Positions 1 to 64,000 of a stretch of 64,000 bases of DNA are shown here, in pieces. Origin of the DNA: Salipaludibacillus neizhouensis (GTDB lineage: Bacteria; Bacillota; Bacilli; Bacillales; Salisediminibacteriaceae); assembly GCF_002886185.1 (NCBI RefSeq), contig NZ_KZ614146.1, positions 1,164,098 through 1,228,097 on the forward strand. Reading direction: 5' to 3'. The position numbers and the translations under genes are program-made. The notes beneath the pieces were generated by a model, which saw only the letters and a list, made by a program, of their open reading frames with translations, searched no databases and was not told where the DNA came from. Numbering within the stretch: the first letter of the stretch is position 1; each line of letters starts with the position of its first letter.

Positions 1-2
1 TT

Positions 3-545
3 TTGGCGACAAGTATCATAGGTAGTGTGCAAGTAGTGTTTACAATTGTTGCACTTCTGTTGATTGATAAAATTGGAAGAAAGAGATTGATGGCAATTGG
101 TTCGAGTTTGATGGCGATCTTTATGGTGCTGATTGGAAGCGTATTCTACTTTGAACCCGCTAGTAGTGGCATGTTACTAATCATATTTATAGCTGGTTTT
201 ACTGCAGCATTCTGTGTATCCATGGGACCAATTCCTTGGATTATGATTCCCGAAATCTTCCCGAATCATCTACGTGCTAAAGCGGTTGGTATTGCGACGA
301 TGTTCCTTTGGGGAGCAAACTGGGCAATCGGACAGTTCACTCCGATTCTAATCAATAACATGGGCGGAGCATTCACTTTCTGGATGTTCGCTGTGATCAA
401 CGCAATTTGCTTCACCTTTGTTATGACAATTGTACCGGAGACGAAAAATAAATCGCTCGAAGAAATTGCTGAAATTTGGAAGCCGAAAAATAAAAAAACA
501 GTTGTTTTTGATAAAGATATTCACCAGGATTATGGTGTAAAGTAA
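3..545 (+). CDS. MFS sugar porter, C-terminal part
   Basis: This is the C-terminal half (about 180 residues) of a major facilitator superfamily sugar:proton symporter of the XylE/AraE/GLUT type; the N-terminal half lies outside the window. Visible family signatures are the loop motif DKIGRKR, the signature PIPWIMIPEIFP followed by LRAKA, and the end motif PETKNKSLEEI. At least four hydrophobic segments are seen. The family takes up pentoses, hexoses or inositol across the cytoplasmic membrane; the substrate cannot be read from this part. A hairpin follows the stop. Confidence 0.88.
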   Translation: MATSIIGSVQVVFTIVALLLIDKIGRKRLMAIGSSLMAIFMVLIGSVFYFEPASSGMLLIIFIAGFTAAFCVSMGPIPWIMIPEIFPNHLRAKAVGIATMFLWGANWAIGQFTPILINNMGGAFTFWMFAVINAICFTFVMTIVPETKNKSLEEIAEIWKPKNKKTVVFDKDIHQDYGVK

Positions 546-573
546 ACAACAAGTAAATAGTTAAGAGTTTTAA

Positions 574-635
574 GGTGTCAGGTACTTTATATAGACAAAT
601 GTCTTTATGGAGTGCCTGACATCTTTGTTGTTTTG
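574..635 (+). terminator. nested hairpin after the sugar porter
   Basis: An outer imperfect stem (GGTGTCAGGTAC with GTGCCTGACATC) encloses a perfect inner AGACA/TGTCT hairpin and is followed by a T-rich stretch. The GTGCCTGACA core resembles the palindrome at 45648-45670, so this may be a dispersed hairpin repeat used as a terminator. Confidence 0.6.
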
Positions 636-640
636 ATCAA

Positions 641-881
641 TTGGTGATGAGCCAAGTTCAAGAAGTTCCTATCAATATGAAGATCTCAAAAGGTATTCAA
701 AACCATTTTGATTTTGTGTGTACAAACATAGAAGGTTTAATGCCATATAAAGCTTCAAGTACCAGAGCATAGATGGATAGAATATACTAAATATCTATCT
801 ATGTTTAAGGACTTGACTTGATTCTTTATGCAATCAGCGCTAGGCTTTTAAAAGAACTGAACTAAGAAATGAGGCTTACTA
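641..881. other. intergenic stretch, no firm gene
   Basis: Together with the terminator before it this fills the gap between the sugar porter and the alkyltransferase-like gene. A 41-codon open frame (647-772, + strand) starts with ATG but has no convincing ribosome binding site and no motif I recognise. A GAGG sequence at 871-874 is the likely ribosome binding site for the next gene. Confidence 0.4.
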
Positions 882-1199
882 TTGACAACCTTTACTGAAA
901 AAGTGATTGAGATTATACGAGACATTCCTGAAGGGAGAGTTATGTCATATGGACAGATTGCAAGACTAGCTGGGAACCCGCGTGCTGCCCGCCAAGTCGC
1001 TCGTATATTACATTCAATGAGCAAGAGACATCTTCTCCCATGGCATCGGGTTATTAATGCCAAGGGTAAGATCTCTCTTCAGAATGATGAGTCCTTTAAC
1101 GAGCAGTTGTTGTCCTTGGAAAATGAGGGTGTAGAGGCAGGATTAAATGGAGTCATTGATTTAGCAAAATATCAATGGATTCCCTCACCGAGGGTATAA
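882..1199 (+). CDS. alkyltransferase-like protein (ATL)
   Basis: A 105-residue protein of the O6-alkylguanine-DNA alkyltransferase DNA-binding family. The helix-turn-helix part (YGQIARLAGNPRAARQVAR) is present, and the active-site motif PCHRV of true methyltransferases reads PWHRVI, so the alkyl-acceptor cysteine is tryptophan. Family knowledge: such ATL proteins bind O6-alkylguanine, flip it out and recruit nucleotide excision repair without enzymatic repair. Start taken as TTG, 7 bases after GAGG. The single-domain length is usual for ATLs. Confidence 0.9.
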   Translation: MTTFTEKVIEIIRDIPEGRVMSYGQIARLAGNPRAARQVARILHSMSKRHLLPWHRVINAKGKISLQNDESFNEQLLSLENEGVEAGLNGVIDLAKYQWIPSPRV

Positions 1200-1262
1200 A
1201 AGGTGATTGAGGGTAATGGGGGAGATCTTTAAGAGTTTCCGTGAATAAATATAAAAATTTAA

Positions 1263-1293
1263 ATTAACGCACTTCTTGATGAAGTGCGTTAAT
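1263..1293. terminator. perfect 13-bp hairpin
   Basis: ATTAACGCACTTC and GAAGTGCGTTAAT pair perfectly around a 5-base loop. No T-run follows directly, so it is either a weak terminator or a structured repeat. It sits in the roughly 450-base gap after the ATL gene. Confidence 0.55.
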
Positions 1294-1338
1294 ATGCTTT
1301 TCATAGAAATATTGTCACGATTGGCTTGTTGTGGATTC

Positions 1339-1376
1339 TGCCCCCAGTGCTTTATAGCACTGGGGGCACTTTTTTG
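1339..1376 (+). terminator. rho-independent terminator
   Basis: TGCCCCCAGTGCT and AGCACTGGGGGCA form a perfect 13-bp stem with a 4-base loop, followed by CTTTTTTG. It ends the ATL transcript. Confidence 0.85.
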
Positions 1377-1403
1377 TGAACCAAGATTACCCAATCGTGC
1401 CTA

Positions 1404-1431
1404 TGAAGCAGAGAACCGTCCCCATATTTCC
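1404..1431 (+). repeat. dispersed repeat A (GAACCGTCCCC type), copy 1
   Basis: First of seven copies of a short sequence with core AGAACCGTCCCC followed by TTTCC. All copies lie in intergenic DNA and all are on the + strand here. The remaining gap to 1657 is AT-rich and holds nothing else I can name. Confidence 0.75.
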
Positions 1432-1657
1432 TATGACTTTAGTAATAGTAATTTAACTTATTACTTGAGTTAAATAAGTAACCGCCCGATATGAAATGTG
1501 TCAAAAAAATACGTGTATATACTGACAGGACTTGCTAAACCCTCTAATTAAAATAATAATAATGAATTCTATAGAAATTATTTGCAAATTTTTCTATGAA
1601 AATAGTAGGACTTATATTATGATATAAATATACTACATGAGAGAGGAAGAATTGCAT

Positions 1658-2437
1658 ATGGAAAAGGTATTAGGTTTTATAAAACTTAGATGGGGATATA
1701 TTTTGGTAGCATTTATTGCTTTAATCATTGGAGGCATATTTGGCCCTTCTCAGGAGCAGGTAGATGCACTGGATCAAGAAAAAACTACTCTAAATGACAC
1801 CATTTCGGATACAAATAAGCAAGTCAAAGCACTTGAAGGGGAATTATCGGATATAAATAAGCAAGTTAAAGCACTTGAAGGAGAAAAAAAAGAGTTGGAA
1901 GCTAAAGTAAAAGAAGCGGAGCCATTTTTTCAACTAAAAGAAGCCGAGCGTAAAGAAAAAGAGGCTGAACTAAAGAAAAAAGAAGAAGAAGCAAAGGCTA
2001 AGAAAGAAGCAGAAGAGGCTGCTGCTAAGGCTGAGAAAGAAGCGGAAGAAAAAGCAAAAGCTGAAGAGGAAGAAAAGGCTCAAGCTGAAGCAAAACGATT
2101 GGCGGAAGAGGAAGAGAAGAGAGGTTATGACACAGGGATAACCTATGACCAACTAGCAAGAAATCCCGATAACCATATTTTTGAAAAAGTTAAATTTCAT
2201 GGGAAGGTTGTTCAAGTAATGGAAGGTGACGGTATAACTCAAATTAGATTAGCTGCTAATGATAATTACGATACCATGGTTTTTGCTGAATTTGAATCTT
2301 CTGTTGTTGATTCTAGAATTTTAGAAGATGATACCATTACGATTATGGGTATCTCTACTGGCTTATTGACTTATGAATCTACAATGGGCGGGAGTATATC
2401 CATTCCTGGTGTTTCTATTGAAAAAATAGAAAGGTAA
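1658..2437 (+). CDS. coiled-coil membrane protein with C-terminal beta domain
   Basis: About 259 residues. One N-terminal transmembrane segment (about residues 11-31) is followed by a long coiled coil very rich in Glu, Lys and Ala (about residues 35-160) containing a duplicated NKQVKALEGE unit, and then a globular C-terminal domain beginning near YDTGITYDQLARNP. That tail resembles an OB-fold-like domain found at the ends of similar Firmicute proteins, some of which are labelled toxin regulators; this is from memory. The ATG at 1658 is preferred over an in-frame upstream ATG because GAGAGGAAG lies 8-10 bases before it. The function is unknown. Confidence 0.75.
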   Translation: MEKVLGFIKLRWGYILVAFIALIIGGIFGPSQEQVDALDQEKTTLNDTISDTNKQVKALEGELSDINKQVKALEGEKKELEAKVKEAEPFFQLKEAERKEKEAELKKKEEEAKAKKEAEEAAAKAEKEAEEKAKAEEEEKAQAEAKRLAEEEEKRGYDTGITYDQLARNPDNHIFEKVKFHGKVVQVMEGDGITQIRLAANDNYDTMVFAEFESSVVDSRILEDDTITIMGISTGLLTYESTMGGSISIPGVSIEKIER

Positions 2438-2539
2438 GAGGATTATAAAATAATATATCTTTATCTTAAAAGAAGATGGCTTGAGTGGGCACTGAAAATA
2501 TTAATAGTCCAAAGCTGAATATATAAATCTACCTAGCGG

Positions 2540-2566
2540 GCTGCCTAAATATGGCAGCTTTTTTTA
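2540..2566 (+). terminator. rho-independent terminator
   Basis: GCTGCC/GGCAGC stem with a 7-base loop and a run of seven T's, about 100 bases after the coiled-coil gene. Confidence 0.85.
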
Positions 2567-2915
2567 CCTGGATCGATATGGCTTTCAAACGGTTTTATCG
2601 ATGTTCATCACTTGGAGACACGGACTTGTCGATTATGTCTGATGTTTAGAATTTCAACTGTATAATAAAGAACAGGATATTTTTAAAAGTTCGCATCAGA
2701 AATACATCGCTCGAACGTTGGTATGATGAGACCGAGAAATAAATCGAGGAAGAAAAACGAGTGATTGGCGATTGACCTTAAACGTTTCCGTCTAACAGAG
2801 GATTCGAATTCGCTCCAGGCGGCTGCTTTCCTGCCAAAGTCTCCACTTTCGCTCTTTCTAGTTTTTCCAAAAAAACAAGGTTTACTGAAGTAGGAGACCG
2901 AGGGAGTAATTATTT
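2567..2915. other. intergenic DNA with a repeat D fragment
   Basis: No intact gene is seen. Read on the minus strand, about 2795-2850 contains a GGAAAGCAGCCGCCTGGAGC-like string that resembles the middle of the longer intergenic repeat D found at 42.3-42.8 and 49.4-49.7 kb. The rest looks like decayed, unrecognised sequence. Confidence 0.35.
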
Positions 2916-3316
2916 ATGGAGATTAAGTTTTCGTTTATTTTAAACTCTGATTATGAAAATAAAGCAGCTTATAATAATGGCTTTATTGAAGGTGAATTTA
3001 AAATTTCACTTAAAGAAAAACTATATTTCGAAGACCCATACATCAATGTTGCTGAGCTAGGAATTCAATTGGGGGAATGGATCAAAAAAGTTCAAAAAGG
3101 AAATAGAATAAATATGAACTACGAGACTATTGACCATGACGAGGTAATTCTAAATTTTCTTTATGAAGGCAATAATAATTGGAGTATTTTTCCATTTGGC
3201 AGAATTTTGAGTCTCAAGAATTCTTTGCTACTGAGACATTAGTAGAGGCTGTTAGAGATTATTTACATGAGTTAAATAAAACAACTTCACGATATAAAAT
3301 ATGTCGTGAACCTTGA
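2916..3316 (+). pseudogene. small cytosolic protein gene, frameshifted
   Basis: The frame from ATG at 2916 codes for 108 residues but leaves its natural course near 3190. In another frame the sequence continues as [10 protein letters not shown], then [16 protein letters not shown], and ends at a TGA at 3314-3316, which fits one small protein of about 133 residues. The break is next to a run of five T's. GGGAG lies upstream of the start. I do not recognise a function. Confidence 0.6.
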
Positions 3317-3443
3317 TGAGTACATTAAATAGATCTTATATGCAGAGCTAAAATTATATAGATGCGTTTTATTAAGAATCTTAATGGATTCATTTCATAG
3401 GGTGGTTTGGTATGTTTATTTTCTCATGTCTAATTAACAAATA

Positions 3444-3490
3444 TCCCCACCGTTGAAATGATGCACGGAACCGTCCCTTTGTTTCACGGG
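3444..3490 (+). repeat. dispersed repeat A, copy 2
   Basis: CCCCACCG, then ATGCACGGAACCGTCCC and TTTCAC. It is a diverged member of the repeat A family, lying in the gap 3317-3617, which holds no other clear feature. Confidence 0.7.
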
Positions 3491-3617
3491 TTTGCGTTCA
3501 CGCAAAATAATTGCGTACTTCTTTCATGTGCAGTCATGGGCAAAAAGGTTGCTATAGACCCACTCAAATTTAGTTTGGTAATATGGTTATGGCTTTACAA
3601 ACGGTGGAGGTAATTTC

Positions 3618-4487
3618 ATGGAAGCGAAAAAGTACAAGGATTTAAAATTGGGCGAACGCGGGGCAATTATTAGTATTATTGCTTATCTATGCCTATCTAT
3701 TATTAAATTAATCATTGGAAATATAAGTGATTCTGCAGCTTTGAGAGCAGATGGTCTTAACAATACAACGGACATTATTGCTTCCATTGCGGTACTAATA
3801 GGTTTAAAATTAGCCCAAAAACCGCCAGATAAAGATCATAGCTACGGGCACTGGAAAAGCGAGACAATTGCTTCCATGATTGCATCTTTTATCATGATAG
3901 CAGTTGGTTTCCAAGTACTGGTTGGTGCTGTAAATTCCATTATTCAAGGCAGTAAGGAATCTCCAGACATTCTTGCTGGGTATGTAGGTCTTATTTCTGC
4001 TGTAATTATGTATTTTGTATATCGTTATAACAAGAAGCTAGCTGAAAAAATAAATAGTAAGGCAGTGATGGCCGCGGCAAAGGATAATATTTCCGATGCC
4101 TGGGTAAGTATTGGAGTAGCTATAGGTATATTTGGTTCACAGTTGAATATGCCTTGGCTTGACATAATCGCTGCCCTCATCGTTGGACTCTTAATCTGTA
4201 AAACCGCTTGGGGGATATTTACTCAAGCATCTCATGAACTCTCCGATGGTTTTGATATTAATAAGCTACAACTCTACCGAGATCTAATTTCCCAATTAGA
4301 TGGAGTTGAGGAAATAAAAGATATAAAAGGTAGAAGTTACGGAAACAATGAAATAATTGATGTGGTTATTCTCGTTAGTTCTGCTTTAGATATTAAAGAA
4401 GCACATGATATTGCTACCCGTGTAGAACAAGTCATGATGAAGGATTATGATGTTTTTGATGTCCATATTCATGTTGAACCATATTAA
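3618..4487 (+). CDS. cation diffusion facilitator exporter, probably Mn2+
   Basis: A 289-residue cation diffusion facilitator: metal:proton antiport across the cytoplasmic membrane. Six hydrophobic segments are followed by a cytosolic C-terminal domain (about residues 205-289) ending VFDVHIHVEPY. The usual zinc-type HxxxD pairs are replaced by NNTTD in TM2 (from LRADGLNNTTDI) and DNISD in TM5, a pattern associated with manganese-exporting members such as B. subtilis MneP/MneS. The HSYGHWKSE loop is typical of the family. The ribosome binding site GGTGGAGG is well placed. Confidence 0.85.
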   Translation: MEAKKYKDLKLGERGAIISIIAYLCLSIIKLIIGNISDSAALRADGLNNTTDIIASIAVLIGLKLAQKPPDKDHSYGHWKSETIASMIASFIMIAVGFQVLVGAVNSIIQGSKESPDILAGYVGLISAVIMYFVYRYNKKLAEKINSKAVMAAAKDNISDAWVSIGVAIGIFGSQLNMPWLDIIAALIVGLLICKTAWGIFTQASHELSDGFDINKLQLYRDLISQLDGVEEIKDIKGRSYGNNEIIDVVILVSSALDIKEAHDIATRVEQVMMKDYDVFDVHIHVEPY

Positions 4488-4590
4488 AAACAATTATTAG
4501 GCTTTGACACCCTATTCCGTAATAAACGTGATTCAACTATTAAATTAAAGTAATTATTTCGCAGTATAAAACTAAGATGCAATAGAAGAA

Positions 4591-4742
4591 TGATCTGCAA
4601 AAAGAAGGCGCAATTCTATAATAAGAATAGCGCCTTTTTTTGTATAGGACTAGATTGTAGAAATAGGAAGTACTAATAAATTGAAATCCGATTGGAAATT
4701 TATGTTAATGTGTTAATAATAGACCTAAGAGTTTGTGCCGGT
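4591..4742 (+). repeat. cassette tail repeat (T element)
   Basis: First copy of the tail element described at 59955-60187. It has ATCTGCA, a GGCGCAATTCT/AGAATAGCGCC hairpin with a run of seven T's, then GATTGGAAATTTATGTTAAT and CCTAAGAGTTTGTG. It ends the transporter transcript. It lies outside the main cassette block. Confidence 0.8.
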
Positions 4743-4761
4743 TGAAATAGTTCATTCGACA

Positions 4762-4881
4762 TTACAATTTCTTACCCTTTCTTTTCGCAAGCTCCTTTTT
4801 CAGCAGAGGAATCCCTTTCTCTTTCAACAATGTTGGTCCGTTGTGCTTTAAGTAGCTTGTGATTGTTCTTTTTAAAGACAT
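4762..4881 (-). CDS. 39-residue basic small protein
   Basis: A short, lysine-rich protein beginning MSLKRTITSYLKHNG and ending ELAKRKGKKL. The ATG at 4881 is chosen because AAAGGG lies 9 bases upstream; the longer open frame reaching to 5019 runs through a terminator-like leader and is unlikely to be translated. An amphipathic, cationic peptide of this kind could bind nucleic acid or membrane, but I do not recognise a family. It is the only minus-strand gene in this part. Confidence 0.55.
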   Translation of the reverse strand: MSLKRTITSYLKHNGPTLLKEKGIPLLKKELAKRKGKKL

Positions 4882-5030
4882 CCATACCATCCCTTTCGAA
4901 AATCTGATTACACTAAAAAAGACCTTTCCAATTAGAAAGTAAAGGTCTCGCGAACAACCTAAGTTCCCAACAAAACCGAGGGTAAAGCTGTCCAAATATT
5001 CCTCTAAAAAAAGGATCAAAGTATTTTCTA
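4882..5030 (-). promoter_or_regulatory. structured 5' leader with attenuator
   Basis: The untranslated region before the 39-residue gene contains, on the minus strand, GC-richer paired segments (GGACAGCTTTACCCTCGG, then GTTCGCGAGACC) and ends in a terminator hairpin. Such a layout suggests transcription attenuation by a riboswitch or leader RNA. I compared it mentally with T-box, preQ1, SAM, TPP, purine, fluoride and Mn2+ leaders and matched none convincingly. Confidence 0.4.
4912..4948 (-). terminator. leader terminator hairpin (minus strand)
   Basis: On the minus strand AGACCTTT pairs with AAAGGTCT and is followed by TTTTT. It lies upstream of the small gene's ribosome binding site, so it would stop transcription before the coding region unless an alternative fold forms. 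Confidence 0.65.
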
Positions 5031-5236
5031 ATTTAATTTAGTATATTTTTAATTCTGACGGGAGTCAAATTTTAACTGATTTTGTTTTCGGAAGATTGGA
5101 TCTAAGTCAATATGGGACACAAATAAGTTAACTTTCCATGCTGTTTGATGGAACTGCTTATCAAATTTATCGCAAGGTGGTTATATAAAGGGTGCAAATA
5201 GAAGAATGGTCATTGATTATTCATAAGTTATGTTCG

Positions 5237-5267
5237 AATTGAACATCAAATGATTTGATGTTCAATT
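5237..5267. promoter_or_regulatory. perfect 15-bp dyad, operator-like
   Basis: AATTGAACATCAAAT and ATTTGATGTTCAATT are perfectly inverted around one central base (5252). A dyad with a 1-base centre suits a dimeric DNA-binding protein better than an RNA hairpin. It lies just upstream of the decayed frames that follow. Confidence 0.55.
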
Positions 5268-5294
5268 TAAGAAAAGCAAGTTTTAAAGGGGGAA

Positions 5295-5551
5295 GAGCTT
5301 ATTAAAGATTAACACCAAATTGATGAGATGATTAATGAAGGACTAGGTGCTGGTAAAATTGATAAAACCAAAGATGAAAAACTGTTGAAAAATCGATTAA
5401 AGGTTACAGAGCCAAAGAAATTCTATGAACGAGAGTATTGAAGATGTTCTGAAGCTGGGTAAAGACATGGAAAACATGAAAACGAAAAAAGAGGGGGGAA
5501 CGTCTGAACCAATTCAAGGATATTGAAACTGAGAAAATAGAAAAAGTTTAA
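5295..5551 (+). pseudogene. decayed small gene, unrecognised
   Basis: An AAAGGGGGAAGAG ribosome-binding-like sequence is followed by broken frames: HQIDEMINEGLGAGKIDKTK and following residues (in frame until TGA near 5441), then MNESIEDVLKLGKDMENMK in another frame. Together they look like one charged, helical small protein interrupted by frameshifts. I recognise no family. Confidence 0.4.
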
Positions 5552-5653
5552 AATAAATGTAGTAGTATTTTAGGTAATTATGTTTATGTTGTTGCTGAAA
5601 AGAAGTAGTAAATGCTTGTTCAAGTCCCTCAGGGTGATTGATATATCTCTTGA

Positions 5654-5938
5654 ATGCTCACTTATTCGCAGGATTCCATAACCTTAGTGTTAATCCTGAG
5701 TGCCGTAAAAACCATATTGGAAAGCAACTTTATATTAATTTTTCAATGGATAAAAAAGTTTAATAGAAATATTGTTCGTGCTATTACTACGCCAGTTAAT
5801 AAGGTTTTCGATTGCCTATCATACAAAGATGGAATTAATGTTGAAACAGGTGTTAAACATGTTGATGGAGTTTCTGTTTTTTTCTATTATGATGGAGTAA
5901 ATCAGGATAGAGTATTGATTGTTAAGAAGATTGATTAA
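5654..5938 (+). CDS. hypothetical protein, possibly a remnant
   Basis: A 94-codon open frame with a hydrophobic N-terminal part and the motif VSVFFYYDGVNQDRVLIVKK. The ribosome binding site is weak and the surroundings are decayed, so it may be a gene fragment. No family recognised. Confidence 0.3.
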   Translation: MLTYSQDSITLVLILSAVKTILESNFILIFQWIKKFNRNIVRAITTPVNKVFDCLSYKDGINVETGVKHVDGVSVFFYYDGVNQDRVLIVKKID

Positions 5939-6067
5939 AACTATGTTCTTCTTGTATTAAAGGGAGCGTTTTTTTAACAAGGGCCGCATTTTTTGTGTCA
6001 GTAAAAAGGGAATTAATGTTAAACTGAGAAGGAGTTTAGTGATAGAGAGAAACCCAATATTTCACAA

Positions 6068-6202
6068 GGAAGACGGAGCTATCTTGAAATGTTAAAGTCG
6101 GTTAAACCGAATTCAGACATTATTGTGGATGGAATGCTACCCATATCTAAAATTATAGATGAAATATACGAGAGAATTTCAGTCAATAAAACGCTGTCAT
6201 AA
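6068..6202 (+). pseudogene. uridine kinase-like protein, C-terminal fragment
   Basis: The frame reads GRRSYLEMLKSVKPNSD, then IIVDGMLPISKI, to a TAA at 6200-6202. It matches the end of the broken kinase at 27134-27678 (GRRGFLGMLKTIKPNSD, LIVDGTLPVSDI). The N-terminal part with the P-loop is missing. The copy-1 IS element is inserted about 20 bases after the stop. Confidence 0.7.
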
Positions 6203-6268
6203 TGGAAACGTTCTTGTGCTAACGGGGAGCATTCCTGTAATTAAAGAATTTAGAGTTTGATAGAAAAA

Positions 6269-6345
6269 GAGTCCTCTTGGTATGATACGAGGTGTCCAAA
6301 GCTTTGCGCGCAAAAGGACCCTTAATTGATAACCAAGGAGGACTC
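6269..6345 (+). promoter_or_regulatory. inverted repeat masking the transposase ribosome binding site
   Basis: GAGTCCTCTTGG (6269-6280) is complementary to CCAAGGAGGACTC (6333-6345), which contains the AAGGAGG ribosome binding site. In a transcript entering from outside, the stem would hide the site; this is a known way in which insertion sequences limit transposase synthesis. The same arrangement is in copy 2. Confidence 0.6.
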
Positions 6346-6349
6346 ACTA

Positions 6350-7636
6350 ATGAATTATAACCAAAATCACAAAATTGCTCAAATCACAGCTGAAACACTA
6401 ATTATAGGTGTTGATATTGCAAAGTTTAATCACGTCGCAAGAGCACAGGATTTCAGAGGAATGGATCTAGGGAAATCTATTACTTTTGAAAATACTCAAT
6501 CAGGGTTTGATGGCTTAATAGGTTGGATTAAACAACTTCAAGTTGATAATCAAATGAATAAAGTCTTCGTTGGTATGGAGCCAACAGGACATTACTGGCT
6601 TAACCTTGCACATTATTTAAAAGAGTTAAATATCAAGTGTGTTGTGGTCAATCCATTGCACACTAAGAAAAGCAAAGAATTAGACGATAATTCACCAACA
6701 AAAAATGACGTGAAAGAAGCCAAAGTCATAGCACAGTTGGTCAAAGACGGTCGCTACGCTGAACCAAGTATCCCTGAAGGTGTTTATGCAGAACTTCGAG
6801 GAGCAATGAAAGTGCGCGAGCTATTATCTACTGACCTACGTTCTGTACAAGGTAAGATTCACAATTGGCTAGACCGCTATTTCCCTGAGTTTTTTACAGC
6901 CTTTAAAGACTGGGAAGGAAAAGCTGCACTTCGTACTTTAAAGCTTAATCTACTACCACATGAGCTACTGAAACTATCTGATGGTGAAATTTTAAAACAC
7001 CTCAAAAAGGGCGCCCAAAGAGGTGTTGGTTTAAGTAGAGTGAGGAGATTAAAAGAGGCGGCTTGTTGTTCAGTCGGCATTAAACAAGGAAATAACATGG
7101 CTAAATTAGAGCTTAAAACCTTATTAGCTCAATATGACTTATTGAAAGAAAAGTTCGAAGAACTAGATGCTCATTTAGATGAATTGCTTAAACAAGTTCC
7201 TGGTGTTCATAATATGGTGGCAATCACAGGAATAGGGAAAGATACGGTCGCTGCATTTTTAGCTGAAGTAGGCGATCTAAGAAACTATTCTCATCCAAAA
7301 CAAATTATTAAACTAGCTGGACTAAACTTACGGGAAAATACATCAGGACTTCATAAAGGACGCACAACCATTACAAAACGAGGGAGAAAGAAGCTCAGAG
7401 CTCTCCTCTTTCGAGTTGTAATGCCGTTAGTCGCTAAGAACCAAGCCTTTAAAGATCTGCATGAGTATTATACGACCCGTCCAGACAATCCGTTAAAAAA
7501 AATGCCGTCTTTAATTGCCATATGCAATAAACTAATACGAATCTTATTTACAGTAGGCACTAAACAGTGTGAGTTCAGTGAAGAAAAGATGCTTAGTGAT
7601 ATTCCACACTTTAATAACTTACAGGAAGCTGCATAA
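6350..7636 (+). CDS. IS110-family DEDD transposase, catalytic residue altered
   Basis: A 428-residue transposase with an N-terminal RuvC-like DEDD domain and a C-terminal Transposase_20 domain. Acidic residues: D22 (GVDIAK), E77 (GMEPTG), D120 in KNDVKEAKVIA, and E123 where the family has Asp (KTDxxDA). Copy 2 at 60.3 kb has the normal Asp. The C-terminal part shows ITGIGKDTVAAFLAE and ENTSGLHKGRTTITKRG, containing the expected serine. ATG at 6350 is 5-6 bases after AAGGAGGACT. The D-to-E change probably lowers or abolishes activity (inference). Confidence 0.93.
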   Translation: MNYNQNHKIAQITAETLIIGVDIAKFNHVARAQDFRGMDLGKSITFENTQSGFDGLIGWIKQLQVDNQMNKVFVGMEPTGHYWLNLAHYLKELNIKCVVVNPLHTKKSKELDDNSPTKNDVKEAKVIAQLVKDGRYAEPSIPEGVYAELRGAMKVRELLSTDLRSVQGKIHNWLDRYFPEFFTAFKDWEGKAALRTLKLNLLPHELLKLSDGEILKHLKKGAQRGVGLSRVRRLKEAACCSVGIKQGNNMAKLELKTLLAQYDLLKEKFEELDAHLDELLKQVPGVHNMVAITGIGKDTVAAFLAEVGDLRNYSHPKQIIKLAGLNLRENTSGLHKGRTTITKRGRKKLRALLFRVVMPLVAKNQAFKDLHEYYTTRPDNPLKKMPSLIAICNKLIRILFTVGTKQCEFSEEKMLSDIPHFNNLQEAA

Positions 7637-7639
7637 CTC

Positions 7640-8072
7640 AAATACCATGTTTTATTAAACTCTATTAACCTAAGTGATTTTAAACAACTTACTTATTATC
7701 AAAAGACATTTGAAGCACGGAGAAGTCAGAACATAAACTAAAACTACGGGCAGAGACCCTGGCGGGGAGCATATCTGACCTCCACCCTCATGGCAAGGTT
7801 GAACGAAGGAATGTAGGAGCATTGACTCTGGGAGACATGGGAGGGTTAACCCCATGAGAAACGTGGAGATCCATCGTTGCGATCATACGTAAAATTCCCC
7901 TCTACTTTTAAAAAATTACTTAAGTGGAGCTGGTCAATCAGCCCCCTAACATCCATTTTTTAAAAGATAAGTTAAAACTAACCATGTAAATAATGTCTAG
8001 TGGTAAAGAGTAGCTATGAAATCCTTAGATAAACGGAGTTTTCGTAAGAAAACAAAAAGATTATAGAGGGAG
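7640..8072 (+). ncRNA. candidate bridge RNA region of the IS110 element
   Basis: The roughly 430-base non-coding right end is conserved between both copies. IS110/IS1111 elements encode a structured bridge RNA in a non-coding end that pairs with target and donor DNA. Here GGGAGCAT at 7765-7772 equals the junction expected in the circular form (right end GGGAG joined to left end CAT). Several short stems, such as GGGTTAACCCC at 7845-7855, are visible. The exact RNA ends were not determined. Confidence 0.4.
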
Positions 8073-8286
8073 TATAGCACAAGAAAGAGAAGAGAAAAAA
8101 CGGAGTATTTATTATAATGGTGGCTCTATTGGCTGGGCAAAATGCCATGTGCTACCTTGGATAGCATTATATTGGTTTGTTCAATTTGTTAAAAAAATGG
8201 TATAGAAGCCTCTATCCAAGTATTGGTGAGCTGTGTTGAAGAAGTTATTGGTTTTAAATGGAAAATGAAAAATATAAGAAAGAGGG
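8073..8286 (+). other. decayed sequence between IS and next gene
   Basis: A broken frame reads YYNGGSIGWAKCHVLPWIAL and then FVQFVKKM before a stop, preceded by a possible CGGAG ribosome binding site. It looks like a former small membrane-protein cassette. No family recognised. Confidence 0.35.
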
Positions 8287-8555
8287 GTGATTACTATTTC
8301 TAGGGATTATAAGTTCTTTAATAAATGGAGTAAAACTCGAAAAATGGGTAAATGGAAATATATCCTTTTTATGGGATTTTATTTGGAGGAACAGGTTTTT
8401 TATTAGGAAAAGTAGGTTTAGATTTTTTCTTAGATAAAGCGTTTGAAAAGATATCAGAGTACATAATGACTTCAATAATATTTGGTATTCTGTTTGGAAC
8501 TGGTACTTGGTTATATACAGAAAATAGATATAAAAAGTACACAGCAAATAAATAA
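8287..8555 (+). pseudogene. small two-TM membrane protein, frameshifted
   Basis: The upstream frame gives SRDYKFFNKWSKTRKMGKWK and then needs a one-base shift at a run of five T's (about 8370) to continue as YGILFGGTGFLLGKVGLDFF and on to the TAA at 8553-8555. Two hydrophobic segments are seen. The likely start is GTG at 8287, or ATT at 8299 after AGAGGGGTGATTACT. The 67-codon frame from 8352 alone lacks a ribosome binding site, so a frameshifted longer gene fits better. Confidence 0.5.
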
Positions 8556-8559
8556 CACT

Positions 8560-8625
8560 AATCAACTAATGGAAGCGTTAGTGCAAGAAGTTAGCGGCTC
8601 TTTAGTACCTAATTCCTATCAAATG
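8560..8625 (+). repeat. cassette repeat, left box plus start of tail
   Basis: CAACTAATGGAAGCGTTAGTGCAAG followed by TTTAGTACCTAATTCCTATC, directly after the stop of the preceding frame. Confidence 0.75.
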
Positions 8626-8655
8626 CTTTTTATTATGTTAAGGGGTGAGGATTAT

Positions 8656-9261
8656 ATGTCAATGAATAAGCAATGGACTGTTGGGATTTTACTGTTTGAC
8701 GAGATTGAAGTGCTCGATTTTGCAGGTCCTTTTGAAGTTTTTTCCGTGACTAAATATGAAGACTTTACAACTAGAGCATTCATTGTAAGCACCATTTCAG
8801 AAACTGGAGAGATGATACATGCTAGAAACGGGTTGAAAGTTCAACCTGATTACAGCTTTGAGAACGCACCTTCTTTTGATATCGTTGTGGTTCCAGGTGG
8901 ACCTGGAGCAAGAGAAACACAAATACACAATAGACGGGTTATAGAATGGATAACTAGTCAAATGACTAATGTTCATATTATGACTTCGGTTTGCACGGGT
9001 GCTTTTTTACTAGCTAAAGCAGGATTACTTAACGGGAAAACGGCGACTACACATTGGTTTAGCTATGATAGATTTGAAAACAAGTTTCCAAAGGTAACAC
9101 TACAAAGGAATGTAAAATTCGTTGACCAAGGTAATATTGTGACTTCAGGCGGGGTTTCGGCAGGAATAAATATGTCTTTTCATATTGTAAATCGTCTTCT
9201 TGGAAAAGAAATAGCTTCAAATACAGCCCGTGGAATGGAATACGAAATATTACTTGACTAG
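8656..9261 (+). CDS. DJ-1/PfpI family protein (glutamine amidotransferase-like)
   Basis: 201 residues with the GATase1-like fold. Visible are the acidic residue E16 (LLFDEIEVLDFAG), the oxyanion region VVPGGPGARE and the nucleophile elbow TSVCTGAFLLA (C113), followed by GLLNGKTATTHW and VTSGGVSAGI. This pattern is shared with isonitrile hydratases and with the N-terminal domains of AraC-type regulators; no DNA-binding domain is attached here. Start ATG 8656 follows AAGGGGTGAGG. The longer upstream frame runs through the repeat and is not used. The substrate is unknown. Confidence 0.88.
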   Translation: MSMNKQWTVGILLFDEIEVLDFAGPFEVFSVTKYEDFTTRAFIVSTISETGEMIHARNGLKVQPDYSFENAPSFDIVVVPGGPGARETQIHNRRVIEWITSQMTNVHIMTSVCTGAFLLAKAGLLNGKTATTHWFSYDRFENKFPKVTLQRNVKFVDQGNIVTSGGVSAGINMSFHIVNRLLGKEIASNTARGMEYEILLD

Positions 9262-9364
9262 AGTCAGAAAGTAACTACAATTCTATTTCTTGTTTACAAA
9301 AAGTGGTTTAGTAACATTACTGTGAAATTATTTATGCATATTTTCCGCATTTTAGTATTCCGTA

Positions 9365-9475
9365 ATCGTGCCGGATGGTTAAAAGTAGTTCCTAAGATAT
9401 AGAAAATGAGTTGGGGATTTATGTTAAAACGATAATAGAAAATGTGAGGGTTTGTGAATTTTACCACTTAAAGTA
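9365..9475 (+). repeat. degenerate cassette tail (T element)
   Basis: GCCGGATGGTTAAAAGTAG, GGGGATTTATGTTAA and ACGATAATAGAAAA match the second half of the T element; the terminator hairpin has been lost. It is the only feature seen in the gap 9262-9541. Confidence 0.65.
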
Positions 9476-9541
9476 TTGGGGAGGTTTGTTGAAGAGGTGT
9501 TGGAATACTTGGTATAAGAATAGAAAAGTAGGGGTGATTTT

Positions 9542-10036
9542 ATGAAAAGAATTCAGCTAATTTTATTTAGTATGTTATTTGTTTTGGTAGCTTGTACAAC
9601 AGATGAAACTACTATAGAAGAAATAGAATTACCCGAAGATATACCTGAGTTTGTACAAAAAAATGATTTTGAAGCGATTAATTGGGAAGAAAAAGCAGTT
9701 AAATTTGGTAATAGAGGTATCATTGGGAATGAAAATAAGTCAGGCGTCATTGGTGCTGATATGCCTAGTTTAAGCAATCAAAAGTGGATGTGGCATCTAT
9801 GGGGAATGGATAATCTTGAGAACATAGAATTAACGGTTGTTGGTTTTCATAAAGAAACAGGAACTGTCCACCAAATTCTAATAGATGGGTGGACTAAAAC
9901 TCTTAGTGGACCAAACAACGGTGCAGATGCACATACACCATCAACAGTAAAAATACCAGAGTCGGGAGAGTGGGCTTTATTACTTTATACCGATGGTGAA
10001 TTATTTGATACATTAATATATGAAATAAATGAATAG
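9542..10036 (+). CDS. lipoprotein, DUF4871-like
   Basis: A 164-residue lipoprotein: signal peptide of about 17 residues with lipobox LVAC, then an acidic linker and a folded domain. Distinctive strings are MPSLSNQKWMWHLWG, VVGFHKETGTVHQIL and SGEWALLLYTDGELFDTL. These match my memory of the DUF4871 family of Bacillus lipoproteins, whose role is unknown. Exported and membrane-anchored on the outer face. AGGGGTGATTTT precedes the ATG. Confidence 0.8.
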   Translation: MKRIQLILFSMLFVLVACTTDETTIEEIELPEDIPEFVQKNDFEAINWEEKAVKFGNRGIIGNENKSGVIGADMPSLSNQKWMWHLWGMDNLENIELTVVGFHKETGTVHQILIDGWTKTLSGPNNGADAHTPSTVKIPESGEWALLLYTDGELFDTLIYEINE

Positions 10037-10059
10037 TATTCAAGAGATTGCTATTGTTG

Positions 10060-10130
10060 TTGTGCTAAAAGCAGCAATAGTTGAACATGCCATTGGTGCT
10101 GTTGCGGTGCTAAAGGGAGAATGAACGAAG
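10060..10130 (+). repeat. cassette repeat, short form
   Basis: GCAGCAATAGTTGAACATGCC followed by GTTGCGGTGCTAAAGGGAG, the two half-sites of the short repeat form, between the lipoprotein and kinase-like genes. Confidence 0.75.
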
Positions 10131-10185
10131 CAGTTTAGTGGAAGAAAAGAATACATCAATATTGTAAAATAAATGGAGGATTTAA

Positions 10186-11058
10186 ATGGTCGAATTGCAA
10201 GTTATAAGTTTAGATAAGGTATCATTTCAATTAAAAGAACAACATAACTTCGAATGGCTATTAAATATGGGAGAGGTCTTCAGCGTTTTTGATGAACAAG
10301 ATTCAGGAAATATATGTTTTGGAATTGAAAAAAACGGAACAAAAAAGTTTGTGAAGTATGCTGGTGCAAAGACAAAAGAATATACAGGACAACCAGAAGA
10401 TGCGATAGAGTTGTTAAAGAATTCAATCCCACTTTATAGAGAATTGCAATATAAACATTTGATACATTTAATCGAACATTTTGAGGTTGAGAAAGGGTAT
10501 GTGTTAGTTTTTGAGTGGTTTGATGGGGAATGTCTTCACTCCCATTGGTCGTTTCCCCCACCTCATAAGTACACTCACCCTGGATCTCCGTTTTATCGGT
10601 TCAAGCAATTACCAGTTGAACAACGTTTAAGGTCATTTAATAGTATATTAGATTTCCATCTCAATGTGGAAAAGAATAATTATGTAGCAGTTGATTTTTA
10701 TGACGGTAGTATCTTATATGACTTTAAAAATAATGTAACAAAGATTTGCGACATTGATTTATATAAGAAAAAACCATTTATCAATACAATGGGGCGACTT
10801 TGGGGTTCATCAAGATTTATGTCACCAGAAGAATTCAAAATAGGTTCGAATATTGATGAAAGAACGAATGTATTTAATATGGGAGCAATCGCATTTGGAC
10901 TGTTAGGCGGAGAATTAGACCGTTCAATTTTGTGGGATGCAGGACAGGAACTTTATCAAGTGGCAATAAAGGCAGTTAAATCAGATAGAAGAGAAAGATA
11001 TTCAACAATAGAAGAATTCATCTCAGATTGGGAATCAGCCTCAAAACAGCATTTGTGA
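10186..11058 (+). CDS. Ser/Thr protein kinase-like protein
   Basis: A 290-residue soluble protein with the layout of a Hanks-type kinase but atypical motifs. A possible ATP-lysine region is KNGTKKFVKYAGA (about residues 49-61), the hinge is VLVFEWFDGE, the catalytic loop reads VAVDFYDGSILYDF instead of HRDLKxxN, the metal-binding motif is CDIDLY instead of DFG, and the activation segment ends GSSRFMSPEEF (APE motif). Similar proteins occur as single genes in Bacillus. It could be an active small-molecule or protein kinase, or a pseudokinase. GGAGG precedes the ATG. Confidence 0.8.
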   Translation: MVELQVISLDKVSFQLKEQHNFEWLLNMGEVFSVFDEQDSGNICFGIEKNGTKKFVKYAGAKTKEYTGQPEDAIELLKNSIPLYRELQYKHLIHLIEHFEVEKGYVLVFEWFDGECLHSHWSFPPPHKYTHPGSPFYRFKQLPVEQRLRSFNSILDFHLNVEKNNYVAVDFYDGSILYDFKNNVTKICDIDLYKKKPFINTMGRLWGSSRFMSPEEFKIGSNIDERTNVFNMGAIAFGLLGGELDRSILWDAGQELYQVAIKAVKSDRRERYSTIEEFISDWESASKQHL

Positions 11059-11074
11059 AGCATTATTAAAGCTC

Positions 11075-11190
11075 AAGGAGAGCGTTAGGGAAAGAAGCTA
11101 GCTGCCTTTTAGTACCTAATTGCTATCGATTCTATCTGCACAATCAGGCGCAATTCTGTAGCAAGAATTGTGCTAGTTCCATTTAATGGA
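11075..11190 (+). repeat. cassette repeat, long form with hairpin
   Basis: GGAGAGCGTTAGGGAAAGAAG, then TTTTAGTACCTAATTGCTATC and a GGCGCAATTC/GAATTGTGC hairpin. The hairpin lacks a good T-run in this copy. Confidence 0.8.
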
Positions 11191-11252
11191 ATAAGAGGAC
11201 TTTTCACGAAAAAATGAACTTGTAATTAATGTTATATGAAGGAGGGAATTAC

Positions 11253-11987
11253 ATGAAAGATACTACGAGCGAAATTTATAATAAGTTAGCCAATACATAT
11301 CAAAACGATGTTGATGAGGGGAGTCCTTATAACGCTTATTATGAACGCCCAGCTATGATGACAGCTTTGCCTCCACAATTAAAAGGGAAAAAGGTGCTTG
11401 ATGCTGGTTGTTCGGCTGGATGGTATTCTTCTCAATTATTGCAGCAAGGGGCGGAAGTTACAGGTATAGACGTAAGTCCCGAAATGGTAAAAGCAGCGAA
11501 GCATCGTTTAGGGGGAAAAGCGACAATCCTTCGTCATGATCTTCAAGATACGCTTCCTTTTAATGATAATTCCTTTGATGTGATTGTAAGCTCACTTACA
11601 CTTCATTATTTAAAGGATTGGACATACACATTTCAAGAATTCAACCGCATTCTAAAAGCAGATGGAACCTTTTTATTTTCGGTTCATCACCCATTTATGG
11701 ATTATACAAGACACAAATGCGAGGATTACTTTAAAACCCAATTCTTATCAGAAACCTGGAACAAACCTAATATTACAATTGATGTCAACTTTTACAGAAG
11801 ACCCATGCAAAGCATCGTAAATAAAACCACTCAATTTTTCAATCTCCATGAGCTTATTGAACCCCAACCGCAAGAAAAGATGAAAGAAGTGAAAGAGAAA
11901 TCTTATTTCTATCTTATGACCAGCCCTCATTTCCTTATAGTAAAAGCTACGTCAAAAAAGTTTATGGAAATCCAGCAATTGGGTTAA
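11253..11987 (+). CDS. class I SAM-dependent methyltransferase
   Basis: A 244-residue methyltransferase of the UbiE/Methyltransf_11 type. The SAM-binding motif I is [12 protein letters not shown] (about residues 48-59), motif [12 protein letters not shown], and the post-motif is [15 protein letters not shown]. The long C-terminal part ([10 protein letters not shown] onwards) is shared with small-molecule methyltransferases; the substrate cannot be inferred. ATG 11253 follows GGAGGG, preferred over an upstream in-frame ATG. One of four different methyltransferase genes in the accessory zone. Confidence 0.9.
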
Positions 11988-11999
11988 ACTTTCTCTTCA

Positions 12000-12165
12000 A
12001 CAATCAGGCGCAAATCTGTAATAAGAATTGCGCTTTTTTTTGTGTATAGGCCAGTTTATATAAGAATTAGGTTCTTTAAAATTAGAGATTAAATTGGAAA
12101 ATTTATGTTAATATGATATTAGAAAACCTAAGAGTTTGTGATTTTTTACTTAAACTAAAGAGAAG
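12000..12165 (+). repeat. cassette tail (T element)
   Basis: AACAATCAGGCGCAAATCTG, a hairpin with a T-run, GTATAGGCCAG, TTGGAAAATTTATGTTAATA and CACTT-like TTACTTAAACTAA. It ends the methyltransferase unit and abuts the next gene's leader. Confidence 0.85.
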
Positions 12166-12237
12166 GACTTTCCATTATCAAGTCGAATAATGTTTTTTGA
12201 ATCGATTTTAGTTGAGAAGAGAAAGGTAGAGTTGAGA

Positions 12238-12885
12238 ATGGATGTGAATCGTTTTAAAGCTGTATTATTTGATTTAGATGGAACGTTAATTAACAGTGAA
12301 TGGTTAGGAACGGAATCTTATAATTATGGCATTCAGAAAATATTAAACAGGGAAATAAATGAGGTTGAAAAACAATATCTATTAGGAAAACCATTCAAAG
12401 CCTTAAGTGATTTGTTTCCTTATTTATCATCCATTGAAACAGAAAAAATTATAGAAGAGACTTTAGATTATTATCGTAAATATAACCATATGATTAAAGA
12501 ATATGATGGGATTAAGGAAATGCTTCAAATTCTTAAGGAAAAGGGATTTAAATTAGGTCTTGTTACAGCTAAACTAAAACAAAATGCGACTAAGGAGTTA
12601 CAAAATACTGGTTTATATCCTTTTTTTGAAGTGGTTATGGGAAAGGAAGATTGTCAGGATTTTAAACCTAGTCCTGTTCCTTTATTACAATTAGCTGAAA
12701 AACTTAATGTTAGGCCGATAGAATGTTTATATGTTGGTGATCAACCGACAGACATTCAGGCAACACACTCTGCAAATATGATAAGTGTTGCTGCACTTTG
12801 GGGAGAAGGGAAGACTGAAAGGTTATCCCCTCTGAATCCAACCTTTTTATTTAATAATCCATATCAATTAACTCAATTGTTATAA
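12238..12885 (+). CDS. HAD-superfamily phosphatase
   Basis: A 215-residue haloacid dehalogenase-type hydrolase of the phosphoglucomutase/PpaX-like subfamily. Motif I FDLDGTL carries the nucleophile and acid/base Asp residues; motif II Thr is in GLVTAK; motif III Lys in DFKPSP; motif IV GDQPTDI. An alpha-helical cap lies between motifs I and II. It probably hydrolyses a small phosphate ester. ATG 12238 is chosen because AAAGGTAGAG lies upstream. Confidence 0.9.
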   Translation: MDVNRFKAVLFDLDGTLINSEWLGTESYNYGIQKILNREINEVEKQYLLGKPFKALSDLFPYLSSIETEKIIEETLDYYRKYNHMIKEYDGIKEMLQILKEKGFKLGLVTAKLKQNATKELQNTGLYPFFEVVMGKEDCQDFKPSPVPLLQLAEKLNVRPIECLYVGDQPTDIQATHSANMISVAALWGEGKTERLSPLNPTFLFNNPYQLTQLL

Positions 12886-12917
12886 AGAGAAGACCGTCCC
12901 GTAGGTGGTTTTTTAGG

Positions 12918-12960
12918 GCTTCTTCAACTAAATGAGAGTTTAGCTGAACAAAGGATTTTA
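12918..12960 (+). repeat. cassette repeat, diverged
   Basis: CTTCTTCAACTAAATGAGAG, then TTTAGCTGAACAAAGG; a worn left box and second half-site. Confidence 0.55.
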
Positions 12961-12985
12961 AATTTGAAACAGAGGTGTTGAGTAA

Positions 12986-13489
12986 ATGGGTATCGTTATT
13001 GAAAAACCTAAGACAATACATTCAGAAGCTATTGCTAGTATTTGTTCGAAAGGCTGGAAACAAACAGTAGAAGGAATGTTAAGTGAAGAATATTAAATGA
13101 AAAATGTAGAGTATTAGTACGACAATGAACGTGTAAAAAAAGATATAAAAGCAGGCATTTATTCTTACATAGCATTACTTAATTCAGAAGTCGTAGGAGT
13201 AATTGGTGGTGCAAAAACGGAATCAAATGAAGGAGAAATATTTGTATTATATGTTGACGAAACTATTAGATATGAATGGGTTGGAAAAAAACTACTTGAA
13301 ACTTTCACTCAACAACAAATGAGGAAAGGGATTTCTGAACAATGGGTTTCGGTGCAAGAAGATAATCATAGAGGTATCCCATTTTATGAAGCTAGAGGCT
13401 TTTTATTTAAAGAAAATAGAATCAAAGAAACTGAAACAGGAGAACAACAGGTATCATTACGATATGCTAGAAAACTAAATTCTTATTGA
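12986..13489 (+). pseudogene. GNAT acetyltransferase, two nonsense codons
   Basis: A 167-codon frame interrupted by TAA (codon 37) and TAG (codon 44). The downstream part still reads as a GNAT: YIALLNSEVVGVIGG, the acetyl-CoA loop region RYEWVGKKLLETF (normally RGxGxG, here degraded) and GIPFYEARGFLF. Start ATG follows GAGGTGTTGAGTAA. The frame is not shifted, so this is point-mutational decay. Confidence 0.75.
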
Positions 13490-13580
13490 ACAAACGGAGG
13501 TACTTTACTTTAATAAAGCGAACGCACCTTGTTAAGTGAGTGTTCGTAAGATACTTAAATTTTGAGTAGGGAGGTTTAAA

Positions 13581-13790
13581 ATGGTAGTAATTCTAACCAG
13601 TATTTTTTCAGCTGTAATAATATTCATTACTGTTTTTTCTATGATTAAAGTCTTAAGTATTGCCTATAAAAGAAAAGAAATTTCGCATTTGAAATATAGA
13701 GTTTTAGCAACTTCTTTTATAGTAGTAGGTATTTTAGTTACTTCGGTTTTACCTTTTGGTTATCAAAAAGTATCTGAAATAATACTCTAA
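13581..13790 (+). CDS. small membrane protein, two TM
   Basis: 69 residues, with hydrophobic segments at about residues 4-26 and 44-62 and a basic loop (YKRKEISHLKYR) between them. GGGAGG lies upstream of the ATG. Stand-alone cassette gene; no family recognised. Confidence 0.65.
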   Translation: MVVILTSIFSAVIIFITVFSMIKVLSIAYKRKEISHLKYRVLATSFIVVGILVTSVLPFGYQKVSEIIL

Positions 13791-13888
13791 TCATTTATAT
13801 AGCAATTATTGAAATAGTGAAAAAGTGTACTTAAAGTAACGAGGAGAATAGTAAATTCTCTCCAGTAAAATCGAAAGGAGGTAGTCGT

Positions 13889-14083
13889 ATGAATAAAAAT
13901 AAAATATTATTACAGATTTTGGTTGGTGTTATTTTCTTTGTACTTGCTGTTCTGTTGTTTACTTTTATTGAGTCGCCTTCCCCTTATTTTGCTGGTTTTT
14001 TCGTAGCTTTTGCCACACTAGAGATTATCTTTTTGAATCGGATTATAAAAAATAATAAAAATCAAACTAGAAACCAATTATAA
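13889..14083 (+). CDS. small membrane protein, two TM
   Basis: 64 residues with two hydrophobic segments (about 7-27 and 32-50) and a basic C-terminal tail (RIIKNNKNQTR). The ribosome binding site AAAGGAGG is excellent. Function unknown. Confidence 0.7.
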   Translation: MNKNKILLQILVGVIFFVLAVLLFTFIESPSPYFAGFFVAFATLEIIFLNRIIKNNKNQTRNQL

Positions 14084-14114
14084 AAGGCTAAGTGAAGTGG
14101 ATATTATAAGAATG

Positions 14115-14190
14115 TTTTCTTCAACAAACGGGACTGCGATAGTTACGCCTTCGCTCTCGATGGTGCTACAGGGGAGATGAGTTGAAGTAG
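14115..14190 (+). repeat. cassette repeat, short form
   Basis: TTCTTCAACAAACGGGACTG, GCGATAGTTACGCC and ATGGTGCTACAGGGGAGATG: left box, second half-site and right box are all recognisable. Confidence 0.8.
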
Positions 14191-14239
14191 ATCTCTGCTA
14201 TACAAAGTTAAAATAAGATTTTAGATGGAGGGATATATT

Positions 14240-14536
14240 TTGGATAGACTACTAGATTTTACTTTTGTAATATTGTTACCGTCACTAGTTACTATAGCGT
14301 TTGTGTATTGGACGATGAAAGTATGCTATTCAAAAAGATTCATACCGACTATTATGCAAACTTTGTTGGCTATTTTAGTTTTTTTTGTTCCAATAATTCT
14401 TGTTTCCTTTGACGTTATTAATGGGGGATTTGGTCCAGCAATTATGAGCATTGTTTTATTTAGTTCTTTGATATTAGGTTCTTTTGTAAACCTTATAGTA
14501 ATTTTTACTATAAAGAAAAATGACCTGCCCAACTAA
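14240..14536 (+). CDS. membrane protein, three TM
   Basis: 98 residues with three hydrophobic segments and a basic end (TIKKNDLPN). TTG at 14240 is preferred because GGAGGG is 7 bases before it; an ATG 15 bases upstream would place that site inside the gene. The last codons and the stop overlap the beginning of the following cassette repeat. No family recognised. Confidence 0.6.
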   Translation: MDRLLDFTFVILLPSLVTIAFVYWTMKVCYSKRFIPTIMQTLLAILVFFVPIILVSFDVINGGFGPAIMSIVLFSSLILGSFVNLIVIFTIKKNDLPN

Positions 14537-14575
14537 CGGAGTAGCTGTTGCTATGGTGCCAATGAGGAGAAACTT
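14528..14575 (+). repeat. cassette repeat, short form
   Basis: CCAACTAACGGAGTAGCTG and ATGGTGCCAATGAGGAG; a compact copy that encodes the end of the preceding gene. Confidence 0.7.
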
Positions 14576-14577
14576 AA

Positions 14578-14745
14578 TTGAAAAAAACCATGCTGGTTTA
14601 TTAGAAGATTGTTAGGAAGAATTCTGGGTTTATTACACACTTACTCTGGTCTGGTTTTGTTATTGGAAAACGCATTTGTAAAATTAAATTAAAACGTACT
14701 GATGGAGATAATGTTAAACTATCGAATATTTTTTTAGAGAAGTAA
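14578..14745 (+). pseudogene. RDD-family membrane protein, truncated and frameshifted
   Basis: TTG at 14578 follows GAGGAGAAAC. The first codons read as HAG and, after a one-base T loss, IRRLLGRILG; a second shift leads to GFVIGKRICKIKLKRTDGDN and LSNIF, typical of RDD proteins (GKxxxxIK...DG). It then runs directly into the DUF4256 remnant, so its C-terminal half has been deleted. Confidence 0.6.
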
Positions 14746-15101
14746 AGACGGGTGAGTACATTTTTTATGACTGTTCAGCGGAAAGTCCTAAAGGTCGTAG
14801 AAGTGTTTGTTACGACCGTGAAGCGCTGGAGTCAAGAAAAAAATTTAAACCAGAAAATAACGTTATTGATATGGTTGCGGACATGGGCATTGAGCTTTTA
14901 ACGGAAGAACAATACCGGTATTTTCAAGAAATTGGAGAATTCGATAGAAAAACATCGAGCTGGATGAAAACACCTGCTAACATTAGAAAACTCGGCGGTG
15001 CCATTTTTTGTGATCGTCGTTACGACACAGTTTTTATGTACCACAATGGAGCAGAATCCTACTATGCTGCCAGAGGTTTCCGCGGCTCGCTAAGGGTCTA
15101 A
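14742..15101 (+). pseudogene. DUF4256 protein, 5' truncated
   Basis: A continuous frame reads TGEYIFYDCSAESPKGRRS, CYDREALESRKKFKPENN, DMGIELLTEEQYRYFQ and ends GAESYYAARGFRGSLRV. This matches the C-terminal two thirds of DUF4256 proteins (usually about 185 residues). The first 70-75 residues and the start are missing, replaced by the RDD fragment. The function of the family is unknown. Confidence 0.75.
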
Positions 15102-15276
15102 ATTTTGAACAGACAGTGAAATTTGAATGTGAGACTGGATCATACCTGGGGAAAGGCTCAATTTCAACAATGGATGAGGGGATCCCCAACTATATCAAGG
15201 CATGCTAACCTATTTAAGTTTGTAATAGTTGAGTCTTTAATATAATCGATCTAATTAATTTATAGGAGGTTTTCTA

Positions 15277-15446
15277 ATGGGATTAATGATGAAAACGACA
15301 TGTCAAAAATGTGAAAAGACATATCTCAAGATGCTTATATTTGTGTTCATGAATGTACGTTTTGCGAGAAATGCACGATCGAAATGTCCAATATTTGTCC
15401 GAATTGTAACGGAGAATTAGTCAGAAGACCCAAAAGTGTAGGGTAA
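15277..15446 (+). pseudogene. DUF1272 zinc-ribbon protein, frameshifted
   Basis: ATG follows TAGGAGG. The frame starts MKTTCQKCEKTYL and must shift by one base near 15330 to continue as DAYICVHECTFCEKCTIEM and CPNCNGELVRRPK, giving the CxxC...CxxC...CxxC pattern of DUF1272. The preceding stretch 15102-15276 has no gene; it includes a GGGGATCCCC palindrome. Confidence 0.7.
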
Positions 15447-15489
15447 TCGATTTTATAGAGTGATATAAAATGAATAAGTGGGTGAAGAA

Positions 15490-15959
15490 ATGAATATTAG
15501 ATTAGAAAAGGCAACCGTTAATGATGCACAATCTATTTTTGATATTCAAGTCAAGGCATTTATGCCCTTGCTGGAGAAGTATAAAGATTATGAAACCAAT
15601 CCAGCAAACGAAACTATCGAGAGAGTAATAACTAGAATAAATAAACCTAATGGTAGTTTTTTAAGATATTAGCTGACAACAAAATTAGAGGTGCTATCTG
15701 CGTTTTTTGGGAAGAAGATGTAAAGTTTTGGATAAGTCCAATGTTTATTCTACCTACATATCAAGGGGAAGGGATCGCCCAAAAAGCTATCTTTTTAATT
15801 GAAGAAATGTTTCCTCAAGCTATAACCTGGGAATTAGCAACAATTTTAGAGGAAGAACGAAATTGTTATCTATACGAAAAAATGGGCTATAACAAAACAG
15901 GAGTAAAGAAAATATTGAATGACAATACTACCTTAATTTATTATAAAAAGGTCTGTTAA
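15490..15959 (+). pseudogene. GNAT acetyltransferase, frameshifted
   Basis: The N-terminal part (MNIRLEKATVNDAQSIFDIQ) and C-terminal part (ILPTYQGEGIAQKAIFLIEE with the acetyl-CoA loop QGEGIA, then CYLYEKMGYNKTG) are in different frames. One base is missing in the T-run at about 15658, where an extra T would restore the frame. GGGTGAAGAA precedes the ATG at 15490. About 156 residues if repaired. Confidence 0.7.
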
Positions 15960-16111
15960 ATATAAATTCGGAGTCGCTGATCTACGAAAGATTGACGCAA
16001 TTTGTTTCGAATTTATTGAAATATGGGTCAGGTTTATCGAATGAAAAAAGGTTATCATTTCCATTTCATTGTGGTAATATGAATCTAATCTTATAGAAGA
16101 GGTGAGTTGAG

Positions 16112-16816
16112 ATGAGCAGAGTTGAGCAGAGTACAAAGTTAGATTTAGAGCGAATTGTTTTTATTGGGAGAACCTTTGAAGAGTATTTAAATATGTTCTC
16201 GCTTTCAAAAGAAGAACTACAAGGGAAAAAAATACTCGATTGTCCAGCAGGGGCTTGTTCATTTACTGCTGTTGGTAACCAAGCAGGTTTAGACGTAACA
16301 GCTTGCGATATTGCTTATTATCATTCGGGTGAAGACCTAAAAAGTAAAGGTGTCCAGGATATTGAACATGCGATGGAACATATGCAAAAAGCTCAAAACA
16401 ATTATAAGTGGGATTATTTTAAAGATATAGAAGGTCTAAGAAACCATCGTTTAAGTGCCTTACAAGACTGTGCCAAAGATATGAAGGAATCTAGCGAAAG
16501 ATACATTCCCGTTACATTACCCTCTTTACCGTTTAAGAATGAAGAATTTGATATTCTTCTCTCTGCACATTTTTTATTTATGTATGCGGATAGATTAGGT
16601 GATCAATTTCACATAGAAACCATAAATGAGTTATTGAGGGTTTCGAAAGAGGAAGTTCGTATTTTTCCTGTAGTAGATTTAGAGGGAAAAAGATATAAGT
16701 ATTTAGATAAATTAATAAGTTATCTGGCTGACATTGGGTATAAAGTTGAAGAAGTGAAAGTTCCATATGAATTTCAGACAAATGCTAACTCGATGTTAAA
16801 AATAGTAAAAAGCTAG
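16112..16816 (+). CDS. SAM-dependent methyltransferase-like protein
   Basis: 234 residues. The glycine-rich SAM loop is unusual (ILDCPAGACSFTA, about residues 41-53), with the acidic end of strand 2 at VTACDIAYYH. An internal helical insert precedes FDILLSAHFLFMYADRL and EVRIFPVVDLEGKRYKYL. Such proteins occur across Bacillus; the substrate is unknown. AGAGGTGAGTTGAG precedes the ATG. A strong terminator follows. Confidence 0.82.
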   Translation: MSRVEQSTKLDLERIVFIGRTFEEYLNMFSLSKEELQGKKILDCPAGACSFTAVGNQAGLDVTACDIAYYHSGEDLKSKGVQDIEHAMEHMQKAQNNYKWDYFKDIEGLRNHRLSALQDCAKDMKESSERYIPVTLPSLPFKNEEFDILLSAHFLFMYADRLGDQFHIETINELLRVSKEEVRIFPVVDLEGKRYKYLDKLISYLADIGYKVEEVKVPYEFQTNANSMLKIVKS

Positions 16817-16824
16817 TAAAGGAG

Positions 16825-16853
16825 GGGGCAACGTAGCGGCGTTGCCCCTTTTT
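16825..16853 (+). terminator. rho-independent terminator
   Basis: GGGGCAACG/CGTTGCCCC perfect 9-bp stem, 6-base loop, five T's, within 10 bases of the methyltransferase stop. Confidence 0.9.
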
Positions 16854-16944
16854 GTACTAACGAGGAAGCGAGTGTGAAACAGACTTTGATTGCTCTGTCG
16901 CTATAGAAACAGTTTTGTTCACAAGTCTTAAGGGGGAGAATACA

Positions 16945-17469
16945 ATGACACGACAAATAAAAGCTTTAATATTCGACTGGGGAGACACTCTAATGTGGGA
17001 TTTCCCTGAATTAGATGGTCCTATGGCATATTGGGAGAAAATAGAAGCGGTCCCCGGTATGAACCATGCATTAGAAATGGCCTGCAAAGATTATATTTGT
17101 TGCGTAGCTTCTAACGCGGGTGACTCAACTACAGAATTAATGGGAGAGGCTTTAAATCGCGTAGATTTAAGAAAATATTTTAATTTCCTATTTACTTCTC
17201 GTGAATTAGGAGTCACAAAACCGAACCTTGATTTTTTTAATAAAATTGTTAGTAATTTACATCTCAAGCCTGAAGAATGTATTATGATAGGTAATGATTA
17301 TGAAAAGGAAATAGTTCCTTCAAAAGCTGTGGGAATGCATACGATATTTTTTACAGAAGAAAGAAAACGTGCAGTCTTTATGGATGCAGATTATACGATT
17401 AACTCTATGAATAACCTGTATGAAATAATTATGGATTTTGAAGATATGAATAACATACATACTGTTTAA
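16945..17469 (+). CDS. HAD-superfamily hydrolase
   Basis: 174 residues. Motif I is IFDWGDTLM (DxGDT variant), motif II CVASNAGDS, motif III Lys in VTKPNLDFF, motif IV MIGNDYEKEI with Glu in place of the last Asp. The small cap suggests action on a small phosphorylated metabolite. ATG 16945 follows AAGGGGGAGAA. The + strand orientation and single-gene setting match its neighbours. Confidence 0.88.
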   Translation: MTRQIKALIFDWGDTLMWDFPELDGPMAYWEKIEAVPGMNHALEMACKDYICCVASNAGDSTTELMGEALNRVDLRKYFNFLFTSRELGVTKPNLDFFNKIVSNLHLKPEECIMIGNDYEKEIVPSKAVGMHTIFFTEERKRAVFMDADYTINSMNNLYEIIMDFEDMNNIHTV

Positions 17470-17514
17470 CTGCTTCGGTGAAAACCTATTTGATTGTGAA
17501 ACAATAGACTTAAA

Positions 17515-17605
17515 CAATTATATTGTCTTAGTATTATAGAGATTGTGACTACCGGTTTGTCGACTCCACACACAGTCTATAACAACTAGAATGAGTGGTA
17601 ACTTA
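17515..17605. other. imperfect inverted repeat between cassettes
   Basis: TTATAGAGATTGTG and CACACAGTCTATAA are imperfectly inverted around ACTACCGGTTTGTCGACTC. It occupies the place of a cassette repeat but shows neither of its half-sites. The rest of 17470-17652 has nothing clear. Confidence 0.4.
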
Positions 17606-17652
17606 GGCGGGACTTTACCATAACAATTATTAAACGAAAGGTTTTGGTTTGT

Positions 17653-18104
17653 ATGAATGCACATAATAATTTAACTAAAGTTACTGCTTATATAACTCGA
17701 ATAAAAGATGGAGAAGTCCAATTACTTACTATGTTAGAAGAAGGTGTGGAATCGTATGGACTTCAAGTTCCAGGTGGTACTCAGGAGTTAGGTGAAGAGT
17801 TAGAAGAATGCCTACTCAGGGAAATTTATGAAGAGGCTGAACTTACCGAATTAAGAATAAATTCATATCTTGGAGAACATACGTATTTTTTAGCGAAGAA
17901 GAATGCTTCTATTACACGACACTACTTTCAATTAACAATTGAAGATTGTTGTGATAAATTCACGGTTGTTGTACGTAGTCAGGATGAAGATAATGGATGG
18001 ATTTATCATTTAGGTGGCTTGACTTAGACAAAGCAATGATTCCTGAACTTGGTGGTCATTTAGGGATTAGACTAAAAAGTTTGTATAAATCTATTTTTAA
18101 TTGA
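17653..18104 (+). pseudogene. Nudix hydrolase, frameshifted near the end
   Basis: ATG 17653 begins MNAHNNLTKVTAYITRI. The Nudix box is GTQELGEELEECLLREIYEE followed by AEL, so the catalytic Glu residues are present. Near 18012 the frame breaks; one base over, the sequence continues as WLDLDKAMIPELGGHLGIR to a TGA at 18102-18104. The first frame ends 10 codons later with an unrelated tail, so the 127-residue product may still be folded and active. Confidence 0.7.
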
Positions 18105-18111
18105 GCTATAA

Positions 18112-18175
18112 CTATATGATAGTTTACATTTAAACTAAATGTGAGCTAATGGAAACAAGCTGTTGCTGCCATTTT
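18112..18175 (+). repeat. cassette repeat, diverged
   Basis: ACATTTAAACTAAATGTGAG, CTAATGGAAACAAGC and TGTTGCTGCC resemble the left box and second half-site. Confidence 0.5.
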
Positions 18176-18231
18176 TACAGGAAAATATTTAAGAGAAGTA
18201 TAACAAGGCTATTTTACTAGGAGGGAATTAA

Positions 18232-18669
18232 ATGTTTATAGTAAATGTTGAAGGTGCAATATTTAAAAATGGGAAATGGCTAATAATTGAACGCAGTAAA
18301 AAAGAAGAACATGCAGGTGGCTTGCTTTCTATTGTTGGAGGTAAGGTGGAGAATGAAGGAAATTCTTCTGATATATTAGAAAGAACTGTTAAGCATGAAA
18401 TAGTTGAAGAGGTTGGTGTAGAAGTAAAAGATAATTTGAAGTATGTTCATAGTACATCTTTTGTAACCGATAAAGGTGAAAGAGTTGTAGATATTGTTTT
18501 TCTATGTGAATACTCATCTGGGGAAGCTTTTCCTAAAAGCCCAGATGAAGTTGAAAGAGTTTTATGGTTATCTACGGAAGAAGTGTTAAATCACCCGAAA
18601 TCACCAATTTATTTAAAAGAAAGTATTAAACGAGCAGAAACATTCATTGATTCTGCTATGAATACTTAA
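18232..18669 (+). CDS. Nudix hydrolase
   Basis: 145 residues. The Nudix helix is LERTVKHEIVEEVGVEV, preceded by GGLLSIVGGKVENEGN; compared with GX5EX7REUXEEXGU the first Arg-Glu is HE and the spacing is slightly lengthened. It is a close paralogue (about 60% identical by eye) of the gene at 62099. It probably hydrolyses a nucleoside diphosphate derivative. GGAGGG precedes the ATG. The next gene starts 26 bases after the stop, so the two may be co-transcribed. Confidence 0.88.
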   Translation: MFIVNVEGAIFKNGKWLIIERSKKEEHAGGLLSIVGGKVENEGNSSDILERTVKHEIVEEVGVEVKDNLKYVHSTSFVTDKGERVVDIVFLCEYSSGEAFPKSPDEVERVLWLSTEEVLNHPKSPIYLKESIKRAETFIDSAMNT

Positions 18670-18695
18670 TTTACTATTATTTTGGAGTGATTGTA

Positions 18696-19241
18696 TTGAA
18701 TAAAATCTATGTTATAAGACATTGTGAAGCTGAGGGACAATCACCAGAGTCACAACTTACTGAAAAAGGGTTTAAACAGGCAGGGGAATTAGCTGATTTC
18801 TTTTACGAAGTAAAGGTTGACCGAATAATTTCTAGTCCATTTATCAGAGCTATTCAAACGATAAAGCCATTAGCTGATAACCTAAAAATTGATATTGAAG
18901 TTAGTAAATCATTGTCAGAACGGATACTTAGTGATAAAAATATGCCTGATTGGTTTGAAAAACTAAAATCTACATATGAAGAGCTAGATTTAAAGTATGA
19001 AGGCGGAGAATCAAGTAGAGAGGCTATGAATCGAATTGTTGGCGTTGTTGAGGATATTTTTAATGCTCAATCTCAAAATACTGTTATTGTTACACATGGT
19101 AACTTAATGTCTTTATTATTAAAATATTATGATGGGAATTTTGGATTTGAAGAATGGACAAACTTTAGTAATCCTGATGTGTTTGAATTAAAATTAGAGA
19201 ATAATCAAGTTTCAAATAAACGTATCTGGGTAGAAAAATAA
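18696..19241 (+). CDS. histidine phosphatase (phosphoglycerate mutase-like)
   Basis: 181 residues of the branch-1 histidine phosphatase superfamily. The phosphohistidine motif is YVIRHCEAEG (RHG variant RHC), with a second catalytic region IISSPFIRAIQTIKPL and the final histidine in VIVTHGNLMSLLL. TTG 18696 lies 8 bases after GGAG; a GTG 9 bases upstream overlaps that site. Probably a cytosolic phosphatase for a small substrate. Confidence 0.87.
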   Translation: MNKIYVIRHCEAEGQSPESQLTEKGFKQAGELADFFYEVKVDRIISSPFIRAIQTIKPLADNLKIDIEVSKSLSERILSDKNMPDWFEKLKSTYEELDLKYEGGESSREAMNRIVGVVEDIFNAQSQNTVIVTHGNLMSLLLKYYDGNFGFEEWTNFSNPDVFELKLENNQVSNKRIWVEK

Positions 19242-19257
19242 AATTATTAATTTGTGA

Positions 19258-19365
19258 AAGTTTACACTTAAACAAACGGGTAGCGTTAGTACAACAAGCA
19301 AGCTAACTTTTAGTACCTAATTCCTATTGATTCTATCTGCAACAATCAAGGTACGATTGTGAGAA
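19258..19365 (+). repeat. cassette repeat, long form
   Basis: ACTTAAACAAACGGGTAG, CGTTAGTACAACAAGC, TTTTAGTACCTAATTCCTAT and ATCTGCAACAATCAAGG, directly after the phosphatase gene. It marks the border to the sigma factor module. Confidence 0.85.
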
Positions 19366-19400
19366 GGGATAGAAAATGATCAAACTTTTTTTGTGAATTT

Positions 19401-19460
19401 TATAAAAACGAAACTTAAATCTACTGGAGCAGAATCATTTTGATCAATCTTTTTTCAAAA
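19401..19460 (+). repeat. repeat E, copy 1
   Basis: About 60 bases nearly identical to 63452-63511 (TATAAAAACGAAACTTAAAT, then CTGGAG, then CTTTTTTCAAAA). In both places it follows a long-form cassette repeat. Confidence 0.7.
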
Positions 19461-19625
19461 TGGATTCTTTTTATTTATCGTAAAATATCGATTTGCAATG
19501 TTTTTTTGATTAAACTTTATCACAAAGCTACAATAGGATTTTTTTGTGCGTACATACATACGGGAATATAAGCTAAAGATTTGTAATTTATTTTACACAA
19601 ACAGGTAGAGGGATAAAAATAAAAT

Positions 19626-19648
19626 GAGCTAATTGTAGCTCTTTTTTT
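19626..19648 (+). terminator. rho-independent terminator
   Basis: GAGCTA/TAGCTC stem, 4-base loop, seven T's. It isolates the sigma factor operon from the upstream cassettes. The 19461-19625 stretch shows nothing else. Confidence 0.75.
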
Positions 19649-19748
19649 GTTGTTGCCAGACAATGCACTTGTTCTCATAATGTGCGAGTTTAAAAAAGTA
19701 TTGTAAACAACATTTCTTTTGATAAGTTTAACTATTTCTTCAAGTATT

Positions 19749-19774
19749 TGAAACTAATTTAGTGTTCAGTCGTC
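19749..19774 (+). promoter_or_regulatory. ECF-type promoter before the sigma gene
   Basis: TGAAAC (19749-19754) and CGTC (19771-19774) are separated by 16 bases, the consensus of Bacillus SigW/SigX/SigM-type promoters. It lies 32 bases before the sigma factor start, which suggests autoregulation. Confidence 0.7.
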
Positions 19775-19806
19775 AATACATTGAGAAAAAAATTGGAGTG
19801 AATAGG

Positions 19807-20367
19807 ATGAATGAACCAGTAGAGGATTGTGATTATATAAAAGATAAAGAAGAATGGATCGGCATGATTTTTGATAAATATGGTGATCAATTGCTAAGGT
19901 TATGCTTTAACTATGTTAAGGATTGGGGCAAAGCAGAAGATTTAGTCCAAGAAGTTCTTGTCCAATGTTATATCAAAATTGATGAGTTTAGAGGAGAGGC
20001 CTCCTTAAAAAATTGGATTTACCGTATAGCTACAAATCGGTGCAAAGATGTTCTTAAAAGTTATTCGTTTCGAAGGGTGTTCTTACATAATTTTCAATCT
20101 CATCAAATGGCATCTAAGGAATATATACCTGAAGATACCATGCTTGAAAAAGAAGAAACTGAGATATTGGTTAAATTAATTTTTAAGTTACCTATAAAAT
20201 ATCGTGAAGTGATTTTGCTTTATTACTATGAAGAACTTAGGATATTTGAAATTGCGAGTATTCTTTCAATTAATGAATCAACAGTAAAAACTCGATTAAG
20301 AAGATCTAAACATAAATTGAAAAAAGGGTTAGAAAGAGAGGGAAATTATATATGGAAAAACAATTAA
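19807..20367 (+). CDS. ECF RNA polymerase sigma factor
   Basis: A 186-residue group IV sigma factor. Region 2 is seen in FDKYGDQLLRLCFNYVKDWG, AEDLVQEVLVQCY and NWIYRIATNRCKDVL; region 4 in LPIKYREVILLYYYEEL and IASILSINESTVKTRLRRSK (helix-turn-helix). It directs polymerase to TGAAAC/CGT-type promoters, one of which precedes it. The next gene starts 16 bases before its stop, implying translational coupling with an anti-sigma-like protein. ATG 19807 is chosen; a GTG at 19798 closer to TTGGAG is possible. Confidence 0.92.
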   Translation: MNEPVEDCDYIKDKEEWIGMIFDKYGDQLLRLCFNYVKDWGKAEDLVQEVLVQCYIKIDEFRGEASLKNWIYRIATNRCKDVLKSYSFRRVFLHNFQSHQMASKEYIPEDTMLEKEETEILVKLIFKLPIKYREVILLYYYEELRIFEIASILSINESTVKTRLRRSKHKLKKGLEREGNYIWKNN

Positions 20368-21341
20368 ATGAAGTGAAAAGGATATTAGATAACAGTTTAT
20401 ACCGCGGGAAGAATCTATCTGAAAAAAGTAGGCAATCAGTTTATAAACGAATTCACGAGAAAAAAAATCGATCGATAATTTCATTTCGTTGGGGTCCCAT
20501 TCTAACTCTTTCTGTTATTGGAGCCATTTTGTTTTTATTGGTACAACCTATTTTAATAGAAAAATTGACAGTGGATCCATTGAATGATGAAAGTTCAGCA
20601 AATAACTCTGAGAATAATGAAATGGTTAATGAATCTCTTTTGTCAGATGGAAAACCTATATCCCTTTTGATTACTAGAGAAAACAACGAAGGTATTGGTT
20701 CTTCTATTATCTTGGCGATAGCTCCTGAAAAACAAAATATAAAATTATTAGACATACCTTTATTCTTAAATATGGCAAGTAATGATGACAAAATTCTAAC
20801 TATCAATGATATTTATGAGAACGGAGGATTCAAAGGAGTAAGGGAGAACGTAAAACAGTTTTATAATATTCCTATTGACCACCATATTCATATAACAGAC
20901 GAAGAACTCGTAAAACTAATAAACAGTATTGAGGGAGTAAATGTTACTAATCCATTTGAATTCAGTTATAAGGGGAAAGATTTTTCTGAAGGAGATTTAC
21001 ATCTAAAAGGACGAGAAGCAATTCTCTATGGAGAGATGACAAAAGATGACCCTAGAGGAGAATTTGGAAGTATTGAGAGGGAAAATGAAATTTTACTAAC
21101 AATGTTTGAAAAGGAGCTAAAAAGCAACGATATTATCAACCATTTCAAAACTGAGATAAATAATGAAGAGGTTAAAATACTATTAAAGTCATATCTAAAT
21201 AATAGCAGTAATACTGATGTTTTAGAAATTAAAGGGTCAAGTCGAGTGGTTAATGAAACCTATTTTTATGAAGTTGATGATAAAACAAATAATGAAATAA
21301 GTGATGAAATAAATGATTATCTATTTGATGAAGTTAATTAA
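20352..21341 (+). CDS. membrane anti-sigma-like protein with degenerate LCP domain
   Basis: 329 residues: a basic cytosolic N-terminal part (1-45), one transmembrane segment (about 48-69), an Asn/Glu-rich linker, and an extracellular domain (about 100-270) that aligns with LytR-CpsA-Psr ligases (ILAIAPEKQNIKLLDIPL, GGFKGVRENVKQFYNIPIDH, FGSIERENEIL). The catalytic Arg and Asp positions (RxD, IPRDT, RFRHD) are not conserved: DIPLFLN replaces the RDT motif and GEMTKDD the RFRHD motif. The overlap with the sigma gene and the single-TM topology indicate an anti-sigma factor whose LCP-like domain senses the envelope (inference). Confidence 0.75.
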   Translation: MEKQLNEVKRILDNSLYRGKNLSEKSRQSVYKRIHEKKNRSIISFRWGPILTLSVIGAILFLLVQPILIEKLTVDPLNDESSANNSENNEMVNESLLSDGKPISLLITRENNEGIGSSIILAIAPEKQNIKLLDIPLFLNMASNDDKILTINDIYENGGFKGVRENVKQFYNIPIDHHIHITDEELVKLINSIEGVNVTNPFEFSYKGKDFSEGDLHLKGREAILYGEMTKDDPRGEFGSIERENEILLTMFEKELKSNDIINHFKTEINNEEVKILLKSYLNNSSNTDVLEIKGSSRVVNETYFYEVDDKTNNEISDEINDYLFDEVN

Positions 21342-21606
21342 AAAATGCTTTATATCTTGTCATGATGATTGTCAGTTTTCTAGTTAAAAAAACTATTTTG
21401 GAACGTCGTTACAGAACTAGAAAAGGGGGTGGTATTTCAAATTCCTTCTCCTTTTATGTAAATGTCACCCCAAAAGTTGAAGAGATTACGAATTAATTTA
21501 GAAAACTCATTATAAAATGGACTAAACTAAATATACATTTGAAAATGGTGTTTTATCTGCTGAACTAAGTTAAAAAATATATAAATTAGAAAGGTTTTAC
21601 CTCATT

Positions 21607-22545
21607 ATGGAAATAAGTAGAAGTGATAGAAAAAAAGGTAAAATAAAAAAGGTGATTTTTTTAACATTAACGATAATGTTATCTTTGGTTTTTGTAACAT
21701 CCGTTTATGCTTATTTTGAATATAAAGAAGGAATCAAAGAGGCAACGGAGCTAACGGACAAATCACATCCCCCTTATGAAGATGTAGTATTTAATGGCGT
21801 TGAAGAGAATATTGAAAAGGTTAGTATTCTACTTTTAGGTATTGATGCTAGAGGAAGTGAGAGTTCACGATCGGATACTATTATGATTGTTCAATATGAA
21901 CCTGAAACGGGAACCTCAAAAATCGTCTCCATAATGAGAGATACATATGTTGAAATACCAGGTTATAAGAAACAAAAAATAAATGCAGCCCATGCATTAG
22001 GAGGGGCTGAATTAGTTAGAAAGACTATCAAAGCAAACTTTGATATAGATGTACAGTATTATGCAACTATTACCTTTAATGGTTTCTCTCATCTCATCGA
22101 TACAACTTTCCCAGATGGTATTCAGGTGGAAGTAGAAAAAGAAATGTCTAAAAATATTGGGCTAACTCTTTATCCAGGTTCACAGAAGTTAAATGGGGAA
22201 GAATTGTTAGGATATGTAAGGTTTAGACATGATTCACAAAGTGATTTTGGTAGAGTTGAAAGGCAGCAAGAAGTATTGAGTCAAATAGCTGATGATGTGA
22301 CTAGTATTAAAGGTATTACAAAAATTCCTAAAATGATAGGAACAATCCAACCTTTTATAAAAACGAATATTGATAATCAGACAATATTATCAGTTGGGAA
22401 ACAATTTGTTAGTGACGAAACGAATATTGAGAATTTAAGAATACCTATAGATGGATCGTTTACATCTACAACATATGATGTAGGAGCAGTGTTAGATCCA
22501 GATTTAAAAGAAAATAGACAAGCTTTACAGGATTTTCTTAATTAA
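21607..22545 (+). CDS. LCP-family cell wall ligase (LytR/TagU type)
   Basis: 312 residues: N-terminal membrane anchor (about 15-37) and a complete LytR-CpsA-Psr domain. Catalytic and lipid-binding residues are present: D80 and R82 in GIDARG, R88 and D90 in RSD, R111 and D112 in IMRDTYVEIPG, and VRFRHDSQSDFGRVERQQ. Family knowledge: these enzymes transfer teichoic acid-like polymers from undecaprenyl carriers to peptidoglycan outside the membrane. It is probably part of the envelope response controlled by the upstream sigma factor, although no ECF promoter was seen directly before it. Confidence 0.9.
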   Translation: MEISRSDRKKGKIKKVIFLTLTIMLSLVFVTSVYAYFEYKEGIKEATELTDKSHPPYEDVVFNGVEENIEKVSILLLGIDARGSESSRSDTIMIVQYEPETGTSKIVSIMRDTYVEIPGYKKQKINAAHALGGAELVRKTIKANFDIDVQYYATITFNGFSHLIDTTFPDGIQVEVEKEMSKNIGLTLYPGSQKLNGEELLGYVRFRHDSQSDFGRVERQQEVLSQIADDVTSIKGITKIPKMIGTIQPFIKTNIDNQTILSVGKQFVSDETNIENLRIPIDGSFTSTTYDVGAVLDPDLKENRQALQDFLN

Positions 22546-22823
22546 AACCCTACTTCATTTTGGCCTGTAAGGGTAGGGAAACTATTCGAGGATTGAGGCG
22601 TCAATTATGTAAAAAATACAATTAATCTTTCTAAACATCTTCTACTCTCAAAAATGGTGGTACTTCTTGAATCGGTTCACCGCCTAGTTCACCTAAAAGA
22701 CTTGTGTTCACATGAGAAATCATTGAACTGACAATAAAAATCTGTTTGATTTTGATCTTTATAATTAAAGCTATTAGTTTTTCAGTCAGGAAGGGTATAC
22801 AAATAAAAAAGGAGGCGCTACGA

Positions 22824-23866
22824 GTGAAGAAAATAACCATAATAGTTGGATTTATTTCTGTAGCTTTAATCGCTGGATGCCAAAATTCCGAGGATGAGGT
22901 ACTGAATGACGAATCGCTTGAAGAAAACCCAGCAGATGAGAGTGTTCAAGAGGAGAATGAAAAATTAGAAACAGAAGACAATGTTGTTGAGAATGACAGC
23001 AAAAGAAGACAGGAGAAGAATCTTTACATGACGCTGACGATAATGATTCTGATACCTATGCTGGAACTCAAGAGACTCCTACTTACTTAATTGGTTCACA
23101 CCATATTGAATCAGAAGTTGACGACATCATTCAATTTTATACAGCGTTTTCAATTACGCGTGATGAAGAGCAGCAACTATCACATGAAGATCGTATAGAG
23201 ATGTCTCTTATCGACGGGGACCCTTCTGAACAAGGTATTCTTAGCTCATATGCTGATATTTCTTTAGATTGGCCAGAGCTTCATTTAGACTTAAATGAAG
23301 AAGGAAATGAATTATCAGCAACCTCCGCACAATCGGGCTTATTTTACGACTCGCTGTTTGGAATTAGTGATTTATATGGCATTGAAGAAGTGTTATTTTT
23401 TAATCCAAATGGAGAAAATGACATCATTGTGGCTGAACGAGAAATTGATGAGCCCCTCATTGTTGAAGATGAAAGAGGTCTAACACGCGGCTATTATACG
23501 ATCTACGATGAAGATTTAGAGGAGACTTTGTTTCTAGCTGGCGGGGAGTTAGTAGAGCAAGTTGAGGATGATATTGGAGAGCCTTTATCCTTCCCAGAGA
23601 CGGTTGAGGCGATGCATACGGTAGATCGTGAAGACGCATTTTACTTTTCCTCGATTGTTGAGGGATTGGAAATCGTCAACTCATCGATGGAAAACGGTAT
23701 TGCTACAGTTCAATACACGATGGATGAAGAAGTTGTAACGGAAGCAGACCGGATTGTGTTTGAGAACGCGATACAGCTCGCTGCACTTGACTTCCGTGCT
23801 TGGGAAGTCCGTTTGATAAATAATACAATGCAAGAATTCATCACTTACCCATTAGTAGGTCAATAA
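22824..23866 (+). pseudogene. lipoprotein with GerMN-like domain, frameshifted
   Basis: GTG 22824 follows AAAGGAGG; the signal peptide ends in lipobox LIAGC. After an acidic linker the frame breaks near 23020, and in another frame the protein continues as GSHHIESEVDDIIQFYTAF through SAQSGLFYDSLFGISDLYG to FITYPLVGQ. The C-terminal half (ENGIATVQYTMDEEV) recalls GerMN domains of sporulation or germination lipoproteins, but this is uncertain. The 3' part is well preserved over 220 codons, so the frameshift is either recent or a sequence error. The gap 22546-22823 before it contains no clear gene. Confidence 0.6.
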
Positions 23867-23914
23867 ATTAAGAGGTTTCTTTAAGAAAAAATTGCGTAGG
23901 AAGACGGGAGAGGA

Positions 23915-24075
23915 ATCTTATAGGCGCAATTCTGTAATAAGAATTGTGTCCTTTCTTTGTGAATAAAGCCAGATGGTTGAAAAGTAGTTCCTAAGATTTT
24001 GAAAAAAATTGGGAAATTTATGTTAATATGATAACAGAAACCCTAAGAGTTTGTGATTTTATTCGCTTAAACTAT
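23915..24075 (+). repeat. cassette tail (T element)
   Basis: TAGGCGCAATTCTGTAATAAG, GCCAGATGGTTGAAAAGTAG, GGGAAATTTATGTTAATATG and CCCTAAGAGTTTGTG, ending TTAAACTATCGGGG. It lies directly upstream of the next gene's ribosome binding site. Confidence 0.85.
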
Positions 24076-24112
24076 CGGGGCGAATACTTCAATAAGAGAA
24101 AGGGATGATTTG

Positions 24113-24508
24113 GTGAAAAAAACAACGGTCTTATCTATAATAACTGGAATAATAATCTTAATGCTAATATCACTAATTCTTCCCAAATATGAAGAGATGC
24201 TTCATTTTTTCAATGCCAAATGGTTTTTAATTTATTCAATTTTATTAAGTGTTTTATATTTCTTATTTGGTATTTTGATTGAGACTAAAAGGGTAATTAA
24301 AGCGTTCTCTAAGAATATAAGTGTTAATTGGTTACAGTTTAGTTTTGTAGTTATTTTAATTTTAATAGTTTTCGTTCCTGCACAATATTGGTATACGCTG
24401 TTTCCTAATAAATTTTTACTTAGTTTTATCTTCAGAATTGAAGTTCAAGTTATTTTGAACGTTCTCGCAGGGATTTTATTTGTACGTTCATTTGATAACG
24501 AGATTTAA
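24113..24508 (+). CDS. membrane protein, four TM
   Basis: 131 residues with four hydrophobic segments (about 7-26, 38-58, 76-95 and 107-126). GTG 24113 is preferred over the TTG just before it because AAAGGGATGA is then 7-8 bases upstream. No family recognised; a stand-alone cassette gene. Confidence 0.65.
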   Translation: MKKTTVLSIITGIIILMLISLILPKYEEMLHFFNAKWFLIYSILLSVLYFLFGILIETKRVIKAFSKNISVNWLQFSFVVILILIVFVPAQYWYTLFPNKFLLSFIFRIEVQVILNVLAGILFVRSFDNEI

Positions 24509-24719
24509 CTTGGCTGTTAACTAAGAGCAATACTTGAATAACATAAAGACTTTCCTAAAATAAGTTACCACAGCTTATCACTTTTAACAGGGTTACTACT
24601 TTAGACATTTACAAATCAAAACGCATGGGAATTCACACCGCTTGTCACAAGGGTTTAGAGATAGAACCAATTTTATTTTGCAATTAGGTAAGAGGAAATA
24701 ATAAAAAGGGGCAAAAATA

Positions 24720-25256
24720 ATGATTGTTTCTATTTGTGGGACAGAGGGCAGCTATGCTGAAACAGCGGCACTAGAAATGTTAGGAGAAGGGATATCTCTA
24801 TTGTACTGTAATAGTTTTCAAAGTGCATTGGATTCAGTTGAAAATAAACGATCAGATTATGTGATTTTACCCGTGAAAACATCAAATTCGGGATATGTAT
24901 CAGAGGTGAATGAGTTGCTCTCTTCCGGTAATTGGAGAGTAAAGCAAAAATTTGGCCTTCATACTCACCATTGTCTTATGGCTGTAAAAGGTCAAGAATT
25001 AACTAGTATTAAATTAGTTTATTCTCATCCAAAGGCACTACAAGAATGTGAACTTTACCTAAGCAAGCTAAACGTCTCGTTGCGAGATTTTTATAATACG
25101 GCTGCTAGTGCAAAGTATGTTGCTGAAAATCATCTATTAAACACGGCAGTTATTGCTTCTAAGCAAGCGGCTCGACTATATGGATTAGAAATCCTAGCTG
25201 AAAACATTGAAAATAACAGTGATGTGACTACCTTTTATGCAATAATTCCTAGATAG
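24720..25256 (+). CDS. prephenate dehydratase-like domain protein without ACT domain
   Basis: 178 residues covering only the catalytic PDT domain: GTEGSYAETAALEM at the N-terminus, YSHPKALQECELYL, TAASAKYVAE, TAVIASKQAARLYGL and SDVTTFYAI. In full-length PheA the catalytic motif is T-R-F and an ACT domain for phenylalanine feedback follows; here the triad reads TTF and the ACT domain is absent. It may decarboxylate or dehydrate a prephenate-like substrate or be a binding protein; the lost Arg makes classic activity doubtful. AAAAGGGGC precedes the ATG. Confidence 0.78.
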   Translation: MIVSICGTEGSYAETAALEMLGEGISLLYCNSFQSALDSVENKRSDYVILPVKTSNSGYVSEVNELLSSGNWRVKQKFGLHTHHCLMAVKGQELTSIKLVYSHPKALQECELYLSKLNVSLRDFYNTAASAKYVAENHLLNTAVIASKQAARLYGLEILAENIENNSDVTTFYAIIPR

Positions 25257-25300
25257 TTCTTTACTTGTGAATAAATTGATTACATGATGCACAGAAAATT

Positions 25301-25465
25301 ATTCCAAAGGGTGCTGAAGAGGAAGAAAAGATTTTTTATTGTAATGTATTAGGATTAGAAGAAATTGAAAAGCCGGATTCACTTAAAGGTGGTAGGGGCT
25401 TTTGGTTACAACCAAGTAGAAGATGTGTCACATTGGAGAAGGTGAGAAGGGTTGAGATTAGATGA
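25301..25465 (+). pseudogene. glyoxalase/VOC protein fragment
   Basis: The frame reads IPKGAEEEEKIFYCNVLGLE, EIEKPDSLKGGRGFWLQ and then unrelated residues to a TGA overlapping the next start codon (ATGA). This is an internal first-module segment of a vicinal-oxygen-chelate protein; both ends are missing. Confidence 0.65.
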
Positions 25466-26259
25466 GTGGAGAAGAGAGTAAATATGATATGATCGGAAAA
25501 ACGTATAACCAAACAAGAAGACCAGATAAGAGAATAGTAAAAACTTTAATGGAAATATTGAACCTTGATGCACCAGCAACTGTTGTAGACGTTGGAGCAG
25601 GAACAGGGAATTATAGTTTTGAACTTGCTGAGAGTGGTTTTAATGTTCTGGCAGTGGAACCATCCAAAGTAATGAGAGAACAAACAAATGCACATTCAAA
25701 TATTAAGTGGGTAAATGGAGTTGCTGAATATATTCCTCTTGATGACGCTATTGCAGATGCTGTGATATGTATTCTTGCAACTCACCACTTTCAAGACTTA
25801 GAAAAATCCTTTTATGAAATGAAACGAGTATTAAAAGATAATGGAAAGTTAATCATATTATTAGCAGACCCACGTTTGTGTGGTAGCGACTGTTGGTTAG
25901 TTGACTACTTCTCACCTATATTTGAGAAAGCCTATAAAGTTTATAAGCCGCTAAACGAAGTATCAGATACTTTGAGCAAGGTTTTTAATAACCAGGTTCA
26001 GATAGTACCATTCTTTATCCCTCATGATATTGAAGATAAATTCTTTGTTTCAGCATGGAGAAAACCAGAATTATATTTACAATCTTCCTTCCGAGCTGGA
26101 GTTTCGCCATTGGCAAATGCACCAACGGAACTTCTAAACCTTATCTTAGAAAAATTGGAATCTGATCTGGAAAGCGGACAGTGGACAAAGAAATATTGTC
26201 ACTATTTAGAACAGGATTTCTATGAAGGTGGTTATCGTTTCTTGGTTACAGCAAAATAA
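25462..26259 (+). CDS. class I SAM-dependent methyltransferase
   Basis: 265 residues. SAM motif I is VVDVGAGTGNYSFELAE (about residues 39-55), motif II VLAVEPSKVM, followed by VNGVAEYIPLDD and ICILATHHFQDLEKSF. The C-terminal half carries substrate-specific parts including FRAGVSPLAN and YEGGYRFLVTAK. It resembles UbiE-type small-molecule methyltransferases. ATG overlaps the stop of the VOC remnant; AGAAGGGTTGAG lies upstream. A strong terminator follows. Confidence 0.9.
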   Translation: MSGEESKYDMIGKTYNQTRRPDKRIVKTLMEILNLDAPATVVDVGAGTGNYSFELAESGFNVLAVEPSKVMREQTNAHSNIKWVNGVAEYIPLDDAIADAVICILATHHFQDLEKSFYEMKRVLKDNGKLIILLADPRLCGSDCWLVDYFSPIFEKAYKVYKPLNEVSDTLSKVFNNQVQIVPFFIPHDIEDKFFVSAWRKPELYLQSSFRAGVSPLANAPTELLNLILEKLESDLESGQWTKKYCHYLEQDFYEGGYRFLVTAK

Positions 26260-26270
26260 TACAAGTTTCA

Positions 26271-26303
26271 ATGTCCCAATCAAAACTGATTGGGACATTT
26301 TCT
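26271..26303 (+). terminator. rho-independent terminator
   Basis: ATGTCCCAATC/GATTGGGACAT perfect 11-bp stem, 6-base loop, TTTCTTCTT tail. Confidence 0.88.
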
Positions 26304-26304
26304 T

Positions 26305-26490
26305 CTTCAACAAAACGAACAGGCGCAATTCTTTAATAAAGAATGTGTCTATTTCATTTTAGGGCCAGATTGCTGCAGGTGAGAGTGGTATTATCAGAAA
26401 ATTATTACAAATAAAAGTGATAATTGGAAAATTTATGATAACATAATACTAGAAAATATAAGAGTCTGTAAAATTTTCACTTAAAGGGGA
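26305..26490 (+). repeat. cassette tail (T element)
   Basis: TTCAACAAAACGAACAGGCG, a hairpin, GGGCCAGATTGCTGCAGG, TTGGAAAATTTATGATAACA and TTTTCACTTAAAGGGGAG; its end supplies the ribosome binding site of the next gene. Confidence 0.85.
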
Positions 26491-26498
26491 GATTTTAA

Positions 26499-26963
26499 TT
26501 GGGGACAGAAATAAGGTTTAGACTTGCTACTAAAAAAGATTTAGATAGTATTGTTGCGATGCTTGCAGATGATGTTTTGGAAAGTAAACGTGAACAACAT
26601 GAGCATCCTCTTCCTAATAGTTACATAAAAGCATTTGAGGCTATTACATCTGATCCTAATAACGAGTTAGCAGTAGCTTGTGACGGCAATGAAGTAATTG
26701 GGGTACAACAAATTACTTTTACCCCTTATATCACACATCAAGGTGGATGGAGAGCTACAATCGAAGGAGTAAGAACATCTGCTTCGGTAAGAGGAAAGGG
26801 TGTAGGTACTAAACTAATAAAATGGGCAATTCAACGTGCAGAAGAACGTGGTTGTCATTTAGTACAATTGACAACTTATAAAAATAGACCAGATGCGTTA
26901 AGGTTTTATGAACGGTTAGGTTTTAAAGCTACGGATGAAGGTTTAAAGCTAAAACTTTCATGA
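26499..26963 (+). CDS. GNAT acetyltransferase
   Basis: 154 residues. The acetyl-CoA pyrophosphate loop is RGKGVGTKLI (RxxGxG/A), preceded by the beta-4 strand IEGVRTSASV and followed by LTTYKNRPDALRFYERLGF. Substrate unknown. TTG 26499 is 7 bases after GGGGAG, which belongs to the preceding repeat. Confidence 0.92.
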   Translation: MGTEIRFRLATKKDLDSIVAMLADDVLESKREQHEHPLPNSYIKAFEAITSDPNNELAVACDGNEVIGVQQITFTPYITHQGGWRATIEGVRTSASVRGKGVGTKLIKWAIQRAEERGCHLVQLTTYKNRPDALRFYERLGFKATDEGLKLKLS

Positions 26964-26967
26964 TTCT

Positions 26968-27115
26968 TTATTGAACGATCGGACTAGCATTAGTTCAATA
27001 AGCTAGTTGCCTTATAGACCTAATTAATTCTATCACCAACAATCAAGCGGAATTAGTGAACAAACTACGAATTCTGTTGTGGTGCTAACGGGGAGCTTAG
27101 TGAAAGACCACATAG
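26968..27115 (+). repeat. cassette repeat, long plus right box
   Basis: TATTGAACGATCGGACTAG, CATTAGTTCAATAAGCTAG, then AACAATCAAGCGGAATT and TGTTGTGGTGCTAACGGGGAG. This is the clearest intact copy of the right box into which the IS110 element inserts elsewhere. Confidence 0.85.
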
Positions 27116-27133
27116 GATAAATTGGAGGAGTTT

Positions 27134-27678
27134 ATGAAAAGAAAGTTACCAATTGTAATTGCGATTGCTGCCGTTTCGGGTGGGGGAAAAACAATAATTA
27201 CGTCCAACCTTAAAAAGGAATTGCAAAATTAGCAAAACACTATTTTTTGATGACTACGATTTTGATGGTCCAGAAGACATTCTTGATTGGATTGATAATG
27301 GGGGTAATCCCGATGAATGGGATTTATCGCCATTTATTAGAGATATTAAAAAGTTACTCATCGAACCTTTAGATTATATAATTATCGATTTTCCATTTGC
27401 CTATTTACATAGTAAAAGGAGCCATTGCAATATCTAATACCGTTTTTATTGATACGCCATTAGATATTGCAATGGCTCGGAGAATAATTAGAGATTTTAA
27501 AGATAGTTCCATCGAGAATGTATTGTTAGATTTAGATAATTACATTATTAGAGGAAGACGGGGGTTTCTCGGTATGTTAAAAACGATCAAACCAAATTCT
27601 GACCTTATTGTAGATGGGACATTACCTGTATCTGATATTGTAACTATTATCACTCAAAATATAGAAACCATTGAATAA
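27134..27678 (+). pseudogene. uridine kinase-like P-loop kinase, two frameshifts
   Basis: ATG after GGAGGAG begins LPIVIAIAAVSGGGKTIITS with a complete Walker A motif. A first shift near 27230 leads to SKTLFFDDYDFDGPEDILDW and LDYIIIDFPFAY; a second near 27395 leads to AIAISNTVFIDTPLDIAMAR and the end VDGTLPVSDIVTI. Repaired, it is an approximately 185-residue small-molecule kinase of the uridine kinase/PRK-like type. A C-terminal relic of a sister gene is at 6068-6202. Confidence 0.75.
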
Positions 27679-27717
27679 TTTAGTGTGAAACAAAAATATC
27701 AAGTGAATTTGTTCATA

Positions 27718-27780
27718 TACAAACGGGCAAGCATTCGTTAGGAGCTGTTGTATGGATAGTTCCTACTGTTGTTTAAGTAG
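27718..27780 (+). repeat. cassette repeat, diverged short form
   Basis: ATACAAACGGGCAAGCATTCG and GCTGTTGTATGG; left box kept, right box worn. Confidence 0.55.
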
Positions 27781-27864
27781 CCCAGTATAGTTGAACAGTT
27801 AAAGGAGTAAATGACCATAAAGAAGTGAATGATCTTTCAAATACAGTTTATGTGAGGTGATATT

Positions 27865-28395
27865 ATGTTATTCCAACATGGGAATTTAAGAGTTCGCAAA
27901 TTGGAAAAAAAGGATAATTACCTTTTAGCGAAATGGCTTTCGGACCCAACAATACTTGAATTTTATGAAGGAAGAGACAACTGTTTTGATTTAGACAAAG
28001 TGAATAAAGTTTTTTATGCTTCCGAAGATAATGAAGTTAAATGTATTGTAGAGTTTGATGGTATCGAAATAGGATATTTCCAATTCTATAGAATAGATGA
28101 TGAAACGAAAAAAGAATATGGTTATCTTGATGAAAATATTTATGGCACAGACCAATTTATAGGTGAAGTAGAGTATTGGAATAAAGGAATTGGAACATTA
28201 CTTGTTACATCAATGGTTAAATTCTTAATCGAGCACAAAAAAGCAGACCGAGTAGTTATGGACCCTCAAACAAGAAATACGAGGGCTATAAAATGTTATG
28301 AGAAATGTGGTTTTAAAAAAGTTAGAATACTCCCAAAACATGAGCATCACGAAGGGAAATATCAAGATTGTTGGTTGATTGAATACCATAAATGA
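27865..28395 (+). CDS. GNAT acetyltransferase, AAC(6')-like
   Basis: 176 residues resembling the aminoglycoside 6'-N-acetyltransferase branch of GNATs: YGTDQFIGEVEYWNKGIGT with the acetyl-CoA loop, ADRVVMDPQTRNTRAIKCYE and the tail VRILPKHEHHEGKYQDCW. Family members acetylate the 6'-amine of aminoglycosides, but many chromosomal relatives have other or unknown substrates, so resistance is not implied by sequence alone. Start ATG 27865 follows GTGAGGTGAT. Confidence 0.88.
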   Translation: MLFQHGNLRVRKLEKKDNYLLAKWLSDPTILEFYEGRDNCFDLDKVNKVFYASEDNEVKCIVEFDGIEIGYFQFYRIDDETKKEYGYLDENIYGTDQFIGEVEYWNKGIGTLLVTSMVKFLIEHKKADRVVMDPQTRNTRAIKCYEKCGFKKVRILPKHEHHEGKYQDCWLIEYHK

Positions 28396-28399
28396 ATTA

Positions 28400-28485
28400 T
28401 CTCTTCTTCAAGTAACGAAGAGCGATAGTTAAACAAGCCTTCGCATTCGTTATTTTGCTAACTGCGAGGTCAGTTATTAGGGAGG
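28400..28485 (+). repeat. cassette repeat, short form
   Basis: CTTCTTCAAGTAACGAAGAG, CGATAGTTAAACAAGCC and TTGCTAACTGCGAGG, directly after the stop of the acetyltransferase gene. Confidence 0.75.
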
Positions 28486-28492
28486 GGCTTTA

Positions 28493-28969
28493 ATGTTAGG
28501 AGTAAATAAAGGAGAAGTAAAGTTGGTAACTCATTCGCCAAATTGGAAAAAACTATTTACTGAAGAGAAAGAAATGTTACAATCCAGCATTGGAGAAAAC
28601 ATAAAGGATGTTCAACATTTTGGAAGTACAGCTATTGAAGGTATTAGCGCAAAACCTATCATCGACATGCTTGTTGGAGTAGATTCTTTAGATAAAGTTG
28701 AGAAATTCGATAAAGAGAGATTAAAAGAAAATGGATATTACCATTTATCGAAAGTACGTCTTGAAGGAAAAGTAGTTTTTGCTAAATTCTCTAACTTAGA
28801 AAACCTTACTAAGACACATATAATGCACATAGTTGAACATAACGGTACTTGGTGGAAAGAGCATGCTTTTTTTAGAGATTATCTGAATGAGAATTCTGAA
28901 AAAGCAAAAGAATATGAAACACTAAAAAAAAGGTTGGCATTAAAATATCCTAATGATGAACATTTATAG
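28493..28969 (+). CDS. GrpB-family protein, shortened by a stop codon
   Basis: 158 residues of the GrpB (UPF0157) family, with the signature VQHFGSTAIEGI and SAKPIIDMLVGV, then THIMHIVEHNGTWWKEHAFF and FRDYLNENSEKAKEYE. The family is related to nucleotidyltransferases; its role is not established. A TAG replaces the codon after NDEHL, and the same frame continues ADEKKKFVGDVLSKL to a TAG at 29015-29017, so the protein has lost its last 15 or so residues. GGGAGGGG precedes the ATG. Confidence 0.85.
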   Translation: MLGVNKGEVKLVTHSPNWKKLFTEEKEMLQSSIGENIKDVQHFGSTAIEGISAKPIIDMLVGVDSLDKVEKFDKERLKENGYYHLSKVRLEGKVVFAKFSNLENLTKTHIMHIVEHNGTWWKEHAFFRDYLNENSEKAKEYETLKKRLALKYPNDEHL

Positions 28970-29021
28970 GCAGATGAAAAGAAAAAGTTTGTTGGTGATG
29001 TACTTAGTAAATTATAGAGAT

Positions 29022-29080
29022 TCTTGTTCAACTAAAGGGTGCTACACTTCAATAACGATCTTCCGCAAACTTAGGTGCGA
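29022..29080 (+). repeat. cassette repeat, diverged
   Basis: TTGTTCAACTAAAGGGTGC and CAATAACGATC; left box and a damaged second half. The gap 29018-29425 otherwise has only the terminator at 29255 and unrecognised sequence. Confidence 0.55.
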
Positions 29081-29254
29081 AAGCTGAACAAGAAGCAGAT
29101 GATTTTTGTAAACTTAAAAGTCAGAATAGTTTAATAATTATATTGGTATATATCGCTTAATAAAAAGAAAGAGGTCATTTAACTAAGTGGGGCGATTCTT
29201 GATAATCTGAGCATCGCTTTCCTTGTTCTGTGACCGAAGCAGATTAGAATAACT

Positions 29255-29273
29255 GAGCCTATATTTTAGGCTC
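29255..29273 (+). terminator. short terminator hairpin
   Basis: GAGCCTA/TAGGCTC stem with a 5-base loop, followed by TGTTT; moderate strength. Confidence 0.5.
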
Positions 29274-29446
29274 TGTTTAAGAATAATGTTGTATTTTTAA
29301 TACCTCTACGAAAATAAATCTTACTATGAGCACAAAAAGGATGTCGTGGTAATACGGCAAAAGGCATTGGAATAGAACATTACTAGATTAAATAAAATGA
29401 TAACGGGAAGAGATGAGGTGATTTTATATTAGAAAAACTCAGAAAA

Positions 29447-29833
29447 ATGAATATGAAAACTGCTGTAATTATGGGGATTATTTTTTACTCTTTGACGATC
29501 TTAATCCATGTTCTTATTATTAGCGGCATTATTCCATTCACATGGGTTAACGGTGGACGGTCTGAATCCTTCGCTACTCAGCTTCCAATATCTATAATCA
29601 ATACCAATATTTCTATTGTTGGAGGAGTTTTTACGCTAATTGTTGGCAGAAATATAGTATATAATTACAAAAGAAAAAGAGGGATAACCGTTATATGTTG
29701 GTTTTTTGTTGTACTTTGGTCTATTGGGCTTATACAACAATTTTTTGGAACGCCTTTTGAAAAAGTGGTTTGTTCCTTAATATTGTTCCTTGGAGTCATC
29801 TCGAATTTACGTATGGCGATTGAAAAGAGATAG
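29447..29833 (+). CDS. membrane protein, three to four TM, start uncertain
   Basis: 128 residues with hydrophobic segments at about 4-26, 50-68, 80-98 and 105-122. The only good ribosome binding site (GAGGTG at 29415-29420) lies before an in-frame ATA (29426) and TTA (29429) rather than before the ATG at 29447. This suggests that the original start codon has mutated, so expression is doubtful. No family recognised. Confidence 0.5.
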   Translation: MNMKTAVIMGIIFYSLTILIHVLIISGIIPFTWVNGGRSESFATQLPISIINTNISIVGGVFTLIVGRNIVYNYKRKRGITVICWFFVVLWSIGLIQQFFGTPFEKVVCSLILFLGVISNLRMAIEKR

Positions 29834-29864
29834 CAGTAATGAACAAGTTTGTGAAATAAATGCC

Positions 29865-29930
29865 CTTAAACTAACGTGGCAAGAGTTTGTTACGATTGTT
29901 TTTTTATTGTACTAAGGGGCCAGGAGAGAT
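29865..29930 (+). repeat. cassette repeat, short form
   Basis: CCCTTAAACTAACGTGGCAAG and TTATTGTACTAAGGGGCCAGG. Confidence 0.65.
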
Positions 29931-30166
29931 AAAGTACAGTTATTGAGGAATGAACCACCGTTTTATTTATCCCAAGATATAAGAATGATGTGTATAGGGC
30001 ATTTAATGGAAGAAAAATAGAGTATAAATAGTATGAAATTCGAAAAGAATTTGTGAGTAGGGATCTATATCATTTAATGTACCACCTGTTTTAGGTGGAA
30101 ATTATACATTACTTAATGCTAATGTTAAGGTGAAATCAGAGCTTAAAAGTCCTTTGTAGGTTAAAG

Positions 30167-30197
30167 GTTCATATAAACAGTTCATTATTATATGAAC
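30167..30197. promoter_or_regulatory. 10-bp inverted repeat, operator-like
   Basis: GTTCATATAA and TTATATGAAC are perfectly inverted around 11 bases, ending 15 bases before the SDR start codon. An operator or a hairpin near the ribosome binding site is possible. Confidence 0.5.
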
Positions 30198-30212
30198 AAA
30201 AGGAGTGAAGGT

Positions 30213-30959
30213 ATGCCGTGTTTAAACAACTATGTCATTCTTGTCACCGGGGCTAATCGAGGACAGGGGAAAGCTATTGCTCAGCATCTTGCTACGTTGG
30301 GTGCTACGGTAGGGATTGGTGCCCGAAACTATGATGAGGCTAAAGTAGTGGCTAGGATGATTGGAGAAGATTACGCCATTCCAGTTCAGTTAGATGTTAC
30401 AAAAGAATTAGAGTGGAAATCAGCGGTTGATAAGGTCATAAATAAATTCGGTAAGCTTGATGTGTTAGTGAATAATGCTGGAGCCCTAAAACGTAAACCA
30501 TTTACAGAGACAACCATAGATGATTATCAACAGTTGATTAATGTCAATCAACTTGGTGTTTTTATGGGGATGCAAGCAGTTATTCCACAAATGGAAATGC
30601 AGCAAAAAGGCTCCATTATAAACAATGTGTCGATTTCTGCATTTGCCCCAATTAGCCAATCCTCTGTTTATGCCGCGTCAAAAGCATCTGTAGTTGCAAT
30701 GTCAAAAGCTGCAGCTATTGAATTAGGACCAAAAGGAATTCGAGTAAATATGGTCCATCCAGGTGGAGTTGAAACAGAAATGACTACTCATGGCAAACAT
30801 GTTCCTACTTTTTACGATTCAGTACCTTTAGGACGTATTGGACAACCAATTGAAATAGCTAGAACTGTAGCATTCCTTGCCTCAGATGAAAGTTCGTATT
30901 GTACGGGTACAGAGATAGTTGTTGACGGTGGCATGACACTGGGTACGTCAGATGAGTAA
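30213..30959 (+). CDS. short-chain dehydrogenase/reductase
   Basis: 248 residues of the classical SDR type. Cofactor loop [12 protein letters not shown] (TGxxxGxG), NNAG in [10 protein letters not shown], catalytic Ser in [10 protein letters not shown], and YAASKAS with the catalytic Tyr and Lys. The end [13 protein letters not shown] is typical. It oxidises or reduces a small alcohol or ketone with NAD(P). ATG 30213 is used because AAAGGAGTG is about 6 bases upstream; an ATG at 30192 lies before that site. Confidence 0.92.
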
Positions 30960-31004
30960 AAAATTCTTGGTAGATAGATTGTAAAATAATAATTAGTCCA
31001 CATT

Positions 31005-31070
31005 AATTAAAGGGTGCGTTAGTGCAAAAAGCTAGCTGCCTTTTAGTACCTAATTCCTATAATAGGAATT
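31005..31070 (+). repeat. cassette repeat, long form
   Basis: ATTAATTAAAGGGTGCGTTAG, CAAAAAGCTAGCTGCC and TTTTAGTACCTAATTCCTAT; the last copy before the arabinose locus. Confidence 0.8.
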
Positions 31071-31074
31071 TATT

Positions 31075-31111
31075 CTCGCGTTATGGTGTAAATCATAGAG
31101 CGAGTTTTTTT
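31075..31111 (+). terminator. terminator
   Basis: CTCGC/GCGAG stem with a partly paired interior (TTATG/CATAG) and seven T's. Confidence 0.65.
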
Positions 31112-31199
31112 CTGCTATAAATCCACGTCTGCAGAATGGTTCATTTCAAATACGAAGGATTATTTCTTTATGAATAGAATACTACCTGCTAGAAAAAAA

Positions 31200-31544
31200 C
31201 GATTAGGAAAAGAGAAAATGACTTATTAATTGTAATTACAAAGTTATAAATACCTAAGTTATAGAATATTTTTGTGTTTTATAAAGGTAATTAAATGTTA
31301 ATGGCGAATCTTATACCTAAGAATGGAATAAATATACATAGGTTTATAAAAGAGGAAAGTAAATGGCATTCCACATACTAATTATTAGGAGAAAAAATAG
31401 GAGTAGTACCACCGTAGTTAGATATGCAGGATACAGAGATTTGTATGAATCTTGATAAGTCGGTGTTCCGTTTTTGATTAATGTATCCTTAACAGAAATT
31501 TTAATCTAGATCCTCTTTAGAAGTTAAAATAGATAGTTATATAT
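31200..31544 (+). other. decayed sequence before the regulator
   Basis: Broken frames such as MANLIPKNGINIHRFIKEE, LLGEKIGVVPP and LDMQDTEICMNLDKSVF, with stops between them, suggest a dead gene of unknown family. No intact frame is present. Confidence 0.35.
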
Positions 31545-31565
31545 GTGCTAGGGGGAGGACTAATT

Positions 31566-31581
31566 ATGAAAACGTTTCCAA
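31566..31581 (+). promoter_or_regulatory. candidate catabolite repression site (cre)
   Basis: ATGAAAACGTTTCCAA matches the Bacillus cre consensus WTGNAANCGNWNNCAW at every position and overlaps the start codon of the AraC regulator. CcpA bound here would block the gene when glucose is present (inference). Confidence 0.55.
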
Positions 31582-33821
31582 TGAAGTTGCAATTAACTGT
31601 TATTCTTTTTTTCATTATGGCCATTCCAATCGCTGTTTTAACTTGGTACAGTGGTGATCAAATATTAGATAATTCGGAAAACGCTATTGCTGAATCTTCT
31701 TTAGCTGAACTGAACGCTAATCGCATGCTTAAAGAGAATGCGATGAATAATTTATCTCAGAACACGGCTGCTCTTACAAGTACAAGAATTTTCGATAGCA
31801 TAGAGCCTTACAAGAACTATGCTGATCTATTCTCAAATTTCCGTCATCTTATTGATGTAAAAGAAGTTCAAATGGAACTCATAAGATTAAACCGTATGAT
31901 TGAAGGGGCATATTCCACCTTCTTTTATTTAAATGACTCTGACTATGTCGTATCAACGGATAAAGGAGTTATGATGTTAGGAAATTACGAATCTCTCGAC
32001 TGGATAGAGGAAGCACTAGTTGACCGAAGGGGAATCAGGGGTGTGTGGTATCCACGTAAGCTCGATTCGGGCTTGAACGTGTTATCTTATGTCCTGCCTC
32101 TCGACAAACTTTCAACCAATACGGAAGGAATAATTGTTGTCAATATACTGGAGAGTCAACTGGAAAATTATTTTAGTTCATCTTATGCCAATAAACAAGA
32201 ATATTTGATCATGGATTCTGATGGATATATCATTTCTCACAGTGACAAAAGTTTTATTTTAGATAATGGGAACAAAGATCCTATTATTCGTGAGATATTA
32301 AATGATGACTTAAAGGAAGGTTATACGTTCCGCGAGGTTGAAGGAGATCGAATGCTGTATACATGGTCTCGGTCTCAAAATTCGGAATGGTTAAATGTTG
32401 GCGTATATTCTGTTAATAAACTAATGAATAATACACATACTTTACACCAAAATATTATTGACGTAACCCTTTTACTAATTTTGATAGGATTTATTTTGAC
32501 CTTACTTCTGGCGACTTGGCTGTCAGAACCAGCAAGAAAAATAGTTAAAAATTTAAATTTACTTTCTAAAGGGATTAAGGGAAGAAATGAGCTTGCTATT
32601 TTGGACTTAGCATTTAAAAGTATGCAAGAAAAGGAAGAAACGCTTCATGTGATGTTGGATATACGTGAACAGGATTCCCGAAATCTTGCCATTTATAATC
32701 TAATACGAGGAGAGTTCTCTAAGCATGTTCTAGAAATATTTACAGAACCATTTTTCCTTATTGCCGTAGTTTCCATTGATCAATACAGAGATTATGTAAT
32801 TAAAAATAATTCGGAGACTCGTAGTTATCACTGGTATCTTTTTACTACGCACTGTGATCGCTTATTACCGGAAGATGTGAATGGGCGATGTGTTTATCAA
32901 GGAGAGGGAAGTTTTGTTATTGTGATCAATTATGGACAGTCTGAAGTGGAGACAATCGAACAAAATATTCAATCCTCCCTTTTAGAGATAATGGATAAAG
33001 CAGAAGAGATAATGAATAGCACTGTAACAATCGGCGTTAGTAGTCCGACAACAGAGATGGATTTGGTACCAGCTCGTTTCTCGGAAGCGATGGAAGCCAT
33101 AAAATACCGAATGGTTAAAGGAAGTGGAGGCATTATTAATTGGAATGATCAAAAAGAACATGATAAAAAATACATTTATCCTGTTAACAGTGAAAGACGA
33201 ATCCTTAACTTTCTGGATAATAATGACTTGGACAGTATAATGAAAGAACTGGAATTTATCGGAAACGAGATTCGTTCTGCTGAATACATTTCTTATGATA
33301 ATATTTTGTTTATTTACTTACAATTAGTAGGTATTTGCATTAAGCATTTAAGAGAGAATAATGTAAGCACCGCACGAATTTTTGCAGGAAGAGGGAATAT
33401 TTATGCGTCTCTTGCTTCGATAGATACTTTGGATGAACTTGAAGAATACCTGTGCAATTTTTTCGAGGAAATTATACAGTATTTAAAGCAGCCGACTGTT
33501 CAGAACAACGATTATGGTGAGAGAATCCTCCATTATTTAAACAATCATTATCAGGAGGAGGTTGATTTCAAAGAAATGGCGAAAACCATTGGCATCAGTT
33601 ACTCTTATATGCGTCGAATTGTTTATGAAACGACAGGTCAAAGTCTGATTGAACATCTCAACCTTCGGAGAATTGAAAAAGCAAAACAAATGTTACTCGA
33701 ATCAGATTTAACAATCACTGAAATTGCTGCAGAGGTAGGGTACAATAATGTTCAAAGCTTTAACAGATTCTTTCGAAAATTTGAAGGAATGCCCCCTAGC
33801 AATTACAGACAAATATCTTAA
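31566..33821 (+). CDS. membrane-spanning AraC-family regulator
   Basis: 751 residues. TM1 (about 6-28), an extracellular sensor region (about 30-290, Cache-like), TM2 (VTLLLILIGFILTLLLATWL), a cytosolic middle region with degenerate GGDEF-like strings (CVYQGEGSFVIVI, TVTIGVSS), and a C-terminal AraC helix-turn-helix pair (EMAKTIGISYSYMRRIVYE, ITEIAAEVGYNNVQSFNRFF, FEGMPPSNYR). Such one-component regulators sense extracellular sugars or binding-protein complexes and activate adjacent transport and glycosidase genes. ATG follows AGGGGGAGGA. Confidence 0.9.
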   Translation: MKTFPMKLQLTVILFFIMAIPIAVLTWYSGDQILDNSENAIAESSLAELNANRMLKENAMNNLSQNTAALTSTRIFDSIEPYKNYADLFSNFRHLIDVKEVQMELIRLNRMIEGAYSTFFYLNDSDYVVSTDKGVMMLGNYESLDWIEEALVDRRGIRGVWYPRKLDSGLNVLSYVLPLDKLSTNTEGIIVVNILESQLENYFSSSYANKQEYLIMDSDGYIISHSDKSFILDNGNKDPIIREILNDDLKEGYTFREVEGDRMLYTWSRSQNSEWLNVGVYSVNKLMNNTHTLHQNIIDVTLLLILIGFILTLLLATWLSEPARKIVKNLNLLSKGIKGRNELAILDLAFKSMQEKEETLHVMLDIREQDSRNLAIYNLIRGEFSKHVLEIFTEPFFLIAVVSIDQYRDYVIKNNSETRSYHWYLFTTHCDRLLPEDVNGRCVYQGEGSFVIVINYGQSEVETIEQNIQSSLLEIMDKAEEIMNSTVTIGVSSPTTEMDLVPARFSEAMEAIKYRMVKGSGGIINWNDQKEHDKKYIYPVNSERRILNFLDNNDLDSIMKELEFIGNEIRSAEYISYDNILFIYLQLVGICIKHLRENNVSTARIFAGRGNIYASLASIDTLDELEEYLCNFFEEIIQYLKQPTVQNNDYGERILHYLNNHYQEEVDFKEMAKTIGISYSYMRRIVYETTGQSLIEHLNLRRIEKAKQMLLESDLTITEIAAEVGYNNVQSFNRFFRKFEGMPPSNYRQIS

Positions 33822-33858
33822 AGAGAAGCTGGTTCACACTTATGTGGCCAGCTTCTCT
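33822..33858 (+). terminator. perfect 11-bp hairpin after the regulator
   Basis: AGAGAAGCTGG/CCAGCTTCTCT with a 15-base loop beginning at the regulator's stop. The T-run is poor (GATTATAG), so it may instead be an mRNA 3' stem. Confidence 0.65.
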
Positions 33859-33891
33859 GATTATAGAGTATGAGTTTCTTGGGAGGCGATC

Positions 33892-34089
33892 GTGACAAAA
33901 GTCTACTCCACAATTAACGGATTGAAAAGAATGAGTACCTTAGAATGTTTAAGGCGTATTGCCTTGCAACAATCATTGAATTTTCCTGATGAAGAGACTT
34001 TATTTTTGATTATACTAGTTAAAAATGATCTTTTGTTATACATACTATCCGCTAGTTCATTGATAATTATCAATATTAATATGGAATAA
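33892..34089 (+). CDS. hypothetical small protein
   Basis: A 65-codon frame from GTG with a well-placed GGGAGG, a charged N-terminal half and a hydrophobic tail (LLLYILSASSLIIINI). No relative recognised; it could be a chance frame in the regulator-permease gap (33822-34202). Confidence 0.3.
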   Translation: MTKVYSTINGLKRMSTLECLRRIALQQSLNFPDEETLFLIILVKNDLLLYILSASSLIIININME

Positions 34090-34202
34090 TCACTATTGAC
34101 GATTTACGTATGTATTGTTGTAATCTAACATGATGATTAACCTCTTAAATTGTCTGGAGGGAATAGCTGAGGATTTATTCAAAGAAATCAGGAGGTGAGA
34201 TT

Positions 34203-35171
34203 TTGAAATTAAAGGAGGAATTAAGACAAAAGAATGAAAGCGCTTCACTTAAAAAAGAAACAAGCAAAAAGAGTTGGTATTTCCACATTCGTCGAGATTG
34301 GCAGCTTTATGTTTTACTCTTAATTCCAGTATCATTCGCGTTTGTTTTTAAGTATGTACCATTGACTGGAATCTTAGTAGCTTTTAAAGATTACAATATC
34401 ATAAAAGGCTTTTGGGCTAGTGAATGGGTTGGACTTGATGTATTCAGAGATTTGTTCGCACGACCTGATTTTTTGAAAGCAGTACGCAATACACTGTTGC
34501 TTAATGTTTCTGATCTTGTTCTCAGTTTTACGATTCCAATTTTTCTTGCATTATTAATTAATGAAATAAACGGTAACATATTCAAACGAGTGAACCAAAC
34601 ACTAATCTATCTGCCACATTTTCTTTCATGGGTCATTATGGGAGCTCTCGCTTATCAATTATTGGGTTATGGAAGTGGTATGGTTAATAATCTCATCGAA
34701 CAGCTTGGAGGTAATCGAATCCCTTTCCTCCAAAGTGACATTCATTGGCTGTTTAGTTACCTCGCAATCGGAGTCTGGCAAGGGATGGGGTGGGGTACCA
34801 TTATTTACCTGGCAGCGATGAGTGGAGTAAACCCGGAATTATACGAAGCGGCAACGGTTGATGGTGCGAACAGGTGGCGTAAAATGTGGCACGTTACAAT
34901 ACCGTGTATCCGGCCGACAATTGTCATCTTGGTTATCCTTAGTTTGGGACATGTTATGGGGGGATCGTTCGAAAGAGTTTACGCTCTGCAAAACATGGCA
35001 ACCACTGAATTCACAACTACGATTCCCGTACTAGTATTCCGTTGGGGTATTGAAAATGGTGATTATAGTTCTGCCACCGCACTTGGAGTATTTCAAGCAG
35101 TGATCGGACTTGTTCTCGTGGTGCTTGCAGATCAAATTGCTAAAAAAGCGGGGGAAGATGGACTACTTTAA
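34203..35171 (+). CDS. sugar ABC transporter permease, LplB type
   Basis: 322 residues with six predicted TM segments after a charged cytosolic N-terminus. The EAA loop that contacts the ATPase is YEAATVDGANRWRKMWHVTI. It belongs to the LplB/carbohydrate uptake transporter-1 permease group for oligosaccharides. TTG start 3 bases after GGAGGTGAGATT. No ATP-binding subunit is encoded in the locus; a shared MsmX-type ATPase elsewhere is expected from known Bacillus systems. Confidence 0.92.
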   Translation: MKLKEELRQKNESASLKKETSKKSWYFHIRRDWQLYVLLLIPVSFAFVFKYVPLTGILVAFKDYNIIKGFWASEWVGLDVFRDLFARPDFLKAVRNTLLLNVSDLVLSFTIPIFLALLINEINGNIFKRVNQTLIYLPHFLSWVIMGALAYQLLGYGSGMVNNLIEQLGGNRIPFLQSDIHWLFSYLAIGVWQGMGWGTIIYLAAMSGVNPELYEAATVDGANRWRKMWHVTIPCIRPTIVILVILSLGHVMGGSFERVYALQNMATTEFTTTIPVLVFRWGIENGDYSSATALGVFQAVIGLVLVVLADQIAKKAGEDGLL

Positions 35172-35312
35172 TTTTCGAATAAAGGTAGTAAGTTTCTCCA
35201 TGTTCTAGAAGCGAGACTTCTTAACGCTTTTAAAGAACGGTTGTTTAAGAGGATACGTAATCACTGAACTACAAATGATGTGCTTACTAGAAAAGTAGAT
35301 AGGAGGTAAAAA

Positions 35313-36212
35313 ATGAAATTATCCGGTAGTAACACTTCTATCAAGCGATCAGGGAGAATCGACATATGGGATATAATAATTCGTATCATGCTCGTTATAC
35401 TATCGCTAACATGTCTATTGCCATTTGTCCACGTTGCAGCCAAATCGTTAAGTAGTGATGCCTTTGTTATGGCGAACAACATTTTTCTATGGCCAAAAGG
35501 GTTTACCATTGATGCTTATAGACAAATATTGTCTGACCAAAGTATCATACAATCCCTTTATATTAGCGTTCTCATTACTGTGTTGTTTACTGCTTTGGGA
35601 ATGATCATTACTGTTTGCGCTGCGTATCCATTGTCACGGAAGCAATTAAAAGGTCGAACAATGATTACAATTATGTTTACTGTCACTTTGTATCTTTCTG
35701 GTGGTATCATCCCTGACTACTTGCTTATCAATAATTTGGGAATGCTTGATACACTTTGGGCACTCATCCTTCCAGGTGCGTTTAGTGCTTTCAATTTATT
35801 AATTATGAAGAGTGCGATTACCAGCACGATTCCAGTGAGCTTGGAGGAATCGGCACGGATAGATGGAGCGAACCACTTTCAAATTTTGTGGCACATTGTT
35901 CTACCGCTCAGCAAGCCAATACTCGCTACGTTGTCTCTCTTTTATGCAGTGGGTCGCTGGAATGGCTATCAAGATGCTTTATTTTATATTAGGTATAACA
36001 CGGAATTAAGACCTCTGCAGCTTAAATTATATTATCTTGTTGTTCAAGCAAGTGAAAGTTTTCAAACTGAATTGACGTTTGTGCAGACTACTAACCCTGA
36101 AGTTCTAAGAGCAGCAGTTGTAGTTTTCGCTACCCTTCCTATTATTTGCGTCTATCCGTTTATTCAGAAGTATTTTGTTCGAGGTGTTATGATCGGTTCT
36201 GTTAAAGAGTAG
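35313..36212 (+). CDS. sugar ABC transporter permease, LplC type
   Basis: 299 residues, six TM segments. EAA loop LEESARIDGANHFQILWHIV and the end FVRGVMIGSVKE, standard for LplC/YtcP-type permeases. ATAGGAGG precedes the ATG. It pairs with the upstream permease; the 141-base gap between them shows no terminator. Confidence 0.92.
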   Translation: MKLSGSNTSIKRSGRIDIWDIIIRIMLVILSLTCLLPFVHVAAKSLSSDAFVMANNIFLWPKGFTIDAYRQILSDQSIIQSLYISVLITVLFTALGMIITVCAAYPLSRKQLKGRTMITIMFTVTLYLSGGIIPDYLLINNLGMLDTLWALILPGAFSAFNLLIMKSAITSTIPVSLEESARIDGANHFQILWHIVLPLSKPILATLSLFYAVGRWNGYQDALFYIRYNTELRPLQLKLYYLVVQASESFQTELTFVQTTNPEVLRAAVVVFATLPIICVYPFIQKYFVRGVMIGSVKE

Positions 36213-36244
36213 TCTTAAAAAATTAGATTAAATGGGGGATATCC

Positions 36245-37864
36245 ATGAGAAAAACAAATTTATTAACACTAATCAGCTCTGTTATGCTCATCACTCTTCT
36301 AGGAGCTTGTTCAGATAATGAGAATGAAACATCATCAACTAGCAATACAAGCGAAAACGACGTCACACTTGATGATGATATGAAATTCTCAGAAACTGTC
36401 AGTCTTAATATACCAGTCTATGATCGCGCTTTTGAAAATTGGAATGTTTCCGATAACTATTACACAAACTGGATTCAAGACGAGTTTGGTGAGCAATATA
36501 ACATTGATGTAAATTTTGTTCCTATATCACGAGGAAGTGAAGTAACAGATTTTCAACAATTACTTTCTGCTGGAAACGCCCCACATATTATTTACAATTA
36601 TGATATGCCTCTGGCGCTTTCTTACTATAGCTCTGGTGTTTTTCAACCTTTAGATTTGGATGAAATTGCTGAGTATGCACCAACATATTGGGAAAAATTA
36701 AGTGGGACGATTGATCAGTACGGGATGATTAACGAAGAAAATGTCTTCTTTTTCGCTGAAAGACCCGATATCAGTAATTTTGTTTCAATTATCCGTAAAG
36801 ATTGGGTCGAAGAGGTTGGAATGGAAGTAGAAGATTTGACTTCACTTGAAAAGTTTAATGAAATGGCTATGAAGTGGAAAGAAGCAGGTCTAGGCACTTT
36901 AGGCGGTGGTTTAACCGAGAATATTTACAATTATAACTATGCTTTTAGAGATTGGCCAATTGATCCAGAATATCGAGCTCTATACTCGGATCTAATGGTT
37001 GCCGATTTTACGACGGAGGATACAGAACGTTGGCTTCGCAATCTAAGCAATCAATATCACAACGGTTTAATAAACCAAGAATTCTATTTACTTGATGCAA
37101 ATAGGCAAAAAACGGAATTCGTTGCAGGCAGGTCTGGTATTCATGGCGAATACATTTCCAGCAATACAGATCTATTTGAAGCGACCCTAAAAAATAATCC
37201 AGATGCAGAATTTGCAGTGGTTCCTCCATATGCAAGGGTACCTGAAGGACGCGAGGCACAGGGACGAGCGAATTTCCCATTTGGTTTAATAATGGGTATC
37301 AATGAGAAGGCAACTGAAGAAGAACGAATCGCTGTGTGGATGTATCTCGAATGGATGAGTCAGCCTGACAACTTATTCTTTCTGCAGAATGGTGTAGAAG
37401 GAGACAACTACACATTAGATTCTGAAGGCTTCCCAGTTAAGAATGAGGAATTTGATGGCGAATCAAGCTTAGCGATGAATAACAACAAGGACTATTGGTC
37501 ACTTGTTACAGAAGCTCCTTATTTTGGTTCAGAAGAATTGACACATAAAGCGATGGAAAGTTTCTGGTCTCCGTCAGGGTACGAATATATCGTTGATGAT
37601 ATGTTCAAGTATCAGGAACAGGTAGTAGAGTATCTTAAACCAGATGCATTGTTCACCGTAGTTATTGAGAGTCAGAATCGATACCAGGCTGATTTGAACG
37701 CCCTTTTCCAAGAGCTTTATTTAAAAGTAGTCATGGCTCCTGAAGAGAATTTTGATGAAGAATATGAAGCTGCTAAGCAACGGTATCTTGAAGCTGGCTA
37801 CCAGGAAATACTCGATGAAAAACAAAAAGCAATTGATGAAGACAAATTCCTGTATTTTGAATAA
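36245..37864 (+). CDS. sugar-binding lipoprotein of the ABC importer
   Basis: 539 residues. Signal peptide with lipobox LLGACS, then a Ser/Thr/Asn/Asp-rich linker and a solute-binding domain of the family 1 (LplA-like) type, large as usual for oligosaccharide binders. Strings such as IIRKDWVEEVGMEVEDLTSL and FGLIMGINEKATEEE are typical. It captures the sugar outside the membrane and delivers it to the two permeases. The very acidic surface composition suits an alkaline or saline habitat (inference). GGGGGAT precedes the ATG. Confidence 0.92.
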   Translation: MRKTNLLTLISSVMLITLLGACSDNENETSSTSNTSENDVTLDDDMKFSETVSLNIPVYDRAFENWNVSDNYYTNWIQDEFGEQYNIDVNFVPISRGSEVTDFQQLLSAGNAPHIIYNYDMPLALSYYSSGVFQPLDLDEIAEYAPTYWEKLSGTIDQYGMINEENVFFFAERPDISNFVSIIRKDWVEEVGMEVEDLTSLEKFNEMAMKWKEAGLGTLGGGLTENIYNYNYAFRDWPIDPEYRALYSDLMVADFTTEDTERWLRNLSNQYHNGLINQEFYLLDANRQKTEFVAGRSGIHGEYISSNTDLFEATLKNNPDAEFAVVPPYARVPEGREAQGRANFPFGLIMGINEKATEEERIAVWMYLEWMSQPDNLFFLQNGVEGDNYTLDSEGFPVKNEEFDGESSLAMNNNKDYWSLVTEAPYFGSEELTHKAMESFWSPSGYEYIVDDMFKYQEQVVEYLKPDALFTVVIESQNRYQADLNALFQELYLKVVMAPEENFDEEYEAAKQRYLEAGYQEILDEKQKAIDEDKFLYFE

Positions 37865-37881
37865 GATCAATCATACTAATC

Positions 37882-37910
37882 GAGCCCTGGTTTCAGCCAG
37901 GGCTCTTTCT
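37882..37910 (+). terminator. rho-independent terminator
   Basis: GAGCCCTGG/CCAGGGCTC perfect 9-bp stem, then TTTCT. It separates the importer genes from the glycosidase genes. Confidence 0.85.
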
Positions 37911-38022
37911 CAAGAAAAGGTTTGTTCAGGAAGTGATTTTAATAGGATACTAAGGTTATCAAGCAGGGCATTAGGGTTGAAGTGAAAATTACAGGCGGAC
38001 AATAAAGAAGGAGGGTTTAATG

Positions 38023-40389
38023 ATGAGTGAGCAAAAAAAATTGATCATTCATACGAAGCAAAAGCAAAGTGATTTAGGAGATTTATTTGGTATTTTCTTT
38101 GAAGACTTAAATCATGCTGCAGATGGTGGTCTGTATGCAGAGTTAGTTCAAAACCGTTCATTTGAATTTGATCCAATTGATAATAAAGAGTATCATGCTT
38201 TAACCGCTTGGGAAAAGGTGGAACATGGAGATTCTAAAGTAAATATGACTGTTGAAAAGGAAGATCCTCTTCATTCAAATAACGTCCATTATTTATCTTT
38301 AAACGTTATAGGAACGTGTGGAAGAGCGGGTGTGAAAAATCTAGGTTTTAATTCTGGTATTCCTGTGAAACAAGGAAATAATTATTTGTTTTCATTCTAT
38401 GCAAGAACAGATTCAGATCAATCAAAAGTAATGACTGTAGCACTAGAAAGTGCAGATGAAAAAGACGTCCATGCAGTTCAAAAGATAGAAATCACAGCTT
38501 CTAAATGGAAGAGATATGAGGTAACATTAACTAGTAGTGAGACCGATAACAGTTCTCGTCTTGTCTTAACTACGGAACAACAAGGCAATGTTTACATAGA
38601 TATGGTATCTCTATTTCCAGAAAAAACGTATAAAGATCGACACAATGGCTTGCGAAAAGATATAGCTGAGAAATTAGAGGCTTTAACTCCAAAATTTATG
38701 CGTTTCCCAGGTGGGTGTTTGGTCCATGATGGCAGCTTGAAGGAAGACGATAGAAATTCAATGTATCGCTGGAAAAATACCATCGGTAACGTTGAAACAA
38801 GAGCCCCTAGAAGAAATAACTGGCATTATCATCAAACACTTGGATTAGGTTACTATGAATATTTCCAGTTTTGTGAAGATATTGGTGCCAAACCAATTCC
38901 GATACTGCCTGCTGGCTATGATCCTCATCATCAACGTATCGTTCCAATAGAAGAACTGAAGCCGTGGATAGATGATGCCCTTGATTTAATTGAGTTTGCA
39001 ACGGGAGGATCGACAACGGAATGGGGAGCAAAGCGGATGGAACTCGGTCATCCAGAACCATTCGAGTTAGAATATATTGGAATCGGAAATGAAGAAGTCG
39101 GAGAACCTTTTTATGAAAGGTATGCCTATTTTCATAAAGCAATCAAAGAGAGGTATCCAGACATAAAAATCATTAATTCTAGCGGTCCCTTTGCAGCAGG
39201 AAGTGAATATGAGCGTGGATGGAAATCTGCAAAAGAAAATAACTCCGATTTCGTAGACGAGCATTATTATCAATCAGCCGAGTGGTTTTTAGCTAATTAC
39301 CATCGTTACGACGACTTTCGCGAAGGTGATCCAAAGGTATTTTTGGGAGAGTACGCAACTGGTGGCAATACTTATTATAATGCGTTAGCAGAAGCAGCGT
39401 TCATGACAGGACTTGAAAAGAATGCCCATGCAGTAGGTTTAGCTTGTTACGCACCAATGCTTTGCAATGTAGATTATGTTAAATGGGATCCTAATTTAAT
39501 TTGGTTTAATAACCATGAGGTTTATGGAACACCTAATTATTATGTACAAAAATTATTTATGAATCATCAAGGTGATTACGGATTGAATGTAGAATTAAAA
39601 GGCTTTAAAAAGCAAAAGGAACCTAAGGATAAGCCAATAGTGGGCAATATTAAACTTGGGAGTATCCGAAACACCTCTCATTTTCATGACATAGTAGTGA
39701 CGAATAAAGATACAGGTGAGAAAAAGGATTATAAAGCAATGACATGTGAAGGGATGGATCATCTAACACTAGATAACATTAAATGGGGAAATTATGAACT
39801 CTCTTTAAAAGCCAAGAAAAGTGATGGACCACTAGGATTCAAAATTTATTTTGGTCACGAAGATGATAAAAATCATTTCATCTGGGAGATTGGCGGATGG
39901 GAGAACCAGGATTCACTTATTGCGACACGCGCGAAAAGCTGGAACTCCTGTTTAACTCAAAGTAGGTTCTCCGTTGAAAACGATAAAGAATATCATCTTA
40001 AGTTAGCGGTCATGGGAAGAGAGATTCGTACGTTTATTGATGGAACATTAATTAATGAAACAAAGGATAAACTTCCTGTCATTGAACCCCTCTATTATTC
40101 AGCGAGTATAGATGAAACAACGCGGTACGTTATTCTCAAAGTTGTTAATGTTCAAAGTATACCTATGTCAACGCAACTGATCGTGAATGGTCTGGATGAG
40201 GAACGATATCATCTTAAGATCCACGAGCTGTCTGGTTACGAGTTGGAAGCAAAAAATAGTTTTGAATTTCCAGAACATATTATTCCTAAAGAAACGGAAA
40301 TCGTTATGAGAGGTAACACCATTGACTATGAATTTCAAAAGCATTCCGTTACAATTATTCGGATGAGACCTATGGATATAAATATGTAA
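38023..40389 (+). CDS. alpha-L-arabinofuranosidase, GH51
   Basis: About 788 residues, no signal peptide, so cytosolic. An N-terminal barrel part is interrupted by a carbohydrate-binding-like beta domain (about residues 85-210); RFPGGCLVHDG opens the main catalytic part. The acid/base Glu is in IGIGNEEVGEP (about residue 357) and the nucleophile Glu in VFLGEYATGGN (about residue 443). The C-terminal part includes a laminin-G-like insert (FKIYFGHEDDKNHFIWE). It removes arabinofuranose side groups from arabinan or arabinoxylan oligosaccharides. Longer than the roughly 500-residue Geobacillus type. GGAGGG is 7 bases before the chosen ATG. Confidence 0.92.
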   Translation: MSEQKKLIIHTKQKQSDLGDLFGIFFEDLNHAADGGLYAELVQNRSFEFDPIDNKEYHALTAWEKVEHGDSKVNMTVEKEDPLHSNNVHYLSLNVIGTCGRAGVKNLGFNSGIPVKQGNNYLFSFYARTDSDQSKVMTVALESADEKDVHAVQKIEITASKWKRYEVTLTSSETDNSSRLVLTTEQQGNVYIDMVSLFPEKTYKDRHNGLRKDIAEKLEALTPKFMRFPGGCLVHDGSLKEDDRNSMYRWKNTIGNVETRAPRRNNWHYHQTLGLGYYEYFQFCEDIGAKPIPILPAGYDPHHQRIVPIEELKPWIDDALDLIEFATGGSTTEWGAKRMELGHPEPFELEYIGIGNEEVGEPFYERYAYFHKAIKERYPDIKIINSSGPFAAGSEYERGWKSAKENNSDFVDEHYYQSAEWFLANYHRYDDFREGDPKVFLGEYATGGNTYYNALAEAAFMTGLEKNAHAVGLACYAPMLCNVDYVKWDPNLIWFNNHEVYGTPNYYVQKLFMNHQGDYGLNVELKGFKKQKEPKDKPIVGNIKLGSIRNTSHFHDIVVTNKDTGEKKDYKAMTCEGMDHLTLDNIKWGNYELSLKAKKSDGPLGFKIYFGHEDDKNHFIWEIGGWENQDSLIATRAKSWNSCLTQSRFSVENDKEYHLKLAVMGREIRTFIDGTLINETKDKLPVIEPLYYSASIDETTRYVILKVVNVQSIPMSTQLIVNGLDEERYHLKIHELSGYELEAKNSFEFPEHIIPKETEIVMRGNTIDYEFQKHSVTIIRMRPMDINM

Positions 40390-40421
40390 TCTTAAGAGTT
40401 ATCGGAGGTGGATGTATCACA

Positions 40422-41375
40422 ATGTCTAAAGTTAATATAAATAAAAGTGAACATGGAGCGTACTTATTTGTGCATTTTATTCATGATAAAGAAAGAAAAG
40501 AAAACCAGGAACAAGTGTATTTTTCAGTCAGCAAGGATGGCGTGCGATGGGATACATTAAATGATAAAAAACCTTTACTGACTTCAACGTTAGGTGATCT
40601 TGGAGTAAGGGATCCATTTATTATCCGCTCTCCTAATGAAAATAAATTTTACATTATTGGTACTGATCTTTCTATTTATTACCGTAAAGATTGGGAGGAG
40701 GTTCAGAAATCAGGAAGCCAGCATATGGTAGTTTGGGAATCTGAAGATTTGGTTAACTGGTCGGAACAACGGCTTGTTAAGACAGGTCCTAAAACAGCTG
40801 GTTGTGTATGGGCTCCTGAAGCAATCTATGATAAAGAAACCGATGACTTTTTAGTGTTTTGGGCTTCACGAGAAAATTTTGGAGCGGAAAAGCAAAAAGT
40901 ATATTACTCGAAAACAAGAGATTTTATAACGTTTGATGAGCCAAAGATATATATTGAAAGAGAAAATCATATTATTGACACCACAATTATAGAATACAAG
41001 GGTAAGTATTATCGTTTTTCAAAGGATGAAACTGTAAAAAGCATTACAGTCGAGGTATCGGATCGGTTACTAGGAGAGTTTACTTCTATAGATACAAATC
41101 TAAATGATATGATTGGAGTGGAGGGTCCAGCTTGCTTTAAATTACAAGGGGAAGAAAAATGGTGTCTGTTGCTGGACCATTATAAAAATGAAAAGAAATA
41201 TATCCCTTACTATACGAATGACTTAAATACTGCAAAGTTCATAAAAAGTGAAGAGGATATGGACATACCTGTAAATTCTAAGCACGGCGGAGTAATGGTA
41301 ATTACAATGGATGAATACAATGCACTGATTAACGCATATGGAATTAGGCACGATATAAAATCTAAAAAAAGGTAA
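40422..41375 (+). CDS. glycoside hydrolase family 43 enzyme
   Basis: 317 residues forming a five-bladed beta-propeller. The three GH43 carboxylates are recognisable: Asp in GVRDPFII (residue 64), Asp in HIIDTTIIEY and Glu in GVEGPACFKL; WAPEAIYD is also typical. No signal peptide. It likely acts on arabinose- or xylose-containing oligosaccharides after import, together with the GH51 enzyme 33 bases upstream in the same operon. GGAGGTGG precedes the ATG. Confidence 0.9.
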   Translation: MSKVNINKSEHGAYLFVHFIHDKERKENQEQVYFSVSKDGVRWDTLNDKKPLLTSTLGDLGVRDPFIIRSPNENKFYIIGTDLSIYYRKDWEEVQKSGSQHMVVWESEDLVNWSEQRLVKTGPKTAGCVWAPEAIYDKETDDFLVFWASRENFGAEKQKVYYSKTRDFITFDEPKIYIERENHIIDTTIIEYKGKYYRFSKDETVKSITVEVSDRLLGEFTSIDTNLNDMIGVEGPACFKLQGEEKWCLLLDHYKNEKKYIPYYTNDLNTAKFIKSEEDMDIPVNSKHGGVMVITMDEYNALINAYGIRHDIKSKKR

Positions 41376-41432
41376 AAACGATGTTGAAATCAGGTAATTA
41401 TCTAAATTTTTTTCTCGGAATTTAAAGTATTT

Positions 41433-41468
41433 GGCCCCAGTACAGGGAATATCGCTGTTCTTGGGGCC
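41433..41468. terminator. bidirectional hairpin between convergent genes
   Basis: GGCCCCA/TGGGGCC outer stem with a partly paired interior (ACAG/CTGT). It lies between the GH43 gene and the convergent DUF624 gene and could serve both. Confidence 0.75.
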
Positions 41469-41494
41469 GTAGTTATGATTTTTATATTGGTTCT

Positions 41495-42130
41495 TTAGTA
41501 TACTTTCTGTACAGATTTTTGAAGTTTTTCATCATTTTTATTGAAAGAAAGGTTAGCACAAGACATGATAATTAATGAGAAAATACTACCAGAGAATAAA
41601 ACGATTAAACTAGGTATTTTTATCATTAAGTATAAAGCAACGAGACTTATTAAAATCGCTATAATTGTATAGATGGGATATAGGAGCATAATGAAAAATG
41701 CATTTTTTATTACTTGAAGTAGTTTTAAATCGTAATGAACATAAACAGGGAAAATGTATAAGACGATTAAGATATAGACCAAAGACATGATTAGAAAAGG
41801 GATATATAGCAAATGCAGAAACCCGGTTGACTGTCTTAAAAACTCTAAATCAATATAGAATATAAAACCGATAATTACTAAAACCAGACCTAGCGAGTTA
41901 CTTTTTTTAAATTCCTTTTTATAGGTTGTCCAAAATGTTCTAAAGGTAGGGACATCTTCATTAGATAAAAGTTTTCTTATCAACGTAAACATAGCAACTG
42001 TTGCTGGGAAGAAACCAAATATGACTAAACCTAGTAATGAAAATAATCCCCATAAAATATTTATATATGCTAATTTCATTATCCATTCACAAACTTTGTA
42101 AATACCTCCCACAACTCCTGTTGATTCCAT
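41495..42130 (-). CDS. DUF624 (YesL-like) membrane protein
   Basis: 211 residues with five to six TM segments; the N-terminal part (GGIYKVCEWIMKLAYINILW, LLGLVIFGFFPATVAMF) is typical of the DUF624/YesL family. Such genes are often beside oligosaccharide ABC importers of the Lpl/Yes type, as here; the molecular role is unknown. ATG 42130 follows GGAGG; an upstream in-frame GTG is not needed. Confidence 0.85.
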   Translation of the reverse strand: MESTGVVGGIYKVCEWIMKLAYINILWGLFSLLGLVIFGFFPATVAMFTLIRKLLSNEDVPTFRTFWTTYKKEFKKSNSLGLVLVIIGFIFYIDLEFLRQSTGFLHLLYIPFLIMSLVYILIVLYIFPVYVHYDLKLLQVIKNAFFIMLLYPIYTIIAILISLVALYLMIKIPSLIVLFSGSIFSLIIMSCANLSFNKNDEKLQKSVQKVY

Positions 42131-42230
42131 TAAAGTAATCCTCCTAATAGTTATATTATTATACAAGTTTACCATTATTTAAGTAATTATTTGAATATTT
42201 TTTTTATTTAAATAATTCCATACTTTAGAT

Positions 42231-42283
42231 GACTGCCCCCACTACTGTAACGTTTTACAATGGTGGGGGCAGTCGCTTTTTTT
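42231..42283. terminator. strong hairpin terminator
   Basis: GACTGCCCCCAC/GTGGGGGCAGTC perfect 12-bp stem with further pairing inside, followed by GCTTTTTTT. It is upstream of the DUF624 gene and would stop + strand transcription. Confidence 0.8.
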
Positions 42284-42315
42284 ACAATCATCGATGACAA
42301 ATTTTAGAAACAATA

Positions 42316-42760
42316 GTTCGCCATATACTTAACTCTTTTCCGTTACCTGAAGAGTCTTTTTTTGTGTGTTTTTCTTCTATCGAGTAATCAAGAGGCTGTA
42401 TTCGTAAACACGTTAACGTTGTTTCTGAGATAGAAGTGTGTAGTAGCGAAAGGAGGCTGTGACTTCAGAGGGAACAGCAACGGCTGATGAGCCAACAGGG
42501 TGGTTTTAAGGTCACCGATAAAGTCTGAAAACTACCTGGTATTGGATTCTCACTCCGCAATCCTATTAGGATAAATACGCTACTAATAGGCTTTTAAAAG
42601 ATGCGGCGGCATCGCTCATTACATCAGAAAGGCTCTGAAAAAGTTGGTTTTTACTTTTCAGGGCCTTTGGTGGTTTGCCCGAGGAGACTGAAGCTTTGCC
42701 CGTGGAAAGTGCGAATTCCAGTTACCATGTTATTAATTAGCAGATTTTTTCCTTTGAAAA
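42316..42760 (+). repeat. repeat D, copy 1
   Basis: A roughly 450-base intergenic block: CATATACTTAACTC, CTGAAGAGTCTTTTT, AGAGGCTGTATTC, GTAGCGAAAGGAGGCTGTGAC, GGGAACAGCAACGGCTGATG and ACCATGTTATTAATTAGCAGA. The same landmarks in the same order occur at 49418-49640. An internal terminator-like hairpin (GGCTCTGAAAAAG with CTTTTCAGGGCC) lies near 42631-42666. No gene is seen in 42131-42844. Confidence 0.65.
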
Positions 42761-42777
42761 CGGTTTAAAACTACCTC

Positions 42778-42817
42778 ACCGGTGCCAATGATGCAGAGAA
42801 CCGTCCCCATGTTTCCT
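42778..42817 (+). repeat. dispersed repeat A, copy 3
   Basis: CCGGTGCCAATGATGCAGAG followed by AACCGTCCCCATGTTTCC; it directly follows repeat D, as in the copy at 49.7 kb. Confidence 0.8.
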
Positions 42818-42844
42818 TCTCGAAAAAACGAATGCAAAGAACGA

Positions 42845-43405
42845 TTATTTAGGAGACCAGTATATGTTGAAATTATTTCTTCTACTCAACCAATAACCGA
42901 ATAAAAATATCAAGAAATAAATTGGGTATGAATAGAAATGATTCCAACTAATTTCCTTATACAACCCCATATAATCAAAAAATGGCTCACCAATAAACGA
43001 AGTTAGAAACGCAAAGATCAATCCCTTAAGATAAGGAGAAATATGAGGTTTATATTCAATTAGCATCATAATAGAAACAGGCATAAGAGTTCCATCCCAA
43101 GGTTCATATGCTGGTATCCATGGTATTAACTCATAGTAGTAAATCCATAAACCTAATTGTACGCCTATAAAATCGAAAAAAGACGCGACAATAACAATAC
43201 CGAAGCCGGCAAATAACAAGCGGTTTCTACTTTTTTTATGATGGAAAAATGCCCAGGCAATCCAAGGAAGGATACTTAAACTTAATCCAAACCACCATAG
43301 GGGAGTAAAAATAACATTTTCCATCCATTCTTGAATCATTTCATACTGAGTATCGACAAGTAATTCATATAATTCATTTGTCTTCTGAATATATTCTTGG
43401 TTCAT
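42845..43405 (-). CDS. CBO0543-family membrane protein
   Basis: 186 residues, five TM segments. Features of the family are FTPLWWFGLSLSILPWIAW, FFDFIGVQLGLWIYY, IPAYEPWDGTLMPVSIMML and FIGEPFFDYMGLY. Function unknown; common as single genes in Bacillus and Clostridium. ATG 43405 is preferred over a GTG 6 bases upstream that overlaps AGGTG. The 301-base gap 43406-43706 to the next gene has no clear feature except the promoter regions that it must hold. Confidence 0.82.
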   Translation of the reverse strand: MNQEYIQKTNELYELLVDTQYEMIQEWMENVIFTPLWWFGLSLSILPWIAWAFFHHKKSRNRLLFAGFGIVIVASFFDFIGVQLGLWIYYYELIPWIPAYEPWDGTLMPVSIMMLIEYKPHISPYLKGLIFAFLTSFIGEPFFDYMGLYKEISWNHFYSYPIYFLIFLFGYWLSRRNNFNIYWSPK

Positions 43406-43706
43406 AAGCACCTATTTCCTGATCTGATTTTTTATATTATGTTTCCAATGTTTAGCTACTTTATTCTCCTCAAAAATACGAAAACAATTTTTATTTCTCT
43501 GTTTTATTTTTTAGGAGGAGGGTATATCATTTCTAGAAACCTACATTGCAGAATAGAGTGTTTTTACATTATATTAACTGATGATATTACTTGTAGGTTG
43601 AGGTCTTTCCTTTTGAAAGAAGAGGAAATTAGTAGCCGATGATCAACATTAGGAAAGATTTTTTCAGAGTCTACTAACTAGATGGATGAAAAAGGAGAGT
43701 TTTTAT

Positions 43707-45131
43707 ATGCGTAATCAGGTTAAGCATTTTATAAATGGAGAATGGATAGAATCAACAGGTTCTGAGACGATCGATGTTGTGAACCCAGCGACCGAAGAAG
43801 TGATGGGAAAGATCAGCTCTGGAACAAATGAGGATTTAGATAAAGCCGTTGCTGCAGCAAAAGCAGTACTACCGACGTTTTCAAATTCTACAAGAGAAGA
43901 GCGAATTCAATGGCTGCACAATATTGTGGAAGGATATAAGAAGCGAAAAGACGAATTCATCGAGGTGATGACAGACGAATTAGGTGCGCCACTTTCTGTC
44001 TCCGAGGAAGTACATTATAACATGGGTCTAGGTCATTTCAGTCACGCGGCAGAAGCCCTAGAGTCCTTTTCCTTCTCAGAGAATCGAGGCGGGCATACGG
44101 TCTTAAAGGAAACAATAGGTGTGAGTGGACTTATTACACTATGGAACTTTCCTACGAATCAAACCTCAACAAAGATTGCTAGTGCGATTGCGGCCGGTAG
44201 TCCCGTGGTGCTGAAGCCGGCATCAAAGACACCGTTTGCAGCTATGATGCTAGCGGAGATCATTGATGAGGCAGGTGTCCCTAAAGGTGCATTCAACCTT
44301 GTAAACGGAACAGGTTCTGTCATTGGGGACGGCATTAGTTCCCACCGAGATATTGATTTTGTTTCCTTTACAGGTTCCGGATCAGTAGGAGAGAAAATCA
44401 TGCAAAATGCGGCGCAAACGATTAAAAAGGTAGCCTTGGAATTAGGCGGGAAATCGCCGCTTATCGTGTTGGATGACGCAAATGTAGAAGAAGCAGCGAA
44501 ATCAGCCGTTTCCCATATGATGACGAACACCGGTCAGGTCTGCTCTGCCGCGACAAGAATACTTGTGCCTACTTCGCTGAAGGTTCAATTCGAAGAAGCG
44601 GTTCAAAAGGTATTACCATCTTTCCCGGTCGGTGATCCCCGTAAAAAAGGAATTGCAACAGGGCCACTTGTATCAGAGGATCAGTGGGAAACTGTGCAAT
44701 CTTATATTGAAAAAGGAGAGAAGGAAGCAACATTGCTTATAGGTGGGACAGGCAAACCTGAAGGACTGGAAAAAGGTTATTTTGCCAAGCCGACTGTTTT
44801 TACGGATGTCTCTAACGATATGGTCATTGCACAAGAAGAAATTTTCGGTCCAGTTACAACGATTCTGACTTACGATAGTCTTGACCAAGCACTTGATATT
44901 GCAAACGATACTATTTATGGTCTTGCAGGCTATGTAATTGGTAAAAATCCGGAGAAATTGCGTGATGTTGCATCGAAAATCAAAGCTGGAAGAATTACTG
45001 TCAACGATGCTGACACCGACTTCCATGGACCATTTGGGGGCTATAAACAATCTGGAATCGGTCGTGAGTGGGGTGACTTTGGGATTGAGGAATATCTTGA
45101 GGTCAAATCTGTTCATGGCATGCCTTCGTAA
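43707..45131 (+). CDS. aldehyde dehydrogenase family protein
   Basis: 474 residues. NAD(P)-binding region LITLWNFPTNQTSTKIASA, general base Glu in LELGGKSP, catalytic Cys in NTGQVCSAATRI, and EEIFGPV near the C-terminus. The end FGGYKQSGIGREWGDFG is typical. It oxidises a small aldehyde; the substrate is undefined. Start ATG 43707 follows AAAAGGAGAG. A terminator lies 84 bases downstream. Confidence 0.93.
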   Translation: MRNQVKHFINGEWIESTGSETIDVVNPATEEVMGKISSGTNEDLDKAVAAAKAVLPTFSNSTREERIQWLHNIVEGYKKRKDEFIEVMTDELGAPLSVSEEVHYNMGLGHFSHAAEALESFSFSENRGGHTVLKETIGVSGLITLWNFPTNQTSTKIASAIAAGSPVVLKPASKTPFAAMMLAEIIDEAGVPKGAFNLVNGTGSVIGDGISSHRDIDFVSFTGSGSVGEKIMQNAAQTIKKVALELGGKSPLIVLDDANVEEAAKSAVSHMMTNTGQVCSAATRILVPTSLKVQFEEAVQKVLPSFPVGDPRKKGIATGPLVSEDQWETVQSYIEKGEKEATLLIGGTGKPEGLEKGYFAKPTVFTDVSNDMVIAQEEIFGPVTTILTYDSLDQALDIANDTIYGLAGYVIGKNPEKLRDVASKIKAGRITVNDADTDFHGPFGGYKQSGIGREWGDFGIEEYLEVKSVHGMPS

Positions 45132-45214
45132 TACGAAGAAAGACAGGTTACAACGCAAAGAGTTCAACCATTATCTCAGAATTCATGGTCGCCTTAACGA
45201 ATAGTGTAACAAAT

Positions 45215-45248
45215 AGGACCCTTCGCTTTTTGCGGAAGGGTCCTTTAT
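45215..45248 (+). terminator. rho-independent terminator
   Basis: AGGACCCTTCGC with GCGGAAGGGTCCT (one bulge), 5-base loop, TTT tail. Confidence 0.85.
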
Positions 45249-45293
45249 TCGTTTATTCCTCGCTGAGTGAACCATGCAAGTCTTCTGTATGTG

Positions 45294-45325
45294 TCAATGA
45301 AGCACAGAACCGTCCCCTTGTAACC
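45294..45325 (+). repeat. dispersed repeat A, copy 4
   Basis: ATGAAGCACAGAACCGTCCCC then TTGTAACC. Confidence 0.75.
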
Positions 45326-45367
45326 ACAAATGCAGATGCTCCAATGTTTATAAATCTCCAAAATGAT

Positions 45368-45517
45368 TTATTGTCTTTTAAGTTCAATTAAGCCTAATAC
45401 CAACGTTAGGATACCCACTAAAGAATGAGGCAGTAAATCGAATTTTCGAGTTATTAAACTATAGCTACCTAAAGTGACAACGGATATTGATAAGATAATT
45501 CTTAAGACTTTCAGCAA
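45368..45517 (-). CDS. DUF3953-like small membrane protein
   Basis: 49 residues, two TM segments: LKVLRIILSISVVTLGSYSL and LLPHSLVGILTLVLGLIELK. The pattern matches my memory of DUF3953 proteins. TTG 45517 is 7 bases after AGGGGG; the longer frame to 45580 has no ribosome binding site. Confidence 0.65.
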   Translation of the reverse strand: MLKVLRIILSISVVTLGSYSLITRKFDLLPHSLVGILTLVLGLIELKRQ

Positions 45518-45647
45518 ATTTTTTCCCCCTAATGTACATTTCTTCTTAAACAAAGCATCATTTAGCTTAAGTGAAAACATTTACAATAATCCATATATTC
45601 TACTATTACTTTAACATAAATTTCCCAATTGAATTTCAGAATCCTTA

Positions 45648-45670
45648 CGAACAGTGCCTGGCACTGTTCG
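45648..45670. repeat. perfect 11-bp palindrome (GTGCCTGGCAC core)
   Basis: CGAACAGTGCC/GGCACTGTTCG around one base. It resembles the core of the hairpin at 574-635. Likely a dispersed palindromic repeat. Confidence 0.6.
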
Positions 45671-45684
45671 ATGAACCCCTATTC

Positions 45685-45729
45685 CTCCGCCGGTACCAAG
45701 GAAGCACAGAACCGTCCCCTTGTTTCCTT
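45685..45729 (+). repeat. dispersed repeat A, copy 5
   Basis: CGCCGGTACCAAGGAAGCAC, then AGAACCGTCCCCTTGTTTCC, about 70 bases before ddl. Confidence 0.8.
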
Positions 45730-45797
45730 GAAAAATTAGTAGTTAATTTATAGGCGGAAATGTTAAAATGATAAGGGAACAAATATGGAGGGTGATT

Positions 45798-46895
45798 ATG
45801 AAGATTAAACTAGGGTTATTATATGGTGGGAAATCCGCCGAACATAATGTATCATTACAAACAGCAAAAGCCGTCATTAATGCATTGGATTTAACTAAAT
45901 ATGACGTTCATCCAATATACATTTCAGAAACGGGTCAGTGGGTTAGAGGAACTCAGCTTGAAGGTCCTGTGGAAGAGGTCGAGAAGCTTCAATTGAAAGA
46001 AGCAGGGGAAACGATTTCTCCGGTTGCTTTAAATTCAGAAATTTTTCCGGTTCAAGCAAAGGGTGAAAGCAGCCAAACGGAAGATAAGTTCGATGTGATT
46101 TTCCCGTTGCTTCATGGACCGAACGGGGAAGACGGAACCGTTCAGGGGTTATTAGAGCTGATGAACGTTCCTTATATAGGGAACGGAGTGCTGGCGTCTG
46201 CTGCCGGCATGGATAAAGTCATGATGAAAAACATTTATGAACAGGCTGGCATTAAGCAACCGAACTATGTATGGTACGTTCGCAGTTATTGGGAAAAAGA
46301 GACCGAAGCCGCTTACAAGAACGTCGAAGAAAAACTTGGTTACCCTTGTTTTGTCAAACCAGCAAACTTAGGTTCAAGTGTTGGAATCAGTAAATGTAAC
46401 GACCGCGAAAGCCTTGAAAAAGCTTTTGTAGAAGCTTTTGAATATGACCGTAAAATCATTATTGAAGAAGGAATCGACGGTCGTGAATTGGAAATTGCCG
46501 TATTAGGAAACGAGGATCCGCAATGCTCCGTAGTTGGTGAAATCGTTCCAAAAGATGGTTTTTATGACTATAAAGCTAAATATGAGGACGGAAGCACAGG
46601 CCTTATTATCCCTGCAGACGTCTCCAATGAAGACTATGAAGAAATGAAACGCGTGGCGATTCAATCGTTTAAAGCACTCGATTGCTCGGGATTAGTCCGC
46701 GCTGACTTCTTTTTAACAAAAGAGGGAGACATCCTTATGAACGAAGTGAACACGATGCCAGGCTTTACACCTTTTAGCATGTTCCCGATGCTTTGGCAGA
46801 AATCAGGCTTGTCATACACGGAGTTAATTGAAAAACTAGTCGAACTTGGAAGAGAGCGACATCAGGAAAAACAGAAGATTAAGCACACCTTTTAA
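45798..46895 (+). CDS. ddl: D-alanine--D-alanine ligase
   Basis: 365 residues, ATP-grasp enzyme joining two D-alanines for peptidoglycan. N-terminal [18 protein letters not shown], nucleotide region [48 protein letters not shown], and metal-binding [16 protein letters not shown]. Cytosolic. ATG 45798 follows GGAGGGTGATT. murF follows, so the two probably act in sequence; a terminator between them suggests separate transcripts. Confidence 0.96.
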
Positions 46896-46911
46896 GCATA
46901 AATTTAGGAAT

Positions 46912-46939
46912 GAGGTTGACTCTGAGTCAGCCTCGTTTT
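46912..46939 (+). terminator. rho-independent terminator
   Basis: GAGGTTGACT/AGTCAGCCTC stem, 3-base loop, GTTTT tail, 16 bases after ddl. Confidence 0.82.
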
Positions 46940-47042
46940 ACATAGCTTTTCCCTATCTTTTTTCCGCATAATATCGTGGAAAATATCTACACATATTATT
47001 CAGAAAGAGGAACGTTTCTATCGATAAGAAGGAGTGAGTGCG

Positions 47043-48413
47043 ATGATGCAAAAAACATTGAAAGAAATTGCTGTGTGGGCGAACGGAGAAGTTGTCGGTC
47101 CAGACACTAACCGTATCGAGGTTGCCGGAGTTTCCACAGATACAAGAACGATCGAAAAAGCAAATCTATATATCCCGATTGTTGGGGAGAACTTTAATGG
47201 CCACGATTTTGTGACAGGAGCTATCAAGAATGGGGCAGTCGGAGCCCTTTGGCAAAAAGATCAGCCGAATTCTCCTGCAGATGTACCGTTAATTTATGTC
47301 GACGATACGTTAGTGGCATTACAGGAATTAGCAAAAAACTACTTGGCGAGTTTGCCCGCAAAAGTCATCGCAATCACTGGTAGTAACGGTAAAACAACAA
47401 CGAAAGACATGGTTACCTCCGTGCTTTCAACGACATATAAAGTCCAAAAAACGGAAGGGAATTACAATAATCACATCGGATTGCCATTGACGATTCTTCG
47501 GTTACAGGAAGACACAGAAATCGTAGTGTTGGAAATGGGAATGAGCGGAAGAGGAGAAATTGAGCTCCTTTCCAATCTAGCACAACCTGAAGCTGCAATC
47601 ATCACAAACATTGGCGAGTCCCACTTACAGGATTTAGGTTCTCGTGAAGGAATTTCAGAGGCGAAATTTGAAATCACTGCAGGTTTGAGAGAAAACGGGA
47701 CACTCATCATCCATGGAGATGAGCCATTATTAACAGAAAAAGTCGACCAAAGTCCGTTTCACGTCATCACCTTTGGTAATAGTGAAACAAACGATTATTG
47801 CCCGGCGCATATCCAACAGAAGAGCAATGGCACATATTTCACCTTAAAAGACGAAGCTGAGACCGAGTATTTTATTCCGGTCCTCGGCAAACACAATGTA
47901 AATAATGCTCTCTCAGCCATCGCTATTTCCAAGCAGATGAATGTGTCGATCCCAGATATCAAAAAAGGGCTCGAAGCAATTAAAATCACGGGAATGCGAA
48001 CAGAACTGATCCAAGGAAAAGATGGCGTGACGGTCATTAATGATGCTTATAACGCGAGCCCAACGTCGATGCGAGCCGCCATTGACTTGCTTCAAGATTT
48101 AAAACACTACAAGAAAAAAATCGTCGTTTTGGGAGATATGCTTGAACTAGGTGACAAGGAAGAAACCTTTCATTTTGAAGTCGGTAAAGGAATTGACAAA
48201 GAGAAAATTAATGAAGTCATCACATTTGGCCAGCTAGGGAGAAAAATAGCAGAAGGTGCAAAAGTCAATTTTCCCGAAAATCGCGTTTTTGCATACAACG
48301 ATAAACAGGCGCTGATCGCTAAACTAAAGGGAACGGTGGAAGAAGGCGATATCGTTCTACTGAAAGGCTCCCGCGGCATGAAACTAGAAGAAGTTGTGTA
48401 TGAATTAACTTAA
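47043..48413 (+). CDS. murF: UDP-MurNAc-tripeptide--D-Ala-D-Ala ligase
   Basis: 456 residues, Mur ligase fold. N-terminal substrate domain with GVSTDTRTI, central ATP-binding loop VIAITGSNGKTTTKDMV, TEGNYNNHIGLPLTILRL, and C-terminal domain with VINDAYNASPTSMRAAIDLL. It adds the Ddl product to UDP-MurNAc-tripeptide in the cytosol. AAGGAG is 8 bases before the ATG. In many bacilli cshA follows; here accessory DNA follows instead. Confidence 0.96.
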   Translation: MMQKTLKEIAVWANGEVVGPDTNRIEVAGVSTDTRTIEKANLYIPIVGENFNGHDFVTGAIKNGAVGALWQKDQPNSPADVPLIYVDDTLVALQELAKNYLASLPAKVIAITGSNGKTTTKDMVTSVLSTTYKVQKTEGNYNNHIGLPLTILRLQEDTEIVVLEMGMSGRGEIELLSNLAQPEAAIITNIGESHLQDLGSREGISEAKFEITAGLRENGTLIIHGDEPLLTEKVDQSPFHVITFGNSETNDYCPAHIQQKSNGTYFTLKDEAETEYFIPVLGKHNVNNALSAIAISKQMNVSIPDIKKGLEAIKITGMRTELIQGKDGVTVINDAYNASPTSMRAAIDLLQDLKHYKKKIVVLGDMLELGDKEETFHFEVGKGIDKEKINEVITFGQLGRKIAEGAKVNFPENRVFAYNDKQALIAKLKGTVEEGDIVLLKGSRGMKLEEVVYELT

Positions 48414-48650
48414 GTGTTTCAGATCGTAGACTCCGATAACTGTTTGCGGAAACGCACGTAAAAACTAGGAAACATGACCAAGCTTAGCAGCTTACTTTGA
48501 ACAAATGATCATTTTTTTAGTCATGAGGTAATCTACTTTTAACCAAGTTTTCAGCCTTGTTCTAAACGTTGTGGGAATTTTGCGATACAAGACTTACGGT
48601 AGGTGACTGATTTTCAAAGAGGGAAAGAAGCAAGAGTAAATAACAGAAGA

Positions 48651-48694
48651 AATAGCGTGTTAAATCGTATATGATTTGGTGCGCTATTTTTTGT
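48651..48694. terminator. hairpin with T tail
   Basis: AATAGCG...GCGCTATT outer stem with inner AAATC/GATTT pairing, then TTTTTTG. The gap 48414-48773 holds nothing else recognisable. Confidence 0.7.
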
Positions 48695-48773
48695 TGTTAG
48701 ATCAGCATTGTTTAACCGGTATACACAAAAAAAGCATGTAAATTGGATACAAAAATTAGTAGGAGGGGTTATA

Positions 48774-49067
48774 TTGAAAGCAGAAAAAAGCTTAAGAGTT
48801 TGTGAAAAAGGGCATAAATATTCTAAAAGTAGTGACTGTCCAAGTTGTCCTGCTTGTGATAAGGAGAATAAACTTGAAAGTGACTTCCTATCGAAACTAA
48901 GTTCACCTGCCAGAAATGCCTTAGATCAGGAAGGGATTAATACTTTGCAAAAACTTTCAAAATACACCGAAAAAGAAATTCTAACAATCCATGGTATTGG
49001 TCCAGCGTCCTTACCAGTTATGAGAACTTTATTAGATGAAGCAAGTTTATCATTTAAAAAATCGTAA
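48774..49067 (+). CDS. RNA polymerase alpha C-terminal-like domain protein
   Basis: 97 residues. The N-terminal part has a possible zinc site (CEKGHKYSKSSDCPSCPAC); the C-terminal part reads like the helix-hairpin-helix domain of the RNA polymerase alpha subunit (FLSKLSSPARNALDQEGI, ILTIHGIGPASLPVMRTLL). Such small proteins occur in Bacillus; a role in nucleic acid binding is likely, the rest unknown. TTG 48774 follows AGGAGGGG; the longer upstream frame lacks a ribosome binding site. Confidence 0.82.
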   Translation: MKAEKSLRVCEKGHKYSKSSDCPSCPACDKENKLESDFLSKLSSPARNALDQEGINTLQKLSKYTEKEILTIHGIGPASLPVMRTLLDEASLSFKKS

Positions 49068-49086
49068 TGTGTTTTCCTATCAATTG

Positions 49087-49130
49087 AAGGTACTTAAAGT
49101 AACTACGCGTTAGTTCAATAAGCAAAGAAA
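49087..49130 (+). repeat. cassette repeat, diverged
   Basis: GGTACTTAAAGTAACTACGCG and TTAGTTCAATAAGC: left box and second half-site after the alpha-CTD-like gene, outside the main arrays. Confidence 0.6.
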
Positions 49131-49140
49131 ATATGAGTAA

Positions 49141-49170
49141 AAACACGCAGATCTTAATCTGTGTGTTTTT
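49141..49170 (+). terminator. rho-independent terminator
   Basis: AAACACGCAGAT/ATCTGTGTGTTT (one G-T pair), 4-base loop, TTTTTG. Confidence 0.85.
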
Positions 49171-49417
49171 GTATGCTATTAATAGTGTTTAGTTGGAGTA
49201 TGAATGTAAAATGTGCTTTTATTTACAAACAGTCCCTACTGTTCGTAAACCATAGAATCTTAGATGTAATAAAGATAGTGTTCGTCCTAAACAGTCACCG
49301 AAAGCAAACACATTCACATTATCGAGTTGGATAAATAGTTCACTGAAAATCTTCAATGAAAAAAGTAAACTATTTTTATGACCTTGCATGTCAAGTTACC
49401 GCAAAATCGAATATTAC

Positions 49418-49640
49418 AACATATACTTGACTCTTCACTAGTATTAACTGAAGAGTCTTTTTGACGTTTCTTCTTCCTGTTAAAGGAGAGGCTGTATTCT
49501 TAAACAAAAAGAAGCTGGAAGTAGCGAAGGCGGTGACTTGAGCGGGAAGAGCAACAGCTGAATCATTTCCCGCGGAACGCACCGCCTAGAAGGGATTCAA
49601 CTGAGTAACATGTTATTAATCAACAGAATCCTTCAGATAG
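49418..49640 (+). repeat. repeat D, copy 2
   Basis: CATATACTTGACTC, CTGAAGAGTCTTTTT, GAGGCTGTATTC, GTAGCGAAGGCGGTGAC, GGGAAGAGCAACAGCTGAAT and ACATGTTATTAATCAACAGA, in the same order as copy 1 at 42.3 kb. The remainder of 49171-49758 shows no gene. Confidence 0.7.
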
Positions 49641-49676
49641 GAACTTTTAATTTACCTTTACAATCTTAAGAAAGAG

Positions 49677-49720
49677 TCCCCACCGCTGCCAATGATGCAC
49701 AGAACAGTCCCCCTGTTTCC
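49677..49720 (+). repeat. dispersed repeat A, copy 6
   Basis: CCCCACCGCTGCCAATGATGC, then ACAGAACAGTCCCCCTGTTTCC, following repeat D as in copy 3. Confidence 0.78.
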
Positions 49721-49758
49721 CTAATGTGTTATTATTTCATATAGATAGAGGTGATTCT

Positions 49759-51135
49759 TTGAGAACAAGTTTGGTAAGTTTAATGAATTTATGTTTAATA
49801 GTCTTTTTAATCACGGGATGTCAAGAGGCGGAAACAAACGAAGCTACTGGTGATTACAACTCGGAAATAGCATCTGAAAATAATGCTGATTCAGATGAAT
49901 CGAGTGAAACAGAAAGTAAGGAAGAAAATTTAGATATAAAAGAAGAAAATGAAATAGAGACAGAAAGCAACACTAATCAAGGTGTAGAACAGAACGAGGG
50001 AAACACAGAAGAAAATCCTAGAGACGGACCTTCGGCGGATAAACTTAATGAAATGAAAGTTCACTACATCGATGTAGGACAAGCTGACGCAACGTTAATA
50101 GAATATTCCTATGAAGGCGATGATTTTAGAATTTTAATTGATACAGGAAATTGGGATGCTAATAACGTTGTCAATTACTTAGAGTCTCATGAGATTTCTC
50201 ACCTTGATATTTTAATTGGGACACACCCACACGCAGACCATATCGGACAGATTGATCAAGTCATTGCAAATCTCGATGTAGAAGAAGTCTGGTTGTCTGG
50301 AGACACGGCAACCTCTGATATATACCAAGAGGTAATGGATGCTATTGAAGACAGTAATGTCGAATTTCATGAACCAAGAGCTGGCGAAGGATATGATATT
50401 GGTCCTCTAGGTCTTGAGATTCTAAACCCAGATACACTAACAGGTGATTTAAATGAAGGTTCTGTATCACTCAGAATGGATTACGGAGAAGTTTCCTTTA
50501 TTTTTACGGGAGATGCGGAATCTCAAACGGAAAATGCAATGAGTCAAAGTGGGCTTCATTTGGAAGCGGATATTCTTCAATTAGGACATCATGGTTCGAA
50601 CACAGCTACTACAGATGATTTTTTAAATGCCGTTAACCCTGATGTTGCTATTTATTCTGCCGGTTCTGACAATCAATATGGTCATCCCCATGATGAAGTG
50701 ATTTCGCGAGTAACCGACAAAGGAATCGAACTCTACGGCACAGATGTTCATGGAACAGTAATTGTTTCTACTGATGGGGCCACTTACGATGTAACTACTA
50801 AAAAAGATGGAAATATTACTCCTGCATCACCATCTTCTGGTAATTATAGCGGTAGTTCAAGTTCGAGTAATTCTTCCGATGACGCGGATTCTAATGATCG
50901 GAATAACGGAAACGATAATGATTCTGCCACGAATACTGAAAATTGTGTAGATATTAATTCTGCATCTACGGAAGAAATTGAATCTATTATTCACTTCGGT
51001 CCTGCTCGGGCAGAAGAACTTGTTCATTCAAGACCGTTCAAATCCGTAGATAGCTTATCTAAAATAAATGGCATAGGCGAAGCAAGACTTGCCGATATCA
51101 AATCGGAAGGTTTAGCTTGTGTAGGAGGGGAATGA
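49759..51135 (+). CDS. ComEC-like metallo-beta-lactamase lipoprotein with HhH domain
   Basis: 458 residues. Signal peptide with lipobox LITGC, an extremely acidic low-complexity linker (about 20-110), then a metallo-beta-lactamase domain: YIDVGQADATLIEY, the metal motif GTHPHADHIGQ, FTGDAESQ and LQLGHHGSNTATTD. After a Ser/Asn/Asp spacer comes a ComEA-like helix-hairpin-helix domain (VDINSASTEEIESI, KINGIGEARLADI). It is a surface-anchored protein with a nuclease-type domain and a DNA-binding tail, so extracellular DNA processing is likely. TTG start follows AGAGGTGATTC. Confidence 0.9.
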   Translation: MRTSLVSLMNLCLIVFLITGCQEAETNEATGDYNSEIASENNADSDESSETESKEENLDIKEENEIETESNTNQGVEQNEGNTEENPRDGPSADKLNEMKVHYIDVGQADATLIEYSYEGDDFRILIDTGNWDANNVVNYLESHEISHLDILIGTHPHADHIGQIDQVIANLDVEEVWLSGDTATSDIYQEVMDAIEDSNVEFHEPRAGEGYDIGPLGLEILNPDTLTGDLNEGSVSLRMDYGEVSFIFTGDAESQTENAMSQSGLHLEADILQLGHHGSNTATTDDFLNAVNPDVAIYSAGSDNQYGHPHDEVISRVTDKGIELYGTDVHGTVIVSTDGATYDVTTKKDGNITPASPSSGNYSGSSSSSNSSDDADSNDRNNGNDNDSATNTENCVDINSASTEEIESIIHFGPARAEELVHSRPFKSVDSLSKINGIGEARLADIKSEGLACVGGE

Positions 51136-51404
51136 TGAAACACGAAGGCGTTTTAGATCGAATCGTAGATGGAAAGTTTGCAACACTATTAGTCGAAGAG
51201 ATTGGTGAAGAGTATACTCTCGATGTATCTGAGTTACCCGACGGTAGCAAAGAAGGAATGTGGTTTTTTATAACCTTATCTGGAGATAAGATCGTATCTT
51301 TAGAAATGAACAATAAAAAAACTACTGATGTTGAAAACCGAGTTGAAGAGCAACTTACTAGAATGCGTGCTAAAAGTAAAGGAAGTCGTTTTAAAAGGAA
51401 ATAG
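51135..51404 (+). CDS. DUF3006 protein
   Basis: 89 residues, beginning MKHEGVLDRIVDGKFATLL with VEEIGEEYTLDVSELPDG, the DUF3006 pattern, and a basic tail (KSKGSRFKRK). The start overlaps the preceding stop by one base (TGATG), so it is translationally coupled to the metallo-beta-lactamase gene. DUF3006 genes commonly accompany secreted ComEC-like proteins. A terminator follows. Confidence 0.88.
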   Translation: MKHEGVLDRIVDGKFATLLVEEIGEEYTLDVSELPDGSKEGMWFFITLSGDKIVSLEMNNKKTTDVENRVEEQLTRMRAKSKGSRFKRK

Positions 51405-51476
51405 TATAGCAAACTTTCTCACATAGTCGAAAATAATTCTTATAGTAACACGGAGTCCATACATGATACGAAACGA

Positions 51477-51509
51477 ACGCCATTCCATAATCGGAATGGT
51501 GTTTTTTTC
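51477..51509 (+). terminator. rho-independent terminator
   Basis: ACGCCATTCC with GGAATGGTGT (G-T pair), 6-base loop, run of T's. Confidence 0.85.
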
Positions 51510-51632
51510 TTGACTACGAGATGCTTATCCTTATTTACAGAGTAAAATTAATACATTCAAATAGTAAAAAGGCTTTTTTTGGTAAATTGTCGAATTTATT
51601 ATTAATAGATTGTATAGAAGGGGGAAGTTGCT

Positions 51633-52679
51633 TTGGTTGATAACGAAGTTTTGTCTCGGAATTTTTTGACCTTTGCCGAAAAGGAATGTAAAGGGTCAAG
51701 CCTATTATACGAATTTTTGTCCATAAAAATTTCTAAGGATGATCAACTTCTTGCTATTTGTGGTAACGCAGGTGATGGGCAACCTATCCCCAACCTGTTA
51801 TTTGGTGCAGTACATTATCTTTTACTAAAAGGTAAGGAACACCCTTTAAAAGAGTTTTACCCGAGTATAGTAAATCATTCAAAGTTATATAAGGACTCGT
51901 TTGAATTCTTTAAGGATTTTTGTATTAAGCATCGGAATGAAATCGAATCAATTCTCAAAACGAGACTTGTCCAAACGAACGAAGTACGTAGATGTGCATA
52001 CCTTTATCCTGTTTTTTGTACTGTTTATGAGAAAGCGAAGAAACCATTAGCACTTATTGAAATTGGAACTAGTGCGGGGTTACAGCTTCTTTGGGATAAC
52101 TATTCATATTCTTACGGACAAAATGACATTTATGGTAATATTGATTCCAAACTTCATCTTACAGCAGAAATCAAAGGAGAAAATACACCAATTCTTCATT
52201 CGACACCACCACCAGTATCGACCAGGATGGGGATAGATTTAAATACAATTGATTTAAATGATGAAGAGGAGAAATTGTGGCTTAAATCCTTAATATGGAC
52301 CGAACATAAGAAGAGGTTGTTTATGTTTGAAGAAGCTGCAAGTTATATGAAAGAAGTTCCAGTGAGTTTGTTTGATGGTGATGGGATAAGTTTATTATCA
52401 AAATTTGTTGATAATATTTCAGAAGACAGTGTGATTTGTATTTTTCATACTCATGTTGCTAACCAAATACCATTAGAAATGAAAAATCAACTGTTACAAA
52501 TTGTTGAAGACATTGGTAGGAATAGAGACATATTTCATATTTACAATAACATTCAAGATAGGTACTTACATCTTGATTATTATTTGGATGGTATTGAAAG
52601 TAAAAATACTATAGCTGAAACCGATGGACACGGTAGATGGTTTAAATGGTTTTTGAAAAGCCAAATGCCAATTCAGTAA
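51633..52679 (+). CDS. DUF2332 protein
   Basis: 348 residues. Strings such as PIPNLLFGAVHYLLLKGKEH, NEVRRCAYLYPVF and LALIEIGTSAGLQLLWD are typical of DUF2332; the IEIGTSAG loop recalls a SAM-binding glycine-rich loop, but no enzymatic role is established. TTG follows GGGGGAAG. This is the first gene of the second accessory block. Confidence 0.85.
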   Translation: MVDNEVLSRNFLTFAEKECKGSSLLYEFLSIKISKDDQLLAICGNAGDGQPIPNLLFGAVHYLLLKGKEHPLKEFYPSIVNHSKLYKDSFEFFKDFCIKHRNEIESILKTRLVQTNEVRRCAYLYPVFCTVYEKAKKPLALIEIGTSAGLQLLWDNYSYSYGQNDIYGNIDSKLHLTAEIKGENTPILHSTPPPVSTRMGIDLNTIDLNDEEEKLWLKSLIWTEHKKRLFMFEEAASYMKEVPVSLFDGDGISLLSKFVDNISEDSVICIFHTHVANQIPLEMKNQLLQIVEDIGRNRDIFHIYNNIQDRYLHLDYYLDGIESKNTIAETDGHGRWFKWFLKSQMPIQ

Positions 52680-52724
52680 AATGGTGAAGCAGCTTCTCTA
52701 TGGGCAGCTATTCTTTGTTCATTG

Positions 52725-52812
52725 CCACTTTGTGAAAAAATGTACTTTAACAAACAGAGTAGCAATAATGGAAGAACCGTAGTTTCTGTTATGGCGCTAA
52801 AGGGGAGGACAG
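52725..52812 (+). repeat. cassette repeat, short form
   Basis: TGTACTTTAACAAACAGAGTAG, CAATAATGGAAGAACC and TCTGTTATGGCGCTAAAGGGGAG. All three landmarks are present. Confidence 0.82.
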
Positions 52813-52844
52813 TTATAGAAGAATTCTTGGAATGGGGAGAAGAA

Positions 52845-53726
52845 ATGACAGGATCAACGTTCTATAAGGATTACAAAAATAATGAGGAACTAAGAAAAAG
52901 TTTTAATGAACTTGCCACTCTGGTTTTTGGTTTGAATTTTGAAGATTGGTATAAAAAAGGGTATTGGAATAACCGCTATATTCCCTTTTCTTATGCTGAT
53001 GGGGGTAAAGTAATAGCTAATGTTTCAGTTAATCTATTGGACTTCGTTATAAATGGGGAGAATAAAAGAGCCATACAAATAGGAACAGTTATGACACACC
53101 CAGATTATCGAAATCGAGGACTTTCAGCAAGTTTAATGAATAAGGTTTTGGAAGAATTTGAGAGTAGCTATGACTTCATGTACCTATTTGCAAATCAAAA
53201 TGTATTGGACTTTTACCCGAAATTTGGTTTCCAATCAGTTAATGAGTATCAGTTTTCAATGATATATTCGCCAATTCAATCTGATACAATAGGTATTCGT
53301 AAACTCGATGGTAACAATAGTGACGACCTTAACTTTGTTTATAAAATTGCCTCCGAAAGAGTGCCTGTTTCCAATCTGTTTGGGACACTAAACACTCACG
53401 GGATTCTTATGTTCTATTGTATATACGTGTTTAAAAATGATATTTACTACGTAGAAGATGAAGATGCAATAGTAATTTTTAAGGCGGAAGGAAAGCAAAT
53501 AGATCTTTTTGATATTGTTAGTAAAAAAGAAGTCAGCATTCATAATATTCTTTCGAAGATTACTAATAGTGATACTAATAGGATTGTCTTTCACTATACC
53601 CCTAATTATAAAGGGGGTGATACACAAAGGGATATTTTTAATGGGGATGATGTATTATTCGTAAAAACGAGTGGTACTAACCATTTTCCATTACAAGTTA
53701 AACATCCTATTACTTCCCAAGCATAA
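52845..53726 (+). CDS. GNAT acetyltransferase, two-domain
   Basis: 293 residues. The N-terminal GNAT domain has VMTHPDYRNRGLSASLMNKV (acetyl-CoA loop RNRGLS) and FANQNVLDFYPKFGFQSV; a second, less conserved C-terminal domain follows, as in Eis-like acetyltransferases. ATG 52845 follows GGGGAGAA. The longer frame from 52722 runs through the cassette repeat and is not coding. Confidence 0.85.
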   Translation: MTGSTFYKDYKNNEELRKSFNELATLVFGLNFEDWYKKGYWNNRYIPFSYADGGKVIANVSVNLLDFVINGENKRAIQIGTVMTHPDYRNRGLSASLMNKVLEEFESSYDFMYLFANQNVLDFYPKFGFQSVNEYQFSMIYSPIQSDTIGIRKLDGNNSDDLNFVYKIASERVPVSNLFGTLNTHGILMFYCIYVFKNDIYYVEDEDAIVIFKAEGKQIDLFDIVSKKEVSIHNILSKITNSDTNRIVFHYTPNYKGGDTQRDIFNGDDVLFVKTSGTNHFPLQVKHPITSQA

Positions 53727-53744
53727 TCAGCTTTATAAAATTTT

Positions 53745-53815
53745 TACTTAAATAAACGCCACAGCGATAGTGGAACAAACTGAGATTGCTTATAAAGTTG
53801 CTAATGAAGCAGATT
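53745..53815 (+). repeat. cassette repeat, short form
   Basis: TTACTTAAATAAACGCCACAG, CGATAGTGGAACAAACTG and AAGTTGCTAATGAAGC. Confidence 0.72.
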
Positions 53816-53866
53816 AGATATTGTACATATTTATAGAAAAATACGATAATTTTATGAGGTGAATTT

Positions 53867-54328
53867 ATGATTGAAATAATAGCTTATGAAATGGAATATG
53901 TTGGAGGAAAAGTAGAATCAAAATTAAGCCTGACACCATATTCAGATGAATTTCATGATAGTTATCAGAAAATATATAACGAGTGTTTTTACGAGATGAG
54001 AAAAGTATTAGGTGTAAAACCGTATAATTTCTATTCTTCAAAAGAACAGATTGCAGATAAGAAAAATAATATATATCTATTGATACAAAATGAAAAACTA
54101 ATCGCTTCAGTTGCTTGTTACGACAATGAAATAGATGACCTTATTGTAAATAAAAAGTTTCAAGGTCAGGGGTATGGTACACAACTACTTTTTTGGGCAA
54201 TAAATCATATTCAGAATAATTCTAATGAATTACCGATAAAATTACATGTAGCAAAATGGAATGAAAATGCTGTAAGTTTGTACAAGGAAAACAACTTTAA
54301 GTGCACAAAGGTTGAAAAAAAAAGATAA
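53867..54328 (+). CDS. GNAT acetyltransferase
   Basis: 153 residues. The acetyl-CoA loop is QGQGYGTQLLFWA, preceded by DDLIVNKKF and followed by LHVAKWNENAVSLYKENNF. Short C-terminus. GAGGTGAATTT precedes the ATG. Substrate unknown. Confidence 0.88.
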   Translation: MIEIIAYEMEYVGGKVESKLSLTPYSDEFHDSYQKIYNECFYEMRKVLGVKPYNFYSSKEQIADKKNNIYLLIQNEKLIASVACYDNEIDDLIVNKKFQGQGYGTQLLFWAINHIQNNSNELPIKLHVAKWNENAVSLYKENNFKCTKVEKKR

Positions 54329-54424
54329 GAAAAACGGGGAAGTGCTATTTCTCAATACTCCTATATTGTGATTTAGTATGTCATTTAGCCTTTATCCTTA
54401 TAATCCTGATGAATATGTGAAACA

Positions 54425-54485
54425 ACTTACTTAAGCTCACGGAGAAGCGATAGTCTGAAGCTGCTATTGAAGTGCTTTGGCTTTT
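54425..54485 (+). repeat. cassette repeat, short form
   Basis: CTTACTTAAGCTCACGGAGAAG, CGATAGTCTGAAGC and GCTATTGAAGTGC; moderately worn. Confidence 0.65.
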
Positions 54486-54506
54486 TACATTTGAAAGGTG
54501 GAAAAA

Positions 54507-55253
54507 ATGAAACCATTAGATTATAAAAGTTTTTATGATAAGGTCGGAAAAGCAAATGGATGGGATTTTAGTAAACTAAAGCTTGTATCCGAAGGGGCAA
54601 AGTGGGACTTTAACGAGGAAATAATGAAAAGGTCTAAAGCTTCTGATATCCTACTTGATATTGGTACAGGTGGAGGAGAAAATGTATTAAACCTTGCACC
54701 TTCATTATTTCTTTTAGTTGGAATCGATATATCTGTTGGAATGATGAAAACAGCTCAATCTAATTTATTAAAATCTGAAGTATTAAATGTACGTTTTTCT
54801 CATATGTCTTCTGAACACTTGCTGTTTCCAACCGACTTTTTTGATTTAGTTTCATGTCGTCATGCACCATTTAGTTCAACGGAAGTCGATAGAGTAATCA
54901 AAAAAGGTGGATATTTTTTAACTCAACAAGTTGGTGAGGGTGACAAATTAAATGTAAAAAAAGCATTTAATCGAGGCAATGTAGTTGAAGAATATGGTGC
55001 ATTAAAAAAAAGATATGTTCAAGAATTAAAAGAAGTAGGTTTTTCCGAAGTTCAATCCTTCGAATATAATTCTACTGATTATTTTCAAAGACCAGAAGAC
55101 ATTATATTCTTACTTAAACACACACCAACTATTCCAAACTTTGGTCAGGAAAAGACGGACTTTGAAATACTGGATGATTTTATTAAGAACAATCGAACGG
55201 AGAAAGGGATTCGAACAAACTCTAAAAGATTTCTCATAGTAGCTAAAAAGTGA
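54507..55253 (+). CDS. class I SAM-dependent methyltransferase
   Basis: 248 residues. Motif I is ILLDIGTGGGENVLNLAP, motif II VGIDISVGMM, followed by FDLVSCRHAPFSSTEVDRV and a motif-III region KKGGYFLTQQVGEGDK. An approximately 45-residue N-terminal part precedes the fold. ATG 54507 follows AAAGGTGG. Substrate unknown. Confidence 0.88.
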   Translation: MKPLDYKSFYDKVGKANGWDFSKLKLVSEGAKWDFNEEIMKRSKASDILLDIGTGGGENVLNLAPSLFLLVGIDISVGMMKTAQSNLLKSEVLNVRFSHMSSEHLLFPTDFFDLVSCRHAPFSSTEVDRVIKKGGYFLTQQVGEGDKLNVKKAFNRGNVVEEYGALKKRYVQELKEVGFSEVQSFEYNSTDYFQRPEDIIFLLKHTPTIPNFGQEKTDFEILDDFIKNNRTEKGIRTNSKRFLIVAKK

Positions 55254-55280
55254 AAGCTGTTCCAATCTATCTCAGTTAAA

Positions 55281-55306
55281 AAGCTGCCTTAGGGCAGCTT
55301 TTTTAT
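55281..55306 (+). terminator. rho-independent terminator
   Basis: AAGCTGCC/GGCAGCTT perfect 8-bp stem, 4-base loop, T-run. Confidence 0.88.
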
Positions 55307-55399
55307 TGAATTAAGAGAAGGTAGCGATTTAAAAAATATTTAATAAAAAAATTTGAATAGATATTAAACAATTAGCAAACTTTTGGGATTGTGATTAAA

Positions 55400-55798
55400 T
55401 ACACTTAAAGTAACGGAAGCATTAGTTTAAAAAGACATAGTACTTAAGATATTCAAAATCTTTATTAAATATTTAGTAGAGAAGTTAGATAATTATATAC
55501 ATATTGATAAACCATTTTGAGGAGCGTGATGAATCAAGTACTTAAGTGCGAGAACTTGCCAAGGTTTGTCGGACATTTGAAGCAAAAGCCTAAGACATTT
55601 TTGGCTTTAAAGTAAAACTCTCTACTGGATTTCATTCCCCCTTTATTAAAGGGGGGTACAAACAAACGTGCAACACATTTGCTAGCGTGTTTTTGGAAAG
55701 TCCTAACCCCGATTTTTTTACGCTAAGAAGAAAAACAGTGTATTTTATATCCAAAGTAGGGCGAATAATATTTAAGGAAGGAAGATTTTATAGCCCTT
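55400..55798 (+). other. cassette repeat remnant and an ABC ATPase start fragment
   Basis: ACTTAAAGTAACGGAAGCATTAG at 55400-55430 is a left box. At 55529, after GAGGAGCGTG, a 28-codon frame starts MNQVLKCENLP, which resembles the first residues of ABC transporter ATP-binding subunits (...CENLTKxYG) and then stops. This looks like a gene cut down to its first dozen codons. Nothing else in 55254-55798 is recognisable. Confidence 0.4.
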
Positions 55799-56818
55799 TT
55801 ATTCATGTGCTAATTGATCTCTGTCAGGTGTTTGAGGTGGTTGTTCTAGCCATGCGTTATCAATCATAATATTGGCACCGTCTTCTGCAAAGAGAGCAAT
55901 TTCGGACATAAGCTTGGTGTAAAGTAGCCCTAAATCACGCCTTGGGCTTGTGCCAAGATTTCTCCCATAGTTCCCGACTCCGATTCCGTTTAATATCGTA
56001 ATATTGTACATCATTATTTTATCGGAGAAGGTAGCCTCTGTTGATGAGGTAGGTAAAGTATCCCATGTACTTGCAGAAGGAAGAAACTCACTACTTAAGA
56101 CAGAAGCAAATTCCTCAACATGTTTATCGGCAATATCTCTTCCTCTAATGAAGTAATCACGGACTTTCTTCGACTTTGCCACTTGACTGTATCCCATACA
56201 CAACGTTCTCCCCAGTTGATTTCGGATCATATTATAATAAATTCCAGTTATCTCAATGACATTTATCGGCCGTCTATGACCGAACCACCCAGCTAAGTAA
56301 TTTTGCTTTTCAACGTATTCCACCTTTTTAGGTGCTGGAATATAAGGGGATCTAATGAATATCCCTTTGGATAACAAAACTGTGCTGGTTTTGTTATATA
56401 GGGTAGATATTTCATGCAAACATTCAGTAAAGTATTCGGACATATCAAAACGAGCACTTGTAGACAACGCATAGGAATAGGCATCCATTTTCTGTTCACA
56501 AAAATTTTGAATGAAAAAAATGTAAAAATCATCTGTAAACAATCGTGGAGTCTCTTTGTTTACATCTTTCTCAACTGAAAAACCGTCAGGAACAGGAAGT
56601 TTTTCTTCTTTAAAGAAAGACGTTAATTTTGGAACCTGCTCTTTTGACAGCAACATCGCAAGTTCAAGAATAGAGCGAATTTCCCGATCTTCGACAGTGG
56701 ATAAAAAATTCTCGAATAAACATATTGCCCCCGTATTACTCATGTAACTTGTCCATAGGTTTGCTACTTCTGCTGAATTTAATTCTATTTTATGGTCGGT
56801 TTGCGGTTTTGACTGCAT
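55799..56818 (-). CDS. DUF3231 protein
   Basis: 339 residues consisting of two related helical halves (about 10-165 and 175-335), typical of DUF3231. The halves share strings such as LWTSYMSNTGAICLFENFL and ITGIYYNMIRNQLGRTLCMGY. The fold is ferritin/coat-protein-like; some relatives are spore coat-associated (CotF-like), but the role is not established. Ribosome binding site AAAGGAG is about 12 bases upstream of the ATG, rather far. Convergent with the preceding cassettes. Confidence 0.85.
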   Translation of the reverse strand: MQSKPQTDHKIELNSAEVANLWTSYMSNTGAICLFENFLSTVEDREIRSILELAMLLSKEQVPKLTSFFKEEKLPVPDGFSVEKDVNKETPRLFTDDFYIFFIQNFCEQKMDAYSYALSTSARFDMSEYFTECLHEISTLYNKTSTVLLSKGIFIRSPYIPAPKKVEYVEKQNYLAGWFGHRRPINVIEITGIYYNMIRNQLGRTLCMGYSQVAKSKKVRDYFIRGRDIADKHVEEFASVLSSEFLPSASTWDTLPTSSTEATFSDKIMMYNITILNGIGVGNYGRNLGTSPRRDLGLLYTKLMSEIALFAEDGANIMIDNAWLEQPPQTPDRDQLAHE

Positions 56819-57235
56819 CTAAAATAATTTCTCCTTTCCTTTCTTTTCTAATCAAGTAGAGTTTGTTTACAAACAACACTTTTGCTTTCAGATTCCATAA
56901 ATATTCTATAAGTTATATTCTCCAAAATTCTTTATATTTATCCTAAAATACAGAAAATCCTAATGACATTGTTTACAATGCAAAACCTTTTTTTTATGAA
57001 TCAGAAACAGGATATACTCGTATACACCATGATTTTCAACTTTTTGAATCGCCATATTGTGGAAGATCAATAGGAAATACGGGATTGAATTCTCTTGGGA
57101 TATGGGGTAATATAAAGTATTAAAACAGATTATAGGCATTAGATAAGTGTTAACAAAAGTAACAATTAACAGCCATAATGGATGTAGAAATAGCTATTCC
57201 CAGTTGCCTCCAACGGCTTCTCTATAGAGGGTGTA
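56819..57235. other. intergenic region upstream of uppP
   Basis: No recognised gene. An open frame at about 56990-57122 (+) reads FYESETGYTRIHHDFQLFE then GNTGLNSLGIWGNIKY but has no start or ribosome binding site; it may be a gene relic. The divergent promoters of the DUF3231 gene and the uppP unit must lie here. Confidence 0.35.
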
Positions 57236-57331
57236 ATGTCCATTTATTCAAATATTGCTTATGTACTTTTTGCACTACTGGGACTTGCTGTGATTTTGTG
57301 GTATTTACAATTTCGAAAAAGAAGAGCATAA
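57236..57331 (+). CDS. 31-residue membrane microprotein
   Basis: A short frame coding for a single TM segment (IAYVLFALLGLAVILWYLQF) followed by RKRRA, giving a short extracellular N-terminus and a basic cytosolic tail. GAGGGTG precedes the ATG. Its stop overlaps the ribosome binding site of uppP (TAAGGAG), with a 9-base gap to the uppP ATG, so the two are probably translationally coupled. A small subunit or regulator of UppP is conceivable. Confidence 0.55.
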   Translation: MSIYSNIAYVLFALLGLAVILWYLQFRKRRA

Positions 57332-57340
57332 GGAGAAACT

Positions 57341-58168
57341 ATGGGACTATTAGATTTACTAAAGGCGTTAATATTAGGATTTGTAGAAGGAATGACGGAG
57401 TTTGCTCCAGTTTCTTCAACGGGACATTTAATTATTGTCGATGACATGTGGTTAAGAACATCTGAGTTTCTTGGGAAATATTCAGCAAATACATTTAAAA
57501 TTGTGATTCAGTTAGGATCAATCTTTGCTGTTATCGTCGTCTTTTGGAAACGATTATTAAGTCTTGTGGGACTTTACAAAATAAAAGATTCTACACCCGG
57601 CTCTCAATTAAAATTATCACATGTATTAACTGGGTTAATTCCAGCTGCTGTTCTGGGTGTATTATTTGAAGATTATATTGATACTTATTTGTTCTCTGTT
57701 GAGACGGTGTTAGTTGGTTTGGTTATAGGAGCGATTTTAATGATTATAGCTGATAAATTCGGACAGAAAGTACCAAAAACGCAATCTTTGGATCTGATTA
57801 CATATAAGCAAGCTTTTGCTGTTGGACTTGTTCAATGTTTTTCATTATGGCCAGGATTTTCACGATCGGGTGCAACGATCTCAGGTGGTGTATTGTTCGG
57901 TATGAATCACCGGACGGCTGCTGATTTTACGTTTATAATGGCCGTTCCAATTATGTTCGGGGCCAGTTTTTTATCACTTTTGAAAAACTGGGAGTATGTT
58001 GAACCCGACCATTTATCGTTTTATATCGTTGGCTTTATAAGCGCATTTCTGTTTGCTCTTATTTCCATTAAGTTTTTCTTAAAATTAATTGGGCGTGTGA
58101 AGTTAACACCTTTTGCTATTTATCGTTTAGTATTAGCCGCTGTCCTATTCGTCATACTTGTTATGTAA
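57341..58168 (+). CDS. uppP: undecaprenyl-diphosphate phosphatase
   Basis: 275 residues, BacA/UppP family, seven to eight TM segments. Catalytic motifs are EGMTEFAPVSSTGH (Glu-rich motif 1) and PGFSRSGATISGG (motif 2 with the essential Ser and Arg). It dephosphorylates C55-PP to regenerate the lipid carrier for wall polymers and can confer bacitracin tolerance. AAGGAG is 4 bases before the ATG spacer. Unlike many relatives it has AP instead of LP in the first motif. Confidence 0.94.
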   Translation: MGLLDLLKALILGFVEGMTEFAPVSSTGHLIIVDDMWLRTSEFLGKYSANTFKIVIQLGSIFAVIVVFWKRLLSLVGLYKIKDSTPGSQLKLSHVLTGLIPAAVLGVLFEDYIDTYLFSVETVLVGLVIGAILMIIADKFGQKVPKTQSLDLITYKQAFAVGLVQCFSLWPGFSRSGATISGGVLFGMNHRTAADFTFIMAVPIMFGASFLSLLKNWEYVEPDHLSFYIVGFISAFLFALISIKFFLKLIGRVKLTPFAIYRLVLAAVLFVILVM

Positions 58169-58236
58169 TTATTATTGAAGATGGTGTCAAAATGAGACCA
58201 TTTTAAAGTGAAAAAGTATCATTTTATTTTGGCTAT

Positions 58237-58268
58237 ACCACAACTCCTAGAGTCGTGGTTTTTTTGTT
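58237..58268 (+). terminator. rho-independent terminator
   Basis: ACCACAACTC/GAGTCGTGGT (one mismatch), 3-base loop, seven T's, after uppP. Confidence 0.85.
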
Positions 58269-58439
58269 TCTTGGAGACTAACCGTTACTTCGATTGTACT
58301 AGTACTATATTTAGAAGAGGTTATCGGATCGCTGAAAGGAGGAAACAGCGCATGTGGTAGAAATGGTCAATCATGAGAACTATTATAAAATTTCTACAAT
58401 ATCCTAGGGAGAAAGCAGATAGATCTAATATTAGGAGAA

Positions 58440-58790
58440 GAATATCTAGGTGAAAAAATTGAAGTGGAAGATGTAGGTAGATGGGGTTCAACTGAAATAT
58501 CGGTGAAAGTTAGCGATAGTGAAAATTCCACTAGAGCGTTATTTGTTACGAAACGAAATCCTCATTGGTTGATCATTGCACAAAGGAGATATATTATAAA
58601 ACGTATTTCAAGTAGAGTAGGAATCAATAAAAGCATTCACCCCCACCAATTAAGACACAGTTATGCGACTCATTTGATGAATAATGGTACGCCATTAGAG
58701 GTCATTCAAAATCTATTAGGACATGAAAAGAGCGAAACACCGAGGATTTATGCATAACTTAGTGGAACCATGAGAAGAGAACTTTACCGT
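58440..58790 (+). pseudogene. tyrosine recombinase (XerC/D-like), broken
   Basis: The C-terminal catalytic part of a phage-integrase-type recombinase. Seen are ALFVTKRNPHWLI, the His-x-x-Arg motif in HPHQLRHSYATHLMNNG, LLGHEKSE and the tyrosine in TPRIYA. A TAA follows RIYA where relatives have Gln (CAA), then the frame continues LSGTMRRELYRKYFE. The N-terminal half is lost and the first Arg region is degraded (DVGRWGSTEISVKVSDSE). It is the only recombinase seen in the cassette zone besides the IS110 transposases. Confidence 0.75.
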
Positions 58791-59098
58791 AAATATTTTG
58801 AGTATATGAATATATTCCCCTTTGGTTATCCAGTCAGTTGGAAAACATGTTAAACTAAAGGGATGGTATTCGAGAATTTGACAGTACGCTTATTCAAGTA
58901 TTGGGGGGGATTCTTCCACAAAGGATTCCGTTCTTCTTATTGAACATGCAACCCTTAATGGAACAAGAATGATGAAAAAACAACTCACTTTTATGGTGGG
59001 TTTGACCGATACTGTGAAGCAAAATTAATTGCTACCTTTACGAGTTTGATAAAGATATTAGTAATTCGAATAGATAAAAGTCCTCCTAAAATGTAATA
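58791..59098. other. intergenic stretch
   Basis: No gene recognised. A worn cassette-repeat-like string (TATTGAACATGCAACCC, CTTAATGGAACAAG) lies at about 58940-58970. Confidence 0.35.
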
Positions 59099-59275
59099 TT
59101 ATTCTTTATCTATATTTCGGTTGCGAATTTCAACTTCCAAAAATAATAAAAAGTCTTTCAGTTGACTATGTTCTTTTTCATTATGAACTTCCAAAAAACA
59201 CCTGGAGCTTTCATGTATACAATGAAGCTCATGGTCAGAAAGGATTTTTAAGTTTCTAGAATCTATAGTGATCAC
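59099..59275 (-). CDS. 58-residue protein, Sda-like (weak)
   Basis: A minus-strand frame ending at TAA 59101-59099 with ILSDHELHCIHESSRCFLEV and LKDFLLFLEVEIRNRNI. The LSDxEL...F..FLExEIxxR pattern recalls Sda-type inhibitors of sporulation histidine kinases, but similarity is limited. The start is GTG at 59275 or, by ribosome-binding-site spacing (AAGAGGTGATCACT), the ATA at 59266. It is the only minus-strand gene within this cassette stretch. Confidence 0.45.
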   Translation of the reverse strand: MITIDSRNLKILSDHELHCIHESSRCFLEVHNEKEHSQLKDFLLFLEVEIRNRNIDKE

Positions 59276-59461
59276 CTCTTTTTTTTTAGGGGGAGGACCT
59301 TTATTTAAATACCACTACCCTTAAATTAGCGGAAAAATGTCGTATTTTATAGAAAAAATATTTTCAGAGGAATGTACCTAAAATATTGGATAAGAATTGT
59401 AACATTTGTGCCTCAAAACAGAGTGACAGGAGGATGCATGATGTATTTACATGGTAAGAGA

Positions 59462-59540
59462 AAGCGCTATTGAAATAACGGGGGTGCATTAGTGGAAGAA
59501 GCGTTTGAGGCTGTTGCGACGCTAATGGGGAGTTTCCTTC
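59462..59540 (+). repeat. cassette repeat, short form
   Basis: CTATTGAAATAACGGGGGTG, CATTAGTGGAAGAAGC and TTGCGACGCTAATGGGGAG; well preserved. The gap 59276-59461 has nothing else. Confidence 0.82.
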
Positions 59541-59630
59541 AATATGGTGATGCCATTTTTATTGAACTAACGAGCAGTATTATTGAAAAAGATGTGTTGC
59601 ATATAAAGGATTGAGAAGGAGAGGGAAAGA

Positions 59631-59946
59631 ATGTTTCCAACATTAGAGACAGAAAGATTGGTACTAAGAGAAATATCAAAGGATGACGCAGAAGATATAT
59701 TTGCTTGTTTTTCAAATGAAAATGTAACACAGTATTATGGGTAAGATACGTTAGAAAAGGGAGCCCATACTCCAAGAAGGTATAAAGAACTTAAATGGTG
59801 CCAATTCAGTTTATATAAGTGTTGAGAAAGAGAATAAAATAGGGGTCAATTTTTATTGTTCAAAAGGGTTCCATATAGTTTCAGAATTTGATGATAATCT
59901 TGAAGGTCATATAACGAAAATGTTAAGAATGATATTACATATATAA
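59631..59946 (+). pseudogene. chimeric GNAT remnant
   Basis: Two acetyltransferase pieces are joined. ATG 59631 after AGAAGGAGAGGG begins TLETERLVLREISKDDAED, a RimJ/RimL-type N-terminus, and stops at codon 38 (TAA). From about 59770, in another frame, comes GANSVYISVEKENKIGVNFY, CSKGFHIVSEFDDNLEGH, the C-terminal end of a different GNAT family. The central acetyl-CoA loop is missing. Confidence 0.65.
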
Positions 59947-59954
59947 GCTTTTTA

Positions 59955-60187
59955 TTCAACGAACGGGTTGCCTAGTTCAACAGGCAATCTACCCTTCAGT
60001 ACCTAATTCCTATCGATTCAATCTGCAACAATTAGGCACAATTCTGTAATAAGAATTGCGCCCTTTTTTGTGTGTAGGGCCAGATTGTAGAAGAAGTAGG
60101 TTCTTTAAAATTTGAAATTAAATTGGAAAATTATGTTAATATGATAATAGAAAACCTAATAGTTTAATTTTTTCACTTAAACTAAAG
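59955..60187 (+). repeat. cassette repeat, complete long form (reference copy)
   Basis: The most complete copy. Left box TTATTCAACGAACGGGTTG, half-site CTAGTTCAACAGGC, TACCTAATTCCTATCGATTC, AATCTGCAACAATTAGG, a GGCACAATTC/GAATTGCGCC hairpin with T-run, GTGTAGGGCCAGATTGTAG, AAATTGGAAAATTATGTTAA, TATGATAATAGAAAACCTAA and TTTTTCACTTAAACTAAAGG. IS110 copy 2 is inserted at its end. Confidence 0.88.
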
Positions 60188-60313
60188 GGGGAGCATTCCT
60201 GTAATTAAAGAATTTAGAGTTTGATAGAAAAAGAGTCCTCTTGGTATGATACGAGGTGTCCAAAGCTTTGCGCGCAAAAGGACCCTTAATTGATAACCAA
60301 GGAGGACTCACTA

Positions 60314-61600
60314 ATGAATTATAACCAAAATCACAAAATTGCTCAAATCACAGCTGAAACACTAATTATAGGTGTTGATATTGCAAAGTTTAATCACGTC
60401 GCAAGAGCACAGGATTTCAGAGGAATGGATCTAGGGAAATCTATTACTTTTGAAAATACTCAATCAGGGTTTGATGGCTTAATAGGTTGGATTAAACAAC
60501 TTCAAGTTGATAATCAAATGAATAAAGTCTTCGTTGGTATGGAGCCAACAGGACATTACTGGCTTAACCTTGCACATTATTTAAAAGAGTTAAATATCAA
60601 GTGTGTTGTGGTCAATCCATTGCACACTAAGAAAAGCAAAGAATTAGACGATAATTCACCAACAAAAAATGACGTGAAAGATGCCAAAGTCATAGCACAG
60701 TTGGTCAAAGACGGTCGCTACGCTGAACCAAGTATCCCTGAAGGTGTTTATGCAGAACTTCGAGGAGCAATGAAAGTGCGCGAGCTATTATCTACTGACC
60801 TACGTTCTGTACAAGGTAAGATTCACAATTGGCTAGACCGCTATTTCCCTGAGTTTTTTACAGCCTTTAAAGACTGGGAAGGAAAAGCTGCACTTCGTAC
60901 TTTAAAGCTTAATCTACTACCACATGAGCTACTGAAACTATCTGATGGTGAAATTTTAAAACACCTCAAAAAGGGCGCCCAAAGAGGTGTTGGTTTAAGT
61001 AGAGTGAGGAGATTAAAAGAGGCGGCTTGTTGTTCAGTCGGCATTAAACAAGGAAATAACATGGCTAAATTAGAGCTTAAAACCTTATTAGCTCAATATG
61101 ACTTATTGAAAGAAAAGTTCGAAGAACTAGATGCTCATTTAGATGAATTGCTTAAACAAGTTCCTGGTGTTCATAATATGGTGGCAATCACAGGAATAGG
61201 GAAAGATACGGTCGCTGCATTTTTAGCTGAAGTAGGCGATCTAAGAAACTATTCTCATCCAAAACAAATTATTAAACTAGCTGGACTAAACTTACGGGAA
61301 AATACATCAGGACTTCATAAAGGACGCACAACCATTACAAAACGAGGGAGAAAGAAGCTCAGAGCTCTCCTCTTTCGAGTTGTAATGCCGTTAGTCGCTA
61401 AGAACCAAGCCTTTAAAGATCTGCATGAGTATTATACGACCCGTCCAGACAATCCGTTAAAAAAAATGCCGTCTTTAATTGCCATATGCAATAAACTAAT
61501 ACGAATCTTATTTACAGTAGGCACTAAACAGTGTGAGTTCAGTGAAGAAAAGATGCTTAGTGATATTCCACACTTTAATAACTTACAGGAAGCTGCATAA
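60314..61600 (+). CDS. IS110-family DEDD transposase, complete active site
   Basis: 428 residues, identical to the transposase at 6350-7636 except that residue 123 is Asp (codon GAT at 60680-60682), giving the full D22-E77-D120-D123 set (KNDVKDAKVIA). It has an RuvC-like N-terminal domain and a serine-containing Transposase_20 C-terminal domain. It recombines the element through a circular form guided by a bridge RNA (family knowledge). This copy is the likelier active source. Confidence 0.94.
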   Translation: MNYNQNHKIAQITAETLIIGVDIAKFNHVARAQDFRGMDLGKSITFENTQSGFDGLIGWIKQLQVDNQMNKVFVGMEPTGHYWLNLAHYLKELNIKCVVVNPLHTKKSKELDDNSPTKNDVKDAKVIAQLVKDGRYAEPSIPEGVYAELRGAMKVRELLSTDLRSVQGKIHNWLDRYFPEFFTAFKDWEGKAALRTLKLNLLPHELLKLSDGEILKHLKKGAQRGVGLSRVRRLKEAACCSVGIKQGNNMAKLELKTLLAQYDLLKEKFEELDAHLDELLKQVPGVHNMVAITGIGKDTVAAFLAEVGDLRNYSHPKQIIKLAGLNLRENTSGLHKGRTTITKRGRKKLRALLFRVVMPLVAKNQAFKDLHEYYTTRPDNPLKKMPSLIAICNKLIRILFTVGTKQCEFSEEKMLSDIPHFNNLQEAA

Positions 61601-61603
61601 CTC

Positions 61604-62036
61604 AAATACCATGTTTTATTAAACTCTATTAACCTAAGTGATTTTAAACAACTTACTTATTATCAAAAGACATTTGAAGCACGGAGAAGTCAGAACATAA
61701 ACTAAAACTACGGGCAGAGACCCTGGCGGGGAGCATATCTGACCTCCACCCTCATGGCAAGGTTGAACGAAGGAATGTAGGAGCATTGACTCTGGGAGAC
61801 ATGGGAGGGTTAACCCCATGAGAAACGTGGAGATCCATCGTTGCGATCATACGTAAAATTCCCCTCTACTTTTAAAAAATTACTTAAGTGGAGCTGGTCA
61901 ATCAGCCCCCTAACATCCATTTTTTAAAAGATAAGTTAAAACTAACCATGTAAATAATGTCTAGTGGTAAAGAGTAGCTATGAAATCCTTAGATAAACGG
62001 AGTTTTCGTAAGAAAACAAAAAGATTATAGAGGGAG
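61604..62036 (+). ncRNA. candidate bridge RNA region, copy 2
   Basis: Identical by eye to 7640-8072. The same junction-matching GGGAGCAT is at 61729-61736. Identity of a long non-coding end with an intact transposase favours a functional RNA. Confidence 0.4.
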
Positions 62037-62098
62037 ATTAGTTAGAGAAGGATATTTCACACAAATTAGCAGAGGTTTCAATAAAGGGGGAGTTCTTA

Positions 62099-62551
62099 AT
62101 GTTTTATGTCAATGTTGAAGGTGCAGTATACAAGGAAGGTAAATGGTTGATTATTAGTCGTAGTTTGAAAGAAGGGCATGCGGGTGGTCTTCTTTCCCTT
62201 GTCGGAGGTACAGTTGAAAATGAGGGTAACTCAACAAAAATATTGGAAAGAACTTTAAGAAGAGAATTGTTCGAAGAGGTTGGAGTCAAGGTAAAAGACA
62301 ATATGGATTATGTAAGAAACACTTCATTTAAACTAGATAATGGTAGCGTAGTAATCGATATTGTTTTTTTATGTGAGTTTGAGGAAGGTGAAGCTTTTGC
62401 TAAAAGTCCAAATGAAGTTGATGCAGTATATTGGATGTCCACAGAGGAATTAGTTAAACATCCACAAACTCCTATATGGTTGACTGATAGTATAAAGGAA
62501 GCTGAAACCCTGCTTAAAGTAAAAACTTATTCAACTAACGGAGTGCAATAG
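62099..62551 (+). CDS. Nudix hydrolase
   Basis: 150 residues, paralogue of the gene at 18232. GGLLSLVGGTVENEGN and the Nudix helix LERTLRRELFEEVGVKV with RE and EE catalytic residues; here the box is closer to consensus than in the paralogue. The last eight codons (TYSTNGVQ and stop) are encoded by the following cassette repeat, so the repeat supplies the C-terminus. AAAGGGGGAG precedes the ATG. Confidence 0.9.
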   Translation: MFYVNVEGAVYKEGKWLIISRSLKEGHAGGLLSLVGGTVENEGNSTKILERTLRRELFEEVGVKVKDNMDYVRNTSFKLDNGSVVIDIVFLCEFEEGEAFAKSPNEVDAVYWMSTEELVKHPQTPIWLTDSIKEAETLLKVKTYSTNGVQ

Positions 62552-62605
62552 TTGAACAAGCTGTGATTGCAGTTATATTGCAGAACGGGGAGGTATGTTT
62601 AATTA
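62528..62605 (+). repeat. cassette repeat, short form
   Basis: TTATTCAACTAACGGAGTG, CAATAGTTGAACAAGC and ATTGCAGAACGGGGAGG. It overlaps the end of the Nudix gene. Confidence 0.85.
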
Positions 62606-62618
62606 AAAAGGAGGATTT

Positions 62619-62786
62619 ATGAATAAATTAGGTTTATATTTTACAATTGGTATCCCAATTTTTTGCATGATTATTCTACTTAGGTTTTCTGGACTGATTG
62701 GCAACCCAACATTTCTGATTATAATTACTATCTTTATTTTCTTTCTACACTTTCTAAGAAAAAAATCACAAATCAATTTCAGATAG
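62619..62786 (+). CDS. 55-residue membrane protein, two TM
   Basis: A short frame: MNKLGLYFTIGIPIFCMIIL, then LIIITIFIFFLHFLRKKSQ. AAAAAGGAGG is an excellent ribosome binding site. It stands alone between two cassette repeats, a minimal cassette. No family recognised. Confidence 0.65.
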   Translation: MNKLGLYFTIGIPIFCMIILLRFSGLIGNPTFLIIITIFIFFLHFLRKKSQINFR

Positions 62787-62796
62787 TAAAACTGTC

Positions 62797-62875
62797 TTCA
62801 ATTAACGGGAGAGCGTTAGCGCAATAATAGTCAACGTTTCTGTTATGGTGCTATTGGGGAGGAGAGTTTGAGTTT
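62797..62875 (+). repeat. cassette repeat, short form
   Basis: CTTCAATTAACGGGAGAG, CGTTAGCGCAATAATAG and TCTGTTATGGTGCTATTGGGGAG; well preserved. Confidence 0.85.
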
Positions 62876-62895
62876 TTTGGACACGGAGGTGTAGA

Positions 62896-63359
62896 ATGAA
62901 TAAGTTTTTATCAGCAGTATTAGCTATTATTTTATTTTCAGCACTATATTCTTGGTTTGGCTATGTCCCCATTTCTCAGCGAGAACCTAATGTTTATTAC
63001 TTTGGTTTTTTTGAAACGTTTGTTTTTGTCGTTATCTATGCTGGACCTGTTTTTTTCTTGCGGGAGTACCACTTTCTATAATTATTGATAAATTAAGTAG
63101 AACGAATAGACATTCAAAATGGAGGAGTTACTTTCTCCAATTAGGTTTATATTCCTTTGCTGGTGTACTTATGGCTATGATTTATCTTTTACTATTTTTT
63201 CAACCTACACGTCTTTTTGATGCTACTTTGTTTTCAATCCTCGGATTTTTAGCATCTAATTTTCCCCTTTCATTTTTATTTATTGCTAACGAAATTAAAA
63301 AAGAAATAAATGATGATATTTTATTAAACAAACGGAGTAGCGTTAGTTCAACAAGCTAG
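62896..63359 (+). pseudogene. four-TM membrane protein, frameshifted
   Basis: ATG after GGAGGTG begins MNKFLSAVLAIILFSALYSW. At the T-run near 63050 the frame breaks; a one-base change continues as LAGVPLSIIIDKLSRTNRH, GVLMAMIYLLLFFQPTRLF and FPLSFLFIANEIKKEI. The last residues (NKRSSVSSTS) and the stop come from the following cassette repeat. About 154 residues if repaired; function unknown. Confidence 0.65.
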
Positions 63360-63425
63360 TTGACTTATAGTTCCTAATTCCTATCGATTCTATCTGCAAC
63401 AATCAGGCACGATTGTGTGGAACAA
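63325..63425 (+). repeat. cassette repeat, long form
   Basis: ATTAAACAAACGGAGTAG, CGTTAGTTCAACAAGCTAG, ATAGTTCCTAATTCCTATCG and ATCTGCAACAATCAGGCACG. Last copy of the family in the window. Confidence 0.87.
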
Positions 63426-63451
63426 CCTAGGTAGAAAATATCAAAATAGTT

Positions 63452-63511
63452 TATAAAAACGAAACTTAAATCTGCTGGAGAAGAATCATTTTGATTAATC
63501 TTTTTTCAAAA
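63452..63511 (+). repeat. repeat E, copy 2
   Basis: Nearly identical to 19401-19460 and again directly after a long-form cassette repeat. Confidence 0.7.
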
Positions 63512-63548
63512 TTTTTTTTATTTGAAATGGGAGAGGAATTTGTGGTGC

Positions 63549-63586
63549 ACCCCAAAAGTTAGAGTGAAAATTTAACTTTTTGGGGT
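63549..63586. terminator. hairpin ACCCCAAAAGTTA
   Basis: ACCCCAAAAGTTA and TAACTTTTTGGGGT pair with one bulged T and an 11-base loop. A single arm (GTCACCCCAAAAGTTG) is also at 21465-21480, so it may be the end of a lost mobile element rather than a terminator. Confidence 0.5.
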
Positions 63587-63626
63587 CACATCAGACTGTT
63601 TGCTTCTTTTTTAGTATGTGACAGTA

Positions 63627-63660
63627 TGAATGGAAGCAGGGAACCGTCCCTGCGATTCCA
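63627..63660 (+). repeat. dispersed repeat A, copy 7
   Basis: GAATGGAAGCAGGGAACCGTC, then CCTGCGATTCC. Diverged copy in the gap 63360-63775. Confidence 0.65.
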
Positions 63661-63775
63661 TAAATTTCATTTGTCGATTGTTGACGGATGCTGTAATTTT
63701 ATCTATTATAGTATATAAGGACTACTATTTTAGACTTAGGAATTTCATTTTAATACAGGAGGGGAAGTGTTATTT

Positions 63776-64000
63776 TTGAAAAAGTTAATATCTATTAGAA
63801 CAAAGCTTGGCTTGTTGTTAGCAATACCTATTATTATCTTCTCAATTATTATTGGTTACAACCTATTTTCTGAGAAACAGACAACGGACCAGTTAATTGA
63901 AACACTTTATGAAGATACTTATGTGAGTGCCACCAATTTAATACAGGCAGATCGTGATATGTATCAAGCAGATGCGGAATTTTCTAATGTGCTATACATT
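63776..64000 (+). CDS. methyl-accepting chemotaxis protein-like, N-terminal part
   Basis: The first 75 codons of a gene that runs off the window. MKKLISIRTKLGLLLAIPII and IFSIIIGYNLF form a signal anchor, followed by a helical extracellular region (TTDQLIETLYEDTYVSATNL, IQADRDMYQADAEF) typical of four-helix-bundle (4HB) sensor domains of chemoreceptors. A sensor kinase could begin in the same way. TTG start follows AGGAGGGGAAG. Confidence 0.7.
   Translation, partial: MKKLISIRTKLGLLLAIPIIIFSIIIGYNLFSEKQTTDQLIETLYEDTYVSATNLIQADRDMYQADAEFSNVLYI

Follow-up and report, generated by a model that had tools for sequence, protein, structure and literature searches.

Candidate integron-like gene-cassette arrays in Bacillales with two classes of palindromic sites and a dedicated tyrosine recombinase

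The IntegronFinder 2.0 paper reports one complete integron in Firmicutes, which make up 22% of its genomes, together with a few CALIN (PMC9024848). In the dif modules of Acinetobacter, XerC and XerD act, inversely oriented sites bound the modules, sites with like spacers recombine, and two module types alternate (PMC13141974). A literature search, with preprints and most subscription journals outside it, returned nothing on the present system, which may be in print elsewhere. The window (the whole 64,000-nucleotide stretch of Salipaludibacillus neizhouensis that was analysed) and its counterparts in other genomes very probably represent an integron-like gene-cassette system of Bacillales with a dedicated recombinase and two spacer classes that recombine mainly within class. 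It is likely, at a lower level of confidence, that this is a third, independently evolved cassette platform, spread through Bacillales, in which complete integrons are hardly known, and combining a Xer-like recombinase, two orthogonal double-stranded site classes, mobile terminators and a mobile recombinase cassette.

Repeat sites and array layout

An earlier note on this DNA had counted about 29 repeat copies in two blocks, and the count is borne out: at a matrix score of 13 the window holds 29 palindromic sites compared with 0-1 in each of 10 shuffles, 28 of them in 1-31.5 kb or 48.5-64 kb and one in 31.5-48.5 kb. The matrix was trained on stretches of the same genome and on loci L109, L117, L119, L120, L122, L124, L127, L128 and L129. 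The two blocks stand as described within the window, but the array continues beyond it, and further arrays lie elsewhere in the same genome. The three landmarks of the repeat all exceed chance (left box, 14 matches in the window against a shuffle mean of 1.23; half-site, 8 against 0.08; right box, 4 against 0.01), but left box and half-site together form one palindrome, and the right box, although real, consists of the left arm plus the spacer of sites that belong to a second class. The site is a palindrome of ~34 bp, CTTATTSAACTAAC-spacer-GTTAGTTSAATAAG, which is the type of site used by tyrosine recombinases. Its two spacer classes are T1 (GGGTGC), behind genes, and T2 (GGGGCAG), ahead of genes. 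The repeats had been placed mostly behind stop codons; a site does start -30 to +60 bp from the stop in 12 of the 42 plus-strand ORFs of the blocks, some of which are not genes, against 7.1% at random, but this is not most of them.

A longer repeat of 239 nt overlaps the first and has 88 HMM matches (E<=1) in the ten stretches of this genome that were scanned, 3 of which run against the orientation of their array. Ahead of its T2-like arms this genome carries a conserved block with TGTTAAAAT, which is extended -10-like, and the terminator cassettes here are perhaps terminator-plus-promoter cassettes. A sigma-70 scan of two long-form stretches found no promoter, and a terminator scan of the same two found no terminator either. 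No known RNA family was matched at gathering scores. A strict full-site pattern matched 0 times in this genome and in 2 of 35 genomes of the family. Half-sites surveyed in 397 genomes number 37 in this genome against 1 in the control; genus g30 is most clearly raised, and most other genomes have few matches, near the control. The features of the window are as follows; scores are those of the site matrix.

5948-5981 (+): T1-type site with a degenerate arm, score 17.5
6221-8072 (+): IS110-family element (ORF 6326-7636, Pfam DEDD_Tnp_IS110) inside a T2-type site, with CTAACGGGGAG at the left junction and TATAGCACAAG at the right junction
8557-8590 (+): T1 site, score 23.8
8656-9261 (+): cassette gene, DJ-1/PfpI family (Pfam)
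10056-10089 (+): T1-like site, score 20.5
10186-11058 (+): cassette gene, protein-kinase-like (Pfam 31.0 bits, just below the cut-off of 31.7)
11071-11234 (+): long repeat form, HMM positions 6-188
11229-11987 (+): cassette gene, methyltransferase (Pfam)
11990-12157 (+): long repeat form with terminator part, conserved block and T2-like left arm, HMM positions 66-237
12190-12885 (+): cassette gene, HAD hydrolase (Pfam)
12919-12952 (+): site without clear class, score 29.4
13482-13517 (+): site without clear class, score 27.5
19264-19298 (+): T1 site behind the histidine-phosphatase gene 18687-19241, score 21.4
23922-24074 (+): long repeat form with terminator part, conserved block and T2-like arm, HMM positions 82-237
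24067-24515 (+): cassette for a small protein without Pfam match; by sequence comparison, 87% and 85% copies in two other arrays of this genome, with breaks at sites
25444-26344 (+): methyltransferase cassette, 93% copy in another array
26967-27002 (+): T1 site 4 bp past the stop of the GNAT gene 26499-26963, score 26.1
27076-27109 (+): T2 site with GGGGAG spacer, score 10.7 (under the 13 used for counts); the stretch behind it has 81% identity to one in Bacillus solitudinis (L182)
28403-28437 (+): T1 site 8 bp past the stop of the GNAT gene 27865-28395, score 30.6
28493-28969 (+): cassette gene, GrpB family (Pfam)
29023-29056 (+): T1 site, score 22.8
31009-31060 (+): first part of a long repeat form (HMM match), right edge of the first block
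49090-49122 (+): T1-like site, left edge of the second block, score 28.8
52742-52821 (+): pair of T1 (52742-52777) and T2 (52788-52821) by site matrix, at the front of the GNAT-domain ORF 52722-53726 (true start uncertain)
53867-54328 (+): cassette gene, GNAT acetyltransferase (Pfam)
54498-55253 (+): cassette gene, methyltransferase (Pfam)
58518-58799 (+): array recombinase remnant, C-terminal third with one in-frame stop, 66% identity to residues 189-283
59466-59591 (+): pair of T1 (59466-59501) and T2 (59558-59591) by site matrix
59955-60184 (+): full long form with site, terminator part, conserved block and T2-like arm, HMM positions 2-237, 202 bits
60185-62036 (+): second copy of the IS110-family element inside a T2-type site (sequence comparison, junctions), 99.9% identical to the first
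62099-62551 (+): cassette gene, Nudix hydrolase (Pfam)
62526-62560 (+): T1 site overlapping the final codons of the Nudix gene, score 32.9
62793-62828 (+): T1 site by matrix, with a T2 left arm behind it at 62842-62861 (box matches)
63320-63355 (+): T1 site opening the last repeat of the window, score 30.9

Neighbouring sites no more than 3 kb apart are co-oriented in 718 of 743 pairs. The distance from T1 to T2 is 40-80 bp in 104 of 150 cases, and that from T2 to T1 has a median of 656 bp. Among 209 gene cassettes the longest ORF lies in sense in 186, and a terminator-like hairpin is found in 103 of 138 T1-T2 units, compared with 5 antisense and 18.6 shuffled.

The array recombinase and its linkage to sites

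The array had been taken to lack an integrase. That claim fails, given the remnant at 58518-58799 and an intact gene of 283 aa 11 kb past the window (C1:1239320-1240171 of the same genome), which is linked to sites in other genomes. The product belongs to Pfam Phage_integrase (139.9 bits). Its residues R141, K165, H232, R235, H258 and Y267, conserved in 98% or more of 83 intact copies, are those which we take to be the catalytic R, K, H, R, H/W and Y of the tyrosine recombinase superfamily. The nearest solved relatives are 4a8e and 1a0p, of the XerC/XerD/XerA group; in the tree the clade is separate from XerC/D with support of 100/100 against six Xer rows. The whole protein scores 99.8 bits on the integron-integrase profile, against a cut-off of 265, and leaves profile positions 178-229 unmatched. 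It shares 27% identity with IntI1 over 215 aligned columns, is 39 residues shorter between the common boxes, and stands apart from IntI1 in a tree where the latter is a long branch of unsure place. The recombinase or a relative occurs, in patchy fashion, in 99 of 397 genomes of the order. A phage collection yielded relatives in 17 records, none above 38.5% identity, and more distant recombinases exist, for example one on a Lysinibacillus plasmid that also carries phage genes (38% identity).

Across 79 named recombinase loci (1.29 Mb), of which L136 repeats the sequence of L109 and L182 is a possible duplicate of L117, 769 sites are found, with at least 1 site in 76 loci and at least 3 in 65. 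Among the 18 G-labelled loci of the same survey, 6 are matrix training data, and L123 lies inside L129 by coordinates. The control, 20 random loci of recombinase-bearing genomes, holds 9 sites in 2 loci, and shuffles hold 3. Three of the 79 loci lack a site at threshold, and the loci of the window's own recombinase clade are site-poor. The row also contains the recombinase gene, which occupies a T1...T2 interval. Of 64 sites within 300 bp upstream of 98 recombinases, 34 are centred 80-89 bp from the start of the match. In nov-like loci the nearest site within 300 bp upstream is T2 in 41 of 72 and unclassed in 8 of 72; in own-like loci the nearest within 300 bp downstream is T2 in 5 of 25. An inversion of the window's own recombinase by flanking IS copies was considered and dropped, because recombinases of its clade are co-oriented with their sites by 66 to 4 over 25 loci.

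The host XerC/XerD, rather than the linked enzyme, might recombine the sites, as in Acinetobacter. Site size and spacer resemble those of dif, the recombinase is Xer-like, and the dif modules show that host Xer can sustain a system of this kind (PMC13141974). Moreover, for the arrays on C2 and C3 of this genome no close recombinase copy was found, the relatives at C3:236-240 kb being only ~22-33% identical over longer stretches. Against this stand the dedicated recombinase ringed by sites in 76 of 79 loci, the 80-89 bp spacing of 34 of the 64 upstream sites, and three genomes of the same genus without a close recombinase copy (G001, G005 and G002), in which half-site matches number 5, 3 and 1 (controls 2, 1 and 0) against 37 here; G002 has a 48% identical relative. 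Action by host Xer is thus decidedly unlikely, and we infer that the array recombinase catalyses T1 and T2 recombination.

Exchange of cassettes between arrays

Jeotgalibacillus soli and Bacillus timonensis share a 496-bp cassette at 92.5% identity between unrelated flanks, with breaks in the T2 spacer and at the T1 GGGTGC. Other pairs among the 11 displayed have similar breaks, identity mostly stopping at spacers. Recombinase genes 97-99.8% identical sit beside different arrays, which diverge from the T2 beside the recombinase onward in 2 of 4 displayed pairs. In L156/L157 and L180/L186 identity stops at the T2 adjoining the recombinase gene; in L170/L175 and at the left end of L146/L148 it stops directly past GGGTGC, and the right end of L146/L148 is ~27 bp from a T1 site, outside the spacer. 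Among classed one-sided pairs 111 of 113 join equal classes, a match that is not independent of site conservation because the class-defining spacer lies at the breakpoint. As connected groups (n=67), 53 are single-class and 2 contain both classes. This comparison allowed shifts and left out L109-L113, L117 and L123. In BLAST comparisons leaving out L123, 514 of 1186 ends of 620 unfiltered HSPs fall within 20 bp of a site, against 8.3% at random. After removal of HSPs that were recombinase-overlapping, multicopy, below 80%, under 250 bp or near-tandem, 196 remain; only 37 of these have a site at both ends, and no site accompanies 114 of the five-prime and 130 of the three-prime ends. Two Peribacillus frigoritolerans plasmids, in which the recombinase match is in two pieces, have nearly unchanged gene order.

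That these are no more than dispersed repeats of an ordinary kind, terminators or regulatory elements, shuffled by homologous recombination between them, is highly improbable, even though T1 with its following sequence forms the hairpin in 103 of 138 units and the long form is abundant (88 matches). The arms are palindromic, orientation is strict, the sites are tied to one recombinase clade, and in the pairs displayed, also those between genera, the break is at a 6-7 bp spacer with flanks that are otherwise unrelated. Homologous recombination works poorly on imperfect 34-bp matches. Because breaks lie at spacers and pairs are of equal class, gene cassettes (T2-gene-T1), terminator cassettes (T1-hairpin-T2) and the recombinase cassette seem, from these comparisons of sequence, to move by site-specific recombination. 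The proposal that the repeats serve a mobile system of single-gene cassettes in Bacillaceae as its recombination sites is upheld by the spacer breakpoints and equal classes, and extends to relatives of that family.

An integron-type, single-strand mechanism, in which T1-hairpin-T2 would fold like attC and be cut once, is unlikely. The unit does share the general plan of attC, a hairpin enclosed by two simple sites ~60 bp apart, and in T2 pairs homologous upstream, unbroken identity often stops 14-17 bases in, at the edge of left arm and spacer; this gapless flank comparison also admitted shifted pairs, such as L170/L175 at 9898, and left out L109-L113, L117 and L123. Contrary to such folding, breaks occur at T1 as well as T2, each site is palindromic alone, and 138 units contain no covariation between T1 left and T2 right arms (z 0.8) or T1 right and T2 left arms (z 1.4), which is not a direct assay of the attC-like fold that had been proposed for checking. 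The suggested kinship to attC likewise finds no support: the recombinase is without the IntI insert, and GTTAGTT departs from GTTRRRY.

In the proposed mechanism, a dedicated tyrosine recombinase of ~280 residues would recombine palindromic sites of two ~14-bp arms and a 6-7 bp spacer, mainly within the T1 (GGGTGC type) or T2 (GGGGCAG type) class, with double-stranded sites as its probable substrate and circles as putative intermediates. Given a row of order T2-gene-T1-terminator-T2-gene-T1, recombination between a pair of T2 sites, or between a pair of T1 sites, would remove or insert one gene and one terminator, and use of both classes in turn would exchange gene and terminator separately. 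The recombinase gene would occupy a T1...T2 interval whose adjoining T2 may be an attI-like docking place. If active, the system would mean that many Bacillales have a platform for collecting cassettes whose parts differ from those of integrons; it would explain large variable regions in Bacillaceae, offer a route for one-gene exchange between genera (as for the 92.5% identical cassette), and make a double-site recombinase with two classes of site available for study.

Comparison with known systems

The bcr repeats of the Bacillus cereus group are, by description, likewise dispersed repeats of Bacillus genomes. The nearest solved relatives of the recombinase place it close to XerC/XerD/XerA, from which it differs as a separate, patchily distributed and array-linked clade. 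Acinetobacter dif (pdif) modules share dif-like sites with a short spacer, an alternation of two module types and, by comparison only, partners with like spacers (111 of 113 classed pairs); in contrast, the sites here are co-oriented (718 of 743) with nearly symmetrical arms and alternating spacer classes, and a dedicated recombinase is linked to them.

The likeness to integrons, chromosomal superintegrons and CALIN included, lies in long rows of co-oriented single-gene cassettes, in a tyrosine recombinase beside a docking-type site, the T2 next to it serving as an analogue of attI, in small enzymes and small proteins as cargo, and in arrays both with and without a recombinase gene. IS110-type elements occur in attC sites of integrons. 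The differences are that the recombinase is not IntI, falls below the integron-integrase cut-off and is without the IntI insert; that the sites are palindrome pairs of two spacer classes without attC-type covariation; and that the recombinase gene sits inside the row and terminators seem to move as cassettes. The system works like an integron yet fails the IntI and attC tests, and, unlike the Acinetobacter dif modules, it has a recombinase of its own.

Sites, spacer classes and the units between them

The repeats of the window are copies of one palindrome, CTTATTSAACTAAC-spacer-GTTAGTTSAATAAG, with a spacer of mostly 6 or 7 nt. The earlier note had described a left box, a half-site and a right box concentrated in two blocks; in the window the boxes are far more frequent than expected by chance, and a matrix for the whole site gives 29 matches, 28 of them within the two blocks, compared with 0-1 in ten shuffles. 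All three landmarks are real, but the left box pairs with the half-site as the arms of a single palindrome, and the right box is the left arm plus spacer of one class of site (T2). In the whole genome of Salipaludibacillus neizhouensis the half-site, with up to 2 mismatches, gives 29 matches (reversed pattern, 0), mostly clustered on contigs C1, C2 and C3. Iteration yielded a 239-nt long form of the repeat; a search of ten stretches from this genome found it 88 times at E<=1, with 3 of the 88 opposed to the orientation of their array.

Across genera the spacers split into two classes: T1 (GGGTGC 146 times; also GGGGGC, GGGCGC and others) after genes, and T2 (GGGGCAG 110 times; also GGGCAG, GAAGCAG, TGGCAG and others) before them. 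Of 138 non-redundant T1-T2 units, 111 have a T1 spacer of 6 nt and 96 a T2 spacer of 7 nt. The stretch between T1 and T2, mostly of ~60 bp, is terminator-like, with a sense-strand hairpin and T-run in 103 of the 138 units (5 on the other strand; 18.6 in shuffles). An oversize T1-T2 unit of ~380 bp is common to two species at different places (loci L170:18661-19042 and L175:16199-16575). The stretches from T2 to the next T1 hold the gene, their longest ORF lying on the sense strand in 186 of 209; sense ORFs have a median of 154 codons and a stop codon a median of 24 bp before T1.

In S. neizhouensis the long form carries an extra conserved block, TTGGAAAATTTATGTTAAAATGATAATAG, before the T2-like arm. 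This block resembles an extended -10 promoter element; because a promoter scan of it found no sigma-70 match, a promoter role is only a guess. The motif TTGTGAA recurs by eye ~20 bp before CTTAAACTAAC at a subset of sites, in left flanks of T1 and also of IS copies, and is perhaps an accessory binding site.

Examples of TTGTGAA, by eye
L146:5535 (extracted locus)
L186:6138 (extracted locus)
Window 19250-19270

The linked recombinase

A tyrosine recombinase remnant lies in the window, and an intact relative of it nearby.

Window 58518-58799: remnant, last third of the gene, with one in-frame stop
C1:1239320-1240171: intact gene, 283 codons, 11 kb to the right of the window

The intact protein scores best with XerA/XerC/XerD models, yet below their cut-offs, and far below the integron-integrase cut-off. 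A T1 site is centred 182 bp upstream of its gene, and a T2 site (spacer GAACCAG) lies ~130-165 bp downstream by eye. Just before the C3 array (C3:236-240 kb) stand several other tyrosine recombinase genes, which over longer stretches are 22-33% identical to the array recombinase.

Among 7 further genomes of the genus, a single one carries a relative that exceeds the Xer level (48% identity). Within the order, relatives occur in 99 of 397 genomes and 49 of 135 genera (E<=1e-45), several of them broken, a count that takes in a more distant group at ~32-43% identity; recombinases 47-54% identical to the S. neizhouensis copy were seen at G002:C22:205062, G023:C1:2304842, G333:C20:8432 and G234:C45:92363 (genome, contig, position) and may serve a sister family of sites. 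A scan of named genomes, with the best 80 of 128 kept, yielded 79 loci, including Neobacillus, Peribacillus, Mesobacillus, Lysinibacillus, Pontibacillus, Halobacillus, Oceanobacillus and Sporosarcina. Matches also occur in nine plasmid records; eight of them have 60-80% identity, and in several the match is in pieces. In an alignment of 83 intact copies, spanning 274-283 residues and 62-100% identical to the S. neizhouensis copy, the catalytic residues are kept. The family is fully supported in a tree of 31 intact copies and six Xer rows; the 48% relative is not separated from it, and the IntI1 branch is very long.

Sites accompany the gene: at least one in 76 and at least three in 65 of the 79 named loci (769 sites in total), compared with 9 sites in 2 of 20 random 20-kb loci and 3 in shuffles. 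The control loci were drawn from 18 recombinase-bearing genomes, three being S. neizhouensis stretches. Neighbouring sites less than 3 kb apart are co-oriented in 718 of 743 pairs (97 loci). Within 6 kb, sites oppose the gene direction in the larger recombinase clade (603 vs 46; 72 loci) and share it in the clade of S. neizhouensis (66 vs 4; 25 loci). A T2 site lies close upstream of the recombinase in 41 of the 72 larger-clade loci, and in both clades the gene is mostly flanked by T1 and T2 where both neighbours are resolved. Site-rich genomes were also observed in one genus (g30 of family f23: G321, G236, G379). Contig C2 of G379 fits CP053689, a record deposited under the name Arthrobacter citreus NEB 577; this record seems to be part of a genome assigned to the window's order and to be misnamed.

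Cassette copies, breakpoints and a proposed mechanism

Copies of cassettes in different S. neizhouensis arrays break at sites, two window cassettes among them.

Window 24067-24515: copies in other arrays, breaks at sites at both ends
Window 25444-26344: copy in another array, site break at the 3' end at least

At least 8 of the 20 displayed pairs from this genome have an end at a site; others end within genes or at N runs, or are IS-like. Across genera, Jeotgalibacillus soli and Bacillus timonensis share a 496-bp cassette (92.5% identical, unrelated flanks) that begins at the T2 spacer and stops at the T1 GGGTGC, and Neobacillus niacini AT2.8 and Peribacillus glennii have another in common (92.6%). 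Nearly identical recombinase genes accompany different arrays in four pairs of loci. L156 (Neobacillus niacini PL-B1) and L157 (deposited as Paenibacillus sp.) at 98.8%, and L180 and L186 at 96.9%, match until the T2 beside the recombinase gene and are unrelated past it. In L170 and L175 (N. novalis, N. soli; 99.1%) identity stops right after GGGTGC; in L146 and L148 (99.8%) its left end lies right after GGGTGC and its right end ~27 bp from a T1 site.

Of 1186 ends of aligned segments, 514 fall no more than 20 bp from a site, where 8.3% is the random expectation (620 unfiltered segments); of 196 filtered segments, 82 have the 5' end at a site, 66 the 3' end and 37 both. Site pairs with a homologous flank on one side only number 136, and in 111 of the 113 with both sites classed the class is the same. 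Their connected groups comprise 53 of a single class, 2 with both classes and 12 with unclassed sites.

We infer catalysis by the linked recombinase, together with strand use and circles: the enzyme would catalyse site-specific exchange within one class, at double-stranded sites. With a single exchange at T2 (or at T1) a gene would move together with its terminator, while excision via T2 and insertion via T1 would part the two; the latter route fits gene units broken at T2 in front and at T1 behind. A docking site may be provided by the T2 next to the gene of the recombinase.

Insertions in arrays and comparison with known systems

Two distinct IS110-family elements sit inside S. neizhouensis array sites, and group II intron-type reverse transcriptases were observed in or near arrays.

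Window 6221-8072 and 60185-62036; L011:13600-14874 and copies: IS110-family elements in array sites (Pfam)
L010:16440-18883: group II intron-type reverse transcriptase (Pfam)
L129:29244-30572; L131:5371-7176 and 31081-32883: group II intron-type reverse transcriptases (record annotation)

All three copies of the first IS110-family element with ends found lie in T2-type sites. Each of seven left ends of the second follows the final left-arm bases (ending AAACT), and of its six right ends 5 precede a T2-type and 1 a T1-type (GGAGTGC) remainder. Both elements nearly always occupy T2-type sites, as if these were the target. IS110-type elements also enter attC sites.

A literature search of published papers, few of them from subscription journals, found no earlier description of this array system. 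Integrons are almost absent from Firmicutes as summarized in a published survey (PMC9024848). The arrays work like an integron; however, the insert of IntI-type integrases was not found in the array recombinase, nor did the T1-T2 units show the arm covariation expected of attC-type folding, which the earlier note had proposed to test. With the dif modules of Acinetobacter they share site size and the like-spacer rule, but they differ in site orientation and in having their own recombinase. The system is one of recombinase-driven cassette arrays, a member of neither the integrons nor the dif modules.
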